64,000 nt of DNA. Source: Sulfuritalea sp. (lineage in GTDB: Bacteria; Pseudomonadota; Gammaproteobacteria; Burkholderiales; Rhodocyclaceae). Below the pieces are notes generated by a model. The model had not been told where the DNA came from and ran no database searches. It saw nothing but the letters and a program-made list of their open reading frames with translations. Positions within the stretch are counted from its first letter, which is position 1, and each line of letters opens with the position of its first letter. Both the position numbers and the translations under genes were made by a program. Location of the stretch: NCBI GenBank assembly GCA_030680805.1, contig JAUXUK010000041.1, positions 1 to 64,000 of the forward strand, given 5' to 3'. Shown here in pieces: positions 1-64,000 of the stretch.

Positions 1-187
1 CGCTCCTAAAATTTGACGAATGCCCATCGCATATAGCGCCCTCTCAGATCGCCCTACAACCGGCAATCTCAATCTTGGCAATAGGAACAGGGCCCCTGCA
101 GTTTGTCGAAAATTCGGAATTGCGACTTTTTCAACAGAATACTGCCTATTGCAGCCGTTCAATCCGGCACGCCATTCGCGCCCTGGT
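1..187. mobile_element. possible insertion-sequence end (remnant)
   Basis: No protein is recognisable here, and base composition is lower in GC than the neighbouring genes. Read on the minus strand, the stretch near 125-145 contains TTCTGTTGAAAAAGTCG, which resembles the terminal sequence of some transposon families (IS1182/IS5-like, from memory). It ends just before a broken dctP gene, so an insertion that removed the 5' part of dctP would explain both observations. The other end lies outside the window and no transposase is visible, so this is an inference. Confidence 0.3.
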
Positions 188-189
188 AC

Positions 190-511
190 CACGGCCACCT
201 ACCACGGCTATGTGGTGATCGCCAACAAGCGGTTCTGGGACGGCCTGCCGCCGAACATCCGCCAGGCGCTGACCGGCGCGCTGAAGGAGACCACGGCCTA
301 CCTTTACGCCATGGCCAAGCAGGACGACGACGAGGCGCTGGAAGCCGTGCGCAAGACCGGCCGCATGCAGATCTACCAGCCGACGACGCCCGAGATGCAG
401 GAATGGCGCAAGGCCTTCTCCAAGGTACATCAGGAAATGGACGGCCGCGTCGGCAAGGAATTGCTGGAATCGATCTACAAGGAAACCGGGTTCGATCCCG
501 GCAAGCTGTAA
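190..511 (+). pseudogene. dctP: 3' remnant of TRAP transporter solute-binding subunit DctP
   Basis: The last ~105 codons of this frame read like the C-terminal third of a DctP-family periplasmic solute-binding protein. They show a YHGYVVIANKRFWDGLP segment followed by a long helix and a C-terminal ETGFDPGKL. Full DctP proteins are about 330 residues and begin with a signal peptide. Here the upstream ~60 codons of the open frame have no likeness to the family and no signal peptide. No dctQ/dctM genes follow. I read it as a truncated, non-functional gene whose 5' part was lost at the sequence change near 145-190. An ATG at 20 could still give a chimeric protein, but that is unlikely to bind substrate. 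Confidence 0.65.
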
Positions 512-659
512 GGCCACAGCGCGAGGGCAACGCACCGCCGCCGCCGGCTTCCGGCCCCCCGAAAGCCATTGGAGGACCGGAAATCCTTTCATTCCCGGAA
601 AATGCGCGCAGGCTAATAATGGGACAATTCAGCACCTCGACACTCGGACCACACCCGAA

Positions 660-2792
660 ATGACGGAAAAAGACGCCGCAACGCTGGCGAAGCTGATTGC
701 CGGCTGCCGCCAGCAGATGGAAAGCGACTTGTCCGAACTGTTCGAAGAACTCGGGCCTGCGCTGATCCAGAAAGCCGGCGAGCGCAGCAGTGCCAGCAAG
801 GACCTGGCCCAGCGCATCGCCGCCGGTACCCTGAAACCCGCGCTGCAACAGAACTGGGGCAAGGTGGCGCCGGCATTGATGGCGAGTCTCGCCGAGCGAG
901 CCCGGCAGGCGGCGAAACCGGGCGATGGCTATGGCGACGGCTACGGCGACGCGAGAGCGTTGAAGATCGCGACCGATGCCGAGCTCGCCCTGCAGTTGGC
1001 TGCACACGAGGTCCTCGAGCGCCTGACCTTGGCCTGCCGCGAAGAAACCAACTCGCTGGAACGGCGGATTTCCTACCTGGTGCTGCGCAGCGCCATGAAA
1101 CCGGCCGACAAGACGTTCAAGGTCGCGTCACTGTGGCCCTGCATCGAGGCTGCCTGCGCCGAGGTGACCAATGACGCGGCGGCAGGCACCGTGCTGCTGC
1201 AACTGGTTGGCGAGCGCCTCGCTGCGGAACTGCCCCAACTCTATCGCGTCGTCAACGAAACCCTGATCGACGCCGATATCCTGCCACGCCTCAAACGCAG
1301 CTACCGGGAGTTGGGGCTGGTCGACCCCCAGGAGGCCGCCGCCGAATCGGCCAAGATGGAGAGTGCCGTCGACCGGCTGGTAAAGGCGCGCAGCAAGGAC
1401 GGCGAAGGCACCGCCCGCGGACCCGGCGACGGCAACCTGGAGCTCTTCGACTCGATGAAGACGCTGCAGGCAGCGCCGGCGCACGCCACCCCCGGCACCC
1501 ATGCCAATATCGTGCGCATGGCGCGCGACAGCGGCGCCGCGCGCGACGCACGCCCGCAGGAAGCCGTCACGCTGGACATCGTCGCCGAGCTGTTCGACCT
1601 GATCTTCAGCGACCCGAACGTCGCGAACGGCATGAAGGGGCTGGTGGCCCGCCTGCAATCGACGGTGCTGAAGGCGGCCATGCTCAACAAGAGCTTCTTC
1701 GCCGATCACAGGCACCCGGCGCGGCACTTTCTGGACAGCATCTCGAGCGTCGCGATCCGCTGGGGCAAGGTGGTCAATGTCGACGACCCCTTCTTCGTCA
1801 AGCTGCTGGAGCTGGTCAACAAGGTCGAGGCCACCTACGACGGCGACCTGGGCGTATTCGACGCCGCGAACGCCGAGCTCGATGCCTTCCTCGCCGAACG
1901 TGAGGAGATCGAGGAGCAGCAGAACCGCGAACTGGCCGACGCCGTGCATGCGCGCGAGGAGGAGATCCGCCGCACCCGTGTGGCCCAGATGCAGGCGCAA
2001 AGGGCGGCGAACCACTGCATCGAGCGGCTGCTGGGGCCGCTGGTACCGCGCGAGATAGAGGAGTTCCTGCGCAGCTACTGGCGCGACGTGGTTCAGGGAA
2101 GGATCTCGCAGGCCGGGGAGGACGGCGCGTCCACCAAAGAGGCCCTGCAGACCGTCGTCGCGCTGATATGGGCCGTGACGCCGAAGCACGATCCGGGGGA
2201 ACGGAGCCGGCATGCCGCCGCGCTGCCCGGGCTGCTGAAGAAGCTCAACGCCGGCTTCGACGAGATCGGCGCCGCGCCCGCCGAGCGCATGGCTTTCATG
2301 GACACGCTGGTCGACCTGCAGCTCGCCGCGCTGCGCGCGGAAACGCAGAAGCCCCCCGCCACCAAGGACAAGGCGGCGCCGGCACCGGAGGAGAAGGCGT
2401 CCGCCCGCGGCGCGGGGCCGACCCTGCAGGTCAGCCATGCCACCAGTACCGGTGTCCGCGTGCAGGACATCTCGCTCTCCGGCACCGGCGAGCTCGATGC
2501 GGATAACACGCCGGATAGCGGCGACCTGCGCCGCGTGAGGCAACTCGTGCGCGGCGACTGGGTCGATTTCATCACGGCCGGACAAGGCCGCCGCGAGCGC
2601 CTGACCTGGATCAACCCCAGCCGGACGATGTTCCTCTTCACCAACAGCGCGTCGGCATGCGCCATTTCCATCACCCCGGAAGCCCTGGCGGTGCGCCTGA
2701 GGAACCAGACCGTGCGTATCGTGTTGCCCGACCGGCCGATGTTCGAGCGCGCCATCCACGGCGCCATCAATTCGCTGGACAAGCGCGCCTGA
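660..2792 (+). CDS. DUF1631 family protein
   Basis: A 710-residue protein matching the DUF1631 family, which is typical of beta- and gammaproteobacteria and has no firm function. The N-terminal two thirds is helical. A highly charged, probably coiled-coil segment rich in Glu and Arg lies at about residues 415-455. The last ~110 residues form the conserved C-terminal domain, with GDWVDFITAGQGRRERLTWI and then MFLFTNSASACAISI, a beta-rich fold reminiscent of PilZ-like barrels. The ATG at 660 has no clear ribosome-binding site, so the true start could be slightly downstream. It stands alone, followed by a hairpin terminator near 2873. Family assignment is fairly sure; role unknown. Confidence 0.8.
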   Translation: MTEKDAATLAKLIAGCRQQMESDLSELFEELGPALIQKAGERSSASKDLAQRIAAGTLKPALQQNWGKVAPALMASLAERARQAAKPGDGYGDGYGDARALKIATDAELALQLAAHEVLERLTLACREETNSLERRISYLVLRSAMKPADKTFKVASLWPCIEAACAEVTNDAAAGTVLLQLVGERLAAELPQLYRVVNETLIDADILPRLKRSYRELGLVDPQEAAAESAKMESAVDRLVKARSKDGEGTARGPGDGNLELFDSMKTLQAAPAHATPGTHANIVRMARDSGAARDARPQEAVTLDIVAELFDLIFSDPNVANGMKGLVARLQSTVLKAAMLNKSFFADHRHPARHFLDSISSVAIRWGKVVNVDDPFFVKLLELVNKVEATYDGDLGVFDAANAELDAFLAEREEIEEQQNRELADAVHAREEEIRRTRVAQMQAQRAANHCIERLLGPLVPREIEEFLRSYWRDVVQGRISQAGEDGASTKEALQTVVALIWAVTPKHDPGERSRHAAALPGLLKKLNAGFDEIGAAPAERMAFMDTLVDLQLAALRAETQKPPATKDKAAPAPEEKASARGAGPTLQVSHATSTGVRVQDISLSGTGELDADNTPDSGDLRRVRQLVRGDWVDFITAGQGRRERLTWINPSRTMFLFTNSASACAISITPEALAVRLRNQTVRIVLPDRPMFERAIHGAINSLDKRA

Positions 2793-2872
2793 GCATCGGG
2801 CGCCAAAAGCACCCAGGCGGCGCTCAGGCGGTTTCGGCGCGGCGGACGCCTTCTCCGCCAGGTAAAAACGCG

Positions 2873-2905
2873 AAAGCCGCATCCCGCAGGGGATTGCGGC
2901 TTTTT
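2873..2905 (+). terminator. Rho-independent terminator after the DUF1631 gene
   Basis: An AAAGCCGCA arm pairs, with one bulged base, to TGCGGCTTT across a short loop and is followed by a T run. It lies about 80 bases after the DUF1631 stop. It may also stop transcription coming from the opposite strand, because the arms carry A and T runs on both sides. Confidence 0.7.
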
Positions 2906-2992
2906 CGCTCTCATCCATCCGCGTTTCTACCCACGTCGGTACGTGCCTGCTCCACATTGCGGGAGATCATTCCTCCCCGGCCGGCGCATTTG

Positions 2993-3594
2993 CTAGGCCC
3001 GCGCGTGGCTGGCGCGGATCCAGAGCGCTTCCTCGCGCTCCATCTCCTCGAGGTGCACCTCGATGTCGCCGAATTCGAGGTCGATTTCCGGCAGCACCAC
3101 GTCGTGGATGGCACAGGCGCGGCGCAGGGTGCGCCGGTATTCGCGATGCAGGCGCAGCAGGTTGCCGCTGGCCGCCGCCAGCGGCGCCGCCGCCGCCGCC
3201 AGTGCGACGAAGGCGGCGCGACAGGCCTCGGCCTCCGGCGAGGGAAACACCGCGGCGGGCGCCGCGAGAGTGCGCACTTCGGCCTCGCCGCGGCAGAGCG
3301 CGACGCCGAGCAGTGACGAGCGCTGCAAGCGCAGATCGACGCACTGCCCGGCCAGCGCCGGGTACACCGAGAGACCTTCCAGGCCGTGGCGCAGCAGTGC
3401 GGCCTCAAGGCTGCGCCGCGCCTCGCGCTGTCTGTCCGCGAAGGTCGCGCGCAGCAGGTCGTAACGCTTGAGTTCGGCGGTCATTTCGGCGGCCAGCAAC
3501 AGGCACTTTTCGTCGAGGAAGACATAGCCCTCGCGCATCGCGCGGCGTTCCTCGCCGAGCCCGATCAGGCGGCTGCGGGTCGGCGATTCGAAGC

Positions 3595-3598
<4 letters not shown>
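2993..3598 (-). CDS. V/A-type ATPase subunit D (central stalk)
   Basis: This 201-residue protein is the last gene of the nine-gene ATPase operon. Subunit D forms the central rotor shaft that couples the A3B3 head to the membrane ring. It shows the family pattern: an N-terminal segment with PTRSRLIGLGEE followed by a long helix (LLLAAEMTAELKRYDLL), a variable middle, and a second long helix near the C-terminus (LLRLHREYRRTLRRACAI). The start MSFESPT overlaps the end of the subunit B gene by four bases (ATGA), which argues for translational coupling. The frame stays open upstream through subunit B, so the start was chosen by homology and the overlap. Confidence 0.85.
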
Positions 3599-4963
<1,365 letters not shown>

Positions 4964-4980
<17 letters not shown>

Positions 4981-6763
4981 CGCCGGCCTCCGTCAACAGT
5001 GTCGCGAAATCGGCTTCCAGCGCAGCTTCCAGGGCGACAAAGGCTTCCGCCTCGTCCTCGCCGATCTCGTCGCCCATGCGCTGCAAGGGCCGCAGCACCG
5101 GCAGTGCGGCCACCGCTTCGGGGCTCGCACCGCGCGCCAGCGCGGCCGCGGCGAGATCCATGAAGCGGCCGAGCAGGCGCATCATGCGCGCCTGGCGCTG
5201 CGGCCCGCAGTAGGCGTCCTTGGCCGAATAAGCCGACTGGCGCAGGAAGGTTTCATTCACCACTTCGGCGCACAGCAGCGTCAGCCGCTGCTGCGGCTGC
5301 AGCGCATCCTTGCCGACGATGCGCGCCATGCGTTCCAGCCGCGCCTGTTCGGCGAGCAGGGTCAGGAAGCGCCGGCGCAGCGCCTGCCAGCCTTCTTCAG
5401 CACCGTTCATCGCCGCGCCGAAGGTTTCGGCGAAGACGCCGACCCACCAGCCCGCCACCGTGTCGGCGTCCTGCGAATACGAGGCCAGCGGCGCGATCGC
5501 GGGGTAGAAGCGGGCGCGCGCCCGTGTCACGTCCAGCGCCCAGAAGCTGCGCACGTAGCGCGTGGTGTGGCTGGTCACCGGCTCCGAAAAATCGCCCGAC
5601 TGCGGGCTCACCGAACCGATCAGGGTGACCGAGCCCAGGTCGCCGCTCAGGGTGCGCACGCGGGCCGCGCGCTCGTAGAACTCGGCCAGGCGGCTGCCCA
5701 GGTAGGCCGGATAGCCGCCCTCGCCGGGCAGTTCGCCGAGCCGCCCGGAAACCTCGCGCAGCGCCTCGGCCCAGCGGCTGGTCGAATCCGCCATCAGCGC
5801 CACGTGCAGGCCCTGGTCGCGGAAATACTCGGCAATGGTCACCGCGCAGTAAATGCTCGCCTCGCGCGCCGCCACCGGCATGTTCGACGTATTGGCGACG
5901 ATCACCGTGCGCTCGCTCATCGGCCGGCCGCTGCGCGCATCGATGAGGCCGGCGATCTCCTCGACCGCGCCGGCCATCTCGTTGCCGCGCTCGCCGCAAC
6001 CCAGGTAGACGATGACATCGGCCGCGCAGGCCTTGACCAGGGCTTCGAGCAGTACCGTCTTGCCGGTACCGAAGCCGCCGGGGATCGCTGCCTTGCCGCC
6101 CAGCGCCACCGGAAACAGCGCGTCGATCACGCGCTGCCCGGTCACCAGCGGGTCACCGCTGGGCAGGCGCTGAGCCACGGGCCGTGGCACGCGCACCGGC
6201 CACACTTCGCTCATCATCAGTTGATGCTCCGTGCCCGTGGCGTCCTTCAGCACGCACAGCACCTCGTCATCGCAATGCTCGCCGACGGCGACGATGCGCA
6301 GCACCTCGCCGCTCTTGCCCGGCGGCACCAGGCAGCGGTGTTCGCGTGCGCCTGCGCTGGGGCCGGCGACGCGGCCAAACTCGGCGCCGGCGTGCAGAAC
6401 CTGTCCGGGTTGCACCAGCGGACGGAAGGCGTGGCGGCGCGTCGATGCGCCGCTGAAGCCCGGCGCGACGAAAACCGAATCGCTGCCCGAGAGCGGCCGC
6501 AGCAGGCCGTCGCAGATGCTGCCGAGCAGGCCCGGTCCGAGCCGGATCGACAGCGGCAGGCCGCTGCCTTCGACTGCGTCGCCCGGACGCAGGCCGGTGG
6601 TGTCCTCGTACACCTGCGCCACCAGCAGGTCTTCGTGCAGGCTGACCACCTCGCCCAGCAACTGGTTCGGCCCGACGCGCAGTGCCTCGCGCAGCGCGAA
6701 CGGCCCCGTGGCGCGCGCGCGCAACACCGGGCCGCTGATCCATTCGATACTCGCTCTGCTCAT
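4964..6763 (-). CDS. V/A-type ATPase catalytic subunit A
   Basis: A 599-residue catalytic subunit that hydrolyses or makes ATP in the A3B3 head. The Walker A motif GGFGTGKT sits at residues 229-236, preceded by the family's characteristic long insert (about 90-190). [10 protein letters not shown] supplies the glutamate used in catalysis and [19 protein letters not shown] the conserved nucleotide-site segment. F-type beta subunits lack the insert, which separates this from an F-ATPase. It starts four bases after the subunit E stop. The residues lining the catalytic site look intact, so it should be functional. Confidence 0.95.
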
Positions 6764-6767
6764 GTGA

Positions 6768-7472
6768 CTACCCTCCCCCCAGCCCCCTGCCCGAGGCAGG
6801 GGGTGACGGCGGTTCGCCGCTGCGCGGCTCCAAGGGGTTGGCGGCGCTCCCTTGGGGCGGCCCGGCGGGAGCGCTCTCCATCAATTGCAGGAGTCGCCCA
6901 TAGACCCAGGCGCGGTCGGCGAGCAGCCCGACCGGCGTTGCTTCCAGCCGCGCCGCGCCGGCCTGGATCTCAATGCCCGCGTCGATGCCGGCGTCGGCCT
7001 CGAAACTCGCGCCGGCGACGCCGAGTTCGCCAAGGCGCTGCTTCAGCCATGCGATGTCGTCGGCGCCGAGATCGGGCGCATGGCGGATGGACCAGGCACT
7101 ACGCGGCAGGGTCAGTGCGGCGCGGGCCACGGCCTGTTCCAGCCATTGCCGGCGCCGTGGCGGGTGTTCCCAGACGGCGTGCAGCGCTGCCGGCAGAATG
7201 GCTTCGGCGGCGGCTACGGCGAGGCCGGCCTGGCGCTGCGCTGCGTGCCGCCTTGCAGCCTGCAATTGCGCGCGGGCGGCGGCAATCCTCGCCCTCGCAC
7301 TCGCGCGCTCCGCATTCAGCGCTGCCCGCAGTCGCTGACGACTCTCGCGCATGGCCGCGGCGTGCATGGCTTCGGCTTGCGCCTGCGCGTCACCGAGGAT
7401 TTCCGCGCAACGTGCTTCGCTGGCCTGAGCGACCACATCGAGCAGGGTCGACAATGCGCCGGCAATCGTCAC
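6768..7472 (-). CDS. V/A-type ATPase subunit E (peripheral stalk)
   Basis: A 234-residue protein with a long Ala/Arg/Gln/Glu-rich coiled coil (about residues 15-90) followed by a globular C-terminal domain ending near LLQLMES. This is the layout of subunit E, which pairs with G/H in the peripheral stator stalk. Sequence identity to the family is not obvious by eye; position and architecture decide the call. The last ~35 residues, rich in Pro, Gly and Ser, are not expected in the family and are encoded by a hairpin-forming repeat (6783-6803 and flanks). The start overlaps the subunit F stop by four bases. Confidence 0.72.
   Translation of the reverse strand: MTIAGALSTLLDVVAQASEARCAEILGDAQAQAEAMHAAAMRESRQRLRAALNAERASARARIAAARAQLQAARRHAAQRQAGLAVAAAEAILPAALHAVWEHPPRRRQWLEQAVARAALTLPRSAWSIRHAPDLGADDIAWLKQRLGELGVAGASFEADAGIDAGIEIQAGAARLEATPVGLLADRAWVYGRLLQLMESAPAGPPQGSAANPLEPRSGEPPSPPASGRGLGGG
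6774..6870. repeat. hairpin-rich repeat-like sequence fused to the subunit E 3' end
   Basis: CCCCCTGCC at 6783-6791 and GGCAGGGGG at 6795-6803 form a perfect 9-bp stem with a 3-base loop. A second pairing, CCAAGGG with CCCTTGG, follows at about 6831-6856. Sequences of this kind are usually intergenic repeats in betaproteobacteria. Here they are translated as the C-terminal tail of subunit E. The stem could also tune mRNA stability between the E and A cistrons. Confidence 0.5.
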
Positions 7473-7744
7473 GGCGTACCTCCCAGCAGGCGGCGCACCG
7501 GCTCCGCAACGTCGGTGTCGTCGAGCACCATGACCAGCGGCTGCGCGGCGGCACGCGCGTCGGCCAGGCGCACGGCCGGCAGCCGCGCCGCACAGCGGGC
7601 TCCGATCAGCAGCAGCGTCGCCTCGTCGAGCGCACGGGCAAATTCGGCGGCTTCGCTGCCGGTCGCGACAGCCCGCGACTCGATGCCGGCGAGGCGGAAT
7701 CCGGCCGCCTCGGCTTCGCTGCCGAGATAGATGATCTGGCTCAT
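7469..7744 (-). CDS. V/A-type ATPase subunit F (central stalk)
   Basis: A small 91-residue protein with an alternating beta-alpha pattern: IIYLGSEAEAAGFRLAGI at the start, then ALDEATLLLIGARCAARLP and PLVMVLDDTD. Subunit F has this CheY-like fold, begins with a short strand followed by a GF.LAG segment, and binds subunit D in the rotor. Length (usually 95-105) and position between K and E support the call. The family's C-terminal helix is short here. The gene overlaps the next one (E) by four bases. Confidence 0.75.
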   Translation of the reverse strand: MSQIIYLGSEAEAAGFRLAGIESRAVATGSEAAEFARALDEATLLLIGARCAARLPAVRLADARAAAQPLVMVLDDTDVAEPVRRLLGGTP

Positions 7745-7766
7745 GGGACTACTCTCCCGCTGGTGT

Positions 7767-8114
7767 TCATGCCAAGCGGTTGAGGATCAGGATGGACACG
7801 ATCAGGCCGTAGATGGCGATGCCTTCGGCGAGGCCGACCAGGATCAGCAGGCGCCCCAGCAGTTCCGGCTTCTCGGTCAGGGCGCCGACCGCGGCGGCGC
7901 CCAGCTTGCCCACCGCAAGGCCGGCGCCGAGCGAGGACAGGCCGGTAGCCAGCGCGGCGCTGAACAGGCCCAGCCCGATCGCGTTGCCGTCCAGCGCGGT
8001 CGGCGGCGGCGCGGCGGCCAGTGCCGGCGTGGCGAACAGGATCGCCGTGGCGCCGGCGGCCATTACCGCGGCAAAGGCGAGCACGGCCAACAACAATGTC
8101 ATCTTGGGTTTCAT
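7767..8114 (-). CDS. V/A-type ATPase proteolipid subunit K (c ring)
   Basis: A 115-residue membrane protein. After an N-terminal hydrophobic segment (about 5-34, possibly a cleaved signal) come two transmembrane helices forming one hairpin. The ion-carrying glutamate is in the last helix (LILVGLAEGIAIYGLIV, about residue 96). This is the single-hairpin archaeal style rather than the four-helix subunit of Thermus-independent V-ATPases. I do not see the extra polar ligands typical of Na+-specific rings, so protons are the likelier coupling ion, but that judgement is by eye only. It overlaps subunit I by four bases. Confidence 0.88.
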   Translation of the reverse strand: MKPKMTLLLAVLAFAAVMAAGATAILFATPALAAAPPPTALDGNAIGLGLFSAALATGLSSLGAGLAVGKLGAAAVGALTEKPELLGRLLILVGLAEGIAIYGLIVSILILNRLA

Positions 8115-9907
8115 GGTGCAGCTCCTTGGGATCCGGAAGGGGGTGGCGGCGCCGGGTGGAAAGCCCGCCCGGCACCGGAAAAGAAACGGATGAAGAACTC
8201 GAACAGCAGCAGGCGCGTGGTCTGGATCGACACCACCAGCACCTCCAGCGCAATGATGAACACGTTGCCGAGGATGAAGACCAGCACGCCGGCGCTGCCG
8301 GCATCGGCTGCCAGCATGCCGAGCGCGGCGGAGAGGCCGGCGTGGGCGATGGCGAAGGCGCCGACGCGGACGAAGGACAGCGTGTTGATCGCCAATTGCA
8401 CGGCCTTCTCGGCGATTTCGGCGAGCCCGGCAGCCACTGCGCCGGTGCCGCCGCCGGTGCGGAACTCCATGATCGCGGCGGCAACGAGGATGGCGGCGGC
8501 GACCAGATAGCCCGCGGCGGACAGCATGGCGCCGGCGGCAAGCGCCAGCAAACAGGCCGCGGCCGCGCCGTCACTGCGCAGCCAGGCGCCGAGTTCGCCG
8601 CGCCAGCGCGCTTCGGTCGCCGCCAGTCCAAGCCCGACCAGCAGCAGCAGCGCACCGCCGACCATGGGCACCAACAGCACGCTCAAGGGATCGTCCAGCG
8701 GATCGACCCACCAGGCGGCGAACAGCCCATGCACGCTGAATGCGCTGCCGAACAGCAGGCCGAAGCCCATCGCCGCGATGCCACCGGGAATGAACAGCCG
8801 TGCCAGCGGCCAGCGCTTGCCGAAGATCAGGCCGCCACAGGCCAGCAGCAAACCCTGGCCGACATCGCCGAACATGTAGCCGAACATCAGCGGGAAGGCA
8901 ATGGCGACCACCATGCTCGGATCGGCGGCGTTGCGGTCGGGCATGCCGACCAGCCGGCTGAATACTTCGTAGGGGCTGACCCACCAGGCGTTGTGCAGCA
9001 GCATCGGCGGCTTCAGGCCCGGCGGCGGCGCGCCGAAACGCACCAGGGCGGGGGCGCCGCTGGCGTCCACCGTGCGCGCCAGCGCTCGCGCGTCGCCGGT
9101 CCAGCCGGTCACGGTGCACAGCGCCTGGCGCGTGCGCACCGAGGCGACATTGGTCAGGCACCACCAGCCCTGCCGGGCGTCGGCCACCGCCTCGGCGATG
9201 CCATACTCGGTGCCCAGCGCAGTCAGGGCATCGTCGATTTCCGCCTGCCGCGCCAGGCAAGCTGCGGCGCGGCTTCCCAGCGCCGCTTCGGGATCGGCTG
9301 CGGCCAATTCCGTTACCGGCTCGATGCGACGGCCGCCGACGCCGGCAATCCGTTCGCCATACTCGGCCAGCGCCGCCGGCGTTCCCAGCGCCAGTACGCA
9401 GGATTCGTCCGTCATGGCGACGGGCCTGAGCATCAGCGCCGCGGGCGACATTACGGTGGCGGCCTGCGCGCCGCAAAACATCGCGGCGGCCAGCCGCCCG
9501 GGGTTCAGCAGCACGGCGCGCTCTTCGGCGCCGATGCCGCTTGCGGCGAGCAGCCTTTGCCAGCGGCGCAGCGCGAGCACTTCGCTGCGCAATTCGTCGC
9601 CTTCCTGCAGCAGGGGCTCCGCAGCCTGGCTCCAGCGCTCCAGGCGCGCCAGCGCGGATTCCAGCACCGCTTCGGGAAAGGCATGCGGCACCGTGGGTAC
9701 CGCAACCGACGGCCAGTCGCCGTGGTGGCGACGCTCCAGTTCCTCGAAGCGCTGGCGAAGGGTTTCCGCATGCGCCGCACCCGCCATCGCCGCCGTCGCC
9801 GTCTCGAACTCGGCGCAACCGGCGCTCGCCAGGCCTTCGAACAGGCGGGTCGCGTCGTCCTTGGCGGCGACGATCTCGAACCAGGTGGCCGGCGTCGGCC
9901 GGATCAT
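8111..9907 (-). CDS. V/A-type ATPase membrane subunit I (a subunit)
   Basis: A 598-residue stator membrane subunit. The N-terminal ~320 residues are soluble and partly coiled coil. From about residue 325 there are at least six or seven transmembrane helices, including the conserved MFGYMFGDVGQGLLL segment and, near the C-terminus, NTLSFVRVGAFAIAHAGLS. The latter carries the arginine needed for ion transfer to the ring. Length is somewhat shorter than typical 620-660 residue homologues. It is coupled by four-base overlaps to subunit C upstream and subunit K downstream. Confidence 0.93.
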   Translation of the reverse strand: MIRPTPATWFEIVAAKDDATRLFEGLASAGCAEFETATAAMAGAAHAETLRQRFEELERRHHGDWPSVAVPTVPHAFPEAVLESALARLERWSQAAEPLLQEGDELRSEVLALRRWQRLLAASGIGAEERAVLLNPGRLAAAMFCGAQAATVMSPAALMLRPVAMTDESCVLALGTPAALAEYGERIAGVGGRRIEPVTELAAADPEAALGSRAAACLARQAEIDDALTALGTEYGIAEAVADARQGWWCLTNVASVRTRQALCTVTGWTGDARALARTVDASGAPALVRFGAPPPGLKPPMLLHNAWWVSPYEVFSRLVGMPDRNAADPSMVVAIAFPLMFGYMFGDVGQGLLLACGGLIFGKRWPLARLFIPGGIAAMGFGLLFGSAFSVHGLFAAWWVDPLDDPLSVLLVPMVGGALLLLVGLGLAATEARWRGELGAWLRSDGAAAACLLALAAGAMLSAAGYLVAAAILVAAAIMEFRTGGGTGAVAAGLAEIAEKAVQLAINTLSFVRVGAFAIAHAGLSAALGMLAADAGSAGVLVFILGNVFIIALEVLVVSIQTTRLLLFEFFIRFFSGAGRAFHPAPPPPSGSQGAAP

Positions 9908-10578
9908 GGCAGACGCCTCCGGCGCACTGCGCGCAGTAGCAGGTCGGCACGCAGCCGCTCAAGGTCGAGCGCCAGCAAGAGCAGGAACAGGAAGGCAGCG
10001 GCCGGCTGCAGCGCGGCGCGGCGAAACGCGCAGGCCATTCGGCCGCGCAGGGCGCGCCGGACTTCCCATGCCGTACTTGCATCGTGAAGCGTGAAATCCG
10101 CCAGGTGCTGGCGCAGACGGCTGCAGAACTGCTGCAGTTCGCCGTGATCGGCTTCGCCATCCTGCGGCCAGAGGCGGACCCAGCAGGCCTGCCACTGCTC
10201 CAGGTTCGCCTTGTTACCGGCCAATGCGGCAAGGCGACCATCCAGCTCGACGCCTTTGGGCAGCGTTTCGCCGCGCTCGCGATGGGCCAGCGCGGGCAGG
10301 TCGCTCAGGGTTGCTACCCAGCGCGCGGCGGGAGCCCATTCCGCCGGCAGCCAGCGCGCCACCTCGGCGACGGTCTTGCGCCAGAACCGGCGCAGGGCCT
10401 GTTCGATCTCGTGCGGTCCGGCGCCATCGTCGATGCCGACCAGCCAGTCGGCAAAGGGCATGGCACGTGCCGCCGCAAGGTAGGCGACAAAGTCGCGATG
10501 CGCTCCCAGTTGCCGCCACTGCGCCTCGCCGGGGTGGGCGCCGTAGCGTGCCTGAAGCCGGGCCTGGGCGTATTCCAT
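9904..10578 (-). CDS. V/A-type ATPase subunit C/d-like (short form)
   Basis: A 224-residue protein between the G/H-like gene and subunit I. Weak but telling likeness to subunit C (AC39/d family) is seen in two places. One is the central ALRRFWRKTVAEVARW. The other is the end, a hydrophobic helix followed by LDLERLRADLLLRAVRR, matching the family's C-terminal 'E-x-x-x-L-R' pattern. Usual members are about 320-350 residues, so this one lacks a third of the domain. In the complex it would cap the K ring and hold the central stalk. The call leans on position in the operon. Confidence 0.6.
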   Translation of the reverse strand: MEYAQARLQARYGAHPGEAQWRQLGAHRDFVAYLAAARAMPFADWLVGIDDGAGPHEIEQALRRFWRKTVAEVARWLPAEWAPAARWVATLSDLPALAHRERGETLPKGVELDGRLAALAGNKANLEQWQACWVRLWPQDGEADHGELQQFCSRLRQHLADFTLHDASTAWEVRRALRGRMACAFRRAALQPAAAFLFLLLLALDLERLRADLLLRAVRRRRLP

Positions 10579-10590
10579 GACGTGCCGCCT

Positions 10591-10938
10591 TCAGTCGCCT
10601 TCGATCAACTCGCTCGCCAGGCGAGCGGTGGCCAACGCGACGCGATGCCGGGTTGCCGCGTCAAGCTCGGTCGGTTCGGCCCAGCGCGCCGCCTCGCGAT
10701 CGAGTGCGGCGACTTCGGCATCGGCCTGCTGGGCCAGGCGCACGCGCCAAGCGGCGAGCCGCCGTTCGACCTCCGCGCCCAGCGTGCGCTGGTCTTCCCG
10801 CGCCTCGGTCAACAGATCGGCGGCCCGCCGGCGACATAGCTCCACCGCTGCCTCGGCCGCCCTTTCGGCTTCCAGCAGGCGATCGAACGCCGCTGCCGCG
10901 GCTTCTCCGCGATACTCCGACGATGCCTTGTCCGGCAT
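10591..10938 (-). CDS. V/A-type ATPase subunit G/H-like (peripheral stalk)
   Basis: A 115-residue, almost wholly helical protein with heptad-like Ala/Leu/Arg/Glu content (FDRLLEAERAAEAAVE onwards). This fits the G/H subunit that pairs with E in the stator. The start at 10938 (MPDKASSE) has a GGGAG ribosome-binding site 8 bases upstream; a longer frame to 11016 lacks one. It is the first gene of the ATPase operon, so the promoter should lie between here and the lipoprotein gene. Sequence alone would not identify it; operon position does. Confidence 0.6.
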   Translation of the reverse strand: MPDKASSEYRGEAAAAAFDRLLEAERAAEAAVELCRRRAADLLTEAREDQRTLGAEVERRLAAWRVRLAQQADAEVAALDREAARWAEPTELDAATRHRVALATARLASELIEGD

Positions 10939-11067
10939 TTTCTTTTCTCCCGTGCGCGGCGCCTGGCGCCACGACCTGTCGATTTCCATTCTGGCACCGC
11001 CGCGGGCATGACGCAAACAGTGTTACCGACGTGTTGCGCCTTGTCGCCGGGCCGTCACCGGCCGGAT

Positions 11068-11152
11068 CGCCGTATCGCCATCCGCTACGGCGAGGAGAGC
11101 GTTTCTTGCTCGACCGCCTTGTAGCGCAGTTGTTTCATCAGCGCCGACTTTT
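11068..11152 (-). repeat. dispersed repeat, long form, copy 1 (split by a 60-bp core)
   Basis: The left half CGCCGTATCGCCA (11068-11080) and right half GCGCCGACTTTT (11141-11152) are the two halves of a short repeat found elsewhere in the window. Here they are separated by 60 bases. Positions 11076-11146 are identical to 14441-14511. Inside, TCGCCGTA and TACGGCGA can pair as an 8-bp stem. On the minus strand the core holds a 17-codon frame (MKQLRYKAVEQETLSSP, 11138 down to 11085) without a ribosome-binding site. It lies between the lipoprotein gene and the ATPase operon. Confidence 0.8.
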
Positions 11153-11166
11153 CCGTCGCCCGTCCC

Positions 11167-11664
11167 CTACTGCGCAGGCTCGGCGCCAACATACTGTTCG
11201 GGCCTTGCCATGGTGCTGCGCACCTTCCCGGACGTAGCGTCGAACAGAACCATCATGCGCCAGGGCTCGTTGGAGACGCGGTAGCGCCAATCCCAGACCA
11301 GCTCGTCACGCGCTTCGAAATAGGCGGTAGCGTTGGCGTCCGACGGACCGAGAATGCGCAAGACTTCCTCCTTGCCCATCCCGGCGCGAATGGTGGCCAG
11401 ATGCTGGTCGTCGAGCACGTTCTCGATGGTTTGCAACTTGCCGTTCGCGCCCAGCCGGACCATGAAGGTGTCAAAGCCGCCCGGGCCCCGTGGGTAGGCC
11501 AGCTGCCGCGAGCCGTCCGGGTCCTGCCACTGCAGCGCCGGCGGGCCCATCGTCGCCTGCACGTCCTCGATGCGAGCCTCGCCCGGCTTGAGGCCGCTAC
11601 CGCTGTAGGACGCGCATGCCGCAACGATCACTGACGAGGACAGGAGCAGTACTCTTTGCCACAT
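11167..11664 (-). CDS. BamE/SmpA-like lipoprotein
   Basis: A 165-residue lipoprotein with a short signal sequence ending in a V-A-A-C lipobox (Cys17). Two BamE-like repeats seem present: one around residues 30-75 (VQATMGPPALQWQDPDGSRQ) and a clearer one at 92-135 (IRAGMGKEEVLRILGPSD, then ELVWDWRY). BamE domains serve the outer-membrane protein assembly machine and related envelope tasks. The true BamE is shorter with one such repeat, so this is a paralogue. The start at 11664 gives the signal peptide directly; the longer frame to 11793 would bury it. It is transcribed divergently from the hydrolase gene. Confidence 0.75.
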   Translation of the reverse strand: MWQRVLLLSSSVIVAACASYSGSGLKPGEARIEDVQATMGPPALQWQDPDGSRQLAYPRGPGGFDTFMVRLGANGKLQTIENVLDDQHLATIRAGMGKEEVLRILGPSDANATAYFEARDELVWDWRYRVSNEPWRMMVLFDATSGKVRSTMARPEQYVGAEPAQ

Positions 11665-11825
11665 GATGGGTCCAAGTTTTGAATGCGAGAGCATTAGAGT
11701 AGCACTTGCACTCGCGAGTTCAGTGCCGGAAAACGTGCGAGCTTGTACGGAGCACGACAAGACGCCCGCCGCGCTGCGGTATAGTCGTTGCACACGCTGG
11801 CCACGACAATAGACAAGGATCCTTG

Positions 11826-12671
11826 ATGAAGCGCGTTGTTCTGACTGCCCGGGATGGCCACAATCTGGCCGCCTACCGTTTCGACCCGGAGGGCCCGGCC
11901 CGGGCCAACGTGGTCATCGCGGCGGCCATGGCGGTGCCCCAATCCTTCTATGCCCCGTTCGCCCGGTATCTCGCCCGCTGCGGCTACACGACCTGGACCT
12001 TCGATTACCGCGGCATCGGCGAGTCGCTGACCGGCTCGTTGCGCGCCGTCAAGGCCGACCTCAGCGACTGGCTGACCAAGGACTACGACGCCCTGCTGCA
12101 CGAGATCGGCGAAGCCTCGCCGCTGCCCCTGTTCGTCGTCGGTCACAGCTTCGGTGGTCAGGTGGCGCCGCTGCTGCCTTCGCGCGAACACCTCGCGGGC
12201 CTGGTGAATATCGCCGTCGGCAGCGGCTCGATGCGCCACAACACGCCGCGCATCCGCCGCTCGGCGCCGCTGATGTGGCACGTGCTCGCTCCGGTGCTGT
12301 GCCCCGTGTTCGGCTACTTCCCCGGTGCCCGTCTGGGCGTCATCGGCAATCTTCCCAGCGGAGCAATGTTCCAGTGGCGGCGCTGGTGCCTGACGCCGGA
12401 CTACCTGCTGAGCGGTGAACCCGGAGCGCGCGAAGCCTATGCCAGCGCCGACTATCCGGTGCTGGCGCTGACTTTCGCCGATGACGAGCTGCTGCTCGAG
12501 GATGGTTCGCGCCTGATTCATGCCGCCTACCTGAAGCGAGCCGTCGACTACCGCCTCCTTGAACCGGCGCAGCACAATCTGCCGCGTATCGGCCACTTCG
12601 GCTTTTTCAAACCGGCGAGCGAGGCCACCCTCTGGCCGCTGGTCACGAACTGGCTCGATGGCGCTACCTGA
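11826..12671 (+). CDS. alpha/beta hydrolase
   Basis: A 281-residue serine hydrolase fold. The nucleophile elbow GHSFGG lies at about residues 109-114. The acid is probably Asp in TFADDELL and the catalytic His is in RIGHFGFF near the C-terminus. AAMAVPQSFYAPFARYLARCG supplies the oxyanion-hole side and YRGIGES the usual strand-4 loop. The family ('alpha/beta hydrolase family protein', about 280 residues) has esterase-like members without a defined substrate. AAGGAT upstream of the ATG at 11826 supports the start. The glcG-like gene follows 40 bases later in the same direction. Confidence 0.8.
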   Translation: MKRVVLTARDGHNLAAYRFDPEGPARANVVIAAAMAVPQSFYAPFARYLARCGYTTWTFDYRGIGESLTGSLRAVKADLSDWLTKDYDALLHEIGEASPLPLFVVGHSFGGQVAPLLPSREHLAGLVNIAVGSGSMRHNTPRIRRSAPLMWHVLAPVLCPVFGYFPGARLGVIGNLPSGAMFQWRRWCLTPDYLLSGEPGAREAYASADYPVLALTFADDELLLEDGSRLIHAAYLKRAVDYRLLEPAQHNLPRIGHFGFFKPASEATLWPLVTNWLDGAT

Positions 12672-12711
12672 AACAACCCGTCCAACAGATTCATTCATCA
12701 TGGAGAGCCGC

Positions 12712-13101
12712 ATGCTTACCCTCGAAGACGCACAGCGCATTACCCTCGCCGCCCGCCGCACGGCAGCCGAAAACAACTGGAACGTGGCCATTGCGGTCGT
12801 CGATGACGGCGGCCACCTGATTTCGCTGGCGCGCATGGACGGAACCCAGAAGGGCTCCATCCGCATCTGCGAACAGAAGGCCAGAACCGCCGTTCTTTTC
12901 AAGCGCCCGACCAAGGCCTTCGAGGACGCGGTGCTGCAGGGCCGCCCGGTGTTCATGTCGATGCCCGACGTGATCTGCCTGGAGGGCGGCGTACCGCTGA
13001 TCCGCGAGGGGGTTTATCTCGGCGCAATCGGCGTTTCCGGCGTCAAGTCGTCCGAAGACGGAGTTGTCGCCGCCGCGGGGGCCGCTGCGCTGGGCGCCTA
13101 A
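12712..13101 (+). CDS. GlcG/HbpS-type heme-binding domain protein
   Basis: A 129-residue single-domain protein of the GlcG/HbpS family (DUF336). It has ALVVDDGG-type strands (AIAVVDDGGHLISLARMDG) and the C-terminal GVYLGAIGVSG followed by a GA-rich helix. Members bind heme or small ligands, or sit beside glycolate and diol metabolism genes; the exact job is unclear. GGAGAG lies 5 bases before ATG 12712, preferred over ATG 12700. Its stop overlaps the stop of the convergent glutaredoxin-like gene by four bases. Confidence 0.85.
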   Translation: MLTLEDAQRITLAARRTAAENNWNVAIAVVDDGGHLISLARMDGTQKGSIRICEQKARTAVLFKRPTKAFEDAVLQGRPVFMSMPDVICLEGGVPLIREGVYLGAIGVSGVKSSEDGVVAAAGAAALGA

Positions 13102-13466
13102 GCGGCCGCCATGCGGGCGAATTCGCCGCTGTCGATCAGCCGGCGCAATTCGCTGGCGCCGCCGACCAGGGTGCCGTTCACAAAGACCATGGGAAAAGTG
13201 GGCCAGCCGGTCCACATCTTGAGCGCGTTGCGGCGCCGCCACTGGCTGAGATAGCTTCCGTACTCGAGATACTGGTAGGGCGTGCCGTGCGCATCGAGCG
13301 CCTTGCGCGCCATGCGTGGAAAGGGGTTTTGCGCCATGCCGACGACGACCACCTTGTTGCCGGCGATGGCGGCCTGCACTTCGCGCACGATGTCGGCATT
13401 GTTGTCCGCGATGGTCTGGCGGGCGGCAGGGTGAATATGGGCTTCGTCCAGAACGCTGCGACTCAT
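13098..13466 (-). CDS. glutaredoxin-fold protein lacking the active-site cysteines
   Basis: A 122-residue protein with the monothiol-glutaredoxin pattern (KVVVVGMAQNPFPRMARKALD, WPTFPMVFVNGTLVGGASEL). At the position where glutaredoxins have CPYC or CGFS it reads NPFP (residues 47-50), so no redox thiol remains there. The cis-proline TFP and the glutathione-loop GGASEL are kept. This suggests a binding or regulatory role rather than disulfide reduction. AAGGAGCCC before ATG 13466 fixes the start. The frame continues upstream through a dispersed repeat copy, but that part is probably untranslated. Confidence 0.75.
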   Translation of the reverse strand: MSRSVLDEAHIHPAARQTIADNNADIVREVQAAIAGNKVVVVGMAQNPFPRMARKALDAHGTPYQYLEYGSYLSQWRRRNALKMWTGWPTFPMVFVNGTLVGGASELRRLIDSGEFARMAAA

Positions 13467-13553
13467 GTCGGGCTCCTTGTTGTCGGAATGCCGGACGCGT
13501 CGATCAAGGGCGGCGCGTCGGGAAACCATCTTACCCCGCGCCAGGCGAACGCT

Positions 13554-13577
13554 CGCCGTATCGCCAACGCCGACTTT
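13554..13577. repeat. dispersed repeat, short form
   Basis: CGCCGTATCGCCA followed directly by ACGCCGACTTT, one mismatch from the consensus and one base shorter. It lies upstream of the glutaredoxin-like gene, in the spacer shared with the coiled-coil gene. Confidence 0.75.
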
Positions 13578-13654
13578 CCGGGTCAGATATCGTGGTCTGC
13601 GCAACCCTCGGCAAGAACCGCTGCGGCGATCGCCTCCCGAGACGGCGGATGCGC

Positions 13655-14356
13655 TTACCTGGCCGCCGCTGCAGCAGCGGCAGCCTGCCTGGCGGCCTCT
13701 TCTGCCTCCCGCCGTTTCAAGGTTTCGGCATATTGCCGCGACCGTTCGTCGATCTTCTTCACGCGCTCGGCATGCTGCCGTTCCCGCTCCGCCTTCTTGC
13801 TGGCATTGCCCGGAGCCTTTGCGGCCCGCTTCGCATCCTCCTGGCTGCGTGCCGCGAGCTTCTGCTGCTGCGCCGCGCGCTCGGCCGCTGCCTTGCCGCG
13901 ACGGGCCTCGAGCTTTTTCGATTCCTCGGCCCGACTCCGTTCGCGCTCGGCAGCCCGTTGCGCTTCTTTCTCGCGGTAGCGTTCGACATCGGCCTTCTGT
14001 TTCGCTTCCTCGGCGGGCGCCTCGGCAGCGCGCTTCGCGGCCTTGGCCTCGACCTCGCTGCGACGAATTTCGCGTTCGGCCTTGCGCCCCGCCTGCTCGA
14101 GCGCATTAGCCTCCTTCACTGATTCGGCATGCCGTTCCTTCGCCGAACTCATGCACCCGATGGCAATCGCCCTGGTGTGACAGGCTGCCTTGTCCGCTTC
14201 GTACCTGGCCTCGGCTTCGCCTTTGAGCGCCTTGCCTCTGACGCGCTGGGCGCGAGCCTCGTCAAGCGAGAGCGGCGATGGTGCTTGCGCTGTTTGCGCC
14301 GAGGCCCATGCGTGGGCAAGCATCAGGCCGATACCCAGCACGTTTCCAATCTGCAT
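13655..14356 (-). CDS. secreted coiled-coil protein, function unknown
   Basis: A 233-residue protein with an N-terminal signal peptide (hydrophobic IGLMLAHAWASAQ, cleavage after ASA). After it come about 200 residues of almost uninterrupted charged helix rich in Ala, Glu, Arg and Lys. Two cysteines (in AACHTRAIAIGCMSS, about residues 59 and 67) may form a disulfide. The composition resembles TolA-like periplasmic stalks, but there is no membrane anchor or TolA C-terminal domain. AAGGAGG just before ATG 14356 fixes the start. I cannot assign a function. Confidence 0.65.
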   Translation of the reverse strand: MQIGNVLGIGLMLAHAWASAQTAQAPSPLSLDEARAQRVRGKALKGEAEARYEADKAACHTRAIAIGCMSSAKERHAESVKEANALEQAGRKAEREIRRSEVEAKAAKRAAEAPAEEAKQKADVERYREKEAQRAAERERSRAEESKKLEARRGKAAAERAAQQQKLAARSQEDAKRAAKAPGNASKKAERERQHAERVKKIDERSRQYAETLKRREAEEAARQAAAAAAAAR

Positions 14357-14432
14357 CCAGTCCTCCTTGCGAACGAGCAGCTTAGCCGGTTCGCCATGGG
14401 TTTTCCATTTTCCCGCACGTTCAATGCGATGC

Positions 14433-14511
14433 CGCCGTCCCGCCATCCGCTACGGCGAGGAGAGCGTTTCTTGCTCGACCGCCTTGTAGCGCAGTTGTTT
14501 CATCAGCGCCG
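14433..14511 (-). repeat. dispersed repeat, long form, copy 2
   Basis: The left half (CGCCGTCCCGCCA, 14433-14445) is followed by the 60-bp core identical to that at 11081-11140, then GCGCCG, after which the right half diverges. Positions 14441-14511 match 11076-11146 base for base. It lies in the divergent spacer between the coiled-coil gene and the flavin dehydrogenase gene and has the same orientation as copy 1. Confidence 0.8.
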
Positions 14512-14606
14512 GGTCGCGACCATGGTATCCGGGAGTGCGACTGGCCGGGCGATAGGGTTCGCATGATTTCAGGCTAAACTCCGACGCAAAACAAGGAGGA
14601 GCGACC

Positions 14607-16205
14607 GTGAGCGAAGTCATCGTCATCGGCGGCGGCATAGCGGGCATCTGCGCCGCGCTGGAGCTTCTCGACGCCGGGCGCCGGGTGCTGCTGCTCGAGC
14701 GCGACACCGCCGACAACTTCGGCGGCCTGGCGAAGGAAAGCTTCGGCGGCATCTTTCTGGTCGGCACCCCCGAGCAGCGGCGCGCCGGCATACGCGACAC
14801 GCCGGAACTGGCGCTGGCCGACTGGAAGGCCTTTGGCGAACTCGATCCCAACGACCGCTGGCCCCTGGCCTGGGCAGAAGCCTATGTGCAGCGCTGCCAC
14901 GACGACGTGGGCGTCTGGCTGCGAGAGCGCGGCGTCGGTTTCCTTCCCGCGCCGCACTGGGTCGAACGCGGCCTGTTCACGCCCGGCAATTCCGTACCGC
15001 GCTTTCATATCGTCTGGGGCACCGGGCATGAGTTGGCGCTGCGCCTGATCGATCAGCTTGAAAACCACCCGCAGCGCGGACGGCTCGAAATCCGCTTCGG
15101 CCAGCGCGTCGAAAGCCTGCTGACATCGAACGGAGCGGTCACCGGCTGCAAGGGCGTCCGCGAGGCGGATCAGCAGCCCTTCGAGGCCGGCGCGGGCAGC
15201 GTGATTGTCGCCGCCGGCGGTTTCAACGGCAACATCGAGCGCGTGCGGCAGCACTGGCATCGCGACTGGGGTTCGCCGCCGCCGGTCATCCTCAACGGCT
15301 CGCACCGCTATGCGGACGGCCGGCTGCACGATGCGGTGAGCGCCGCCGGCGGCCAGCTGACGCATCTCGATTCGATGTGGAACTATGCCGCCGGAGTGAG
15401 GCATCCACGGCCGCGCAAACCCGGCCACGGCCTCTCGCTGGTACCGCCGCGCTCGGCCCTGTGGCTCGACTGGAGCGGCCGGCGCATCGGGCCGATGCCG
15501 CTGGTGACGGGTTTCGACACCCGCGATCTGGTCGCCCAGGTCTGTGCCCAGGAGCGGCAGTATTCCTGGCAACTGATGAACAAACGCATCGCGCTGAAAG
15601 AGCTCGCGGTATCGGGCGCCGAGTTCAACCCGTCGATCCGCGACAAGAAGAAGTTCGCCTTCCTGCGCGACATCCTGATCGGCAACCAGTGGCTGTACGA
15701 CGAGATGACCGGTTCCTGCGAGGACTTCGTGGTCGGCCGCGATCTGCCCGAGCTGGTGAACAAAATGAACGCGCTGCAGGGCGACGACGCGGTGAGCCTC
15801 GACACCCTGCGGCAGACGGTGGAGGCCTACGATGCGCAGATCGACCGCGGCCAGAGCCTGCACAACGACGAGCAGTTGCGGCGCATCGCCTACGTGCGGC
15901 ACTGGAAGGGCGACCGCATCCGCACCTGCAAGTTCCAGAAGATCCTCGACCCGAAGGCCGCGCCGCTGATCGCCGTGCGCGAATTCATCATCAGCCGCAA
16001 GAGCCTCGGTGGCATCCAGACCGATCTGCAAAGCCGCGTGCTGGACCACGCCGGGCAGCCGATTGCCGGCCTGTTTGCGGCGGGCGAAGCGGCCGGCTTC
16101 GGCGGCGGCGGCATGCACGGCCTGCGTGCGCTGGAAGGCAGCTTCCTTGGCGGCTGCATTCTTTCCGGCCGCATCGCCGGGCAAGCAGCCGCCGCAAACA
16201 CCTGA
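14607..16205 (+). CDS. FAD-binding dehydrogenase (fumarate reductase/3-ketosteroid dehydrogenase superfamily)
   Basis: A 532-residue flavoprotein. The N-terminal Rossmann motif GGGIAGICAALELLDAG with a glutamate 20 residues on (LLERD) binds FAD. The C-terminal GLFAAGEAAGFGGGGMHG closes the site. The segments DNFGGLAKESFGG, PLAWAEAYVQ and NSVPRFHIVWGTG match the 'FAD-binding dehydrogenase' group (Rv0785-like) in the fumarate reductase/KstD superfamily. The substrate is unknown; steroid or other alpha,beta-desaturation is possible. It begins with GTG, supported by AAGGAGGA 8 bases upstream. The ThDP enzyme gene follows after 24 bases, so the two are probably one transcript. Confidence 0.85.
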   Translation: MSEVIVIGGGIAGICAALELLDAGRRVLLLERDTADNFGGLAKESFGGIFLVGTPEQRRAGIRDTPELALADWKAFGELDPNDRWPLAWAEAYVQRCHDDVGVWLRERGVGFLPAPHWVERGLFTPGNSVPRFHIVWGTGHELALRLIDQLENHPQRGRLEIRFGQRVESLLTSNGAVTGCKGVREADQQPFEAGAGSVIVAAGGFNGNIERVRQHWHRDWGSPPPVILNGSHRYADGRLHDAVSAAGGQLTHLDSMWNYAAGVRHPRPRKPGHGLSLVPPRSALWLDWSGRRIGPMPLVTGFDTRDLVAQVCAQERQYSWQLMNKRIALKELAVSGAEFNPSIRDKKKFAFLRDILIGNQWLYDEMTGSCEDFVVGRDLPELVNKMNALQGDDAVSLDTLRQTVEAYDAQIDRGQSLHNDEQLRRIAYVRHWKGDRIRTCKFQKILDPKAAPLIAVREFIISRKSLGGIQTDLQSRVLDHAGQPIAGLFAAGEAAGFGGGGMHGLRALEGSFLGGCILSGRIAGQAAAANT

Positions 16206-16229
16206 ACCCTTGAGTACGGAGACAACCGC

Positions 16230-17963
16230 ATGAAACGAACCGGCGCCTGGATCGCGGTACGAGCCCTCGAAGCCCTGGGTATCAAATTCACGTTCGGCAT
16301 TCCCGGCGTGCACAACACCGAGCTGTACGACGAACTCAACAGTTCGCCATCGATCACGCCGGTGCTGGTGACCCACGAAGGCGGCGCTGCGTTCATGGCC
16401 GATGGCGTCAGCCGCACCTCGGACCTGACCGGCACGCTGGTGATCGTCCCGGCCGCCGGCGCCACCCATGCCGCCAGCGGCATCGGCGAGGCCTTTCTCG
16501 ACGGCGTGCCGATGCTGGTGATCTGCGGCGGCATCCGCACCGACCTGGACAAGCGCTACCAGCTTCACGAGCTCGATCAGCACGCCTTTCTGAAAGCCCT
16601 GACCAAGGCCACCTTCCTCGTCACCCGCCACGAGGACATCGCACCCACCTTGTTCAAGGCCTGGGAAATCGCCCACTCCGGAGAACCAGGTCCGGTCTTT
16701 GTCGAGATCCCCGTCAATCTCCAGATGTTTCCGGGCGAGGCAGGCGAGCTTCCGGCGCCACCGGTGATCGCCAAACCGCAACGCGCCGCCGCTGCCGACA
16801 TTCGGCGCGCCGCGGAGATGCTGCTGGCGGCGAAGCATCCCGCAATGTTTCTCGGCTGGGGCGCCCGCGACGCCTTCGAGCAAACCCGCGCCATCGCCGA
16901 GTTGCTCCAGGCGCCGGTGGCCACCACCCTGCAAGGCCTGTCGGTGTTCTCCGCCGCCCATCCGCTGCACACCGGCTTCAGCTTCGGCGCCGCAGCCGTC
17001 CCGGCGGCGCGCAATGCCTTCGCCGACTGCGACTGCCTGCTGGCGGTCGGCACCCGCTTCGCGGAAATCGCCACGGGCAGCTTCGGCGTCACGGTGCCGC
17101 CGAACCTGATTCACTCGGATATCAACCCGGCAGTATTCAATGCCAACTACCCGGCGGCAGTGACGCTGGAGGGAGATGCCAGCGCGGTACTGGCCGCACT
17201 GCTGGCAGAGCTGCAAAAACTCGGCGCGAGCGGCACGGCGAATACCGCATTGCACGCCCGCATACAGCGCGACAAGCTCGCCTACAACGACGAATGGCTG
17301 CGCCACGACTGCGGCGGCAAGGTCAACCCGGCGGTGTTTTTCAATGCGCTGCGCGCGGCGATGCCCGACGATTCGATTGCCGTGGTCGACGACGGCAACC
17401 ACACCTACCTGACCGCGGAACTGTATCCCGTGCGACAGCCCAAGGGGCTGATCGTGCCGACCGATTTCAACAGCATGGGCTACGCAGTGCCGGCCGCCAT
17501 CGGCGCCAGGCTGGCCAACCCGCAGCGCGAAGTATTCGCCATCGTCGGCGACGGTGCTTTCACCATGACCTGCATGGAAATTGTTTCCGCGACGCGACTC
17601 GGGCTCGGGCTGGTGTTCTACGTGTTCCATGACGGCGAGCTGTCGCAGATCGCCCAGGCGCAGGAGATTCCCTTCAATCGCAAGCCCTGCACGGCGCTGG
17701 GGGCGATCGACTTCAGCGGCGTCGCCATCGCCACCGGCGCCGAATACATCCGGGTACCGTCGAACGACGAGGTAAGCGCCGCGATCGCGCAGGCGCGCGA
17801 ACTGGCCGCCGGCGGACGGCCGGTGATCGTCGACCTGATCATGGACTATTCCAAACGCACGGCATTCACGCAGGGTGCCGTCAAAACCAACTTCAAGCGC
17901 TTGCCGCTGGCTCAGCGCCTGCGCATGGTGACCCGTGCGGTGAGGCGAAAAATCACCGGCTGA
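16230..17963 (+). CDS. thiamine diphosphate-dependent enzyme, acetolactate synthase-like
   Basis: A 577-residue ThDP enzyme of the acetolactate synthase/benzoylformate decarboxylase family. The activating glutamate is in VTHEGGAAFMADG (about residue 50). The ThDP/Mg motif begins with GDGAF at about 440, but the usual Asn of the motif is replaced in FHDGELSQIAQAQ. The window has a separate, canonical ilvB, so biosynthesis of branched-chain amino acids is not its likely job. It may be a 2-oxoacid decarboxylase or carboligase acting with the upstream flavin dehydrogenase. The substrate cannot be read from sequence. Confidence 0.82.
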   Translation: MKRTGAWIAVRALEALGIKFTFGIPGVHNTELYDELNSSPSITPVLVTHEGGAAFMADGVSRTSDLTGTLVIVPAAGATHAASGIGEAFLDGVPMLVICGGIRTDLDKRYQLHELDQHAFLKALTKATFLVTRHEDIAPTLFKAWEIAHSGEPGPVFVEIPVNLQMFPGEAGELPAPPVIAKPQRAAAADIRRAAEMLLAAKHPAMFLGWGARDAFEQTRAIAELLQAPVATTLQGLSVFSAAHPLHTGFSFGAAAVPAARNAFADCDCLLAVGTRFAEIATGSFGVTVPPNLIHSDINPAVFNANYPAAVTLEGDASAVLAALLAELQKLGASGTANTALHARIQRDKLAYNDEWLRHDCGGKVNPAVFFNALRAAMPDDSIAVVDDGNHTYLTAELYPVRQPKGLIVPTDFNSMGYAVPAAIGARLANPQREVFAIVGDGAFTMTCMEIVSATRLGLGLVFYVFHDGELSQIAQAQEIPFNRKPCTALGAIDFSGVAIATGAEYIRVPSNDEVSAAIAQARELAAGGRPVIVDLIMDYSKRTAFTQGAVKTNFKRLPLAQRLRMVTRAVRRKITG

Positions 17964-17968
17964 CCGTT

Positions 17969-20953
17969 CTACTTTCCGGCAGCCGGATCGAAGAAGCGCA
18001 GCGCGTTGCGACCGGCGGCCTTGGCCTGATACATGGCAAGGTCTGCCTGCTTCAGGAGTTCGTCCGCAGTGTGCTCGTGCCCGAAGAACAGGGTCCCGCC
18101 AATGCTGGGGGTGCTGACATGCTCGTGTTCGGCCAGCAAATAGGGCTGGTTGAGCGCAGCCAGTATCTTGTTTCCTGCAACTTCGGCCTGGGCGCCAGCT
18201 TCCAGACGGTTTTCGCTCAGCCCCTCCAGCATCACCACGAACTCGTCGCCGCCAAGGCGTGCGACCGTGTCGCCCTCGCGAACGCTGGCAACGAGACGCC
18301 GCGACACCTGTTGCAGCAATAGGTCGCCCATGTCGTGGCCGAGGGTGTCGTTAAGGCTCTTGAAATTGTCCAGGTCCAGAAACAGCAGCGCCCCCAACTG
18401 GCCGCTGCGGGCGCCAAAGGCCATGGCGTGCTGCAAACGGTCCAGCAGGAGTCGGCGGTTGGCAAGCTGGGTGAGGGAATCGTAATAGGCCAGCCGCTCG
18501 ATCTCCATCTCGGCTTCCTTGCGCTCGGTGATGTCGACCTGCGTTCCGACGTAGTGCGTGACTGTTCCATCGTCCCGTTTTACCGCGGTGATGGTGAGCC
18601 ATTGCGGATAAATCACGCCGTTCTTGCGCCGGTTCCATATCTCGCCCTGCCACGAACCGCTCTCGGCGATCGATCGCCACATTTCCTCGTAGAACGCCTT
18701 GTCGTGACGCCCGGAGCTCAGTATCGAGGTTCTTTGTCCGACAGCCTCGTCGGCCGTGTAGCCGGTGATTTCCGTGAATGCCCGGTTGATCCTCAAAATC
18801 AACCCGTTGGCATCGGTGATTGCCATGCCTTCCTGCGATTCGAATGCGATCGCGGCGATCCGCTGCTCCTGCTCGGCGCGCTTGCGTTCGCTGACGTCCC
18901 TGACCAAGGCCAGGAAGCCGCTGGCGTACTTCCCCGAGCCGGACAACTGGCTCATGGTGACCTGGAAGAAACGCTCCCTGCCATTTACCAGAACCGCGAG
19001 TTCGTGAGTGCGCGCCTGTGCATCGGCAAAGATGCCGACGATCGCCTCCGCGACGAAGTCCGATAGCTGATCCGGCAGCGCGTCGGCGAAGTAGTTTCCC
19101 AGGGCGGACTCGGCGCGGACAGGGAAGTCGAAGGACTCGGGCAGGTGGTATTCGGTAATCCGTCCCTCCGTGTCCACCACAAACACCAACTCCTGCAGCG
19201 AGCCGATGAGGTTTGCCAGGCGCGCTTCGCGGGCCTTCAGCGAGGCCTCGCTTTGCTTGCGCTCGGAAATGTCGAGGACCGTGCCGACCATGCGGAGTGC
19301 ACGGCCATCCGCATCCCGTTCCACCACCTTGCCGCGCGCGAGTACCCATAGCCAGTGGTCATTCTTGTGACGGAACCGGCACTCCGCCTCGCAACGCTGC
19401 GTTTCCCCCTTGAAATGGGTCTTTATCATCCCGCCCACAAGAGCGCGGTCGGTCGGATGAATCATCAGGCCCAGCACGCCTGGGTCTATTTGAAGTTCAT
19501 CCTGGGCATAACCCAACATCGCGAGAAAGCGTTCATTCTGCAGAATTCTCCCCGTCGGAATATCCCAGTCCAGCAAACCAAGATCAGCACCGGCCAGTGC
19601 CAGTTCCATGCGCTGCTGGCTCTCGGCGAGCTTCTCGGCCGCCTGCTTGCGCTCGGTGATATCGGTGGCAACGCCGAGGTAGCCGGCGATCCGCCCATCC
19701 GCGTCGACTAGCGCCGTTACCGACAGCAGCACCGGCACGCGTCGGCCATCCTGGCGAAGGTAGGTCCACTCATTCTCGTCGGGCGCGCGGGTTTCGCGCG
19801 TCTTGATGACAAATACATCGAAGCCGGGTTCGACAATCCCGCCCAGTTCCTTCGACAGCACCACGGCGCGACGACGGACTTCTTCCGGGTCGTGAAACAG
19901 GGCCGGCGTCTGCTTGCCGATCAACTCATCCGCCCGATAACCGAGCAGGGCTTCCGCACGAGGATTGAATACCGTGATGACGCCCTGCGGATCCGTGGCG
20001 ATGATCGCATAGGCGGCATGGGTCAGCACCGATGTCTTCAGCATTTCGCTTTCTAGTCGCGGCCGTTCCGCGGTAATGCGCTCGGTGACATCGCGGAAGC
20101 TCCAGACCCGCCCGGTGATCCGGCCATCCATCCGCTGGGGCTGGGAGTAGCGTTCAAAAACCCGCCCATCCTTGAATTGCAGGGTATCTGCCGACGATGC
20201 ATCGGGGCGCTCGTAGAGTTCGCTAACCTTTTGAACAAACTGCTGCGGATCATCCAGCTGGTCGAGCACGAATCCCATCAAGGCCTTGTCGTCGCCCGTC
20301 GCCAGGAGTTCAGCAGGAATTCGCCACAGGCTGGCGAACTGCGAGTTGTAGGTGACCACGCGCCTCTGGTCGTCGATGACCAGAATTCCATCGGAGGCCG
20401 CCTCCAGCGTCGCTCGCTGCAACGAAAGCGCCGCCCGCATCTTGCGAATCAGCATCGGTATGGGCAACAGCACCAGCCAGATCGAGAGGAGGCCGATGAA
20501 CCAGGACACGATCGGCTTTCCGATGAAATAGGGCTCCGGCGCCACGCCCAGCATGCTCGACACAACGTAGGCGAGCCAGGCCAGCATGTATGTTCCACTG
20601 TAGATCGCCCCGGCCCGAATGCTGACGACCACCGAGAGCATGACAGCTATGGCCAGCATGGTTGCGGTGGTGATCGGCGGCAGCCCGCCGAAGATCAGGG
20701 CCACCAGGATCAGCCACATGCCACCGGCGAACAACAGCAGGGACTTCTGCGGCTGCCCCTTGCGGCTCAGTCGCCAGGCGACGCCGACCAAGCCGAGCAG
20801 AATCATGCAGGCAACCGCCGACGCCGCCTTTCGATAGAACACGAAAGGCACGCCGACCGTCAGGAAGACAATCCCCACCGCCAGGAACATGCCGTAGAAG
20901 CGATCCAGCAGCTGGATGTTGGATGCCTGATCGGTGTTGGGGCCGGATGACAT
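17969..20953 (-). CDS. membrane sensor diguanylate cyclase with five PAS domains
   Basis: A 994-residue c-di-GMP synthase. About six transmembrane helices fill residues 20-175. Five PAS/PAC units follow at roughly 185-295, 310-430, 440-560, 570-690 and 695-815, several ending in the D-I-T/S-E-R-K linker. The GGDEF domain covers about 830-990 and has an intact RLGGDEF active site. An inhibitory I-site RxxD (REGD) lies five residues upstream of GGDEF. There is no EAL domain, so it should only make c-di-GMP and be subject to product inhibition. It is convergent with the ThDP enzyme gene (5 bases between the stops). Confidence 0.92.
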   Translation of the reverse strand: MSSGPNTDQASNIQLLDRFYGMFLAVGIVFLTVGVPFVFYRKAASAVACMILLGLVGVAWRLSRKGQPQKSLLLFAGGMWLILVALIFGGLPPITTATMLAIAVMLSVVVSIRAGAIYSGTYMLAWLAYVVSSMLGVAPEPYFIGKPIVSWFIGLLSIWLVLLPIPMLIRKMRAALSLQRATLEAASDGILVIDDQRRVVTYNSQFASLWRIPAELLATGDDKALMGFVLDQLDDPQQFVQKVSELYERPDASSADTLQFKDGRVFERYSQPQRMDGRITGRVWSFRDVTERITAERPRLESEMLKTSVLTHAAYAIIATDPQGVITVFNPRAEALLGYRADELIGKQTPALFHDPEEVRRRAVVLSKELGGIVEPGFDVFVIKTRETRAPDENEWTYLRQDGRRVPVLLSVTALVDADGRIAGYLGVATDITERKQAAEKLAESQQRMELALAGADLGLLDWDIPTGRILQNERFLAMLGYAQDELQIDPGVLGLMIHPTDRALVGGMIKTHFKGETQRCEAECRFRHKNDHWLWVLARGKVVERDADGRALRMVGTVLDISERKQSEASLKAREARLANLIGSLQELVFVVDTEGRITEYHLPESFDFPVRAESALGNYFADALPDQLSDFVAEAIVGIFADAQARTHELAVLVNGRERFFQVTMSQLSGSGKYASGFLALVRDVSERKRAEQEQRIAAIAFESQEGMAITDANGLILRINRAFTEITGYTADEAVGQRTSILSSGRHDKAFYEEMWRSIAESGSWQGEIWNRRKNGVIYPQWLTITAVKRDDGTVTHYVGTQVDITERKEAEMEIERLAYYDSLTQLANRRLLLDRLQHAMAFGARSGQLGALLFLDLDNFKSLNDTLGHDMGDLLLQQVSRRLVASVREGDTVARLGGDEFVVMLEGLSENRLEAGAQAEVAGNKILAALNQPYLLAEHEHVSTPSIGGTLFFGHEHTADELLKQADLAMYQAKAAGRNALRFFDPAAGK

Positions 20954-21052
20954 GGAGAGTCATGTGCACGTTGGGAAGCAACGCGCCATCTTACGGCACC
21001 CTATGTCTTTTTGGATAGCGGCGCGCCTGCTCGGCAGGGACCCGACTACCCC

Positions 21053-21916
21053 TCAGTCCGCCACCGCCGCGCTACCCTTTCGGCCCGACAGGGCGGTGGC
21101 GAACAGCCCGCTGGCGACAATCAGGATCACACCGGCCCATGACTGCCAGGGCAGTGTCTCGTCCCACAGCACCATGCCGAAAACGCTGGAAAAGACTACC
21201 GTGCTGTAGGCCAGGCTGGCGGACACGAGCGTCTTGCCGCGCGTGTAGGCTGCGGTCATGCAAAGCTGTGCCAGCACGCCGAAGCCCCCCACTCCCAACA
21301 GCAGCAGCCAGCCTCGATGGTCGATGGCATGGAAGGGACTGGACGCCAGCAACCAGGGCAATCCGCCCAGTGTTGCCATGGCTGAAAAATAGAACACCGT
21401 GCGCCATTCCGGCTCCCCGAGTTCGCCCAGGCGTCTCACGTTGAGGTAAGCGACACTGGAAATGATCCCCGAGCCCAAACCGAACAAGGCGCCCAGCCAC
21501 TGATCCTGCTCGAGGGTGGGCTGCAACAGGAAAACCACGCCAACGAACCCTGCTGCCAGCACACCATGGAATCCGCGCCGAACAGGCTCCTTCAACCATA
21601 ACACCAGCAGCAGCGCCAGAAACAACGGCGACGTATAGTTCAGCGTCACCGCCGCCGCCAGAGGAATCAGGCTGATGGCGTAGAAGTACATTACCAGCGA
21701 CACAAAACCCGCCAAGCCTCGTGCGACATGGGTTCGCGCATGCCGTGTGGCCAGGGGAAGCCGGCGCACCAGGATGTAGGAACCGATGAGCAGCGTGGCG
21801 ACGAATCCGCGCCAGAACACCAGTTCCGCGGCCGAAAACTGTGCCGAACCCAGCTTTACGCAGACGCCCATGCAGGCAAACAGCAGGCTCGCCGCGATCA
21901 TCCAGAGTGACTGCAT
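21053..21916 (-). CDS. EamA (DMT superfamily) transporter
   Basis: A 287-residue membrane protein with ten hydrophobic helices arranged as two EamA repeats. The first starts at MIAASLLFACMGVCVKL and the second near LGALFGLGSGIISSVAYLNVRRLG. Both end in the family's glycine-rich helices (VILIVASGLFATAL at the C-terminus). Members export amino acids, purines or other small metabolites. No substrate can be inferred, and the neighbours (diguanylate cyclase, Rieske oxygenase) do not help. Confidence 0.87.
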   Translation of the reverse strand: MQSLWMIAASLLFACMGVCVKLGSAQFSAAELVFWRGFVATLLIGSYILVRRLPLATRHARTHVARGLAGFVSLVMYFYAISLIPLAAAVTLNYTSPLFLALLLVLWLKEPVRRGFHGVLAAGFVGVVFLLQPTLEQDQWLGALFGLGSGIISSVAYLNVRRLGELGEPEWRTVFYFSAMATLGGLPWLLASSPFHAIDHRGWLLLLGVGGFGVLAQLCMTAAYTRGKTLVSASLAYSTVVFSSVFGMVLWDETLPWQSWAGVILIVASGLFATALSGRKGSAAVAD

Positions 21917-21968
21917 GAAATGGAACGGGCGCCGACACGTTGCCGGCGCCCGTGTCAGTTTCCCGAAA

Positions 21969-23069
21969 TTAGAGGTGTTCGGCCATTACGCGCCGATAGA
22001 ACTCGTGGAAGTGCTGCATGCCATCCTCCATGGGTGACTGATAGGGGCCCACTTCGCTGCGCCCCTGCTTCATCAGGGCGCGACGGCCGCGGTCCATGCG
22101 CTCACCGATGTCATCGTCCTCGATCGCCGTTTCCATGTAGGCGGCCTGCTCGGCCTTGATGAACTCGGGCTCGAACAGGGCAATGTCCTCCGGGTAGTAG
22201 AACTCGACCACATTCAGGGTCTTGTCCACGTCCTGCGGTACCAGCGTCGACACCACCAGCACATGCGGATACCACTCGACCATGATGTTCGGATAATAGG
22301 TCAGCCAGATCGCGCCATGCTTCGGCAACTCGCCGTTGTAGTAGTCGAGTACGGCCTTGTGCCAGCGTTGATAGGTAGCCGAGCCGGGCTTGGCCAGGGA
22401 GGTGACACCGACACGCTGCACCGAATACCAGTCGCCGAACTGCCAGGTCAGGTCGTCGCAGGTGACGAAACCACCGAGTCCCGGGTGATAAGGCACGACG
22501 TGGTAGTCCTCGAGATACACCTCGATGAAGGTCTTCCAGTTGTAGTTGCACTGGTGCAGTTCGACATGATCGAGCTTGTAGCCTTCGAAACCCAGTTCGC
22601 TCGCGACCTTCATGCCCGCGAGGTCTGCATTGGCCGAGCGCGGCCCTTTGAACAGCAGCCCTTGCCAGCTTTCCAGTTTCTGCTTTGCAAGATTGAGGCA
22701 GGGGTTGGCCGGAAAATGCGGCGCGCCGATCAGTTCGCCGCCCGTGTCGTAGGTCCAGCGATGGATCGGGCAGACAATGTTTTTCGCATTGCCTGCACCG
22801 GCGAGCATGATCGCCTGCCGGTGACGGCAGACATTGGACATTTCGTAGACGCCGTCCGGCTGGCGCACCACCATTCGCGCGTGGTCGTGCCACTCCTGCG
22901 AGCGATAGTCGTGCACTTCGGGAACCATCAATTCGTGGCCGACATAGCCCGGGCCGGCATCGAAGATCAGCTTCTTTTCCTGCTCGAAGAGCTTTTCATC
23001 GAAATACCACTGCACCGGTAACTGCGAAGCGCCCGGAGAGAGGAGTACGCGGACGCCGACATCGGACAT
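21969..23069 (-). CDS. Rieske [2Fe-2S] ring-hydroxylating oxygenase alpha subunit
   Basis: A 366-residue oxygenase component. The Rieske cluster ligands are Cys81, His83, Cys100 and His103 (CRHR ... CPIH). The mononuclear iron ligands are His190 and His195 in LEDYHVVPYH, with a later acidic ligand. Such enzymes dihydroxylate or demethylate aromatic or amine substrates. No beta subunit, ferredoxin or reductase gene is next to it, so it must borrow electron carriers. The start at 23069 gives MSDVGVRV; the frame stays open to 23192 but has no better start. It is divergent from xseB. Confidence 0.88.
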   Translation of the reverse strand: MSDVGVRVLLSPGASQLPVQWYFDEKLFEQEKKLIFDAGPGYVGHELMVPEVHDYRSQEWHDHARMVVRQPDGVYEMSNVCRHRQAIMLAGAGNAKNIVCPIHRWTYDTGGELIGAPHFPANPCLNLAKQKLESWQGLLFKGPRSANADLAGMKVASELGFEGYKLDHVELHQCNYNWKTFIEVYLEDYHVVPYHPGLGGFVTCDDLTWQFGDWYSVQRVGVTSLAKPGSATYQRWHKAVLDYYNGELPKHGAIWLTYYPNIMVEWYPHVLVVSTLVPQDVDKTLNVVEFYYPEDIALFEPEFIKAEQAAYMETAIEDDDIGERMDRGRRALMKQGRSEVGPYQSPMEDGMQHFHEFYRRVMAEHL

Positions 23070-23138
23070 GAATTCCAACCTCCAAGAGGGTTTACCCGGA
23101 AACCGGAAATGGACGGAAAGACCCGTCAGGACAGACAA

Positions 23139-23165
23139 TTGCCGGTACCAAGCCGACTGTATAAT
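23139..23165 (+). promoter_or_regulatory. candidate sigma-70 promoter for xseB-ispA-dxs
   Basis: A perfect TATAAT at 23160-23165 with TTGCCG at 23139-23144. The 15-base spacer is shorter than ideal. It lies in the divergent spacer about 90 bases before xseB. Confidence 0.45.
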
Positions 23166-23254
23166 TGTAGCCAATTTGACCAAGAGACGCACCTTGGGCT
23201 ATTTTTATACTTTTACCTTGCCGCTGGTCAGCGCTTCCGGCCAAGGCTTCACTC

Positions 23255-23530
23255 ATGGCCAAACTCCCGAACTCAGCTCCAGACATCGATTCCGCAGCCA
23301 GCCCAGCCGCTTCGTTTGAAGGCGCTCTGACAGAACTGGAGGGCATCGTCACCGCGATGGAAGCTGGCCAGATGCCGCTGCAGGACGCTCTGGAAGCCTA
23401 CAAACGAGGCGTGGCCCTGTTGCGCCAATGTCAGGAAACGCTGACCGCCGCCGAGCAACAGATACGCATCCTCGACGCCAGCGGGCTGCGCGAGTTCGTT
23501 CCGGAAACGGGCGCTGAACTGGACGACTGA
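23255..23530 (+). CDS. xseB: exodeoxyribonuclease VII small subunit
   Basis: A 91-residue protein with the XseB core: FEGALTELEGIVTAMEAGQMPLQ, LEAYKRGVALLRQCQ and LTAAEQQI. It associates with XseA to degrade single-stranded DNA and is needed to keep the large subunit soluble. A 10-15 residue N-terminal extension is unremarkable. It heads an xseB-ispA-dxs operon, the arrangement usual in proteobacteria, and ends 7 bases before ispA. Confidence 0.95.
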   Translation: MAKLPNSAPDIDSAASPAASFEGALTELEGIVTAMEAGQMPLQDALEAYKRGVALLRQCQETLTAAEQQIRILDASGLREFVPETGAELDD

Positions 23531-23537
23531 ACCGCTC

Positions 23538-24422
23538 ATGAACTTCCCGACCTGGATGTCCGCCATCCAGCAGCGCACTGAATCTGCCCTGGACGCCACC
23601 CTGCCATCGCCCGGCCTGGCGCCGGCGCGTTTGCACGAGGCAATGCGCTACTCGGTACTCGGCGGGGGCAAGCGCGTGCGTCCCCTGCTATGCCATGCCG
23701 CAGCCTCGCTCTTTGACGCAGATCCCGACGTAGTCGACGCCCCGGCCATCGCCGTCGAACTGATCCACGCCTATTCGCTGGTGCATGACGACCTGCCTTG
23801 CATGGACGACGACGTCCTGCGCCGCGGCAAACCCACGTGCCACGTCCAGTTCGACGAGGCGACCGCCCTTCTGGTCGGCGATGCCCTGCAGACCCAGGCA
23901 TTCCAGGTTCTTTCCAATCGCCTTGCCGGGGTCGCCGCTGCCCGCCAACTCGAGATGCTGCATTTGCTGGCGGTCGCCTCCGGGTCGCGCGGAATGGCCG
24001 GCGGCCAGGCCATCGACCTCGCAGCCGTGGGGGAGCAGCTGACGATCAGCGAGCTCGAGTTCATGCACATACGCAAGACCGGTGCGCTGATCCGCGCCGC
24101 CGTGTTGCTCGGCGCTCATTGTGGCGAAGCCCCGCCTGATGCCCTCGAGCATCTCGGGCACTTCGCCAATCGCATCGGCCTGCTGTTCCAGGTGGTTGAC
24201 GATATCCTCGACGCCGAGGCCAGCACGGCAACATTGGGCAAGACCGCCGGCAAGGATGCTGCGCAGAACAAGCCAACCTATGTCAATTTCCTTGGCATCA
24301 GCGAAGCCAAGGCCATGGCCGGCAAACTCAGACAGGACGCTCATGGCGCCCTGGCCCCGTTCGGCGAGTCTGCCGCTCGCCTGCATGAACTTACCGACTT
24401 CATTGTCGAGCGGACCTTTTGA
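23538..24422 (+). CDS. ispA: (2E,6E)-farnesyl diphosphate synthase
   Basis: A 294-residue polyprenyl synthase that condenses isopentenyl diphosphate with dimethylallyl and geranyl diphosphate. The first aspartate-rich motif DDLPCMDDD with the RRGKPT that follows, and the second motif DDILD near residue 219, are both intact. [10 protein letters not shown] near residue 44 binds isopentenyl diphosphate. It overlaps dxs by one base (TGATG), coupling isoprenoid precursor supply to chain synthesis. Confidence 0.95.
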
Positions 24423-26284
24423 TGACCTACCCCCTCCTCGACGCGATCCTTTCACCGGCCGACCTGCGCGCGCTGGAACGCGACCAGTTGCCGCAGCTGG
24501 CTGAAGAACTGCGCGCGTTTGTGCTCGAGTCCGTATCCAGGACAGGAGGACATCTTTCGTCCAACCTCGGTACTGTGGAACTGACCGTTGCATTGCACTA
24601 TGTCTTCAACACCCCCGAGGATCGACTCGTTTGGGACGTGGGTCATCAAACCTATCCGCACAAGGCGCTGACGGGCAGACGCCCCGGCATGGAGCGCCTG
24701 CGCATGAAGGACGGCGTATCAGGTTTTCCGCGCCGGATCGAGAGCGAGTACGACACCTTCGGCGTGGGGCATTCATCAACCTCGATCTCGGCCGCACTGG
24801 GCATGGCCGTGGCCGCGCGCAACCGGGGCGAAGAGCGCCGTGTGGCGGCCATCATAGGTGACGGAGCGATGTCCGCCGGCCAGGCCTTCGAAGCCCTCAA
24901 CAATGCAGGCGTGATCGACGCCAACCTGCTGGTGATTCTCAACGACAATGACATGTCGATCTCGCCGCCGGTCGGTGCGCTCAACAAATACCTGGCGCGC
25001 CTGCTCTCCGGCGGCACCTTCAATGCCGCACGGCGTGCCGGCGAAAAAGTGCTGGCCTCGTTGCCGAACGTGCTCGAGTTCGCCAATCGGGTCGAGGAGC
25101 ACGTCAAGGGCATGATCTCGCCGGGTACCCTGTTCGAGGAACTCGGCTTCAACTATATCGGCCCCATCGACGGCCATGACCTCGATGCGCTGATTCCGAC
25201 ACTGCTCAATCTGCGCAAACTGAAGGGACCGCAGTTTCTTCATGTCATCACGCGCAAAGGTCAAGGCTACAAGCTGGCCGAAGCGGACCCGATTCTTTAC
25301 CATGGTGTCGGCAAGTTCGACGCCGCCAACGGCATCGAGCAGGGCAAGGCGCCGGGCCGGCCGACCTACACGCAGGTGTTCGGCGACTGGCTGTGCGATC
25401 AGGCTCAAGCCGATCCGCGCCTGATCGGCATCACGCCGGCGATGCGCGAGGGCTCCGGCATGGTGCGCTTCGCCAACGAATTTCCCCAGCGCTACTTCGA
25501 CGTCGGCATTGCCGAGCAACATGCGGTGACCTTCGCCGGCGGACTGGCCTGCGAAGGCATGCGGCCGGTGGTAGCCATCTACTCGACCTTTCTGCAGCGG
25601 GCCTACGACCAGTTGATTCACGACATCGCCCTGCAGAACCTGCCCGTGGTGTTCGCCATCGACCGCGGCGGGCTGGTCGGCGCCGACGGCGCGACGCACA
25701 ACGGTGCGTTCGATCTTTCCTACCTCACCTGCATTCCCAACATGGTGGTGATGACGCCGAGCGATGAGAACGAATGCCGCAAGATGCTCTCCACCGCCTT
25801 CACCCTCAACGGACCGACCGCCGTGCGCTACCCGCGCGGCAGCGGGCCTGGATCGACCATGGAACCCGGGCTGGCGACCCTGCCGGTGGGACGGGGGGAA
25901 ATCAGGCGAAACGGCAAGCGGGTGGCGCTCCTGGCCTTTGGCGCCATGCTGACGCCCGCGCTAAAAGCCGCTGAAGCACTCGACGCCACGGTGGCCAACA
26001 TGCGCTTCGTCAAACCGCTGGATGCCGAACTGGTGCGCCAACTTGCCGCCGACCACGAACTGTTGGTAACGATCGAGGAAAACGCCCTGATTGGTGGCGC
26101 CGGCGCGGAGGTGGCGCGCGCCCTCGAGGCAGCGGGTCTGCGCACCCCGCTGCTGCGCCTCGGCCTGCCAGACAAGTTCATCGACCACGGCGACTCGGCC
26201 TTGCTGCTGGCGGAAGTCGGCCTTGACGATACAGGCATTGCACGCAGCGTGACCGCGAGACTCGCGCAGGAAAGTAATAGTTGA
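24422..26284 (+). CDS. dxs: 1-deoxy-D-xylulose-5-phosphate synthase
   Basis: A 620-residue ThDP enzyme that joins pyruvate and glyceraldehyde 3-phosphate in the first step of the MEP isoprenoid pathway. [15 protein letters not shown], the ThDP motif [18 protein letters not shown] with its Asn, and the transketolase-central [17 protein letters not shown] are all present. Length is standard. ATG 24422, overlapping the ispA stop, is preferred over a TTG one codon earlier. A candidate promoter for folE2 overlaps its last codon. Confidence 0.96.
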
Positions 26285-26310
26285 GTAAAACCGTCGGATA
26301 ATGGTATAGT
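26281..26310 (+). promoter_or_regulatory. candidate sigma-70 promoter for folE2
   Basis: TTGAGT (26281-26286) and TATAGT (26305-26310) with an 18-base spacer, starting in the dxs stop codon region and about 50 bases before the folE2 start. Confidence 0.4.
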
Positions 26311-26363
26311 TGGCTCTGGAATTTCACCCAAAACCGAGAAACGAAATGAATTGCAGGGATCCC

Positions 26364-27170
26364 ATGGCTCCACCCGAAAAATCAGTGATTGCGGACGTTC
26401 AGAGCAGCGAGGATTCGCGCCAGTTGCCGATCAACAAAGTCGGCATCAAGGACATTCGCCATCCTTTCAAGGTCCTCGACAAGAGCGGCGGCGTGCGCCA
26501 CACCATTGCCACCTTCAACATGTATGTCGGGCTGCCCCACAACTTCAAGGGCACCCACATGTCTCGTTTCGTCGAGATCCTCAATGCCCATGAAGAGGAA
26601 ATCTCGGTCGAGAGTTTCGAGACCATGTTGCGCGAAATGGTGACCCGGCTCGAAGCCGCCACCGGCCACCTTGAAATGAGCTTCCCCTATTTCATCAACA
26701 AGGTCGCGCCCGTCTCCGGCGTCAAGAGCCTGATGGACTACGAGGTCACCTTCATCGGCGAGATCGCAGAAGGCGGCCGCTATCGGCAAACCATCAAGGT
26801 CGTGGTCCCCGTCACCAGCCTGTGCCCCTGTTCGAAGAAGATATCCGAGCGCGGTGCGCACAACCAGCGCTCCCATGTCACGATTTCCGCCACGACCAAC
26901 CAGCTGGTGTGGATCGAAGACATCGTCCGCATGGCTGAAACGCAGGCTTCATGCGAGCTCTACGGCCTGCTGAAGCGCCCCGACGAAAAGTACGTCACCG
27001 AGCGGGCCTACGACAATCCGAAGTTCGTCGAAGACCTGGTACGCGACGTGGCCGGCGCACTCAATGCCGATCCGCGCATCGACGCCTATGTGGTCGAGAG
27101 CGAGAATTTCGAGTCAATCCACAACCACTCGGCCTACGCCCTGATCGAGAGCAACAAGAAGCGCTACTGA
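26364..27170 (+). CDS. folE2: GTP cyclohydrolase FolE2 (type IB)
   Basis: A 268-residue type IB GTP cyclohydrolase, making dihydroneopterin triphosphate for folate (and queuosine precursor) synthesis. The catalytic cysteine lies in [20 protein letters not shown]. Further marks are the N-terminal GIKDIRHPF and the C-terminal [13 protein letters not shown]. Type IB enzymes use various metals and often replace FolE1 under zinc limitation, though I see no Zur site. AGGGA 5 bases before ATG 26364 favours that start; ATG 26346 is an alternative. A hairpin terminator follows. Confidence 0.92.
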
Positions 27171-27185
27171 TCTTGGCGCTTGCCC

Positions 27186-27227
27186 AACGAAAAGGGCCGT
27201 CCGGCATGCCGGACGGCCCTTTTCGTT
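27186..27227. terminator. bidirectional terminator between folE2 and rplS
   Basis: A perfect 42-base palindrome (each arm reads AACGAAAAGGGCC GTCCGGCA, with an A-rich outer and GC-rich inner part). It sits between convergent folE2 and rplS, and each direction ends in a TTTT run, so it should terminate both. Confidence 0.88.
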
Positions 27228-27246
27228 GTATCCGTTTGGCGTCGAA

Positions 27247-27609
27247 TCAGGCCTTGCGGGTCAGCTTCTCTTTGATGCGAGCCGACTTGCCGGAACGATC
27301 GCGCAGGTAGTAGAGCTTGGCGCGGCGCACGTCGCCGCGACGCTTCAGCTCGATGCTGGCAATCAGCGGCGAGTAGGTCTGGAAGGTGCGCTCGACGCCC
27401 TCGCCGGACGAAATCTTGCGCACGATGAAATTGGAATTGAGACCGCGGTTGCGCTTGGAGATCACAACGCCCTCGAAGGCCTGGACGCGCTTGCGGTCAC
27501 CTTCGACCACATTCACGTTGACGATCACAGTGTCGCCCGGCGCGAAATCGGGAATGGTCTTGCCCACGCGCTGGATTTCTTCGTTTTCAAGTTGCTGAAT
27601 CAGGTTCAT
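27247..27609 (-). CDS. rplS: 50S ribosomal protein L19
   Basis: A 120-residue L19 at the 30S-50S interface. It shows the typical [12 protein letters not shown] start, [32 protein letters not shown] and the [19 protein letters not shown] end. It is the last gene of the rpsP-rimM-trmD-rplS operon, 86 bases after trmD. The start at 27609 has GGAG upstream; a four-codon longer frame exists but is not needed. Confidence 0.97.
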
Positions 27610-27695
27610 GCTTGGCTCCATCGATTATGGCTGCGGATGTCTCCCGCCAACCTTTGCGCCCAGAGCAGGACGAACTGTCCTGTTGTGCGCCGTTT

Positions 27696-28451
27696 CTAAT
27701 GGCTTTCCCGCTGGAATTCCGCCAGCAAGTCGGCTTCTTCGCTACTCAACGTCCTGATCTCCATGAGATCCGGCCGTCTTTGCCACGTCCGACCCAGCGC
27801 CTGTTTCAGGCGCCAGCGCCGGATTCTTTCGTGGTTGCCCGACAAAAGCACATCGGGCACCGCATTTCCTTCATACACTTCCGGCCGCGTGTAGTGCGGG
27901 CAGTCCAACAAGCCAGCGGCAAATGAATCCTCCACCGCCGATGCTTCATCATTCAACGCCCCTGGCAGCTGCCTGATGCAGGCATCCATCAAGGCCATCG
28001 CCGCCAGTTCGCCGCCGGAAAGAACGAAATCGCCCAGCGACAATTCCTCATCCACGCAGCGCTCGATCAAGCGCTCATCAATGCCTTCGTACCTGCCACA
28101 GAGCAGAATCGCTCCATCGCCTGCTGCCAGTTCTGCCACGCGCCGCTGGTCGATCCGGGCGCCCTGCGGTGAAAGATAGATCACTTTCGCCGTCCCGCCA
28201 GCGCCGACTTTTGCCGCCGCTTTTGCCGCGCCTATCGCCTGCTCCAGCGGCGAGGCCATCATCACCATCCCGGGGCCGCCGCCGTAAGGCCGGTCATCCA
28301 CCGTCCGATGCACATCCTGCGTCCACTGCCGGGGGTTCCAGCATTCGATCTGCCACAGCCCCCGACCCAGCGCACGCCGGGTAATTCCCGACGCCGTTAG
28401 CGCCGCAAACATCTCGGGGAACAGCGTGATGACATCGAAGCGCAAGCTCAC
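27696..28451 (-). CDS. trmD: tRNA (guanine37-N1)-methyltransferase
   Basis: A 251-residue SPOUT methyltransferase that makes m1G37 in tRNAs and so prevents +1 frameshifting. The S-adenosylmethionine knot is visible: [38 protein letters not shown] and [11 protein letters not shown]. Between AAKAAA and KVIYLSPQG there are about four more residues than in E. coli TrmD. They are encoded by a dispersed repeat copy (28188-28212) that reads KVGAGGTA. The loop lies outside the knot, so activity is probably kept. It overlaps rimM by four bases. Confidence 0.96.
28188..28212. repeat. dispersed repeat, short form, inside trmD
   Basis: CGCCGTCCCGCCA followed by GCGCCGACTTTT, two mismatches from the consensus in the left half. 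It is in frame on the minus strand, encoding a KVGAGGTA-like stretch at about residues 80-88 of TrmD. Confidence 0.75.
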
Positions 28452-28954
28452 CAGTCACTATCCCAATCGGCGCGAATGGTTCCTCCCGGAACATCCACCG
28501 CCTTTACAACATGTTCGACAAACGGCAGCAATCTTTCGCGCTCGCCATCCACCACAACCAGCACTTCATTGGCACCCGTCTCGATCAGCGACTTGACGCA
28601 GCCCAACTGCTGGTCCTGCATATTCACCACCGCCAGACCGACCAAGTCAGTCCAGTAGTACTCATCCGGCGCCGGCTGCGGCAAGGCATCACGCGGGGCG
28701 CCAAAATACACGTTGCCCAGCGCTTCCGACGCATCCCGATCATCGATGCCGGCAAGCTTGGCGACGACACCGTCGCCGTGAATCTTGACGGCTTCCAGCG
28801 CGTGCGCCTTCCAGCTTTCGTCCGCAGCGTCGGCGGCAGGGGAAAGCCACCACTGCGGCATCTTCCGCCACGCCTCGGGATCATCGCCGAAGGGATGGAC
28901 CCGCAACCAGCCTTGTACTCCGAACGGGGCGACAATGCGCCCCAGAACGATCAT
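28448..28954 (-). CDS. rimM: 16S rRNA processing protein RimM
   Basis: A 168-residue protein with an N-terminal RimM barrel ([24 protein letters not shown]) and a C-terminal PRC-barrel ([45 protein letters not shown]). It binds S19 and assists maturation of the 30S head. It sits between rpsP and trmD, five bases after rpsP. No unusual residues were seen. Confidence 0.95.
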
Positions 28955-28959
28955 GCGAC

Positions 28960-29214
28960 TTAGGCGGCCTTTGGCGCCGCTGCCTGCTTGACCAGACGTG
29001 CGGCCGTGGGCGACAACTGCGCGCCATGCCCCTGCCAGTAAGCCAGACGTTCCGTATTGATCACCAGCCCGTTTTCGTTCGCGGCGGCGACTGGATTGTA
29101 GTAACCGATGCGCTCAATGAAACGGCCATCGCGGCGGTTGCGCGAATCGGCAACCACCATATTGAAGAAGGGGCGCTTCTTGGCACCGCTGCGGGCGAGA
29201 CGAATAACAACCAT
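28960..29214 (-). CDS. rpsP: 30S ribosomal protein S16
   Basis: An 84-residue S16 with the standard start [20 protein letters not shown] and [13 protein letters not shown]. It is the first gene of the ribosomal-protein/tRNA-modification operon, with a good promoter about 35 bases upstream (29246-29274). Confidence 0.97.
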
Positions 29215-29245
29215 GGTGTTCTCTTGGAAAGCGGGAAAGCCGGCG

Positions 29246-29274
29246 ATTTTATTTCAAAAACCCGGAGAAAACAA
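29246..29274 (-). promoter_or_regulatory. candidate sigma-70 promoter for rpsP-rimM-trmD-rplS
   Basis: On the minus strand TTGTTT and TAAAAT (five of six consensus bases) are separated by exactly 17 bases, 32 bases before the rpsP start codon. Confidence 0.55.
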
Positions 29275-29326
29275 GGCGTAGCGTTCGACTATTGCCTCCC
29301 CGGACGCTCAAGACCGATCTGCGGCC

Positions 29327-30061
29327 TCAGCCGCCGGGCACCGAGAAGACTTCGCGGATGGTCTGCTGGATGCCAAGTGCCGCCTGGCGCGGATTCGCGG
29401 CCTGGCGAATGGGCCGGCCGACCACAATGTAGTCGGCGCCGTTCCTGAAGGCCTGCGCCACATCGACGGTGCGCTTCTGGTCATCCACCGGCTTGTTGTC
29501 CACGGGCCGGATCCCGGGAGTCACCACCATCAGCTTTTCGCCCAGTTCGCGGCGAATCATGGGCGCCTCGAGTCCCGACGAGACGATGCCATCGACTCCG
29601 GCAGCCAAAGCCCGACGCGCGCGCGAAAGGACCAGTTTCTCCACCTCGCAGGAAAAGCCGAGATCATCCAGATCACCGCGATCGAGACTGGTCAGCACCG
29701 TGACTGCCAGTATCTTGAGATCGCCCTTGTCCTTCACGGCGGCTTCCATGATGGCCTGATTGCCGTGGATCGTGGCAAATGTAGCCCCGCTGCTTGCCAA
29801 AGCCCGTACCGCGGATCGCACGGTTTCGGGCACATCAAAGAATTTCAGGTCCACAAAAACCTTCTTGCCTTGGCTGACAAGCCATTGCAGAAGCTCGAAG
29901 TAGCCCGCTGTCATGAACAGTTCCAGCCCGATCTTGTAGAAAACCACTGCATCGCCGAGCTCGGTCACCAGGGCGCGCGCGGCGGCGGCGTCCGGAACAT
30001 CCAGGGCAACGATCAGCCGGTCCTGCGGCTCGATGGGCTTGGCTGAGAGCAAGCTGGTCAT
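29327..30061 (-). CDS. pyrF: orotidine 5'-phosphate decarboxylase
   Basis: A 244-residue decarboxylase giving UMP in pyrimidine synthesis. The first-strand motif LIVALDVPDAAAA and the catalytic VDLKFFDVPETVRSAV (Asp-Lys-Asp array) are clear. VTPGIRPVDNK and DYIVVGRPIRQA at the end bind phosphate. GAGGA precedes ATG 30061; a longer open frame to 30133 lacks a ribosome-binding site. It ends about 110 bases before rpsP and may be separately transcribed. Confidence 0.95.
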   Translation of the reverse strand: MTSLLSAKPIEPQDRLIVALDVPDAAAARALVTELGDAVVFYKIGLELFMTAGYFELLQWLVSQGKKVFVDLKFFDVPETVRSAVRALASSGATFATIHGNQAIMEAAVKDKGDLKILAVTVLTSLDRGDLDDLGFSCEVEKLVLSRARRALAAGVDGIVSSGLEAPMIRRELGEKLMVVTPGIRPVDNKPVDDQKRTVDVAQAFRNGADYIVVGRPIRQAANPRQAALGIQQTIREVFSVPGG

Positions 30062-30178
30062 GTCTGATTCCTCGCAATGCAACAAAAGAAAATGCGTCCG
30101 GATTCTACTAGTTCCGCCCCTTAAATGCCACACTTTTTATCGTTATAAATCAATAGGATACAACACTAATTTTTTGGC

Positions 30179-30289
30179 GTGCTAGAAGCGTGCTAAAAAT
30201 TAGAATCGCCGCAAAAACTATTTATTTTGCATACGCCCAACATCTTCTCTGCCTATATCATATGGTCTTTATGTGCTAACACCGTGCTA
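30179..30289. promoter_or_regulatory. AT-rich spacer with two pairs of GTGCTA direct repeats
   Basis: The 324-base gap between pyrF and the PilZ gene is markedly AT-rich against a high-GC background. It holds no protein or RNA gene I recognise. Four GTGCTA hexamers occur as two pairs, at 30179/30190 and 30273/30284. Each pair is spaced 11 bases start to start, one helical turn. This pattern fits dimer binding sites of a regulator, or arm sites of a tyrosine recombinase left at an old integration end. No integrase is nearby. Confidence 0.4.
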
Positions 30290-30385
30290 GTTATTATTTG
30301 ACGCAACCTGCTGATTATAATGACTAATACAGGAAAGCGATTTAACTACTAGAATCAGGCTTCGTCCCAGGCCATTCTGCTCACC

Positions 30386-31900
30386 ATGCGCCGCAAGAAG
30401 ACATCACCGCCGCCGCCCATCCAGTTGCAGCAAGCACTGGACTGGCTCGCCGAGCCGCAACAGGATGATCCGCTGCTCGATCTGGTGCCATTGCGCAATC
30501 ATATTGCGGCGATTGGTGCGCTGGGTCTTCCGGTTCTGCACAGACTCAAGATCGACGAATTGCTCCAGCAACGGGCTGAACGAATCGACGAAGCGCTCAC
30601 TCCCATGTTGCTCGACGTCAAGCTGCCTTTGCCGATTCATCTCGGCACGGTCGCCCAAGGCTTGATCGGGTTGCGCGCCGAGTTGGGCGAGACCTGGTTA
30701 AAAGTGGCCGGGGACGCCGACCCACAGGAGCTGGCCCGCATTCATCGCAGCAGATCGCAAATCTGCCTGCAGGGGATATTCAATCTGTCGCGGCAGTACG
30801 TCGCCACCTTGCTGATCTCGATCCCCACACCGATGAACTTCTGGCGCAACGCCCAGGCGCTCTACCATCGTGCCCATGAGTCGGTCGACCCGACGTCGAC
30901 CCTGCCCGCGGAAATCGGCGCCATAGACGTCCGGTTCAAGACCTTGCTGGCGCTCACCGCTGCGCAGCCGGAAGGGCTCGCCCCACGCGAGATCGCCTTT
31001 CTTGCGGACTATCTGGAGACTCACTCCGCAGCAACCAGAATCGACATGATTCGTCCTGAGACGCCCGGAGACTGGTTCTGGCTTGACCCCAGCCTCGACC
31101 AGCCACCGGTGCCCCTTTCGCGTCTGCAGCCGGAGAGCGGAGCTTGTCTCTACTTCCGCTTCGGCGAGCTTGCCGATCTCGCGGCGCGGCATCTCGATCA
31201 ATTGAACGACGGCGTACCGCCATCGTCACTCGGACTGCCGCTTCAGGCGGCCGGAGCCGACTACCGCAACGCGCTGGAAAGGGCCCGTCAGTGCTGGGTC
31301 GCACCGCGTCGGCGCAATTTCAACAGGCGCCCGCAAGCGCTGCGTGTCGAGGTTTGCACTCAACTGAGTACTTTGTGGACAGCGCTGGAAAACGACTCCC
31401 AACAGGAGCCCAACTCCACAACCTGCGATCTGACCTACAGCGATTGGACGCTGATTAACGAAAGCCCTTCCGGCTATGCGATCGCACATGTCGTCGGCGA
31501 GGTCACCGGCATCGTACCCGGCTGTGCCGTGGGTTTGCGCACCGGTGCCGGAGCCGCCTGGCAGATTTGCCTCGTGCGCTGGGCGCGCAGCAAGAGCAGC
31601 AGCCATGTTGAATTGGGCCTTGAAGTCCTGGCGCCGTCAGCAAAGCCGGTAAGAATACAGACCCTGACCAGCCGCAATCCGGAGCCACCGATACCGGCCC
31701 TGCTGCTGCCGGCCCTGCCGGGACTCGCCCGCAGTGAAGCAATTCTGGCGGTGCGGGGTGACTACAATGCCCGTCCGTTTACATTGCTGCAGGAACATGA
31801 AGCCCGCTTGCAGGTGGTCGAATGCATGCCGCATAGAAATCTCATCGAAACCTCCAGCATCGAAGTGTTCGAGTTCATTCGCAACGCCAAGGCGCATTAA
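30386..31900 (+). CDS. PilZ-domain protein, probable c-di-GMP binder
   Basis: A 504-residue soluble protein. The first ~300 residues are helical with no family I can name. A PilZ-like barrel follows at about 305-425. RRRNFNR at about 308-314 fits the RxxxR arm and NESPSG at about 357-362 fits the D/NxSxxG motif. The barrel then runs through VVGEVTGIVPGCAVGLR and CLVRWARS, typical PilZ strands. Binding c-di-GMP is therefore likely, and the window also encodes a diguanylate cyclase. The gene follows an AT-rich spacer with paired GTGCTA sites. It overlaps the convergent yihY gene by four bases. Confidence 0.6.
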   Translation: MRRKKTSPPPPIQLQQALDWLAEPQQDDPLLDLVPLRNHIAAIGALGLPVLHRLKIDELLQQRAERIDEALTPMLLDVKLPLPIHLGTVAQGLIGLRAELGETWLKVAGDADPQELARIHRSRSQICLQGIFNLSRQYVATLLISIPTPMNFWRNAQALYHRAHESVDPTSTLPAEIGAIDVRFKTLLALTAAQPEGLAPREIAFLADYLETHSAATRIDMIRPETPGDWFWLDPSLDQPPVPLSRLQPESGACLYFRFGELADLAARHLDQLNDGVPPSSLGLPLQAAGADYRNALERARQCWVAPRRRNFNRRPQALRVEVCTQLSTLWTALENDSQQEPNSTTCDLTYSDWTLINESPSGYAIAHVVGEVTGIVPGCAVGLRTGAGAAWQICLVRWARSKSSSHVELGLEVLAPSAKPVRIQTLTSRNPEPPIPALLLPALPGLARSEAILAVRGDYNARPFTLLQEHEARLQVVECMPHRNLIETSSIEVFEFIRNAKAH

Positions 31901-32718
31901 GCGCGAGCGGAGTGCGGCAACTCGGCGACCAGCAGGGCGCCGATCAGGATGACGCTCCATGATGCGTAGAGCCAGACCAGAAACACCGGGATGGCGGAGA
32001 AGGCCCCGTAAACGACTGCGTTCACCGTGAATCCGGTAGCGATGTACAGCGTGAACAGCTTCTGCAGCCCGGCAAAGCCCAGTGCGGCCATCGCTCCGCC
32101 GAAAACGGCATGCCAGGCCTTCACCGGCTTGTTGGGCACCCCCCAATAGAGCAGTCCGAACAGGGCGGTCATGAACACGAAAGGCAACAGACCCCTGATC
32201 ACGAACTTCGTCACCCAAAACGGCTCGTCAAGGACGCCGAGGGACACCCCGGCGACAAACGAGATCGCCGCCAGGCTCGCGCCAAACACCAGAGGCCCAA
32301 GCAACAGCGCAAGGCCATGTATGGCCAGGCGTCGCAACAGCGGCCGGCCGGACTTGACCCGCCATATCTGATTGAAAGCCCGCTCAATGGTCAGCATCTG
32401 CATCAGGGCGGTCACCGCCAGCACAGCGACACCGAAAAATGTCACCCGACCCGCGCGAGACGCAAACTGGCCGATGTATTTGGCGATGATGACACCGGCC
32501 TTGTCCGGCAACAGATTCGCCAGAAGAAACTTCTCCAGCGCGGAGCCAAGACCGGCACCGACCGGCAGCAGCGATATCAAGGCGAACGCGGCTGCAATCA
32601 TTGGCACCAGACCGATCAAGGTGGCAAAGGACAGCGCCGCCGCAGTCTGCACGCAATGCTCGCCGTGAAACCGGCGTGCCGCGCGCGCGATCAGACGAAA
32701 GGGTGCCAGGAGCCACAT
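31897..32718 (-). CDS. YihY/BrkB family inner-membrane protein
   Basis: A 273-residue membrane protein of the YihY (formerly 'ribonuclease BN') family with six hydrophobic helices. TAAALSFATLIGLVPMIAAAFAL near the N-terminus, AFNQIWRVKSGRP in the middle and the C-terminal SAIPVFLVWLYASWSVILIGALL are family marks. Function is unsettled; it is not RNase BN. The homologue is usually about 290-410 residues, so this is a short version without a C-terminal tail. It is divergent from wrbA. Confidence 0.9.
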   Translation of the reverse strand: MWLLAPFRLIARAARRFHGEHCVQTAAALSFATLIGLVPMIAAAFALISLLPVGAGLGSALEKFLLANLLPDKAGVIIAKYIGQFASRAGRVTFFGVAVLAVTALMQMLTIERAFNQIWRVKSGRPLLRRLAIHGLALLLGPLVFGASLAAISFVAGVSLGVLDEPFWVTKFVIRGLLPFVFMTALFGLLYWGVPNKPVKAWHAVFGGAMAALGFAGLQKLFTLYIATGFTVNAVVYGAFSAIPVFLVWLYASWSVILIGALLVAELPHSARA

Positions 32719-32722
32719 ATAA

Positions 32723-33697
<975 letters not shown>

Positions 33698-33714
<17 letters not shown>

Positions 33715-35236
33715 GCTTTTCCTGCCCGGAACACAGCTTGTTCAACGCATTGATATACGCCTTGGCCGAAGCCACCACGATATCCGTATCCGCCCCCTGG
33801 CCATTCACGATGCGACCGTCTTTCGACAGGCGCACTGTTACCTCGCCTTGGGCGTCGGTTCCCGTGGTGATGGCATTTACCGAGTAGAGCAGCAACTCGG
33901 AACCGCTCGCGGCCACGCTCTCGATCGCCTTGAAGGTAGCGTCGACCGGACCGCTGCCGCTGGATTCCGCGTGCTGCTCCGCACCGCCTGCAGAAAGCGT
34001 CAGGCGTGCCTGGGGCACCTCGCCGGTCTCCGAATGGAACATTGAAGACACGAGTTTGTAGTGCTCGTCGTCCTGCGGGACCATCTCGTCGCTCATCAGG
34101 GCGTGCAAGTCCTCGTCAAAGATCTCGTGCTTCTTGTCGGCCAGTTCCTTGAAATGCGTGAAGGCGGTGTTGAGCACCTGCTCGCTTTCCACTTCAATCC
34201 CGAGTTCCTTCAGGCGCGCCTTGAACGCCGTGCGGCCAGAGTGCTTGCCGAGCACCAGCTTGTTGGCATTCCAGCCGACATCTTCGGCGCGCATGATCTC
34301 GTAGGTTTCGCGGTGCTTCAATACGCCATCCTGATGGATGCCCGACTCATGGGAAAACGCATTGGCTCCAACGATCGCCTTGTTGGGCTGCACCGGGAAT
34401 CCGGTGATGCTGGATACCATCTTGGATGCGGCGACGATCTGCGTCGTATCGATCCGGGTCACGCAGGGAAACACATCCTGCCGGGTGTGCACCGCCATTA
34501 CGATTTCCTCCAGCGCGGCATTGCCTGCGCGCTCCCCAAGGCCATTGATGGTGCATTCGACCTGGCGCGCACCCGCCATCACGGCAGCCAGGCTGTTGGC
34601 CACCGCCAGGCCAAGGTCGTTGTGGCAATGCACCGACCAGATCACCTTGTCGGAATTGGGGATGCGTTCGCGCAGTTGACGAATACGATCGGCGTACTGC
34701 TCCGGCACGTTGTAGCCCACAGTGTCGGGGATGTTGATGGTGGAGGCGCCCTCCTTGATCACTGCCTCAATGATGCGGCAGAGGAAATCCAGGTCGGAAC
34801 GTCCCGCGTCCTCGCAGGAAAATTCGACATCGTCGATCCCGTTGCGCGCAAAACGCACTGCATGCTGGGCCGCGACGAGCACGTCATCCGCCGACATGCG
34901 CAGCTTCTTTTCCATGTGGATCGGACTGGTCGCAATGAAGGTGTGGATGCGCCCCGATTTCGCCGGCTTGACGGCCTCGAGCGCCCGCGAGATATCCTTG
35001 TCGAAAGCACGGCACAGGCCTGCCACGGTCGACTCCTTGATGGCTTCGGCTACGGCCTTGACTGCCTCGAAGTCGCCGTTGGATGCCGCAGGAAAACCCG
35101 CCTCGATGACATCCACCCGCATCCGCTCAAGCTGGCGGGCAATCCGAAGTTTTTCTTCCTTGGTCATGGAAGCGCCGGGGCTCTGTTCGCCGTCGCGCAA
35201 GGTGGTATCGAAAATGATCAAATGTTCCTTGGACAT
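33698..35236 (-). CDS. leuA: 2-isopropylmalate synthase
   Basis: A 512-residue enzyme that condenses acetyl-CoA with 2-oxoisovalerate, the first leucine-specific step. The active-site [15 protein letters not shown] and the metal-binding [14 protein letters not shown] are intact. The C-terminal regulatory domain (from about 390) that senses leucine is complete. Transcription is from the minus strand, downstream of pssA. The 360-base gap before it holds a possible leucine-rich leader peptide. Confidence 0.97.
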
Positions 35237-35387
35237 GGTTATCTCCTGGAAAACGAAGTTTCAGTGGAAGCAAATGCCGGTACCATCGATCTAAAGCGCA
35301 GTGGCCTCAGCCAAAAATACCAAAAAGGGGCTCACCGTCCCTCGCGGGGCGGGCACTATGAACAACCGGATTGTGGGGGGGGTGTAT

Positions 35388-35498
35388 TTAGCGCGCGCGG
35401 CGCAGCAGCGGAAGCAGCTTCGCGCGCAGCGGCAGACGCGCGAGCAGCGCGCCTGCGAGGGTAAGAAATAGTGCGGAAAAGACAAGTGTCGCAAACAT
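35388..35498 (-). CDS. possible leucine-rich leader peptide or small membrane protein upstream of leuA
   Basis: A 36-codon frame (starting MFATLVFSALFLTLAG) in the 362-base gap between pssA and leuA. Twelve of its 36 codons are leucine, with LLPLL near the end. Its position 150 bases before leuA suggests a leader peptide for attenuation. A GC-rich hairpin (around 35328-35345) and a short T run follow. The ribosome-binding site is poor and the hairpin modest, so it could equally be a small one-helix membrane protein or chance. I see nothing else in this gap. Confidence 0.3.
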   Translation of the reverse strand: MFATLVFSALFLTLAGALLARLPLRAKLLPLLRRAR

Positions 35499-35598
35499 GC
35501 TGATAACTATAGAGTCTTTATTCTTTCCGCGCAACAATTTTTGGTTATCACGGATTTGCTCAACGCCGACAGCTTCGGGTTGAGCCTCCACTGAAATT

Positions 35599-36348
35599 TC
35601 ATTTTCGCCTGCCGCGCCACGTCCATGCCGCCATCACATAGCCAGACAGGGCATAGGCGAGAAACAACGCGAATAGCACTCCCGGTGGATACGAAGACAC
35701 CAGTACATAGCCAAGGACGATGGCGGGAAGCACCATGAACGGCACGCTACGGCGCAGATTGATGTCCTTGCCGCTCCAGTACCGCAACGTGCTGACCATG
35801 GTGATGCCCGCAAAAAGCGTCAGAGCAAAGGCATACCAGCGCACCTCTTCACCCGGAATGTTGAGGTCGTTGATGATCCAAATGAAGCCTGCCACCAGCG
35901 CCGCCGCAGCCGGGCTTGGCAAGCCCTGGAAATAGCGCTTATCCACCACGCCGATATTGGTATTGAATCGGGCCAGGCGCAGTGCCGCTCCGGCGCAATA
36001 GACAAACGCCGCGATCCACCCCCACTTGCCCATGCCCTTCATCGCCCACTCGAATACGATCAATGCCGGAGCTGCGCCAAAGGACACCATATCCGAGAGC
36101 GAATCGTATTCCGCACCGAAAGCACTCTGGGTGCGGGTCATGCGCGCCACGCGGCCATCAAGGCCGTCGAACACCATGGCAATGAATATCGCCACCGCCG
36201 CATGCTCGAAACGCCCGGTCATGGCCTGGACTATGGCGTAGAAACCCGCGAACAGGCCAGCCGTAGTCAGCAGGTTAGGCAGCACGTAAATGCCGCGCCG
36301 ACGCAGTTCGGGATTCATCAATACCTTGCGAGGGGGAATGGGCGGCAT
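35599..36348 (-). CDS. pssA: CDP-diacylglycerol-serine O-phosphatidyltransferase
   Basis: A 249-residue membrane enzyme making phosphatidylserine, the precursor of phosphatidylethanolamine. The CDP-alcohol phosphotransferase motif DGLDGRVAR, then an eight-residue gap, GAEYDSLSD is intact. About seven hydrophobic helices follow. The gene lies between ilvC and leuA, which is usual in betaproteobacteria. No psd is adjacent. The alternative start MNPELRRRG, 10 codons in, is also possible. Confidence 0.94.
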   Translation of the reverse strand: MPPIPPRKVLMNPELRRRGIYVLPNLLTTAGLFAGFYAIVQAMTGRFEHAAVAIFIAMVFDGLDGRVARMTRTQSAFGAEYDSLSDMVSFGAAPALIVFEWAMKGMGKWGWIAAFVYCAGAALRLARFNTNIGVVDKRYFQGLPSPAAAALVAGFIWIINDLNIPGEEVRWYAFALTLFAGITMVSTLRYWSGKDINLRRSVPFMVLPAIVLGYVLVSSYPPGVLFALFLAYALSGYVMAAWTWRGRRK

Positions 36349-36462
36349 GGTCCGGGAGAAATTGAAGGCAGACCCTATTCTAACGGCTCAGGAACGGTCG
36401 GCGACAGTCGCCGTTGCCACCATCAACATTGACACCGCCACGCCACTCTCGCGTCAAGACGC

Positions 36463-36491
36463 AAAAGGGCACAGCTCAGCCGTGCCCTTTT
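36463..36491 (-). terminator. Rho-independent terminator after ilvC
   Basis: AAAAGGGCAC and GTGCCCTTTT pair perfectly (10 bp) with a nine-base loop, ending 18 bases downstream of the ilvC stop on the minus strand. The T run follows on that strand. Confidence 0.85.
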
Positions 36492-36508
36492 GAATGCCGA
36501 CAATGAAA

Positions 36509-37540
<1,032 letters not shown>

Positions 37541-37547
37541 TCAGAGT

Positions 37548-38039
37548 TCAGACTTTGAGAATTCGATCGCCGCGTCCGATGCCGGACACGCCGGTGCGAA
37601 CGGTTTCGAGGATCAGCGAGCGGTCGATGGCTTCGAGAAAGGCGTCGAGCTTGGAGCCATTGCCCGTCAGTTCGATGACGTAGGTCGAATCGGTGACATC
37701 GATGATGCGTCCGCGAAAAATATCCGCAATACGTTTCATCTCTTCGCGATCCTTGCCTGCGGCGCGAACTTTTACCAGCATCAGTTCGCGCTCGATATGC
37801 GCAGCCTCGGACAAATCCACGACCTTGACCACGTCGATCAGCTTGTTGAGCTGTTTGGTGATCTGCTCGATGACATCATCGGAACCGGTACTGACGATGG
37901 TCATGCGGGAAAGGGAGGCGTCTTCCGTGGGCGCGACGGTCAAAGACTCGATGTTGAAGGCGCGTGCCGAAAAGAGACCGGAGACACGGGAAAGCGCACC
38001 CGCCTCGTTTTCGATAAGAATGGAAATGATATGTCGCAT
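37548..38039 (-). CDS. ilvH: acetolactate synthase small (regulatory) subunit
   Basis: A 163-residue regulatory subunit that confers valine feedback inhibition on IlvB. The ACT domain opens with ISILIENEAGALSRVSGLFSARAFNIESLTVAPT. The C-terminal half has VIELTGNGSKLDAFL. It lies 2 bases after ilvB and 22 before ilvC. Length is typical. Confidence 0.96.
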   Translation of the reverse strand: MRHIISILIENEAGALSRVSGLFSARAFNIESLTVAPTEDASLSRMTIVSTGSDDVIEQITKQLNKLIDVVKVVDLSEAAHIERELMLVKVRAAGKDREEMKRIADIFRGRIIDVTDSTYVIELTGNGSKLDAFLEAIDRSLILETVRTGVSGIGRGDRILKV

Positions 38040-38041
38040 GC

Positions 38042-39751
38042 TTACAGTTCCTCGGCCAGAATCATTTCCGACAGCCCCTTGCCGGCGGCCACCATCGGGT
38101 AGACGTTGGCCGTCTGATCGGTCAGGAAATCCATGAAGACAAGGTCATTCTTGTGCTTGGTGAAAGCCTCGCGCAAAGCCGGCTCAACATCGGCCGGACG
38201 TTCTATCTTCATGCCCACATGCCCGTAGGCTTCCGCCAGCTTGACGAAATCCGGCAACGCATCGACGTAGGATTCGGCGTAGCGGTTGCCATGGAACATC
38301 TGCTGCCACTGCCGCACCATGCCGAGATAGCGGTTGTTGAGATTGATGATCTTGATCGGCAGACGAAACTGCTTGGCTGTCGACAACTCCTGGATGTTCA
38401 TCTGAATCGAGCCTTCACCGGTCACGCAGGCCACCGTCGCTTTCGGATTTGCGAAGCGCACGCCCATCGCATAGGGCAAGCCGACGCCCATCGTGCCAAG
38501 ACCGCCGGAGTTGATCCAACGCCGGGGCTTGTCGAATTTGTAATACTGAGCCGCCCACATCTGATGCTGACCCACGTCAGAGGTAATGAAGGCATCTCCA
38601 CCCGTGACTTCGTAGAGCTTCTCCACCACGTACTGGGGCATGATGACTTCCTTGCCCTGCTTGTACTTAAGCGATTTCTTGCCACGCCATTCGTCGATCT
38701 GCTTCCACCAGGCCGCCAGCGATTTCGGATCAGGCACGCCGGCCGAGGCTTCGAGCAGCTTCTGCAGTTCGTCAAGCACATCCGGCAGGTTGCCGACGAT
38801 GGGCACATCGACCTTGACACGCTTGGAAATCGAGGACGGGTCTACGTCTATGTGAATGATCTTTCGTGACACCTCGGCAAAATGCGCCGGATTGCCAATC
38901 ACGCGATCGTCGAACCGCGCACCCACGGCAATCAGCACGTCGCAATTCTGCATGGCCATATTGGCTTCATAGGTGCCATGCATGCCGAGCATGCCGAGAG
39001 ATTGCTTGTCGGTTGCCGGATAGCCCCCCAAGCCCATAAGAGTGTTCGTCACCGGGTAACCCAGACTGCGAGCGAGTTTTGTCAGCCTGTCCGCGGCATC
39101 CGAGAGGATTACGCCGCCACCGGCGTAAATCATCGGCCGCCTGGCTTCCAGCAGCATCTGCACCGCCTTCTTGATCTGGCCGCTGTGCCCCTTCACCACC
39201 GGATTGTAGGAGCGCATGGTGACCGATTTGGGGTACTCGAACTCGCACTTCTGGTTGGTGATGTCTTTCGGGATATCGACCAGCACCGGACCGGGGCGGC
39301 CGGTCTTGGCGATGTAGAAAGCCTTCTTCAAGGTTATCGCCAGATCCCTGACATCCTTGACCAGGAAATTATGCTTCACGCAGGGGCGGGTAATGCCGAC
39401 AGTGTCGCATTCCTGAAAGGCGTCCTGCCCGATGTAGGCCGTGGGTACTTGCCCACTGATGATGACCATCGGGATCGAGTCCATATGTGCCGTGGCAATC
39501 CCGGTCACCGCATTGGTCACGCCGGGGCCCGAGGTAACCAGGCAGACGCCGATCTTGTTGGACGAACGGGAATAGGCGTCCGCCGCATGAACGGCCGCCT
39601 GCTCATGGCGAACCAGCACATGCTTGAACTTGTCCTGCTTGAAGAGTTCGTCGTAAATGAAAAGAACTGAGCCGCCGGGATAGCCGAATACATATTCGAC
39701 CTTTTCCTCGTGCAAGCACCTGATTACAATTTCTGCGCCAGTTAGCTGCAT
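38042..39751 (-). CDS. ilvB: acetolactate synthase large (catalytic) subunit
   Basis: A 569-residue ThDP/FAD enzyme of valine, leucine and isoleucine synthesis. The activating glutamate is in VRHEQAAVHAADAYSR. GARFDDRVIGNPAHFA belongs to the FAD domain and VTGEGSIQMNIQELSTA to the ThDP motif, ending at NLNNRYLGMVRQW. It begins the ilv operon. A sigma-70-like promoter lies about 40 bases upstream. Confidence 0.97.
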   Translation of the reverse strand: MQLTGAEIVIRCLHEEKVEYVFGYPGGSVLFIYDELFKQDKFKHVLVRHEQAAVHAADAYSRSSNKIGVCLVTSGPGVTNAVTGIATAHMDSIPMVIISGQVPTAYIGQDAFQECDTVGITRPCVKHNFLVKDVRDLAITLKKAFYIAKTGRPGPVLVDIPKDITNQKCEFEYPKSVTMRSYNPVVKGHSGQIKKAVQMLLEARRPMIYAGGGVILSDAADRLTKLARSLGYPVTNTLMGLGGYPATDKQSLGMLGMHGTYEANMAMQNCDVLIAVGARFDDRVIGNPAHFAEVSRKIIHIDVDPSSISKRVKVDVPIVGNLPDVLDELQKLLEASAGVPDPKSLAAWWKQIDEWRGKKSLKYKQGKEVIMPQYVVEKLYEVTGGDAFITSDVGQHQMWAAQYYKFDKPRRWINSGGLGTMGVGLPYAMGVRFANPKATVACVTGEGSIQMNIQELSTAKQFRLPIKIINLNNRYLGMVRQWQQMFHGNRYAESYVDALPDFVKLAEAYGHVGMKIERPADVEPALREAFTKHKNDLVFMDFLTDQTANVYPMVAAGKGLSEMILAEEL

Positions 39752-39788
39752 TGGTTACACCTGTTACACTTTTCGAGTGAAACGTATA

Positions 39789-39817
39789 ACCTTACTGTCT
39801 CGTCCGCGAATGGTCAA
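39789..39817 (-). promoter_or_regulatory. candidate promoter for ilvBHC
   Basis: TTGACC (39812-39817, minus strand) and a weaker TAAGGT (39789-39794) are separated by 17 bases in the divergent spacer between ilvB and the sigma factor gene. The -35 is good and the -10 is only three of six. Confidence 0.4.
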
Positions 39818-39874
39818 GATTTTTAGTCTTTTCTTCGCACTGAAAAACTGCTGAATGCTGGCAGGAGCTATCCT

Positions 39875-40438
39875 CTGGGTTCCCGAACCGAACTATCCGA
39901 CTTCCTCGCCAGCGTAGAGCGACGCGCCTTCAAGCAGGCCATGTTCGCCATCCGCAATGAGGAGACCGCACTGGACATTGTCCAGGATGCGATGATGAGA
40001 CTCGCTGAGAAATACGGTGACCGCCCGGTCGTGGAATGGCCGATGCTGTTTCAGCGAATCCTGCAAAACGCCATCCGCGACAATTACCGGCGATCAAAGG
40101 TCCGCTCTCTTTGGACCACCCTGCTATCGTCCCTTTCTCCCAATGATGACGAGGATGCAGATCCGCTTGAAACTTTTTCGGCTGAAAACGAGTCTGATGG
40201 ACTGGCGACACCGCACCGGCAACTGGAACGCTCGCAACTCCTTGGTGTTATTGAAAAAGAAGTCGAGAAACTACCTCCACGTCAACGCGAAGCCTTCCTG
40301 ATGCGTTATTGGGAGGAAATGGATATTGCCGAAACTGCGGCGGCCATGGGGTGTTCGGAAGGCAGCGTAAAGACGCATTGTTCGCGGGCCACTCACACTC
40401 TGGCTGTAGCACTCAAGGCGAAAGGCATAGAGCTATGA
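39875..40438 (+). CDS. ECF-type RNA polymerase sigma factor
   Basis: A 187-residue sigma-70 family factor with region 2 (ALDIVQDAMMRLAEKYG, WPMLFQRILQNAIRDNYRR) and region 4 (LPPRQREAFLMRYWEEMDIAETAAAMGCSEGSVKTHCSRA). The first in-frame ATG is at 39941, but the homologous segment SDFLASVERRAFKQA lies upstream of it. A CTG at 39875 with AGGAG 7 bases before it is the best start. The frame opens at 39827 and offers no ATG, GTG or TTG with a ribosome-binding site there. It overlaps the DUF3619 gene by four bases, and DUF3106 and RDD genes follow, the usual betaproteobacterial order. Confidence 0.88.
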   Translation: MGSRTELSDFLASVERRAFKQAMFAIRNEETALDIVQDAMMRLAEKYGDRPVVEWPMLFQRILQNAIRDNYRRSKVRSLWTTLLSSLSPNDDEDADPLETFSAENESDGLATPHRQLERSQLLGVIEKEVEKLPPRQREAFLMRYWEEMDIAETAAAMGCSEGSVKTHCSRATHTLAVALKAKGIEL

Positions 40439-40821
40439 ATGAAGATACTGAATTCGGTTACAAGGCAAGGCAGATCCTCAATCAGGGCGTTGATAGCCTT
40501 GCTGAGAGTGTGGCTGTACGCCTCCATCGAGCCCGTCAGATGGCCTTGAACAGCCAGAGAATCCCGGTGCAGGGTCTGCGCTTGGCCGGGATCGGCCAAG
40601 AAGTGGAACATGCGTTGTTTTCAAATGTCCGCACCTTGGCTGCCCTCATGGCCCTGACTGTGGGTGTAATGGGAACCTATTACTGGAATGCTTTTCAACA
40701 GGCTCAGGAATACGAGGAAATAGACAGCGCCCTGCTCACGGACGAACTGCCCCCGTCCGCTTACCTTGATCGAGGCTTCCACGTATGGCTCGAGCGCGCT
40801 TCGGACTCATCCTCGCAGTAG
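40435..40821 (+). CDS. DUF3619 protein, putative anti-sigma partner
   Basis: A 128-residue protein with one transmembrane helix (NVRTLAALMALTVGVMGTYYW, about 62-82). A short cytoplasmic N-terminal part begins EFGYKARQILNQGVDSLAESVA. The family (DUF3619) is always coded just after this sigma factor, and the topology suits an anti-sigma factor, but that role is an inference. The start ATG overlaps the sigma stop (ATGA). Confidence 0.85.
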   Translation: MNEDTEFGYKARQILNQGVDSLAESVAVRLHRARQMALNSQRIPVQGLRLAGIGQEVEHALFSNVRTLAALMALTVGVMGTYYWNAFQQAQEYEEIDSALLTDELPPSAYLDRGFHVWLERASDSSSQ

Positions 40822-41315
40822 CGCTCTGGCTGGCCTCTCCGCTCGGCCATGCTGTCGTCCCTCCCCTGCCTCAACCAACCTGGGCTGAATTGAGCGGGGA
40901 GCAGAAGCGCGTTCTCGCCCCGCTCGCCCCTGAATGGGACAAGATGGAAGGTTTCCGGCGCAAGAAGTGGCTTGGCATCGCCCAACGCTACCAGTCCATG
41001 AGCGCGGATGAGCAGGCTCGAATGCAGCGCCGGATGACTGCTTGGGCGAAGCTCACGCCTGATGAGCGCAAACGTGCGAGAGAACAATACAAAACGCTGC
41101 AAAAAGCTCCTCCCGAGAAGAAGGAGGCAGTTAAATTGAAATGGCAGGAGTACAAGGAACTGCCTGAAAGCGAAAAGACGCGCCTCAAAGCCGAAGCAGC
41201 AAGCAAGCCGACGCCGCGCCCTCCGCCATCAAAGCAGGCAGTTGCCGTTAAGCCGCCCCCCACATCGGGCAGCCCCCCCGCGAACGCACCAGCCAGCCAG
41301 CCAGCAGCTCGCTAG
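40785..41315 (+). CDS. DUF3106 secreted protein
   Basis: A 176-residue protein with a signal peptide (FGLILAVALWLASPLGHA). The body is a Trp/Lys-rich repeat of the type 'L...W..L....R..W..' (PTWAELSGEQKRVLAPLAPEW, then WLGIAQRYQSMSADEQARM, WAKLTPDERKRAREQYK). This is the DUF3106 pattern. The C-terminal 45 residues are Pro/Ala/Ser-rich and probably disordered. It overlaps DUF3619 by 37 bases. Periplasmic function unknown. Confidence 0.88.
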   Translation: MARARFGLILAVALWLASPLGHAVVPPLPQPTWAELSGEQKRVLAPLAPEWDKMEGFRRKKWLGIAQRYQSMSADEQARMQRRMTAWAKLTPDERKRAREQYKTLQKAPPEKKEAVKLKWQEYKELPESEKTRLKAEAASKPTPRPPPSKQAVAVKPPPTSGSPPANAPASQPAAR

Positions 41316-41327
41316 TTGTCCGTCGCA

Positions 41328-41768
41328 ATGCCTGCCCCTGTAGCCAGTGCCATGGCGCCGCTGCCAGGAATAGCCCGTCGCATCGCCAGCATGGCCTACG
41401 AAAGCCTCCTGTTGCTGGGCGTTCTTTCGCTGGCCTTCATGGTGCCGCATCTTGCCTTGGGCGTGGGCTTCGAGATCGTACTACCGGGTTGGGTGCTGAT
41501 CAGCCACGTCTTCGCGGTGATGGGTGCCTACTTCATCTGGTATTGGCGCCATGGCGGGCAAACGCTGGCGATGCAGACCTGGAAAATAGCGCTGACAACC
41601 CCGAGCGGAGCACCGCCATCCCTTGCACAACTTGCGCTGCGCTATGTCGTGGCGTGGCCAAGCGTGGTCTGCCTTGGAGTTGGACTGTTATGGGCGTTGA
41701 TTGACCGCGACGGACAGTTTCTTCATGACCGGCTGGCGGGCACCCGAATAGTGTTCAGGCGAGACTAG
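41328..41768 (+). CDS. RDD family membrane protein
   Basis: A 146-residue protein with about three transmembrane helices. The name-giving residues are visible: R of GIARRIASMAYESLLL (helix 1) and the two later Asp in DRDGQFLHDRLAGTRIV. RDD proteins are often of unknown or transport-related function. ATG 41328 is preferred over TTG 41316, which is only one base from the previous stop. Fourth gene of the sigma factor cluster. Confidence 0.88.
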   Translation: MPAPVASAMAPLPGIARRIASMAYESLLLLGVLSLAFMVPHLALGVGFEIVLPGWVLISHVFAVMGAYFIWYWRHGGQTLAMQTWKIALTTPSGAPPSLAQLALRYVVAWPSVVCLGVGLLWALIDRDGQFLHDRLAGTRIVFRRD

Positions 41769-41787
41769 GCGCAGGCATCGAAACCGC

Positions 41788-42867
41788 TTAGCGTCGCTCG
41801 ACCCACCAAAGCATTGCGGCCGCAGTTACCAGAAAAAGCACACTGGGTGTTATTGCCGAAAAGAAGGGGGGCCAACTATTGATCGCCCCAAGGCTGGAAA
41901 ATAGACCGTTCAGCATATGGAACCCGATCCCCAGCATGATGCCGGCAAACACGCGAATGCTCACGGCTCCCATGCGATCCTGCATGTAGGCAAAAGGCAG
42001 CGCCAGCGCCATCATCACAAGGGCCGCCAGGGGATAAATCAGCTTTTTCCACATTGCGATGACGTAGCGATCGGTCTTCTGCTGGTTTCCGCTCAGATGG
42101 CGTATGTAGAGATACAAATTCACCAATGACATGCGCTCGGGAACCACCAGCAGCACCGCCAGCAAGTCAGGATTGAGCGCCGACTTCCAATTCAGTTCGC
42201 CATACCGCTCGACACTTGCCGAGTCCCCGGAAAATACAGTACGGACCACCCCCTCAAGTGACCAGCTGCCCGCAGCCACGTAGCGTCCTCGCTCGGCCTG
42301 GCTGATCGACCGCAACTGGAACCGCTCATCGAAATCAAATATGCGCACGTTCTGCAGCGTGGCGTCCGGAAGCACTTCGCGAACATTCACGAACGCGCGC
42401 TCGTCCCTGACCCACAAACCGGAACGAAATTCCTGAGCCACCAGAGAGCCCATGGCCTTGAGCCTGAGTTGCTGGGCAGCCCTCTCCGCGGGAGGGGCAA
42501 CAAACTCGCCCACCATAAGCGTCAGCGCCGCGAACACCAGTCCGATCTTCGTCAATGTGACCAGCAAATCCCGCGTCGAGAGGCCTGCGGCACGCAGCAC
42601 GGTAATCTCTGAATGACGAGCGAGGACCGTAAGCGCATAAAGGGTTCCGATCAGAACGCCGATCGGAAACAGTTCATACAATCGTCCAGGCAAAGTCAGG
42701 GTCACATAGCCGAGCGCATGCTGCAACTGATACCCGCCCTTGCCTATGCTTTCAAGCTGATGGATCAGGTCAAAGAAGGCGAACAGCATCAAGAACGCGG
42801 TCAGTACCAGGGCGGTGGACGCATAGATCTCCCGCGCCAGATGACGCTCGTAGAGCTTCAGCGCCAT
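41788..42867 (-). CDS. lptG: LPS export permease LptG
   Basis: A 359-residue permease that with LptF and LptB pulls lipopolysaccharide from the inner membrane into the LptA bridge. Six helices are split by a large periplasmic beta-jellyroll (about 100-265). The cytoplasmic coupling segment RHSEITVLRAAGLSTRDLL is characteristic. The start MALKLYERHLAREIY at 42867 overlaps lptF by 10 bases; the frame remains open upstream to 43191 but that part belongs to lptF. Confidence 0.94.
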   Translation of the reverse strand: MALKLYERHLAREIYASTALVLTAFLMLFAFFDLIHQLESIGKGGYQLQHALGYVTLTLPGRLYELFPIGVLIGTLYALTVLARHSEITVLRAAGLSTRDLLVTLTKIGLVFAALTLMVGEFVAPPAERAAQQLRLKAMGSLVAQEFRSGLWVRDERAFVNVREVLPDATLQNVRIFDFDERFQLRSISQAERGRYVAAGSWSLEGVVRTVFSGDSASVERYGELNWKSALNPDLLAVLLVVPERMSLVNLYLYIRHLSGNQQKTDRYVIAMWKKLIYPLAALVMMALALPFAYMQDRMGAVSIRVFAGIMLGIGFHMLNGLFSSLGAINSWPPFFSAITPSVLFLVTAAAMLWWVERR

Positions 42868-43940
42868 CGCACTTTGCCCCAGGCAAGCGGATTCTGCCGG
42901 CGATAAAACAAGACAATGAGGAGCAGGAACATTCCCACGTGCACCGCCCATACACCGATCTCGAAACCCAACTTCCCTTGCGCAACCCATGCCTGACTGA
43001 CGCTGAGCAAATTGCTGTAGACCATGTAGGTCAGCAGCGCAAAAACCAGATTGTTGGTACGTCCGGCGCGCGGATTGACGAACGACAGGGGGATGGCCAG
43101 AATCGCCAGATTCAGGGCCGCCAGCGGCAACCCCAGACGCCAAAGCAGTTCGGCAAGATGGACCGGCTGCGGGTCGCGCAGCAGATCCCACAACGGTTTG
43201 GTACGTGGTGATTCCTCGAACCCGCGCGCCTCCTTGGTTTCGACACGCAAAGCATAGCGATCGAATTCCATCACCCGGTATTCGGCTGTTCCGGCTGTTC
43301 CTTCATAGCGTCGCCCACGATCAAGGACCAGAAAACGATCTCCATTGGGCATGGTTTCCGTATGGCCTTGCGCCGTTGCCATCACGCCCAGCCTGCCTTG
43401 CTGAATGGAACTGATGAAAACGTTCTTCACCTTGCCTTCCTCACCCGCCATGCTCTCGACAAAAAACACCCGGTCGGCCGCACCTGACTCATTGAATGCG
43501 CCCGGTGACACACGGGATACGTCATCGCGTTGATCCATGGTCTGACGGTAGGCCTCGCTCTTCTGGGTCGCCCAGGGCGCCAGCAGCAAAGAAAGGATCG
43601 CTATCACGACCACGGGTGGCCCGACAAACTTCAGCACCGGCTTGATCCATGCAGTCAACGGAATGCCTGACGCCAGCCACACAACCATTTCCGAATCGCG
43701 ATACCAACGCGACAGGGTCATCAGCACGGCAACGAACAACGTCAATGAAAGAAGCACCGGCAGATAACTGATGGCACGAAAGCCCAGCAGTGCGATGACC
43801 GCCTCAGAGGCGAGCCTCCCGCCGGCTGCATCACCCAGCAGACGAATCAGCTGGGTGGTCATCAGAATCGCAAACAGCGCGACAAAGACCCCCGCTGCCG
43901 TGTGGGTGAATTCCCGAATTGCCGCGCGCTGAAAAATCAT
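42858..43940 (-). CDS. lptF: LPS export permease LptF
   Basis: A 360-residue partner permease of LptG with the same 3+3 helix plan and periplasmic jellyroll between about 130 and 260. YRDSEMVVWLASGIPLTAW is the coupling helix equivalent. Starts MIFQRAAIREFTHTAAGVFVAL. It is divergent from pepA, an arrangement common in proteobacteria, with a 121-base spacer carrying both promoters. Confidence 0.94.
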   Translation of the reverse strand: MIFQRAAIREFTHTAAGVFVALFAILMTTQLIRLLGDAAGGRLASEAVIALLGFRAISYLPVLLSLTLFVAVLMTLSRWYRDSEMVVWLASGIPLTAWIKPVLKFVGPPVVVIAILSLLLAPWATQKSEAYRQTMDQRDDVSRVSPGAFNESGAADRVFFVESMAGEEGKVKNVFISSIQQGRLGVMATAQGHTETMPNGDRFLVLDRGRRYEGTAGTAEYRVMEFDRYALRVETKEARGFEESPRTKPLWDLLRDPQPVHLAELLWRLGLPLAALNLAILAIPLSFVNPRAGRTNNLVFALLTYMVYSNLLSVSQAWVAQGKLGFEIGVWAVHVGMFLLLIVLFYRRQNPLAWGKVRWR

Positions 43941-44061
43941 GGTGTAGCGGCCTGCCTGCTTTGACTTTTAGTGAAAACTTGGGGAATAATCGAGGTACTA
44001 CTGGAAATCACTCGAAACATGAAGATTTCTCCTATTTCCCTCATTCCCCGAGGAGAGTGTC

Positions 44062-45585
44062 TTGGAATTTAGCATAAAGAGCGGAAGCCCGGAAAAGCAG
44101 CGCAGCGCCTGCGTTGTGGTTGGCGTCTTCGAACCGAGAAAGCTTTCGGCGTCCGCGGAGAAAGTGGACAACGCGGCGCAGCAGTTTCTCAGCGACATCC
44201 TGCGTCGGGGTGACATGGAGGGCAAGGCCGGCACCAGCCTGCTGCTGCACGGCGTCCCCGGTGTCGAAGCGGATCGCGTCCTGCTGGTAGGGCTCGGCAA
44301 GGAACGGGAATTTCGCGAAAAGGAATACAGGGCAGCGCTGGCAACGGCGGTTCGCCAGCTCAATGAAACCGGCGGCTTCGACGGCACCCTCTATCTGACG
44401 GAACTTGACGTAAAAAAACGGGATGTGGCCTGGAAAATCCGACAAGCCGCGCTCGTGGTGCAGGAAACCGTCTACCGCTTCGATCGCCTCAAGTCGAAAA
44501 AGGACGAAGTGCGTCGGCCGCTGCGAAAGCTGACATTCTGCGTTACCCGGCGCAACGAGCTGGCCGTCGCCGAGGCCGCTTTGGCAGAAGGCCTGGCGAT
44601 TGCAGCAGGGGTCGAACTGGCCAAGGACCTCGGCAATCTGCCGGGCAACATCTGCACGCCGACCTATCTCGCTGACCAGGCGAAGCAGCTGGCGAAATCG
44701 CACGGCCTTGGGGTCGATGTCCTGGATCGCGGGGACATGGAAAAGCTGGGGATGAACACCCTGCTCTCCGTCGCCCGTGGATCGCACGAACCGCCGAAAT
44801 TCATCGTTCTGCGCCATGCCGGCGGCGCTACCGGAACAAAACCGGTAGTACTGGTCGGCAAGGGCATCACCTTCGATTCCGGCGGCATTTCCCTGAAGCC
44901 GGGGCCGGAAATGGACGAGATGAAGTACGACATGTGCGGCGCCGCCAGCGTGCTCGGAACACTCAAGGCAGTGGCCATGATGAAGCTGCCGCTCAACATC
45001 GTCGGCGTCATCCCGTCCACGGAAAACATGCCCGGAGGCGCGGCGACAAAACCCGGAGATGTAATAACTTCAATGTCGGGCCAGACCGTCGAAATCCTCA
45101 ACACGGATGCCGAGGGCCGCCTGATCCTGTGTGATGCCCTGACCTACGTCGAACGCTTTGATCCGGAGTGCGTGGTTGATATCGCCACGTTGACGGGAGC
45201 GTGCGTGATCGCACTGGGGCATGTGGCGACCGGCTTGCTCGCCAATCATGACGGTCTGGCGCGAAATTTGATCGATGCGGGACACGACTCCTACGACCGG
45301 GCCTGGCAACTGCCGCTGTGGGATGATTATCAGGAGCAACTCAAAAGCAACTTTGCCGACATGGCAAATATCGGCGGCCGGCCGGCCGGCACCATAACGG
45401 CCGCTTGCTTCCTCGCCCGATTCACCGACAAGTATCACTGGGCACATCTCGACATCGCGGGCACGGCATGGCGTTCCGGCAAGGAAAAGGGGGCAACCGG
45501 ACGACCGGTGCCCTTGCTCACGCACTTCCTTATGGATCGCGCCAGTCGAGCGCCAAAGCCAGCCGGCAAGCGTAAGCGGGGATGA
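44062..45585 (+). CDS. pepA: leucyl aminopeptidase (M17)
   Basis: A 507-residue cytosolic aminopeptidase with two metals. [17 protein letters not shown] supplies the Lys and Asp and [10 protein letters not shown] is the M17 signature. The N-terminal domain spans about 1-170. It starts with TTG at 44062, eleven bases after the start of AGGAGAG; there is no ATG in a better place. It overlaps holC by four bases. PepA can also bind DNA, but nothing here indicates that. Confidence 0.95.
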
Positions 45586-46007
45586 CACAAATCACCTTTT
45601 TGCACGGTGCGCTCGACAGGCTGGAGGCGGTCGTCGCCTGGCTTGCGCAGGCCAGCAGGGAAGGCAAACCGGTACTTGTCTACGTGCCGGCTGCCGAGCG
45701 CGGCGAAAAGCTGGATCGCCTGCTGTGGACACACCCTGCGACAGGATTCACAGCCCATTGCCGCACTGGGGACAAGCTGGCGGCAGAAACTCCGATCGTT
45801 CTTGCGCCTGATCTCGATCATCCGGTGCATGACGAATGCCTGTTGAATCTGTCAGACGAAATTCCGCCGGGTTTCAGCCGCTTTCAGCAGTTGATCGAAA
45901 TCGTCAGTGCCGACGATGGTGACAGGCTTCCGGGCCGCGAACGCTTTCGCTTTTACAGGGAGCGCGGCTATCCGCTGGAAGCGCGCGATATCTCGAAGGG
46001 TATGTAG
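45582..46007 (+). CDS. holC: DNA polymerase III chi subunit
   Basis: A 141-residue clamp-loader accessory subunit that links the polymerase to [23 protein letters not shown] opens the domain and [18 protein letters not shown] is the conserved loop. [23 protein letters not shown] follows, and the end is [14 protein letters not shown]. Coupled to pepA by ATGA, as in most proteobacteria. Confidence 0.94.
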
Positions 46008-46010
46008 AGC

Positions 46011-46417
46011 ATGGCTGACGACAATACTGCTGATCTGCTGCGCAAGGCCGATGCGCTGATCAAACGCACCCGGGTATACGTGGCAGGGTCCTCGGTACCG
46101 ACGGTAGCAGCCACGCCCCCTGAAGACGACTTGCCTATCCTCACCGACATCGTCACCGAACACGAAGCTGCGCTTGCCACGGCGCCGCCGCACATGCAAC
46201 AGCATCTCGACGCACTTCGCGAAGAGCTGTCACGCTGGCTTGATCAGGAGTTGCCGCAAGCGGTGCTCAAGGTCACGGACGGATTGGCCGACCAGTTGAT
46301 GGGAGAACTTACCGATCAGGCGGAAAAGAACCTGTTGCCACGCCTGATCGCGCGACTTGACGGTACAGCCTCACAGTCCGACGATCGCAAGAAAAGCGAA
46401 ACGCAGCAACCGAAAGA

Positions 46418-46421
<4 letters not shown>
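46011..46421 (+). CDS. conserved hypothetical protein downstream of holC
   Basis: A 136-residue, acidic protein that I do not recognise as a named family. The first half carries PEDDLPILTDIVTEHE, a short motif seen in betaproteobacterial proteins coded after holC. The middle (MQQHLDALREELSRWLDQELPQAV) is helical and ends in an E/K-rich tail. No signal peptide or membrane helix. It follows holC by three bases and overlaps the convergent GST gene by four. Confidence 0.7.
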
Positions 46422-48546
<2,125 letters not shown>

Positions 48547-48547
48547 C

Positions 48548-48877
48548 ATGGCTTTCGCCGAAAACCTGAAACAACTGCCCCGCATCTCGCATCTGACCGC
48601 AATCCAGTTGCTTGACAGCGATGGCGGCGTCGCGGCCACGATCGAGAACAAGCCGGGCCAGACCGGTTCGCTGTCGATCTACAACCATCTCGGACAGATT
48701 TACGGCGCCATTACCGTTGAAGCCGCGAAAAAGGGACTGGAACTCTATGCCGAGCACACCGACGATGCCCGGCAGAATCCTGGAAAGCACCCCAACATCG
48801 ATCGCCTGCTGGCAATGGCGGCTGATGGCAAGGCACTGCTGCGCGTGAAGCACGTCTTCGCCACAGGAACCGACTAG
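48548..48877 (+). CDS. DUF2322 protein
   Basis: A 109-residue cytosolic protein matching DUF2322, a small betaproteobacterial family (NLKQLPRISHLTAIQLLDSD, SLSIYNHLGQIYG, HTDDARQNPGKHPNIDRLL). Function unknown. It begins one base after the purB stop and probably shares its transcript. Confidence 0.85.
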   Translation: MAFAENLKQLPRISHLTAIQLLDSDGGVAATIENKPGQTGSLSIYNHLGQIYGAITVEAAKKGLELYAEHTDDARQNPGKHPNIDRLLAMAADGKALLRVKHVFATGTD

Positions 48878-48928
48878 CCCCGGCGTCGGGCGCGCACCAG
48901 GCAGGACTCCCGCAGCGCCCTCTGTTCC

Positions 48929-49867
48929 CTACACAACGGCTTCCTGCTTCTCGACCTTGGGCTGTACGAACTGCGCGCGCGAAACGCCGAGCCACATCAC
49001 CAGCGGGCTGGCGACCAGGACCGAGGAATAGATGCCGAAACAAATGCCGATGGTCAGCGCCAGGGCGAAGTAATGCAGGGCCGGGCCGCCGAAAATCAGC
49101 ATCGAGGTCACCATCATCTGGGTCGAGCCGTGGGTGATGATGGTGCGCGAAATGGTGCTGGTGATGGCGTGGTCCAGCACCTCCGGCGTGGTCATGCCGC
49201 GCTTCTTCTTGAAGGTTTCGCGCACCCGGTCGAACACCACCACCGACTCGTTCACCGAGTAGCCCAGCACCGCCAGCACCGCGGCCAGCACCGGCAGCGA
49301 GAACTCCCACTGGAAGAAGGAGAAGAAGCCGAGGATGATCACCACGTCATGCATGTTGGCGATGATGGCCGAGAGGGCAAAGCGCCACTCGAAACGGAAG
49401 GCCAGATAGAGCATGATGCCCGCCACCACCAGCAGCAGCGCCAGGGCGCCGTCCTCGGCAAGCTCCTTGCCCACCTGCGGCCCGACGAACTCGACCCGCT
49501 TCAGCGCCGGCGCCGTGCCACCGGCGCCGGCTTTTGCAAGCGAGGCCATGACCTGATCACCGACCTTCGAGCTTTCCGTGCCCTTCACCAGCGGAACGCG
49601 GATCAGCACGTCGCGCGAGGAACCAAAATTCTGCACCTGGGTATCGGTAAAGCCGTCGCCTTCCAGCTGCTTGCGGATTTGTGTCAGGTCGGCCGCCTGG
49701 GCGTAGCCGACTTCGATCAACGTACCGCCGGTGAACTCGACGGAAAAATGCAGGCCGCGGGTGGCGAGGAAGAACACCGCCAGCAAAAAAGTGATCAACG
49801 AGATGATGTTGAACACCAGTGCGTGGCGCATGAAGGGGATGTCTTTGCGGATGCGGAAAAATTCCAT
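48929..49867 (-). CDS. secF: protein translocase subunit SecF
   Basis: A 312-residue RND-like membrane subunit. GLHFSVEFTGGTLIEVGY is in the first periplasmic part. Transmembrane helices carry the conserved GYSVNESVVVFDRVRE and the C-terminal STQMMVTSMLIFGGPALH. With SecD it uses the proton motive force to finish protein export. A degenerate copy of the dispersed repeat encodes KAGAGGTA at about residues 111-119, in the periplasmic loop. It starts one base after secD. Confidence 0.96.
   Translation of the reverse strand: MEFFRIRKDIPFMRHALVFNIISLITFLLAVFFLATRGLHFSVEFTGGTLIEVGYAQAADLTQIRKQLEGDGFTDTQVQNFGSSRDVLIRVPLVKGTESSKVGDQVMASLAKAGAGGTAPALKRVEFVGPQVGKELAEDGALALLLVVAGIMLYLAFRFEWRFALSAIIANMHDVVIILGFFSFFQWEFSLPVLAAVLAVLGYSVNESVVVFDRVRETFKKKRGMTTPEVLDHAITSTISRTIITHGSTQMMVTSMLIFGGPALHYFALALTIGICFGIYSSVLVASPLVMWLGVSRAQFVQPKVEKQEAVV
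49511..49535. repeat. dispersed repeat, degenerate short form, inside secF
   Basis: CGCCGTGCCACCG followed by GCGCCGGCTTTT, four mismatches to the best copy. In frame on the minus strand, it encodes KAGAGGTA in a non-conserved loop. It may be an old copy or a coincidence of GC-rich coding. Confidence 0.4.
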
Positions 49868-49868
49868 G

Positions 49869-51737
49869 TCAGACTCCCGGCTTCCAGATTTGTCCGATGC
49901 TCACCGAGCCCAGCTTGCGCCGGTGGCCGTAGATCAGGTTGATCATTGCGCGCGAAACCACGACCGAGCTGAAGATCGAGGTCAGGATGCCCAGGCAATG
50001 CACCACGGCAAAGCCGCGTACCGGACCGGAGCCGAATATCAGCAGCGCGACGCCGGCGATCAGGGTGGTGATGTTCGAGTCGAGAATGGTCGCCCAGGCA
50101 CGCTCGTAGCCGGCGGTGATGGACGCCTGCGGTGAATTGCCGGCGCGCAGTTCCTCGCGCACCCGCTCGTTGATCAGCACGTTGGCGTCGATCGCCATGC
50201 CCAGCGTCAGGGCGATGGCGGCAATGCCCGGCAGGGTCAGCGTCGCCTGCAGCAGGGACAGCAGCGCGACCAGGAACAGCAGGTTGGCGGAGAGCGCGAA
50301 CACCGAGACTAAACCGAACAGCAGGTAGTAGGCCATCATGAAAACGGAAATGGCGATGAAGCCCCACATGGTCGAACTGAAGCCCTTGGCGATGTTGTCG
50401 GCGCCCAGGCTGGGGCCGATGGTGCGCTCCTCGATGATCTCCATCGGCGCCGCCAGGGATCCGGCGCGCAGCAGCAGCGCCACGTCGTTGGCTTCGACGG
50501 TGCTCATGCGGCCGGAAATCTGCACGCGGCCGCCGCCGATCTCGGTGCGGATCACCGGTGCGGTGACGACCTCGCCCTTGCCTTTTTCGATCAGCAGGAT
50601 GGCCATGCGCTTGCCGACGTTGTCGCGCGTCACGTCCTTGAAGATGCGCGCGCCGGCGGAATCGAGCGACAAATGCACGGCCGCTTCCTGCGTCTGGTTG
50701 TCGAAGCCCGGCTGGGCATCGGTCAGGCGCTCGCCGGTGAGCACGACCTGCTTCTTGACCAGCAGGCCGCGCCCGCCGCGCTCGACATAATATTCCGTGC
50801 CTGGCGGAGGCTGCCCCGCCGCGGCTTGCTCCATGATGCCGGGATTGGCACTGGCTTCGTCATCGACCAGGCGCACTTCCAGCGTCGCCGTGCGACCGAG
50901 GATGTCCTTGGCCTTGGCGGTGTCCTGCACCCCGGGCAGTTGCACCACGATCCGGTCCGCGCCCTGTTGCTGGATCACCGGCTCGGCGACGCCGAGCTCG
51001 TTGATGCGGTTGTGCAGCGTCGTGATGTTCTGCTTGACCGCGAATTCCTGGATGCGTTTCTGCGCTTCCGGCTTGAGCGTCGCCACCAGCTTGAGGTCAC
51101 TGCCATCCTGGGCATCCACCAGCAGCAGGTCGGGCTGGCTGTCCGCCAGGACGGCGCGCGCCTTTTCCCGGACATCGGCCTCGCGGAAACGTATCGCCAC
51201 GGTTTGCCCTTCGCGACCGATGCCGCCATGGCGGATATTCTTGTCGCGCATCAGGCTGCGCAGGTCGGCGCCGATCGAATCGAGACGCTTGGTCAGCGCG
51301 CCCTTCATGTCCACCTGCAGCAGGAAATGCACGCCGCCGCGCAGATCGAGGCCGAGATACATCGGCAGGGCATGAATGCCGGTCAGCCAATTGGGGGAAT
51401 CCGACACCAGATTCAGGGCCACGCTGTAAGTCGCATCCGCCGCCACGGGATTCACGGCCTTTTCGATGGTGTCCCTGGCCTTGAGCTGGGTATCGGTGTC
51501 GGCCAGCCGCACACGCACGCTGTTGAGGTCGATCACCAGCCCCTGCGGGGCGATCGAGGCGGCCTTGAGGGCCACTTCCACCTGGGCCAGCAGCTTGGCG
51601 TCAACCTTGTGCGTCGACTTGACGCTGGCCACCTGCACGGCCGGCGCCTCGCCGAAAAAGTTGGGCAGGGTATAGAGCAGTCCGAGCACCAGGGCGATCA
51701 GCACCGTGGCGTTCTTCCAGAGCGGGTAGCGATTCAT
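49869..51737 (-). CDS. secD: protein translocase subunit SecD
   Basis: A 622-residue subunit with one N-terminal helix, a large periplasmic domain (about 30-440, with LGLDLRGGVHFLLQVD) and five helices after it. These include GMAIDANVLINERVREELR. It begins MNRYPLWKNATVLIALVLGLL, the standard betaproteobacterial SecD start. Coded between yajC and secF in the secDF-yajC-tgt-queA cluster. Confidence 0.97.
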   Translation of the reverse strand: MNRYPLWKNATVLIALVLGLLYTLPNFFGEAPAVQVASVKSTHKVDAKLLAQVEVALKAASIAPQGLVIDLNSVRVRLADTDTQLKARDTIEKAVNPVAADATYSVALNLVSDSPNWLTGIHALPMYLGLDLRGGVHFLLQVDMKGALTKRLDSIGADLRSLMRDKNIRHGGIGREGQTVAIRFREADVREKARAVLADSQPDLLLVDAQDGSDLKLVATLKPEAQKRIQEFAVKQNITTLHNRINELGVAEPVIQQQGADRIVVQLPGVQDTAKAKDILGRTATLEVRLVDDEASANPGIMEQAAAGQPPPGTEYYVERGGRGLLVKKQVVLTGERLTDAQPGFDNQTQEAAVHLSLDSAGARIFKDVTRDNVGKRMAILLIEKGKGEVVTAPVIRTEIGGGRVQISGRMSTVEANDVALLLRAGSLAAPMEIIEERTIGPSLGADNIAKGFSSTMWGFIAISVFMMAYYLLFGLVSVFALSANLLFLVALLSLLQATLTLPGIAAIALTLGMAIDANVLINERVREELRAGNSPQASITAGYERAWATILDSNITTLIAGVALLIFGSGPVRGFAVVHCLGILTSIFSSVVVSRAMINLIYGHRRKLGSVSIGQIWKPGV

Positions 51738-51782
51738 GGCATTGTGGCCGGCCCGCGCTAACGCGGCCGGCCTTCAGAAAAA

Positions 51783-52124
51783 TTACAGATTTTTCATGGT
51801 GCCCTTGGGCAGCAGTGCGCCCACGGCATTCTTCTGCACGGTCATCACCACCGGGCCATCCTTGGCGTCCGCCACTTCCAGGCTCAGGTAGTTCTCGCCC
51901 ACCTTGGCAATGCGGCCGACGATGCCGCCCTGCGTGATGACCTCATCGCCCTTGGCCAGTTCGCTGACCATTTTCTGCTGTTCCTTGGCCTTCTTCATCT
52001 GCGGCCGGATCATGACGAACCAGAGCACGATGAACATCAGCAGGATGGGCAGCATGCCCATCAGGCCACCGGTGGGATCTGCGGCGGCACCGGCCGCCTG
52101 CGCGTAAGCATTTGAAATCAGCAC
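51783..52124 (-). CDS. yajC: preprotein translocase accessory subunit YajC
   Basis: A 113-residue protein with one helix (MGMLPILLMFIVLWFVMI) followed by RPQMKKAKEQQKMVSELAKGDEVITQGGIVGRI, the YajC core. It binds the SecDF complex. It lies between tgt and secD as usual. Confidence 0.95.
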   Translation of the reverse strand: MLISNAYAQAAGAAADPTGGLMGMLPILLMFIVLWFVMIRPQMKKAKEQQKMVSELAKGDEVITQGGIVGRIAKVGENYLSLEVADAKDGPVVMTVQKNAVGALLPKGTMKNL

Positions 52125-52161
52125 TATGAGTCTCCAGGAATGTCAGAAAAAAGCTGCCGAA

Positions 52162-54296
<2,135 letters not shown>

Positions 54297-54440
54297 GGGA
54301 ATGACGGGGGAAGGCGTACGGCAAACGGATTGCCGCGAGTCACGCAGCGAACGGCTGCCCTCTCGGCGGCCGGCGCGAATAGTAGCAGAGCCCTATCCCT
54401 GGGCCGGCACCAGTGCAGGCTCAAGCTGGCTCTTTACGGC

Positions 54441-55142
54441 TCAATTCACTCCAGCAGGGTGGCCATGGCGTTTGAACGCCACCAGATCGACCAGAATCAA
54501 CTGGCCATCCTGCTCATGGATAAGCCCCTGGGCCGTGAGATCGCGCATCACGCGACTGACCATCTCGCGCGAGGCGCCGATCATCTTCGCGATATCCTGT
54601 TTGCTCAGCTTGCGCGTCACCACCTGGCGCCCATCCACCGTTTCCGCCGCCTCGAGCAACAGGCGCGCCACGCGCCCATAGACATCGAGCAAGGCGAGGC
54701 TCTCGATATTGCGGTCAGCCAGGCGCAGGCGCTTGGTCAGGTTGCGCATGATGAAAAGCGAAACGTCGGGGTTTTCCACCAGGCATCGCTTGAAGTCTGC
54801 CTTGCCGATCACCACCACTTCGCTTGACTCGACGGCCAGCACGGTTGCCGAACGCGGATGATCGTCGAGCACGCCCATTTCGCCGAACAGTTCGCCCGGC
54901 CCGAGAATGGAAAGAATGACCTCGCGCCCTTCCTCGTCGCTGATCTGCACTTTCAACGCACCTGACAGAACGAAGTAGATGTTGTCGGTACGGTCGCCGT
55001 CATGCAGCACCACCGTATGCCGCGGGATGTTGCGCAACATGGCAACACGCGTCAGCGGTTTGAGGCACTCGTCGTCGAGCATCTCGAAGATCGGCAGCGC
55101 CCTGAGGATGGTCAATGAAACTCCAGCATTCGGCGAAATCAC
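54441..55142 (-). CDS. Crp/Fnr family transcriptional regulator
   Basis: A 233-residue regulator. The N-terminal cyclic-nucleotide-binding fold (VLHDGDRTDNIYFVLSGALKV, then GPGELFGEMGVLDDHPRSAT) is followed by a dimer helix. The winged helix-turn-helix KLSKQDIAKMIGASREMVSRVMRDL is the Crp-type DNA-binding signature. It lacks the N-terminal Cys cluster of FNR, so oxygen sensing by Fe-S is unlikely; it is closer to Crp, Vfr or Clp. The start is a GTG at 55142 with GGAGGG upstream, because no ATG lies early in the domain. Confidence 0.92.
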   Translation of the reverse strand: MISPNAGVSLTILRALPIFEMLDDECLKPLTRVAMLRNIPRHTVVLHDGDRTDNIYFVLSGALKVQISDEEGREVILSILGPGELFGEMGVLDDHPRSATVLAVESSEVVVIGKADFKRCLVENPDVSLFIMRNLTKRLRLADRNIESLALLDVYGRVARLLLEAAETVDGRQVVTRKLSKQDIAKMIGASREMVSRVMRDLTAQGLIHEQDGQLILVDLVAFKRHGHPAGVN

Positions 55143-55325
55143 AAAATACCCTCCGTGAAGTCCAGCATGGGACCCGCATGGCGCAGCGAGTGCCAAGTGT
55201 AATCCGGAATGCCGCCAATCAGGTCTCACATGACCCCGGCAAATGTGGGCGAGCCTGCTCCGAAACCGTATTTTGCCTGCCGCCCGTCCGGCATGCTGCC
55301 TTGCTCAGGCGAATGAAGGTGTTTT

Positions 55326-55410
55326 TGGTGCCGGGGGGGGAAGTCGAATCCCCATGCCTTGCGGCGGCGGTGTTTGAGACCGCTACGTCTACCGATTCCG
55401 TCACCCCGGC
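55326..55410 (-). tRNA. tRNA-Leu (anticodon CAA)
   Basis: An 85-base class II tRNA on the minus strand. The acceptor GCCGGGG pairs with CCCCGGC, followed by A and an encoded CCA (55326-55328). The anticodon stem GCGGT/ACCGC encloses the loop CTCAAAC, giving anticodon CAA, which reads UUG. A long variable arm and a T-arm with TTCGA are present. Eight consecutive Gs on the plus strand come from the T-stem/acceptor junction. Confidence 0.95.
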
Positions 55411-55642
55411 CGGGATGTCGCAGCGCTGAAACACGTGCTGCGTGAGGCGCGCATTATCCGACAAAGTCGGCTGTCCCACAATCTCAACGCCCTGCCCCGT
55501 CGTCAGCGTGTCGGGAACCAGCGAACGGAGCGGAGACCGCCACAGGTACTGCATCGCAGGGTCCCTTCTCGCGTTTCCCTATTGCGAAAGTGAGCGCGCC
55601 GCATGCGTGAGGGGTCATTCTCAAAGGGTCTATAATGACTTA

Positions 55643-57541
55643 ATGATGCAGAGCAACAATACGACGGATAACATGTCAAAGCCCCGCCTCGCCGCTATCT
55701 CCGTGGCGGCCATGGGCGTGGTTTACGGCGACATCGGCACCAGTCCGCTGTACACCATGAAGGAAGTCTTCAACGGTCCGCACGCCGTAGCGGTCACCCC
55801 GGACAACCTGCTGGGCATCCTTTCGCTGATTTTCTGGGCACTGACCATCACGGTGTCGCTCAAGTACGTGATGTTCATTACCCGCGCCGACAACCGCGGC
55901 GAAGGCGGCATCATGGCGCTGACCTCGCTCGCCCTGCGCACCCGCGGCAGCGGACCGCAAATGATGTGGTTGCTGTCCGGATTGGGCATATTCGGTGCCG
56001 GGCTGTTCTACGGCGACGCCGTGATCACACCGGCGATGTCGGTACTGTCCGCGGTCGAGGGTCTGGAAGTCGCGACGCCGATGTTCAAGCCCTATATCGT
56101 TCCCATTGCCATCGGCATCCTCTGCGGCCTGTTCCTGTTTCAGCCGCGCGGCACGGCCAGCGTCGGCGCCCTGTTCGGACCGGTGATGCTGTTCTGGTTC
56201 GGCACGCTCGGCGTGCTGGGCATCTGGAACATCCTCAAGCACCCGGACGTCATCGCCGCCATCAACCCGTGGTACGCGGTGCATTTCTTCCTCGAAAACC
56301 GGTCTCATGCCTATCTCGCCCTCGGCGCGGTGGTATTGGCGATCACCGGCGGCGAGGCGCTGTATGCCGACATGGGACATTTTGGCCGGCGCTCGATCAA
56401 GTGGGCATGGCTGGGGTATGTGTTTCCCTGCCTGTACCTGAACTACCTCGGCCAGGGCGCGCTAATCCTCGACAATCCGGCGGCGGTGAAGAATCCCTTC
56501 TTCATGCTGGTTCCGCAAGAACTGCTTTATCCCATGGTCGCCCTAGCGACGGCTGCGGCCGTCATTGCCTCGCAGGCGGTCATCTCCGGCGCCTTCTCGC
56601 TCACCAGCCAGGCCATGCAGCTCGGCTATTGCCCGCGGATTCATGTCAGGTTCACCTCTGAACGCGAAAAGGGGCAGATCTACATCCCCAACATCAACTG
56701 GCTGCTGCTGCTGGCCGTGATCATCCTGGTGCTCAGCTTCAAGTCATCGTCGAATCTGGCGTCCGCCTACGGCATCGCCGTCACCTTGACCATGATGATC
56801 GACACGCTCCTCGCCTTCGTTGTGGTGCGCGCGCTGTGGAACTGGAACTGGCTGCAGGCCGGTCTGTTCCTAGCGCTGTTCCTGATTGTCGACTTCGCCT
56901 TCTTCTCGGCCAATCTGGTCAAGGTGCTCGACGGTGGCTGGTTCCCGCTGGCCCTCGGTCTTGGCATATTCACCTTGTTTGCGACCTGGAAGCGTGGCCG
57001 TACCCTGCTCTACGAAAAACTCCAGCAGGATTCGATCCCGCTTGATGCCTTTCTCTCCAGCCTGCAATACGGCGGCCCGCATCGCGTCGAAGGCACCGGC
57101 ATCTTCATGACCACACGCCCCGACGGCGTGCCGCGCGCCATGCTGCACAACATGCTGCACAACAAGGTGCTGCACCAGCGGGTGATTCTGCTCAACGTCA
57201 ACATGCAGGACATTCCCCATGTCGGCGAGGATGAGCGCTTCCAGGTCGAAACACTCAGTGAAGGCTTCTATCGCGTGATCCTGAATTACGGCTTCAAGGA
57301 CGACCCCAACATCCCCCTGGCGCTGGAACAGTGCGACAAACATGGCATGGCGCCCATCGAGATGATGGAAACCTCATTTTTCCTTGGCCGCGAAACCATC
57401 GTCCCCAACCGCGTGCCGTCGATGCCGCTGTGGCGGCAGGTACTGTTCATGTGGATGTTCCGCAATGCCGGTACGGCGACCGACTTCTTCAAGCTGCCGA
57501 CCAATCGCGTCGTTGAGCTCGGTACCCAGGTCGAGCTTTGA
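55643..57541 (+). CDS. kup: KUP-type potassium uptake transporter
   Basis: A 632-residue low-affinity K+/H+ symporter. The N-terminal MGVVYGDIGTSPLYTMKEVF is the family signature. About 12 transmembrane helices run to ~residue 455, with AITGGEALYADMGHFGRRSIK and YLGQGALIL in the pore region. The remaining ~175 residues form the cytoplasmic domain. Two ATGs, 55643 and 55646, are equally possible; MSKPRLAA at 55673 is a shorter choice. TATAAT at 55631 may be a -10 element, which would favour the shorter start. It is transcribed away from the tRNA. Confidence 0.95.
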   Translation: MMQSNNTTDNMSKPRLAAISVAAMGVVYGDIGTSPLYTMKEVFNGPHAVAVTPDNLLGILSLIFWALTITVSLKYVMFITRADNRGEGGIMALTSLALRTRGSGPQMMWLLSGLGIFGAGLFYGDAVITPAMSVLSAVEGLEVATPMFKPYIVPIAIGILCGLFLFQPRGTASVGALFGPVMLFWFGTLGVLGIWNILKHPDVIAAINPWYAVHFFLENRSHAYLALGAVVLAITGGEALYADMGHFGRRSIKWAWLGYVFPCLYLNYLGQGALILDNPAAVKNPFFMLVPQELLYPMVALATAAAVIASQAVISGAFSLTSQAMQLGYCPRIHVRFTSEREKGQIYIPNINWLLLLAVIILVLSFKSSSNLASAYGIAVTLTMMIDTLLAFVVVRALWNWNWLQAGLFLALFLIVDFAFFSANLVKVLDGGWFPLALGLGIFTLFATWKRGRTLLYEKLQQDSIPLDAFLSSLQYGGPHRVEGTGIFMTTRPDGVPRAMLHNMLHNKVLHQRVILLNVNMQDIPHVGEDERFQVETLSEGFYRVILNYGFKDDPNIPLALEQCDKHGMAPIEMMETSFFLGRETIVPNRVPSMPLWRQVLFMWMFRNAGTATDFFKLPTNRVVELGTQVEL

Positions 57542-57768
57542 TACCGGTCGCCGGGTGCTGCATTGCAATAGACGCGAATTGATCGCCCGACTCGTTTTAT
57601 TCCATTGTTTCAGCGATTGCCCGAATAGTTTTTTTCCATTTACGCGGCGCGCTTAGTGTGCAAAACTTGCGCACTCGTTAGTCCACGGCGCTTTGATTCA
57701 TAAAGCTGATGTGGCAAATTTGCCAGCAATTCAGTCAGACATTCAACGATTCGGAGGAGAACAAGGCA

Positions 57769-58245
57769 ATGGAAATGAACGTCACACGGAGAACCGTACT
57801 TCGCGGTGCAGGAAGCGCAGGCGTACTTTCTGCGCTGATCGTGGCCGGCGTGCTGAAACCCACTGCGGCCTTTGCGGCAGAGTGGAACAAGGCCGCCTTT
57901 GAGGCGAAGGACACGGCCGGAGCGCTCAAGGGCATCGGCGCCGGAGCACCCGCCGACAGCAAGGACCTGATACTCAAGGCTCCCGACATCGCGGAAAACG
58001 GCGCAGTAGTGCCGGTGGATGTGGTCAGCAATATTCCCAAGACCACTTCGATTGCGATCCTGGTGGAAAAGAATCCGTCTCCGTTTTCCTGCCAGTTCGA
58101 CTTTGCCAACGGCGCGTTGCCGGAAGCGTCGGTGCGCCTCAAAATGGGCCAGACGTCGCTGGTCAAGGCGGTCGCCAAAGCTGACGGCAAGTTCTATACC
58201 GCTCAAAAAGAAGTCAAGGTTACCGCCGGCGGCTGTGGCGGCTGA
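57769..58245 (+). CDS. soxY: sulfur-carrier subunit SoxY
   Basis: A 158-residue periplasmic protein that carries sulfur intermediates on a C-terminal cysteine, here in the classical GGCGG end. The N-terminus has a Tat signal (TRRTVLRGAGSAGVLSALI) that exports it folded, with SoxZ. GGAGGA ten bases before ATG 57769 sets the start. It opens a soxYZAXB cluster for thiosulfate oxidation. No promoter was clearly seen in the 227-base spacer after kup. Confidence 0.96.
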   Translation: MEMNVTRRTVLRGAGSAGVLSALIVAGVLKPTAAFAAEWNKAAFEAKDTAGALKGIGAGAPADSKDLILKAPDIAENGAVVPVDVVSNIPKTTSIAILVEKNPSPFSCQFDFANGALPEASVRLKMGQTSLVKAVAKADGKFYTAQKEVKVTAGGCGG

Positions 58246-58272
58246 TCAAACCAAACGAAAAGGGAACACACC

Positions 58273-58584
58273 ATGGCAGATCCGATGAAAATTCGCGCCC
58301 AGTTGAAGGGTGACGTGGCGGAAATCCGTATCCTGATGAGTCACGCGATGGAAACCGGCCAGCGCAAGGACGCGGCCGGGGCGACCGTGCCGCCTCACTT
58401 CATTCAATCGATGACGATTGATGTCGGCGGCAAGCGAGTGGTCGACGGCCAGACCGGCACCGCGATATCGCGCAACCCGGTCTTTGGCTTCAAGATGAAA
58501 GGCGCCAAGGCCGGTGACAAGGTCGTCGTCAACTGGGTGGACAACAAGGGCGACAAGAGAAGCGACGAAGCTACAGTAGCTTAA
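58273..58584 (+). CDS. soxZ: SoxZ, SoxY-binding subunit
   Basis: A 103-residue immunoglobulin-like protein with the family segments MKIRAQLKGDVAEIRILMSHAMETGQ and NPVFGFKMKGAKAGDKV. It pairs with SoxY and rides through the Tat system with it, so it has no signal peptide. Coded 27 bases after soxY. Confidence 0.96.
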   Translation: MADPMKIRAQLKGDVAEIRILMSHAMETGQRKDAAGATVPPHFIQSMTIDVGGKRVVDGQTGTAISRNPVFGFKMKGAKAGDKVVVNWVDNKGDKRSDEATVA

Positions 58585-58651
58585 AAGTTTCATCCGCAAA
58601 TAATAATTCGGGGCGGGACACACCCACCCCAAACCCTGACAGGAGGAGACG

Positions 58652-59524
58652 ATGAAACAACGACTCATCGGCGCGCTCTGCGCCATGGCGGTGATGGGCG
58701 GCGCGTTCGCCCAGTCCCCCGCCAAGAAGCCGGCGACCAAGCCGGCGGCCAAGGCCTCTGTGGCACCGGCAGCGGAAGAAAAGGATCCCGCCACGCTGGA
58801 ATTCGAGAAGTTCCGTGCCGAGATGGAGGACAGCAACCCGGCCGAACTGTTTGAGGCCAAGGGCCAGGAACAATGGAAGACCAAGCGCGGCCCGAAGAAC
58901 GTGTCGCTGGCCGAGAGCTGCGACCTGGGCCAGGGCGTGGGCAAGGTCGAAGGCGCCTATGTGAAGATGCCGCGCTATTTCGCCGATGCCGATGCCGTGA
59001 TGGATGCCGAACGGCGCATCGTCTGGTGCATGGTCGAGAAGCAGGGCTTCAAGTTCGACGATATCGCCAAGCAGCCGTTCGCCAACGAAACCAGAACTCC
59101 CGACATCACCAATCTGGTCACCTATGTCGCCGGTCATTCGCGCAACATGAAAATCGCCGTGCCGCTCAACGATCCCAAGGTGCGCGCGGCGTATGAAACG
59201 GGCAAGGAGATAGCCGCCTATCGTGCCGGCCCCTATGACTTCTCCTGCAACACCTGCCACGGCGTCGACGGCAAGCGCATCCGCATGCAGAACCTGCCCA
59301 ACCTCAGCACTCCCGCGGGTGCCATGAAGGGCGTCCAGGGCTGGCCCGGCTATCGCATGACCGGCGGCGTGATGCTGACCCATCAGTGGCGCATGGGCGA
59401 CTGCTTCCGCCAGCAGCGCTTCCCGCAACCGCAATACGCCTCTGATGCGGTCGCTTATCTGCTGACCTACATGACCGGCACCGCCAACGGCCAGGTCTAC
59501 AAAGGCCCGGGCATCAAGCGCTAA
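58652..59524 (+). CDS. soxA: L-cysteine S-thiosulfotransferase subunit SoxA (single-heme form)
   Basis: A 290-residue periplasmic cytochrome with a Sec signal peptide ending near AFA. Only one heme-binding site, CNTCH (199-203), is present. The Cys251 in MGDCFRQQRFPQP is the heme ligand that becomes a cysteine persulfide in catalysis. Diheme SoxA, as in Paracoccus, has a second CxxCH near the N-terminus; here two cysteines (in ESCDLG and WCMVEK) remain, likely a disulfide. With SoxX it attaches thiosulfate to SoxY. Confidence 0.95.
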   Translation: MKQRLIGALCAMAVMGGAFAQSPAKKPATKPAAKASVAPAAEEKDPATLEFEKFRAEMEDSNPAELFEAKGQEQWKTKRGPKNVSLAESCDLGQGVGKVEGAYVKMPRYFADADAVMDAERRIVWCMVEKQGFKFDDIAKQPFANETRTPDITNLVTYVAGHSRNMKIAVPLNDPKVRAAYETGKEIAAYRAGPYDFSCNTCHGVDGKRIRMQNLPNLSTPAGAMKGVQGWPGYRMTGGVMLTHQWRMGDCFRQQRFPQPQYASDAVAYLLTYMTGTANGQVYKGPGIKR

Positions 59525-59537
59525 CAGGGAGACAGAC

Positions 59538-60155
59538 ATGACCAAGACCATTCTTATGGCCACCGCCGTGGCCTTGCCTTTCCTGACCGTCGCTGTTCCT
59601 GCCGCTGCGGATGGTGACTATCGCGCGCAGGCGATCGCCGTAATCAAGAAGGACTTCAAGCCGCGTGGGCAGGCCGGCCTCGACCGGCTGGCGGAGGACG
59701 GCGTGCAGGCGATCTGCAATCGCACCGGCAACAAGCCGCCCGAATACATCGAGAAGGCAATGAACGCCGACCAGTTGGCGGCCGTCAAGCTTCCTGCCGA
59801 CGGCAAGTTGATGGGGGACTGGAAGGAAGGCGAAAAGATTGCCCAGAGCGGACGCGGCTTCACCTGGACCGACAACCCCGGCCTGCCGGTAGGCGGCAAC
59901 TGCTACAACTGCCACCAGATCGCGCCCAAGGAGACATCCTTCGGCACGCTCGGTCCGAGCCTGTATCAATTCGGCAAGCTGCGCGGCAACACGGCCGAGA
60001 TCCAGAAATACACCTACAGCAAGATCTGGAATGCCAAGGCCTTCAACTTGTGCTCGGAAATGCCGCGCTTCGGGCATGCCGGTGCGCTGACCGAAAAACA
60101 GGTCAAGGACCTGGTGGCATTGCTGCTCGATCCCGAATCGCCGGTCAACAAATAA
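59538..60155 (+). CDS. soxX: SoxX cytochrome c subunit
   Basis: A 205-residue periplasmic monoheme cytochrome c. The signal peptide ends at AAA; the heme site is CYNCH at 122-126. The Met ligand is probably in CSEMPRFGHAGALT near the C-terminus. It begins 13 bases after soxA and forms the SoxXA complex. Its N-terminal region (about 25-100) is longer than in Paracoccus SoxX. A hairpin terminator follows before soxB. Confidence 0.95.
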   Translation: MTKTILMATAVALPFLTVAVPAAADGDYRAQAIAVIKKDFKPRGQAGLDRLAEDGVQAICNRTGNKPPEYIEKAMNADQLAAVKLPADGKLMGDWKEGEKIAQSGRGFTWTDNPGLPVGGNCYNCHQIAPKETSFGTLGPSLYQFGKLRGNTAEIQKYTYSKIWNAKAFNLCSEMPRFGHAGALTEKQVKDLVALLLDPESPVNK

Positions 60156-60170
60156 GTCACGTCATCCGGA

Positions 60171-60198
60171 AAAGCCTGGCCGCGGCCAGGCTTTTTTT
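60171..60198 (+). terminator. hairpin terminator between soxX and soxB
   Basis: AAGCCTGGCC and GGCCAGGCTT pair perfectly around a two-base centre (60172-60193) and are followed by a seven-T run. It lies 18 bases before the soxB start, inside the sox cluster, so it may dampen soxB expression or be read through. Confidence 0.82.
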
Positions 60199-60216
60199 CT
60201 ACCCAAGGAGTCTGTA

Positions 60217-61935
60217 ATGTCTTCGATGAGCCGTCGCGAATTCCTGCAAATCCTGGCCGCCGCTTCGGCGGCCGGATTTGCCCTCGATGCCCGTTCTGTC
60301 TGGGCCGCCGGCAAGGGCGACAGCCTTTACGAGTTGCAGAAATTCGGCAATGTCCATCTGCTGCATTTCACGGATTGCCACGCCCAACTGATGCCCATTC
60401 ATTTCCGCGAGCCAAGCGTAAACCTCGGTATCGGCGGCGCACTGGGCAAGGCGCCGCACCTGGTCGGCGAGCATTTGCTCAAGGCCTTCGGCATCAAGCC
60501 GGGCGGCATCGAAGCCCATGCCTTCACCTACCTGAATTTCGAAAAAGCAGCCAAAACCTACGGCAAGATCGGAGGCTTCGCGCATCTTGCCACGCTCGTC
60601 AAGCGCCTGCGCGCCGGGCGCCCCAACGCACTCTTGCTCGACGGCGGCGATACGTGGCAAGGCTCGTACACGGCGTTGCAGACCAAGGGCCAGGACATGG
60701 TCGACGCCTGCAAACTGCTCGGCGTGGATGTCATGGCCGGCCACTGGGAATTCACCCTGGGCGACAAGCGGGTTCTGGAAATCGTCGAGAAGGACTTCAA
60801 GGGCAAGATCGATTTCGTCGCCCAGAACATCAAGACCAGCGACTTCGGCGACAAGGTATTCGAGCCCTACAGCCTGCGCGAAATGAACGGGGTCAAGGTG
60901 GCTGTGATCGGCCAGGCCTTTCCCTACACGCCGATCGCCAACCCACGCTGGATGATGCCGGACTGGACCTTCGGCATTCAGGACGAGAACATGCAAAAGA
61001 CGGTCGACGAAGCCCGTGCAAAGGGCGCGCAGGTCGTCGTCCTGCTCTCGCACAACGGCATGGACGTGGACCTGAAGATGGCCACCCGCGTCACTGGCAT
61101 CGACGCGATCATGGGCGGCCACACCCACGACGGCGTGCCGCAACCCGTCACGATCAGGAATGCCGGCGGCCAGACACTGGTCACCAACGCCGGATCGAAC
61201 GGCAAGTTCCTCGCCGCACTCGACTTCGATGTACGCGGCGGGAAAGTTCAGGATTTCCGCTACAAGCTGCTGCCCGTCTTCTCCAACCTGCTGCCCGCAG
61301 ACGCAGAGATGGCGGCGCTGATCGACAAGGTGCGGGCGCCGCATAAGTCGAAACTGGAAGAAAAGCTCGCCGTCTCGGAAGGCCTGCTCTATCGACGCGG
61401 CAACTTCAACGGCAGTTGGGACCAGTTGATCCTCGATGCCATCATGGAAGTGCAGGGCGCCGACATCGGCTTCTCACCGGGCTTCCGCTGGGGAACCACC
61501 ATCCTGCCGGGCCAGGCCATCACCTTCGAACACCTGATGGACCAGACCGCGATCACCTACCCGAGCGCGACACTGAACGAGATGAGTGGCGAGCAGATCA
61601 AGATGATCCTCGAGGACGTGGGCGACAACCTGTTCAATCCCGACCCTTACTATCAGCAGGGCGGAGACATGGTGCGCGTCGGCGGCCTGCAATACACCTG
61701 CGAACCGAATGCAAAGATGGGCAGCCGCATCACCGACATGCGCCTGAAAGGCAAGCCGCTCGAGGCCGACAGGAAATACAAGGTCGCCGGTTGGGCGCCG
61801 GTGGCCGAGGGCGCCAAGGGCGAGCCGGTATGGGACGTGGTAGCGCGCTACCTGCGCGACAAGAAGACCATCACGCCACGCAAGCTGAACCAGCCCAAGC
61901 TGATTGGCATGAAGGGCAATCCGGGGATCGCTTAG
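60217..61935 (+). CDS. soxB: thiosulfohydrolase SoxB
   Basis: A 572-residue, dimanganese-dependent hydrolase that releases sulfate from SoxY-bound thiosulfonate. A Tat signal (MSRREFLQILAAASAAGFAL) opens it. Metal-binding blocks HFTDCHAQLMP, LLDGGDTWQGS, GHWEFTLG and GGHTHDGVP are intact. The 5'-nucleotidase-like C-terminal domain follows. No soxCD gene follows; macA comes next. GGAG precedes ATG 60217. Confidence 0.96.
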   Translation: MSSMSRREFLQILAAASAAGFALDARSVWAAGKGDSLYELQKFGNVHLLHFTDCHAQLMPIHFREPSVNLGIGGALGKAPHLVGEHLLKAFGIKPGGIEAHAFTYLNFEKAAKTYGKIGGFAHLATLVKRLRAGRPNALLLDGGDTWQGSYTALQTKGQDMVDACKLLGVDVMAGHWEFTLGDKRVLEIVEKDFKGKIDFVAQNIKTSDFGDKVFEPYSLREMNGVKVAVIGQAFPYTPIANPRWMMPDWTFGIQDENMQKTVDEARAKGAQVVVLLSHNGMDVDLKMATRVTGIDAIMGGHTHDGVPQPVTIRNAGGQTLVTNAGSNGKFLAALDFDVRGGKVQDFRYKLLPVFSNLLPADAEMAALIDKVRAPHKSKLEEKLAVSEGLLYRRGNFNGSWDQLILDAIMEVQGADIGFSPGFRWGTTILPGQAITFEHLMDQTAITYPSATLNEMSGEQIKMILEDVGDNLFNPDPYYQQGGDMVRVGGLQYTCEPNAKMGSRITDMRLKGKPLEADRKYKVAGWAPVAEGAKGEPVWDVVARYLRDKKTITPRKLNQPKLIGMKGNPGIA

Positions 61936-61980
61936 TTTCCAGTTGGTTTCCGCTTGGTTTCCGTTTACATCCGCTTACAT
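61935..61980 (+). promoter_or_regulatory. tandem 10-11-bp repeats upstream of macA
   Basis: GTTTCC occurs three times with an exact 11-base period (61935, 61946, 61957). TTACAT follows twice, ten bases apart (61965 and 61975). Direct repeats with this phasing are typical of response-regulator binding sites. TAGAAT at 62001-62006 could be a -10 element, but it lies only 8 bases before the macA ATG. Confidence 0.4.
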
Positions 61981-62013
61981 GCCGCATGGAAGGGATCGTC
62001 TAGAATTGCTTCC

Positions 62014-63588
62014 ATGAAGACATCTTCCCGAGTCGGACTGGCAACCATTGCCCTGGTCGTTGTTGTCTCCGCCGGCTATGCAGCATGGCGCCATTTCGGC
62101 ACACCCGGCGATACGCCGAAATTCAAACTGGCCAAGGCCGAGAACGGCCCGCTCACCGCCGTGGTTTCGGCCACCGGCACGCTGAACCCGGTGGTCTCGG
62201 TACAGGTCGGATCGCAAGTCTCCGGCCAGATCAAGGAAATCCTGGTCGACTTCAATTCGCCGGTGAAGGAAAACCAGCTGATCGCCCGCATCGATCCGGA
62301 AACCTTCCAGTACCGCTTGCGCCAGGCGGAAGCCGACGTCGAAGCGGCCCGCGCCGCGCTCGGAGTGCAACAGGCCGAGGTATTGCGCGCGAAGGCCAAC
62401 CTGGCCGAATTCGAACGCGACTTCGAGCGCAAGAAACTGCTGGTGGAAAAGAACTTCATTTCCGCCGCCGAGCGCGAGAAGGCGCAAAGCGTCCTTGACG
62501 CCGGGCGCGCCGCCTTGCAGGTGACGCAATCGCAAGCCAGGAACAGTGAAGCGCAGGTGCGCCAGCGCGAGGCGCAGCAGGCGCAGGCCCGCATCGATCT
62601 CGAACGCACGGCGATCAAGGCGCCGGTCGATGGCATCGTCGTCAAGCGCAGCATCGAGCCGGGGCAAACGGTCGCCGCCAGCCTGCAGTCGCCCGAGTTG
62701 TTTGTCATCGCCAAGAGCCTGACCGACATGCAGGTGGAAACCTCGATCGACGAAGCCGACGTCGGCCGCATCCGCGTCGGACAAAAGGCCAGTTTCACCG
62801 TCGACGCCTTCGCCGGCCGCAACTTTGAGGGTGAGGTCAAGCAGGTACGCAAGGCCGCCACCGTAGTCTCCAATGTCGTCACCTACACGGTGGTGGTTTC
62901 GGCGGCCAATCCCGAACTCACTTTGCTTCCCGGCATGACGGCCAACGTGCGGATCATTACGGCACAGAAGGAAAAGGCGCTGAAGATCCCCAATGCCGCT
63001 CTGCGCTTCCGTCCTCCGGGCACAGCGGACGAAAAGAAGACGGCCGCCGCCGTATCGCCAGCGCCGACTTCTTCAGGGAGTGGCGCGGGTGCCGCAGGGA
63101 GTAACGGCGGAGGCGGAGGCGCGGGTGGCGGAGGCTTTAGCCAGCTGCGCGAACGCCTGGTTACCGAGCTGAAACTCGATGCCGATCAACAGGGCAAGGT
63201 TGACGCCATCTTCGGCGGCATGCGCGACAAATTCAGGGCAAGCCGCGACCTGTCCGATGCGGAAAAGACCAGGGCGCAGGAACGCAATCGCGCCGAGATT
63301 CGCGAGAAGATCGCAGCCATCCTCACGCCCGAACAGAAGAAACGCTATGAGGAAATGGCCAGCGAGGCGCAGGCCGTCCGTGCCGGGGGCGGCGGTGGCA
63401 GCGGCCGCGTCTGGGTCATCGGCGAAGACGGCAGCCCGAAGGCCATCACTGTCCGCCTGGGACTGACCGATGGCAGCATGACCGAAATCGTCTCCGGCGA
63501 CATCAAGGAAAGCAGCGAAGTGATTGTCGGCCAGCAAACTGTCAACAGCGCCAAGCCTTCGGGCATGCCCGGCCCGCGCCTGTTCTGA
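62014..63588 (+). CDS. macA: MacA-type periplasmic adaptor with an inserted helical domain
   Basis: A 524-residue membrane-fusion protein of an ABC efflux pump. The N-terminal helix anchors it. VGSQVSGQIKEILVDFNSPVKENQLIARIDP starts the lipoyl domain, a coiled coil (110-190) follows, then IKAPVDGIVVKRSIEPGQTV. The family is about 370-395 residues. The extra ~125 (about 338-465) hold a Gly/Ser-rich linker and a Spy/CpxP-like helical segment with LTPEQKKRYEEM. A second Gly-rich linker comes before the last beta strands. A dispersed repeat copy lies in the first linker. ATG 62014 is preferred over 61954. Confidence 0.88.
   Translation: MKTSSRVGLATIALVVVVSAGYAAWRHFGTPGDTPKFKLAKAENGPLTAVVSATGTLNPVVSVQVGSQVSGQIKEILVDFNSPVKENQLIARIDPETFQYRLRQAEADVEAARAALGVQQAEVLRAKANLAEFERDFERKKLLVEKNFISAAEREKAQSVLDAGRAALQVTQSQARNSEAQVRQREAQQAQARIDLERTAIKAPVDGIVVKRSIEPGQTVAASLQSPELFVIAKSLTDMQVETSIDEADVGRIRVGQKASFTVDAFAGRNFEGEVKQVRKAATVVSNVVTYTVVVSAANPELTLLPGMTANVRIITAQKEKALKIPNAALRFRPPGTADEKKTAAAVSPAPTSSGSGAGAAGSNGGGGGAGGGGFSQLRERLVTELKLDADQQGKVDAIFGGMRDKFRASRDLSDAEKTRAQERNRAEIREKIAAILTPEQKKRYEEMASEAQAVRAGGGGGSGRVWVIGEDGSPKAITVRLGLTDGSMTEIVSGDIKESSEVIVGQQTVNSAKPSGMPGPRLF
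63048..63070. repeat. dispersed repeat, short form, inside macA
   Basis: CGCCGTATCGCCA followed by GCGCCGACTT, the consensus except for the last two bases. In macA it is read on the plus strand, the opposite sense to trmD and queA, and encodes AVSPAPTS in the linker of the inserted domain. Confidence 0.75.
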
Positions 63589-63591
63589 TAT

Positions 63592-63769
63592 GGAGCCTGT
63601 TTCAGTAGGAATCATGCCCCGCGTTGAGACCAGGATCGGATGGATGCAAGGCGCAGTGCGCGGCCAATGGTTGTTCCATTGGCAAGCTCTGCAACGCTGC
63701 AGACGCCGATCCTGGTCTCAACCCGAAGGGCCGCCGGCGCGGGGTACGATTCCTACTGAAACAGGCTCC
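63592..63769. mobile_element. MITE-like element between macA and macB
   Basis: A 178-base element with perfect 22-base terminal inverted repeats (63592-63613 and 63748-63769; outer end GGAGCCTGTTTCAGTAGG). A second inverted pair, GTTGAGACCAGGATCGG and its complement (63623-63639 and 63706-63722), lies inside. A central CCAATGG/CCATTGG hairpin marks the middle. It encodes no protein. It starts 3 bases after the macA stop and ends 5 bases before the macB ATG. No clear target-site duplication was found. Confidence 0.75.
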
Positions 63770-63774
63770 TAGCC

Positions 63775-64000
63775 ATGGCGGAAGCGCTGATCCGGGTCGA
63801 GGACCTCGCCAAGGAATACCGCATGGGCAGCAACGTGGTGCCAGCGCTGTGCGGTGTCAGCCTGGAAATCGCGGCCGGCGAATTTGTTGCCGTGATGGGC
63901 CCGTCGGGTTCCGGCAAATCCACCTTCATGAATCTGCTGGGCTGCCTCGACCACCCCAGCGGCGGTAGTTACTGGCTGGATGGGCAGGAAGTGTCGCAAC
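63775..64000 (+). CDS. macB: MacB-type ABC transporter ATP-binding protein (5' part)
   Basis: The first 75 codons of an ATP-binding protein, cut by the window end. It opens [18 protein letters not shown], then [18 protein letters not shown], followed by the Walker A motif GPSGSGKST and [11 protein letters not shown], typical of MacB/LolD-like ATPases. Whether it is fused to a permease (true MacB) cannot be seen. The ribosome-binding site is poor, because the MITE-like element occupies the spacer up to five bases before the ATG. Confidence 0.85.

Follow-up and report, generated by a model that had tools for sequence, protein, structure and literature searches.

A 24-bp sequence with the consensus (A)T-CGCCGTRTCGCCAGCGCCGACTTT-T is dispersed through the genome of Sulfuritalea sp. 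(Burkholderiales, Rhodocyclaceae; assembly GCA_030680805.1), and its sequence pattern makes a role as a DNA uptake sequence (DUS), maintained through biased uptake and recombination, probable. In most of the computed tests, it looks like the self-recognition uptake tags of two other bacterial families. We infer an uptake step, a receptor and a drive: the 24-mer would be a genome-wide self tag, and during uptake of free DNA it would be preferred by a receptor on the cell surface, probably a type IV minor pilin. Because uptake and recombination would favor tag-bearing fragments, tags originating through point substitution would become common in the population and withstand decay. A 60-bp core in the middle of some tags would be a secondary hairpin insert. 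The initial annotation had offered three guesses for the repeat: it might be a selfish, palindrome-like insert, serve as a signal for protein binding, or act as one for uptake or repair; an uptake signal is the best fit.

Abundance and placement of the 24-mer

At up to three mismatches, the source genome holds 448 copies, 229 forward and 219 reverse, compared with 0 forward and 1 reverse for the reversed pattern across the whole genome; at a threshold of ≥18 bits, 121 sites were found in 864 kb of the genome and 0 in the reversed sequence. Chance had already been dismissed as the origin in the initial annotation, which these controls confirm, and the over-representation on both strands is of the kind expected of DUS/USS-type sequences. 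The window, i.e., the whole analyzed stretch of 64,000 nucleotides (contig JAUXUK010000041.1, positions 1–64,000, forward strand), contains the following features.

11068..11080 (+), left half of an interrupted 24-mer, split by a 60-bp hairpin
11081..11140 (+), family A hairpin of 60 bp, inserted between predicted genes
11141..11152 (+), right half of the same interrupted 24-mer
13554..13577 (+), 24-mer with 1 mismatch, close to the start (position uncertain) of a glutaredoxin-domain gene
14433..14445 (+), second interrupted 24-mer, left half
14446..14505 (+), the same 60-bp hairpin insert as at 11081, with identical sequence
14506..14511 (+), right-half remnant of the second interrupted 24-mer, GCGCCG, the rest lost; the damaged half is GCGCCGGGTCGC
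17217..17240 (−), 24-mer of 30.3 bits, within a TPP-enzyme gene
28188..28211 (+), 24-mer with 1 mismatch, in trmD, reads KVGAGGTA
49511..49534 (+), decayed 24-mer scoring 23.9 bits with 4 mismatches, within a SecD/SecF gene
53475..53498 (+), exact 24-mer, in queA, reads KVGAGDTA
63048..63071 (+), 24-mer with 1 mismatch, within a membrane-fusion gene of the HlyD type (macA in the initial annotation)

The copies listed previously are all real: the uninterrupted ones at 13554, 28188, 53475 and 63048 (0–1 mismatches), the degenerate one at 49511 and the halves around two identical cores at 11068 and 14433 lie where they had been placed, the last with a damaged right half. The minus-strand copy at 17217 had been missed, and the window is therefore not one-stranded. 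At the place aligned to the decayed copy at 49511, locus L096 (record titled Sulfurisoma sp.) carries an exact 24-mer.

All 31 genomes searched of the source genus contain the 24-mer, as do six other genera of the same family, with exact copies in records titled Sulfuritalea, Sulfurisoma and Rugosibacter; in most remaining genera of the family it is nearly absent. Low copy numbers occur in G017, of the same genus as the source (only 33 copies), and in G328, which has 1 copy, whereas the other 18 of its genus's 19 genomes have about 200 to 700; these two genomes resemble natural loss experiments. G074, the sole genome of g45, has 85–154 copies. An exact 24-mer was also found in 76 stretches of viral sequence, where further copies amount to 73 per Mb, compared with 148 in genome stretches.

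Placement was analyzed in 864 kb of the source genome, with 110 copies at ≤3 mismatches: 69 genic, 40 intergenic and 1 straddling, in sequence whose coding fraction is 0.85. The genic copies are read as KVGAGDTA (34), AVSPAPT (20), RRIASADF (7), KSALAIR (6), PYRQRRL (2) or SRRWRYG (0), i.e., the motif occurs in coding and non-coding DNA, and in tolerated frames, as DUS/USS-type sequences do. Spacing is more even than chance (CV 0.76, matched by 2 of 1000 random placements), and the smallest distance between copies in the sampled 864 kb is 70 bp. Orientation relative to GC skew (33/29 and 17/31; 64 of 110 copies one way, p 0.08) is a weak trend that is not significant, and orientation along the source contigs changes in mixed runs; a polar signal of the KOPS/Chi type was rejected on these grounds. 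An apparent polarity in the complete genome G002, where one strand is dominant among the matches listed, was likewise discarded, an exact reverse copy outside those matches being present in the fetched locus L316.

Orthologous sites and genus-specific spellings

Among 377 copies in other loci, 18 could be aligned across to stretches of the source genome. The 24-mer is kept (≥20 of 24 bases) at 16 of these 18 places, and in 16 of 18 it matches better than the mean of the flanks. The reverse comparison, whose 75 pairs took in deliberately chosen non-carriers, gave 27 pairs with the motif kept, 27 gapped and 21 decayed, and the 24-mer outmatches the flanks in only 39 of them. The initial annotation rightly excluded common gene ancestry as the source of the family, but many single copies are old and shared by species and genera.

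QueA and TrmD were compared in 30 chosen genomes, 14 carriers (including the low-copy G017 and G052) and 16 non-carriers. In QueA, 9 of the 14 carriers score 23–42 bits and 5 score below 23, whereas all 16 non-carriers score ≤11 bits with no gap across the motif codons; the motif thus differs between carriers and non-carriers via substitution, not insertion. In TrmD, 6 of the 14 carriers score ≥23 bits and 8 fall below 23, five of these below 0, as do all 16 non-carriers; indels in the motif region make TrmD uninformative on origin by substitution or insertion. Both upkeep at orthologous sites (16 of 18 places) and origin by substitution (QueA, 16 of 16 ungapped) are hence found, as expected of DUS/USS-type sequences. 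Occurrence of the same residues in orthologues without the repeat had been named as evidence against a repeat family; the 16 non-carriers have different codons and often also different residues. In G017, the QueA and TrmD sites have decayed.

The spelling of the motif differs in 40–60 kb samples of G048, G074, G075 and G037/G067. That of G074 is ...CAGCGTCGACTTT, and the same spelling stands at the same codons in its QueA and TrmD; that of G037 and G067 is CGCCGTCTCGCC... A two-gene tree of the 30 genomes separates the carriers, together with G058 and G035, from the other 14 non-carriers with support of 96, and the spellings follow clades in the manner of DUS/USS dialects.

Inserts inside the motif

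The 60-bp core between two 24-mer halves is a hairpin located exactly mid-motif, and it has an identifiable empty site. Comparison of a core copy in G028 with the empty C15 site of the source genome gives a junction gap of 0, a 24-mer with 1 mismatch and flanks of 82% and 81%; two more empty sites are less clean. Judged by clean insertion, the core is a mobile mini-insert. The earlier guess of a selfish insert therefore fits the core, but not the 24-mer. Two other short inserts, of 24 nt and 36 nt and each repeated, also lie within the motif, and the three different inserts occupy repeated internal positions. A wider scan for split motifs yielded 26 places versus 17 in reversed sequence, so that single places mean little; the exceptions are the inserts of 24 nt and 36 nt, which recur. 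A hairpin-like form was withdrawn for the second and third inserts; for the second, 108 of 200 shuffles fold as well.

Most 24-mer copies are without an insert. A search of 3.6 Mb of fetched loci, many no longer than 3–8 kb, for split halves lying up to 4 kb apart with 1 mismatch per half turned up no larger, gene-bearing element between them. Rfam gave no match up to E = 1 for positions 10900–14700, and there were 0 occurrences of the exact core pattern in viral contigs and 0 of the 85-mer in plasmids. On its minus strand, the core contains a short open frame.

A wider reading, possible but rather unlikely, is that a third lineage evolved uptake sequences, either independently of Neisseria or from a shared ancestral ComP-type recognition, and that its tag is parasitized by short inserts of three or more unrelated kinds, which occupy different internal tag positions and one of which forms a covarying hairpin. 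Such inserts could pass between tags with no transposase involved: lying within a tag would give them, and no other inserts, arms of ~7–17 bp matching hundreds of sites, and short taken-up fragments would be patched into any matching tag. To our knowledge, the 24-mer would then be the longest continuous uptake tag. Tag-dwelling inserts would represent a novel type of genomic parasite. A third lineage would permit tests of why uptake tags evolve, of whether ComP-type recognition predates Neisseria and of how a tag can reach 24 bp.

Alternative explanations and known uptake systems

Protein-coding constraint or base composition is almost certainly not the source of the 24-mer. Some frames give plausible peptides, and synonymous-codon shuffles still produce matches because the residues themselves favor the motif, but the 69 genic copies compare with a mean of 7.0 and a maximum of 12 in 50 such shuffles, an approximately tenfold excess, and with 0 in 50 codon-order shuffles. 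The intergenic share (40 of 110) and the near absence from most other genera of the family also speak against this explanation, which is refuted by the reversed-pattern control and the codon shuffles. Also highly improbable is a mobile origin, with the 24-mer as a REP- or MITE-like mini-element that inserted at every site. Near-exact copies do sit in unrelated flanks, and insert-bearing versions with the same ends exist; however, clean insertion relative to empty orthologues was not seen for the 24-mer, given the ungapped QueA of the non-carriers, the aligned places shared and the genus-specific spelling at the same codons, and it folds no better than shuffles. TrmD does not discriminate here.

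A site for a cytoplasmic protein that organizes, segregates or repairs the chromosome, selected at hundreds of places, would account for the conservation at aligned places, the even spacing and the occurrence in genes and spacers alike, yet we regard it as unlikely. The 24-mer shows no clear strand polarity, unlike KOPS and Chi, and the information of 37 bits, computed from copies selected by similarity, would be far above the need of selection at about 450 sites. Moreover, the other spelling of G074 at the same codons calls for either a drive from outside or a protein that changes rapidly. A cellular drive other than uptake, e.g., a recombinase or gene-conversion system with the 24-mer as its target, would also explain why three short inserts recur at internal motif positions; the lack of a gene-bearing longer element between split halves in the 3.6 Mb of loci, and of an insert in most copies, renders it improbable.

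Under the preferred reading as an uptake sequence, competence genes are of interest, but the distribution of ComEC, ComEA and ComP_DUS over the 43–53 chosen genomes does not distinguish carriers from non-carriers, and their presence was rejected as a correlate. ComEC scores above the cut-off in 51 of 53 genomes and a ComP_DUS pilin is present in 51 of 53; in the source genome its gene adjoins GspH- and PilW-type genes. No ComP_DUS match was obtained in G074 despite its copies, and G017 retains both ComEC and ComP_DUS genes. ComEA exceeds the TIGR00426 cut-off in 5 of 53 genomes, all non-carriers, and was not found in the source genome or its complete relative G002 in TIGR00426 and PF12836 searches. 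These two are among the 7 of 43 genomes without a PF12836 match; most other carriers match only in frames of about 800 residues, which are probably Tex. In G152, the match lies in a frame of 195 residues. G017, in which most tags are gone, has three partial matches, in frames of 181–314 residues, which is the reverse of the expectation from simple competence loss. The mixed reverse comparison, the low QueA and TrmD scores of some carriers, the length of the motif, the derivation of its 37 bits from copies selected by similarity, the weak orientation trend and the viral copies also weigh against the uptake reading.

HIP1 of cyanobacteria, REP/MITE elements and Chi/KOPS are abundant dispersed motifs as well, from which the 24-mer differs in not being palindromic by fold, in lacking insertion in QueA and in not being clearly strand-polarized. 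According to PMC12616744, uptake tags are described only in Neisseriaceae and Pasteurellaceae; if uptake is shown, the present tags would be a third case, environmental and outside these families. The Pasteurellaceae USS resembles the 24-mer in its length, with motifs that reach as much as 32 nt and include AT-rich parts, and in its dialects by subclade, as outlined in PMC12616744. However, its sequence (AAGTGCGGT or ACAAGCGGT) is unrelated, the information of the 24-mer runs through one continuous GC-rich stretch, and Pasteurellaceae belong to a different class of Proteobacteria.

With the Neisseriaceae DUS, as summarized in PMC3630211, the 24-mer shares dispersal in genes and spacers, on both strands, and clade-specific dialects, and the source genome encodes a ComP_DUS-family pilin. 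It differs in length (24 bp compared with up to about 13 nt in the account of PMC12616744), in density (about 140 per Mb compared with thousands per genome in that of PMC3630211), in the absence of close pairs of copies from the 864 kb sampled and in that ComEA was not found in most carriers. The 24-mer was set apart from the Neisseriaceae DUS proper by comparison of its consensus with the 10-mer GCCGTCTGAA alone; it diverges after GCCGTNT. GCCGTCT is common to the G037/G067 spelling and the 10-mer given in PMC3630211, a likeness noted by eye that could be due to chance.

Form and placement of the motif

The coordinates that the initial annotation gave for copies of a 24-mer motif in the window proved correct on re-check. 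The window holds these copies, the minus-strand one being an addition to that annotation:

13554, plus strand: uninterrupted copy
28188, plus strand: uninterrupted copy
49511, plus strand: uninterrupted copy, decayed
53475, plus strand: uninterrupted copy
63048, plus strand: uninterrupted copy
17217, minus strand: copy
11068: interrupted copy
14433: interrupted copy

Profiling the motif by position over 864 kb of the own genome (the window and 40 stretches, 27% of 3.14 Mb) gives the consensus (A)T-CGCCGT-R-T-CGCCAGCGCCGACTTT-T, with near-invariance at the inner CGCCGA and at the T standing two bases past it; in the flanks, conservation falls to background over one or two bases. The resulting matrix, built from copies chosen by similarity, contains 37 bits of information. 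Across these 864 kb, 23, 41, 26, 20, 11 and 8 copies occur at 0, 1, 2, 3, 4 and 5 mismatches, and 0, 0, 0, 0, 1 and 0 in the reversed-sequence control. An exact match also lies on the reverse strand of the complete relative G002, and G000:C1:3263-3356 (fetched loci L001 and L002) holds two copies 70 bp apart, inside an apparent tandem duplication of their flanks (GGGTCGAATTAACTTCG).

The 110 copies with at most three mismatches divide into 69 genic copies, 40 in spacers and one over a boundary, and 85% of the sequence is coding by our gene prediction. Chance had been held unable to account for the repeat, and the 69 genic copies indeed exceed the codon-matched expectation (mean 7.0, maximum 12, in synonymous shuffles of the same genes). 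Their reading frames are very uneven (KVGAGDTA 34, AVSPAPT 20, RRIASADF 7, KSALAIR 6, PYRQRRL 2, SRRWRYG 0), and for spacer copies flanked by genes on both sides the nearest gene end is a 3' end in 25 of 38. Spacing is more regular than chance, equal evenness being reached in 2 of 1000 random placements, and orientation agrees with GC skew in 64 of the 110 copies (p 0.08). The window also contains an inverted repeat at 63592-63769 (arms of 32 nt, 94% complementary, 114 nt apart) and, just after an ORF ending at 27170, a perfect 44-bp palindrome at 27185-27228 that is perhaps a terminator.

Distribution among genomes and change at aligned sites

All 31 searched genomes of the window's genus carry the motif, at 33 to 656 copies each (at most three mismatches; 33 in G017). 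By our count, 56 of 395 genomes sampled from the family exceed 100 copies at no more than two mismatches: 22 of 23 in genus group g1, which we infer to be Sulfuritalea, 18 of 19 in g19, 4 of 4 in g46, 9 of 9 in g119, and the sole genome of each of g8, g38 and g45. The next-highest counts are 34 (G052), 29 (G017), 17 (G085) and 15 (G279), and genomes of other families of the order have 0 to 5 copies (n = 59). The exception in g19, G328, has a single copy; the other 18 of the 19 genomes in its genus have about 200 to 700 each. In G328 and G017, drive has perhaps been lost in the recent past. The motif also occurs in at least 116 stretches of named genomes; titles among the matches listed include 20 Sulfuritalea, 9 Sulfurisoma, 4 Rugosibacter, 8 from a Burkholderiaceae bin and one or two each of Thiobacillus, Propionivibrio, Geobacteraceae, Betaproteobacteria and Gammaproteobacteria, the remainder being mostly Rhodocyclales without further name.

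A tree built from QueA and TrmD of 30 chosen genomes separates, with support 96, the carriers plus the low-copy genomes G058 and G035 from the remaining 14 non-carriers. The nodes that place G058 and G035 have support 48 and 50, and low-copy G052 and G017 are nested within the carrier side. A single origin followed by losses is the simplest reading.

Motif copies from other loci could be aligned across to own stretches at 18 of 377 places, viral loci included. At least 20 of 24 motif bases are kept at 16 of these, and at one of the 16 the own copy has 12 bases inserted; at the remaining two the differences are substitutions or small balanced gaps. The motif matches better than its flanks at 16 of the 18. 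The reverse comparison, mostly of QueA and TrmD loci deliberately taken from both carriers and non-carriers, comprises 75 pairs, with the motif kept in 27, gapped in 27 and decayed in 21, and the 24-mer outscoring its flanks in 39. Shared ancestry of the genes had likewise been discounted as a source of the repeat, and in the set of 14 carriers and 16 non-carriers the orthologues without it do differ. QueA scores 23-42 bits in nine carriers, 6-15 bits in G017, G022, G025, G048 and G052, and at most 11 bits in all 16 non-carriers, none of which is gapped at the motif codons. TrmD scores at least 23 bits in six carriers, 5-14 in three and below 0 in five; all 16 non-carriers score below 0, though indels occur in that stretch. 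The G074 spelling of the motif has GTCGAC, and the same codons of QueA and TrmD carry it, as does a third place (own contig 29 versus L306), where the alignment is weak and the flanks match at 59%. Such in-place respelling is as predicted for a receptor-driven tag, not for an inserted repeat.

The uptake reading and competence genes

With moderate confidence we regard the 24-mer as a DNA uptake sequence, a reading that draws on its observed abundance, placement, maintenance, spellings and decay. A receptor would recognize the motif, DNA uptake would be biased towards it, and recombination would drive its upkeep. Of 53 genomes, 51 have ComEC above cut-off; G022 and G030, the exceptions, are drafts (85% and 79% complete) in which the match is partial and weak, respectively. 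Own contig 47 groups a ComP_DUS-family pilin with GspH-type and PilW-type genes; a search of solved structures with this pilin matched general type IV pilins, none named ComP. ComEA is the weak point. It passes the TIGR00426 cut-off in five genomes, all non-carriers, and PF12836 has no match in 7 of 43 genomes, including the own genome and the complete relative G002. Most carriers match PF12836 only in frames of about 800 residues, which are taken for Tex; G152 has a match in a 195-residue frame. In G017, where most tags are lost, contigs C104, C111 and C80 show three partial HHH_3 matches, in frames of 181-314 residues; none of the other g1 genomes searched showed the like. Across 43-53 chosen genomes, none of ComEC, ComEA and ComP_DUS distinguishes carriers from non-carriers. 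The uptake-sequence literature found, including PMC12616744 and PMC3630211, concerns Neisseria and Pasteurellaceae, among others; in a partial literature collection, no paper was found joining uptake sequences to Accumulibacter or Rhodocycl-, or Sulfuritalea to competence, transformation and uptake.

Inserts within the motif

The core of the interrupted copies is exactly 60 bp long and flanked by CGCCA and GCGCC, its ends being uncertain by 2 bp because CA stands at both junctions. A core-only search finds four copies in the own genome, and an 85-base search (core plus motif halves) at least ten, with matches in at least 29 of 91 genomes, low-copy G039 and G043 among them. The 43 distinct core matches in fetched DNA have both motif halves in 33 cases, the left only in 4, the right only in 5 and neither in 1; at random places the halves match at rates of 0.6% and 1.5%. 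The share with halves is skewed upward, since the queries that brought in most of these loci contained them. An empty site is seen where the core copy of G028 faces own contig 15, a 24-mer with one mismatch (junction gap 0, flanks 82% and 81%). Less clean are the G024 copy versus own contig 52 (two mismatches, offset -6) and the own contig 35 copy versus L138 (exact, offset 48). The core alone is predicted to fold as a rod (60 bases, z -2.1 as DNA), and the predicted fold of the 85-mer is unlike it. Two base pairs show changes in both partners, each pair in 8 of the 28 sequences; this covariation fills 16 cells versus a shuffled mean of 4.9 and is reached in 0 of 500 shuffles, the sequences being related. 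Covarying pairs are no more numerous than in shuffles (473 of 500). No match was found to Rfam around the interrupted copies, to the exact core pattern in viral contigs or to the core-bearing 85-mer in plasmids.

Two further inserts occur at these loci:

L323:3649, L378:3631, L441, L467, L101, L102, L175, L310 and L450: second insert, AGGAAGTCCC type
L482:8706, L291:4981, L172:3922 and others: third insert, CCCGCGAAGCGGATTCCCAGG type

Of 10 distinct copies of the second (24-27 bp) recovered by motif-blind searches, 9 were judged by eye to sit inside the motif. Both orientations and two positions within the 24-mer are represented, and this insert folds no better than shuffles. For the third, some 36 bp long, inspection by eye places 10 of 12 copies within remnants of the motif, a number of them weak, and most of the 12 between the motif's CGCCGT and GCCAGCGCC. 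Both in-motif shares are also biased because much DNA was fetched around motifs. Our preferred, unproven explanation is that tag-borne inserts move from tag to tag via short-patch recombination, with the motif halves as arms. QueA of G025 is broken by a 27-base in-frame insert similar to the second, and L422 has a relative of the third within a 60-bp core.
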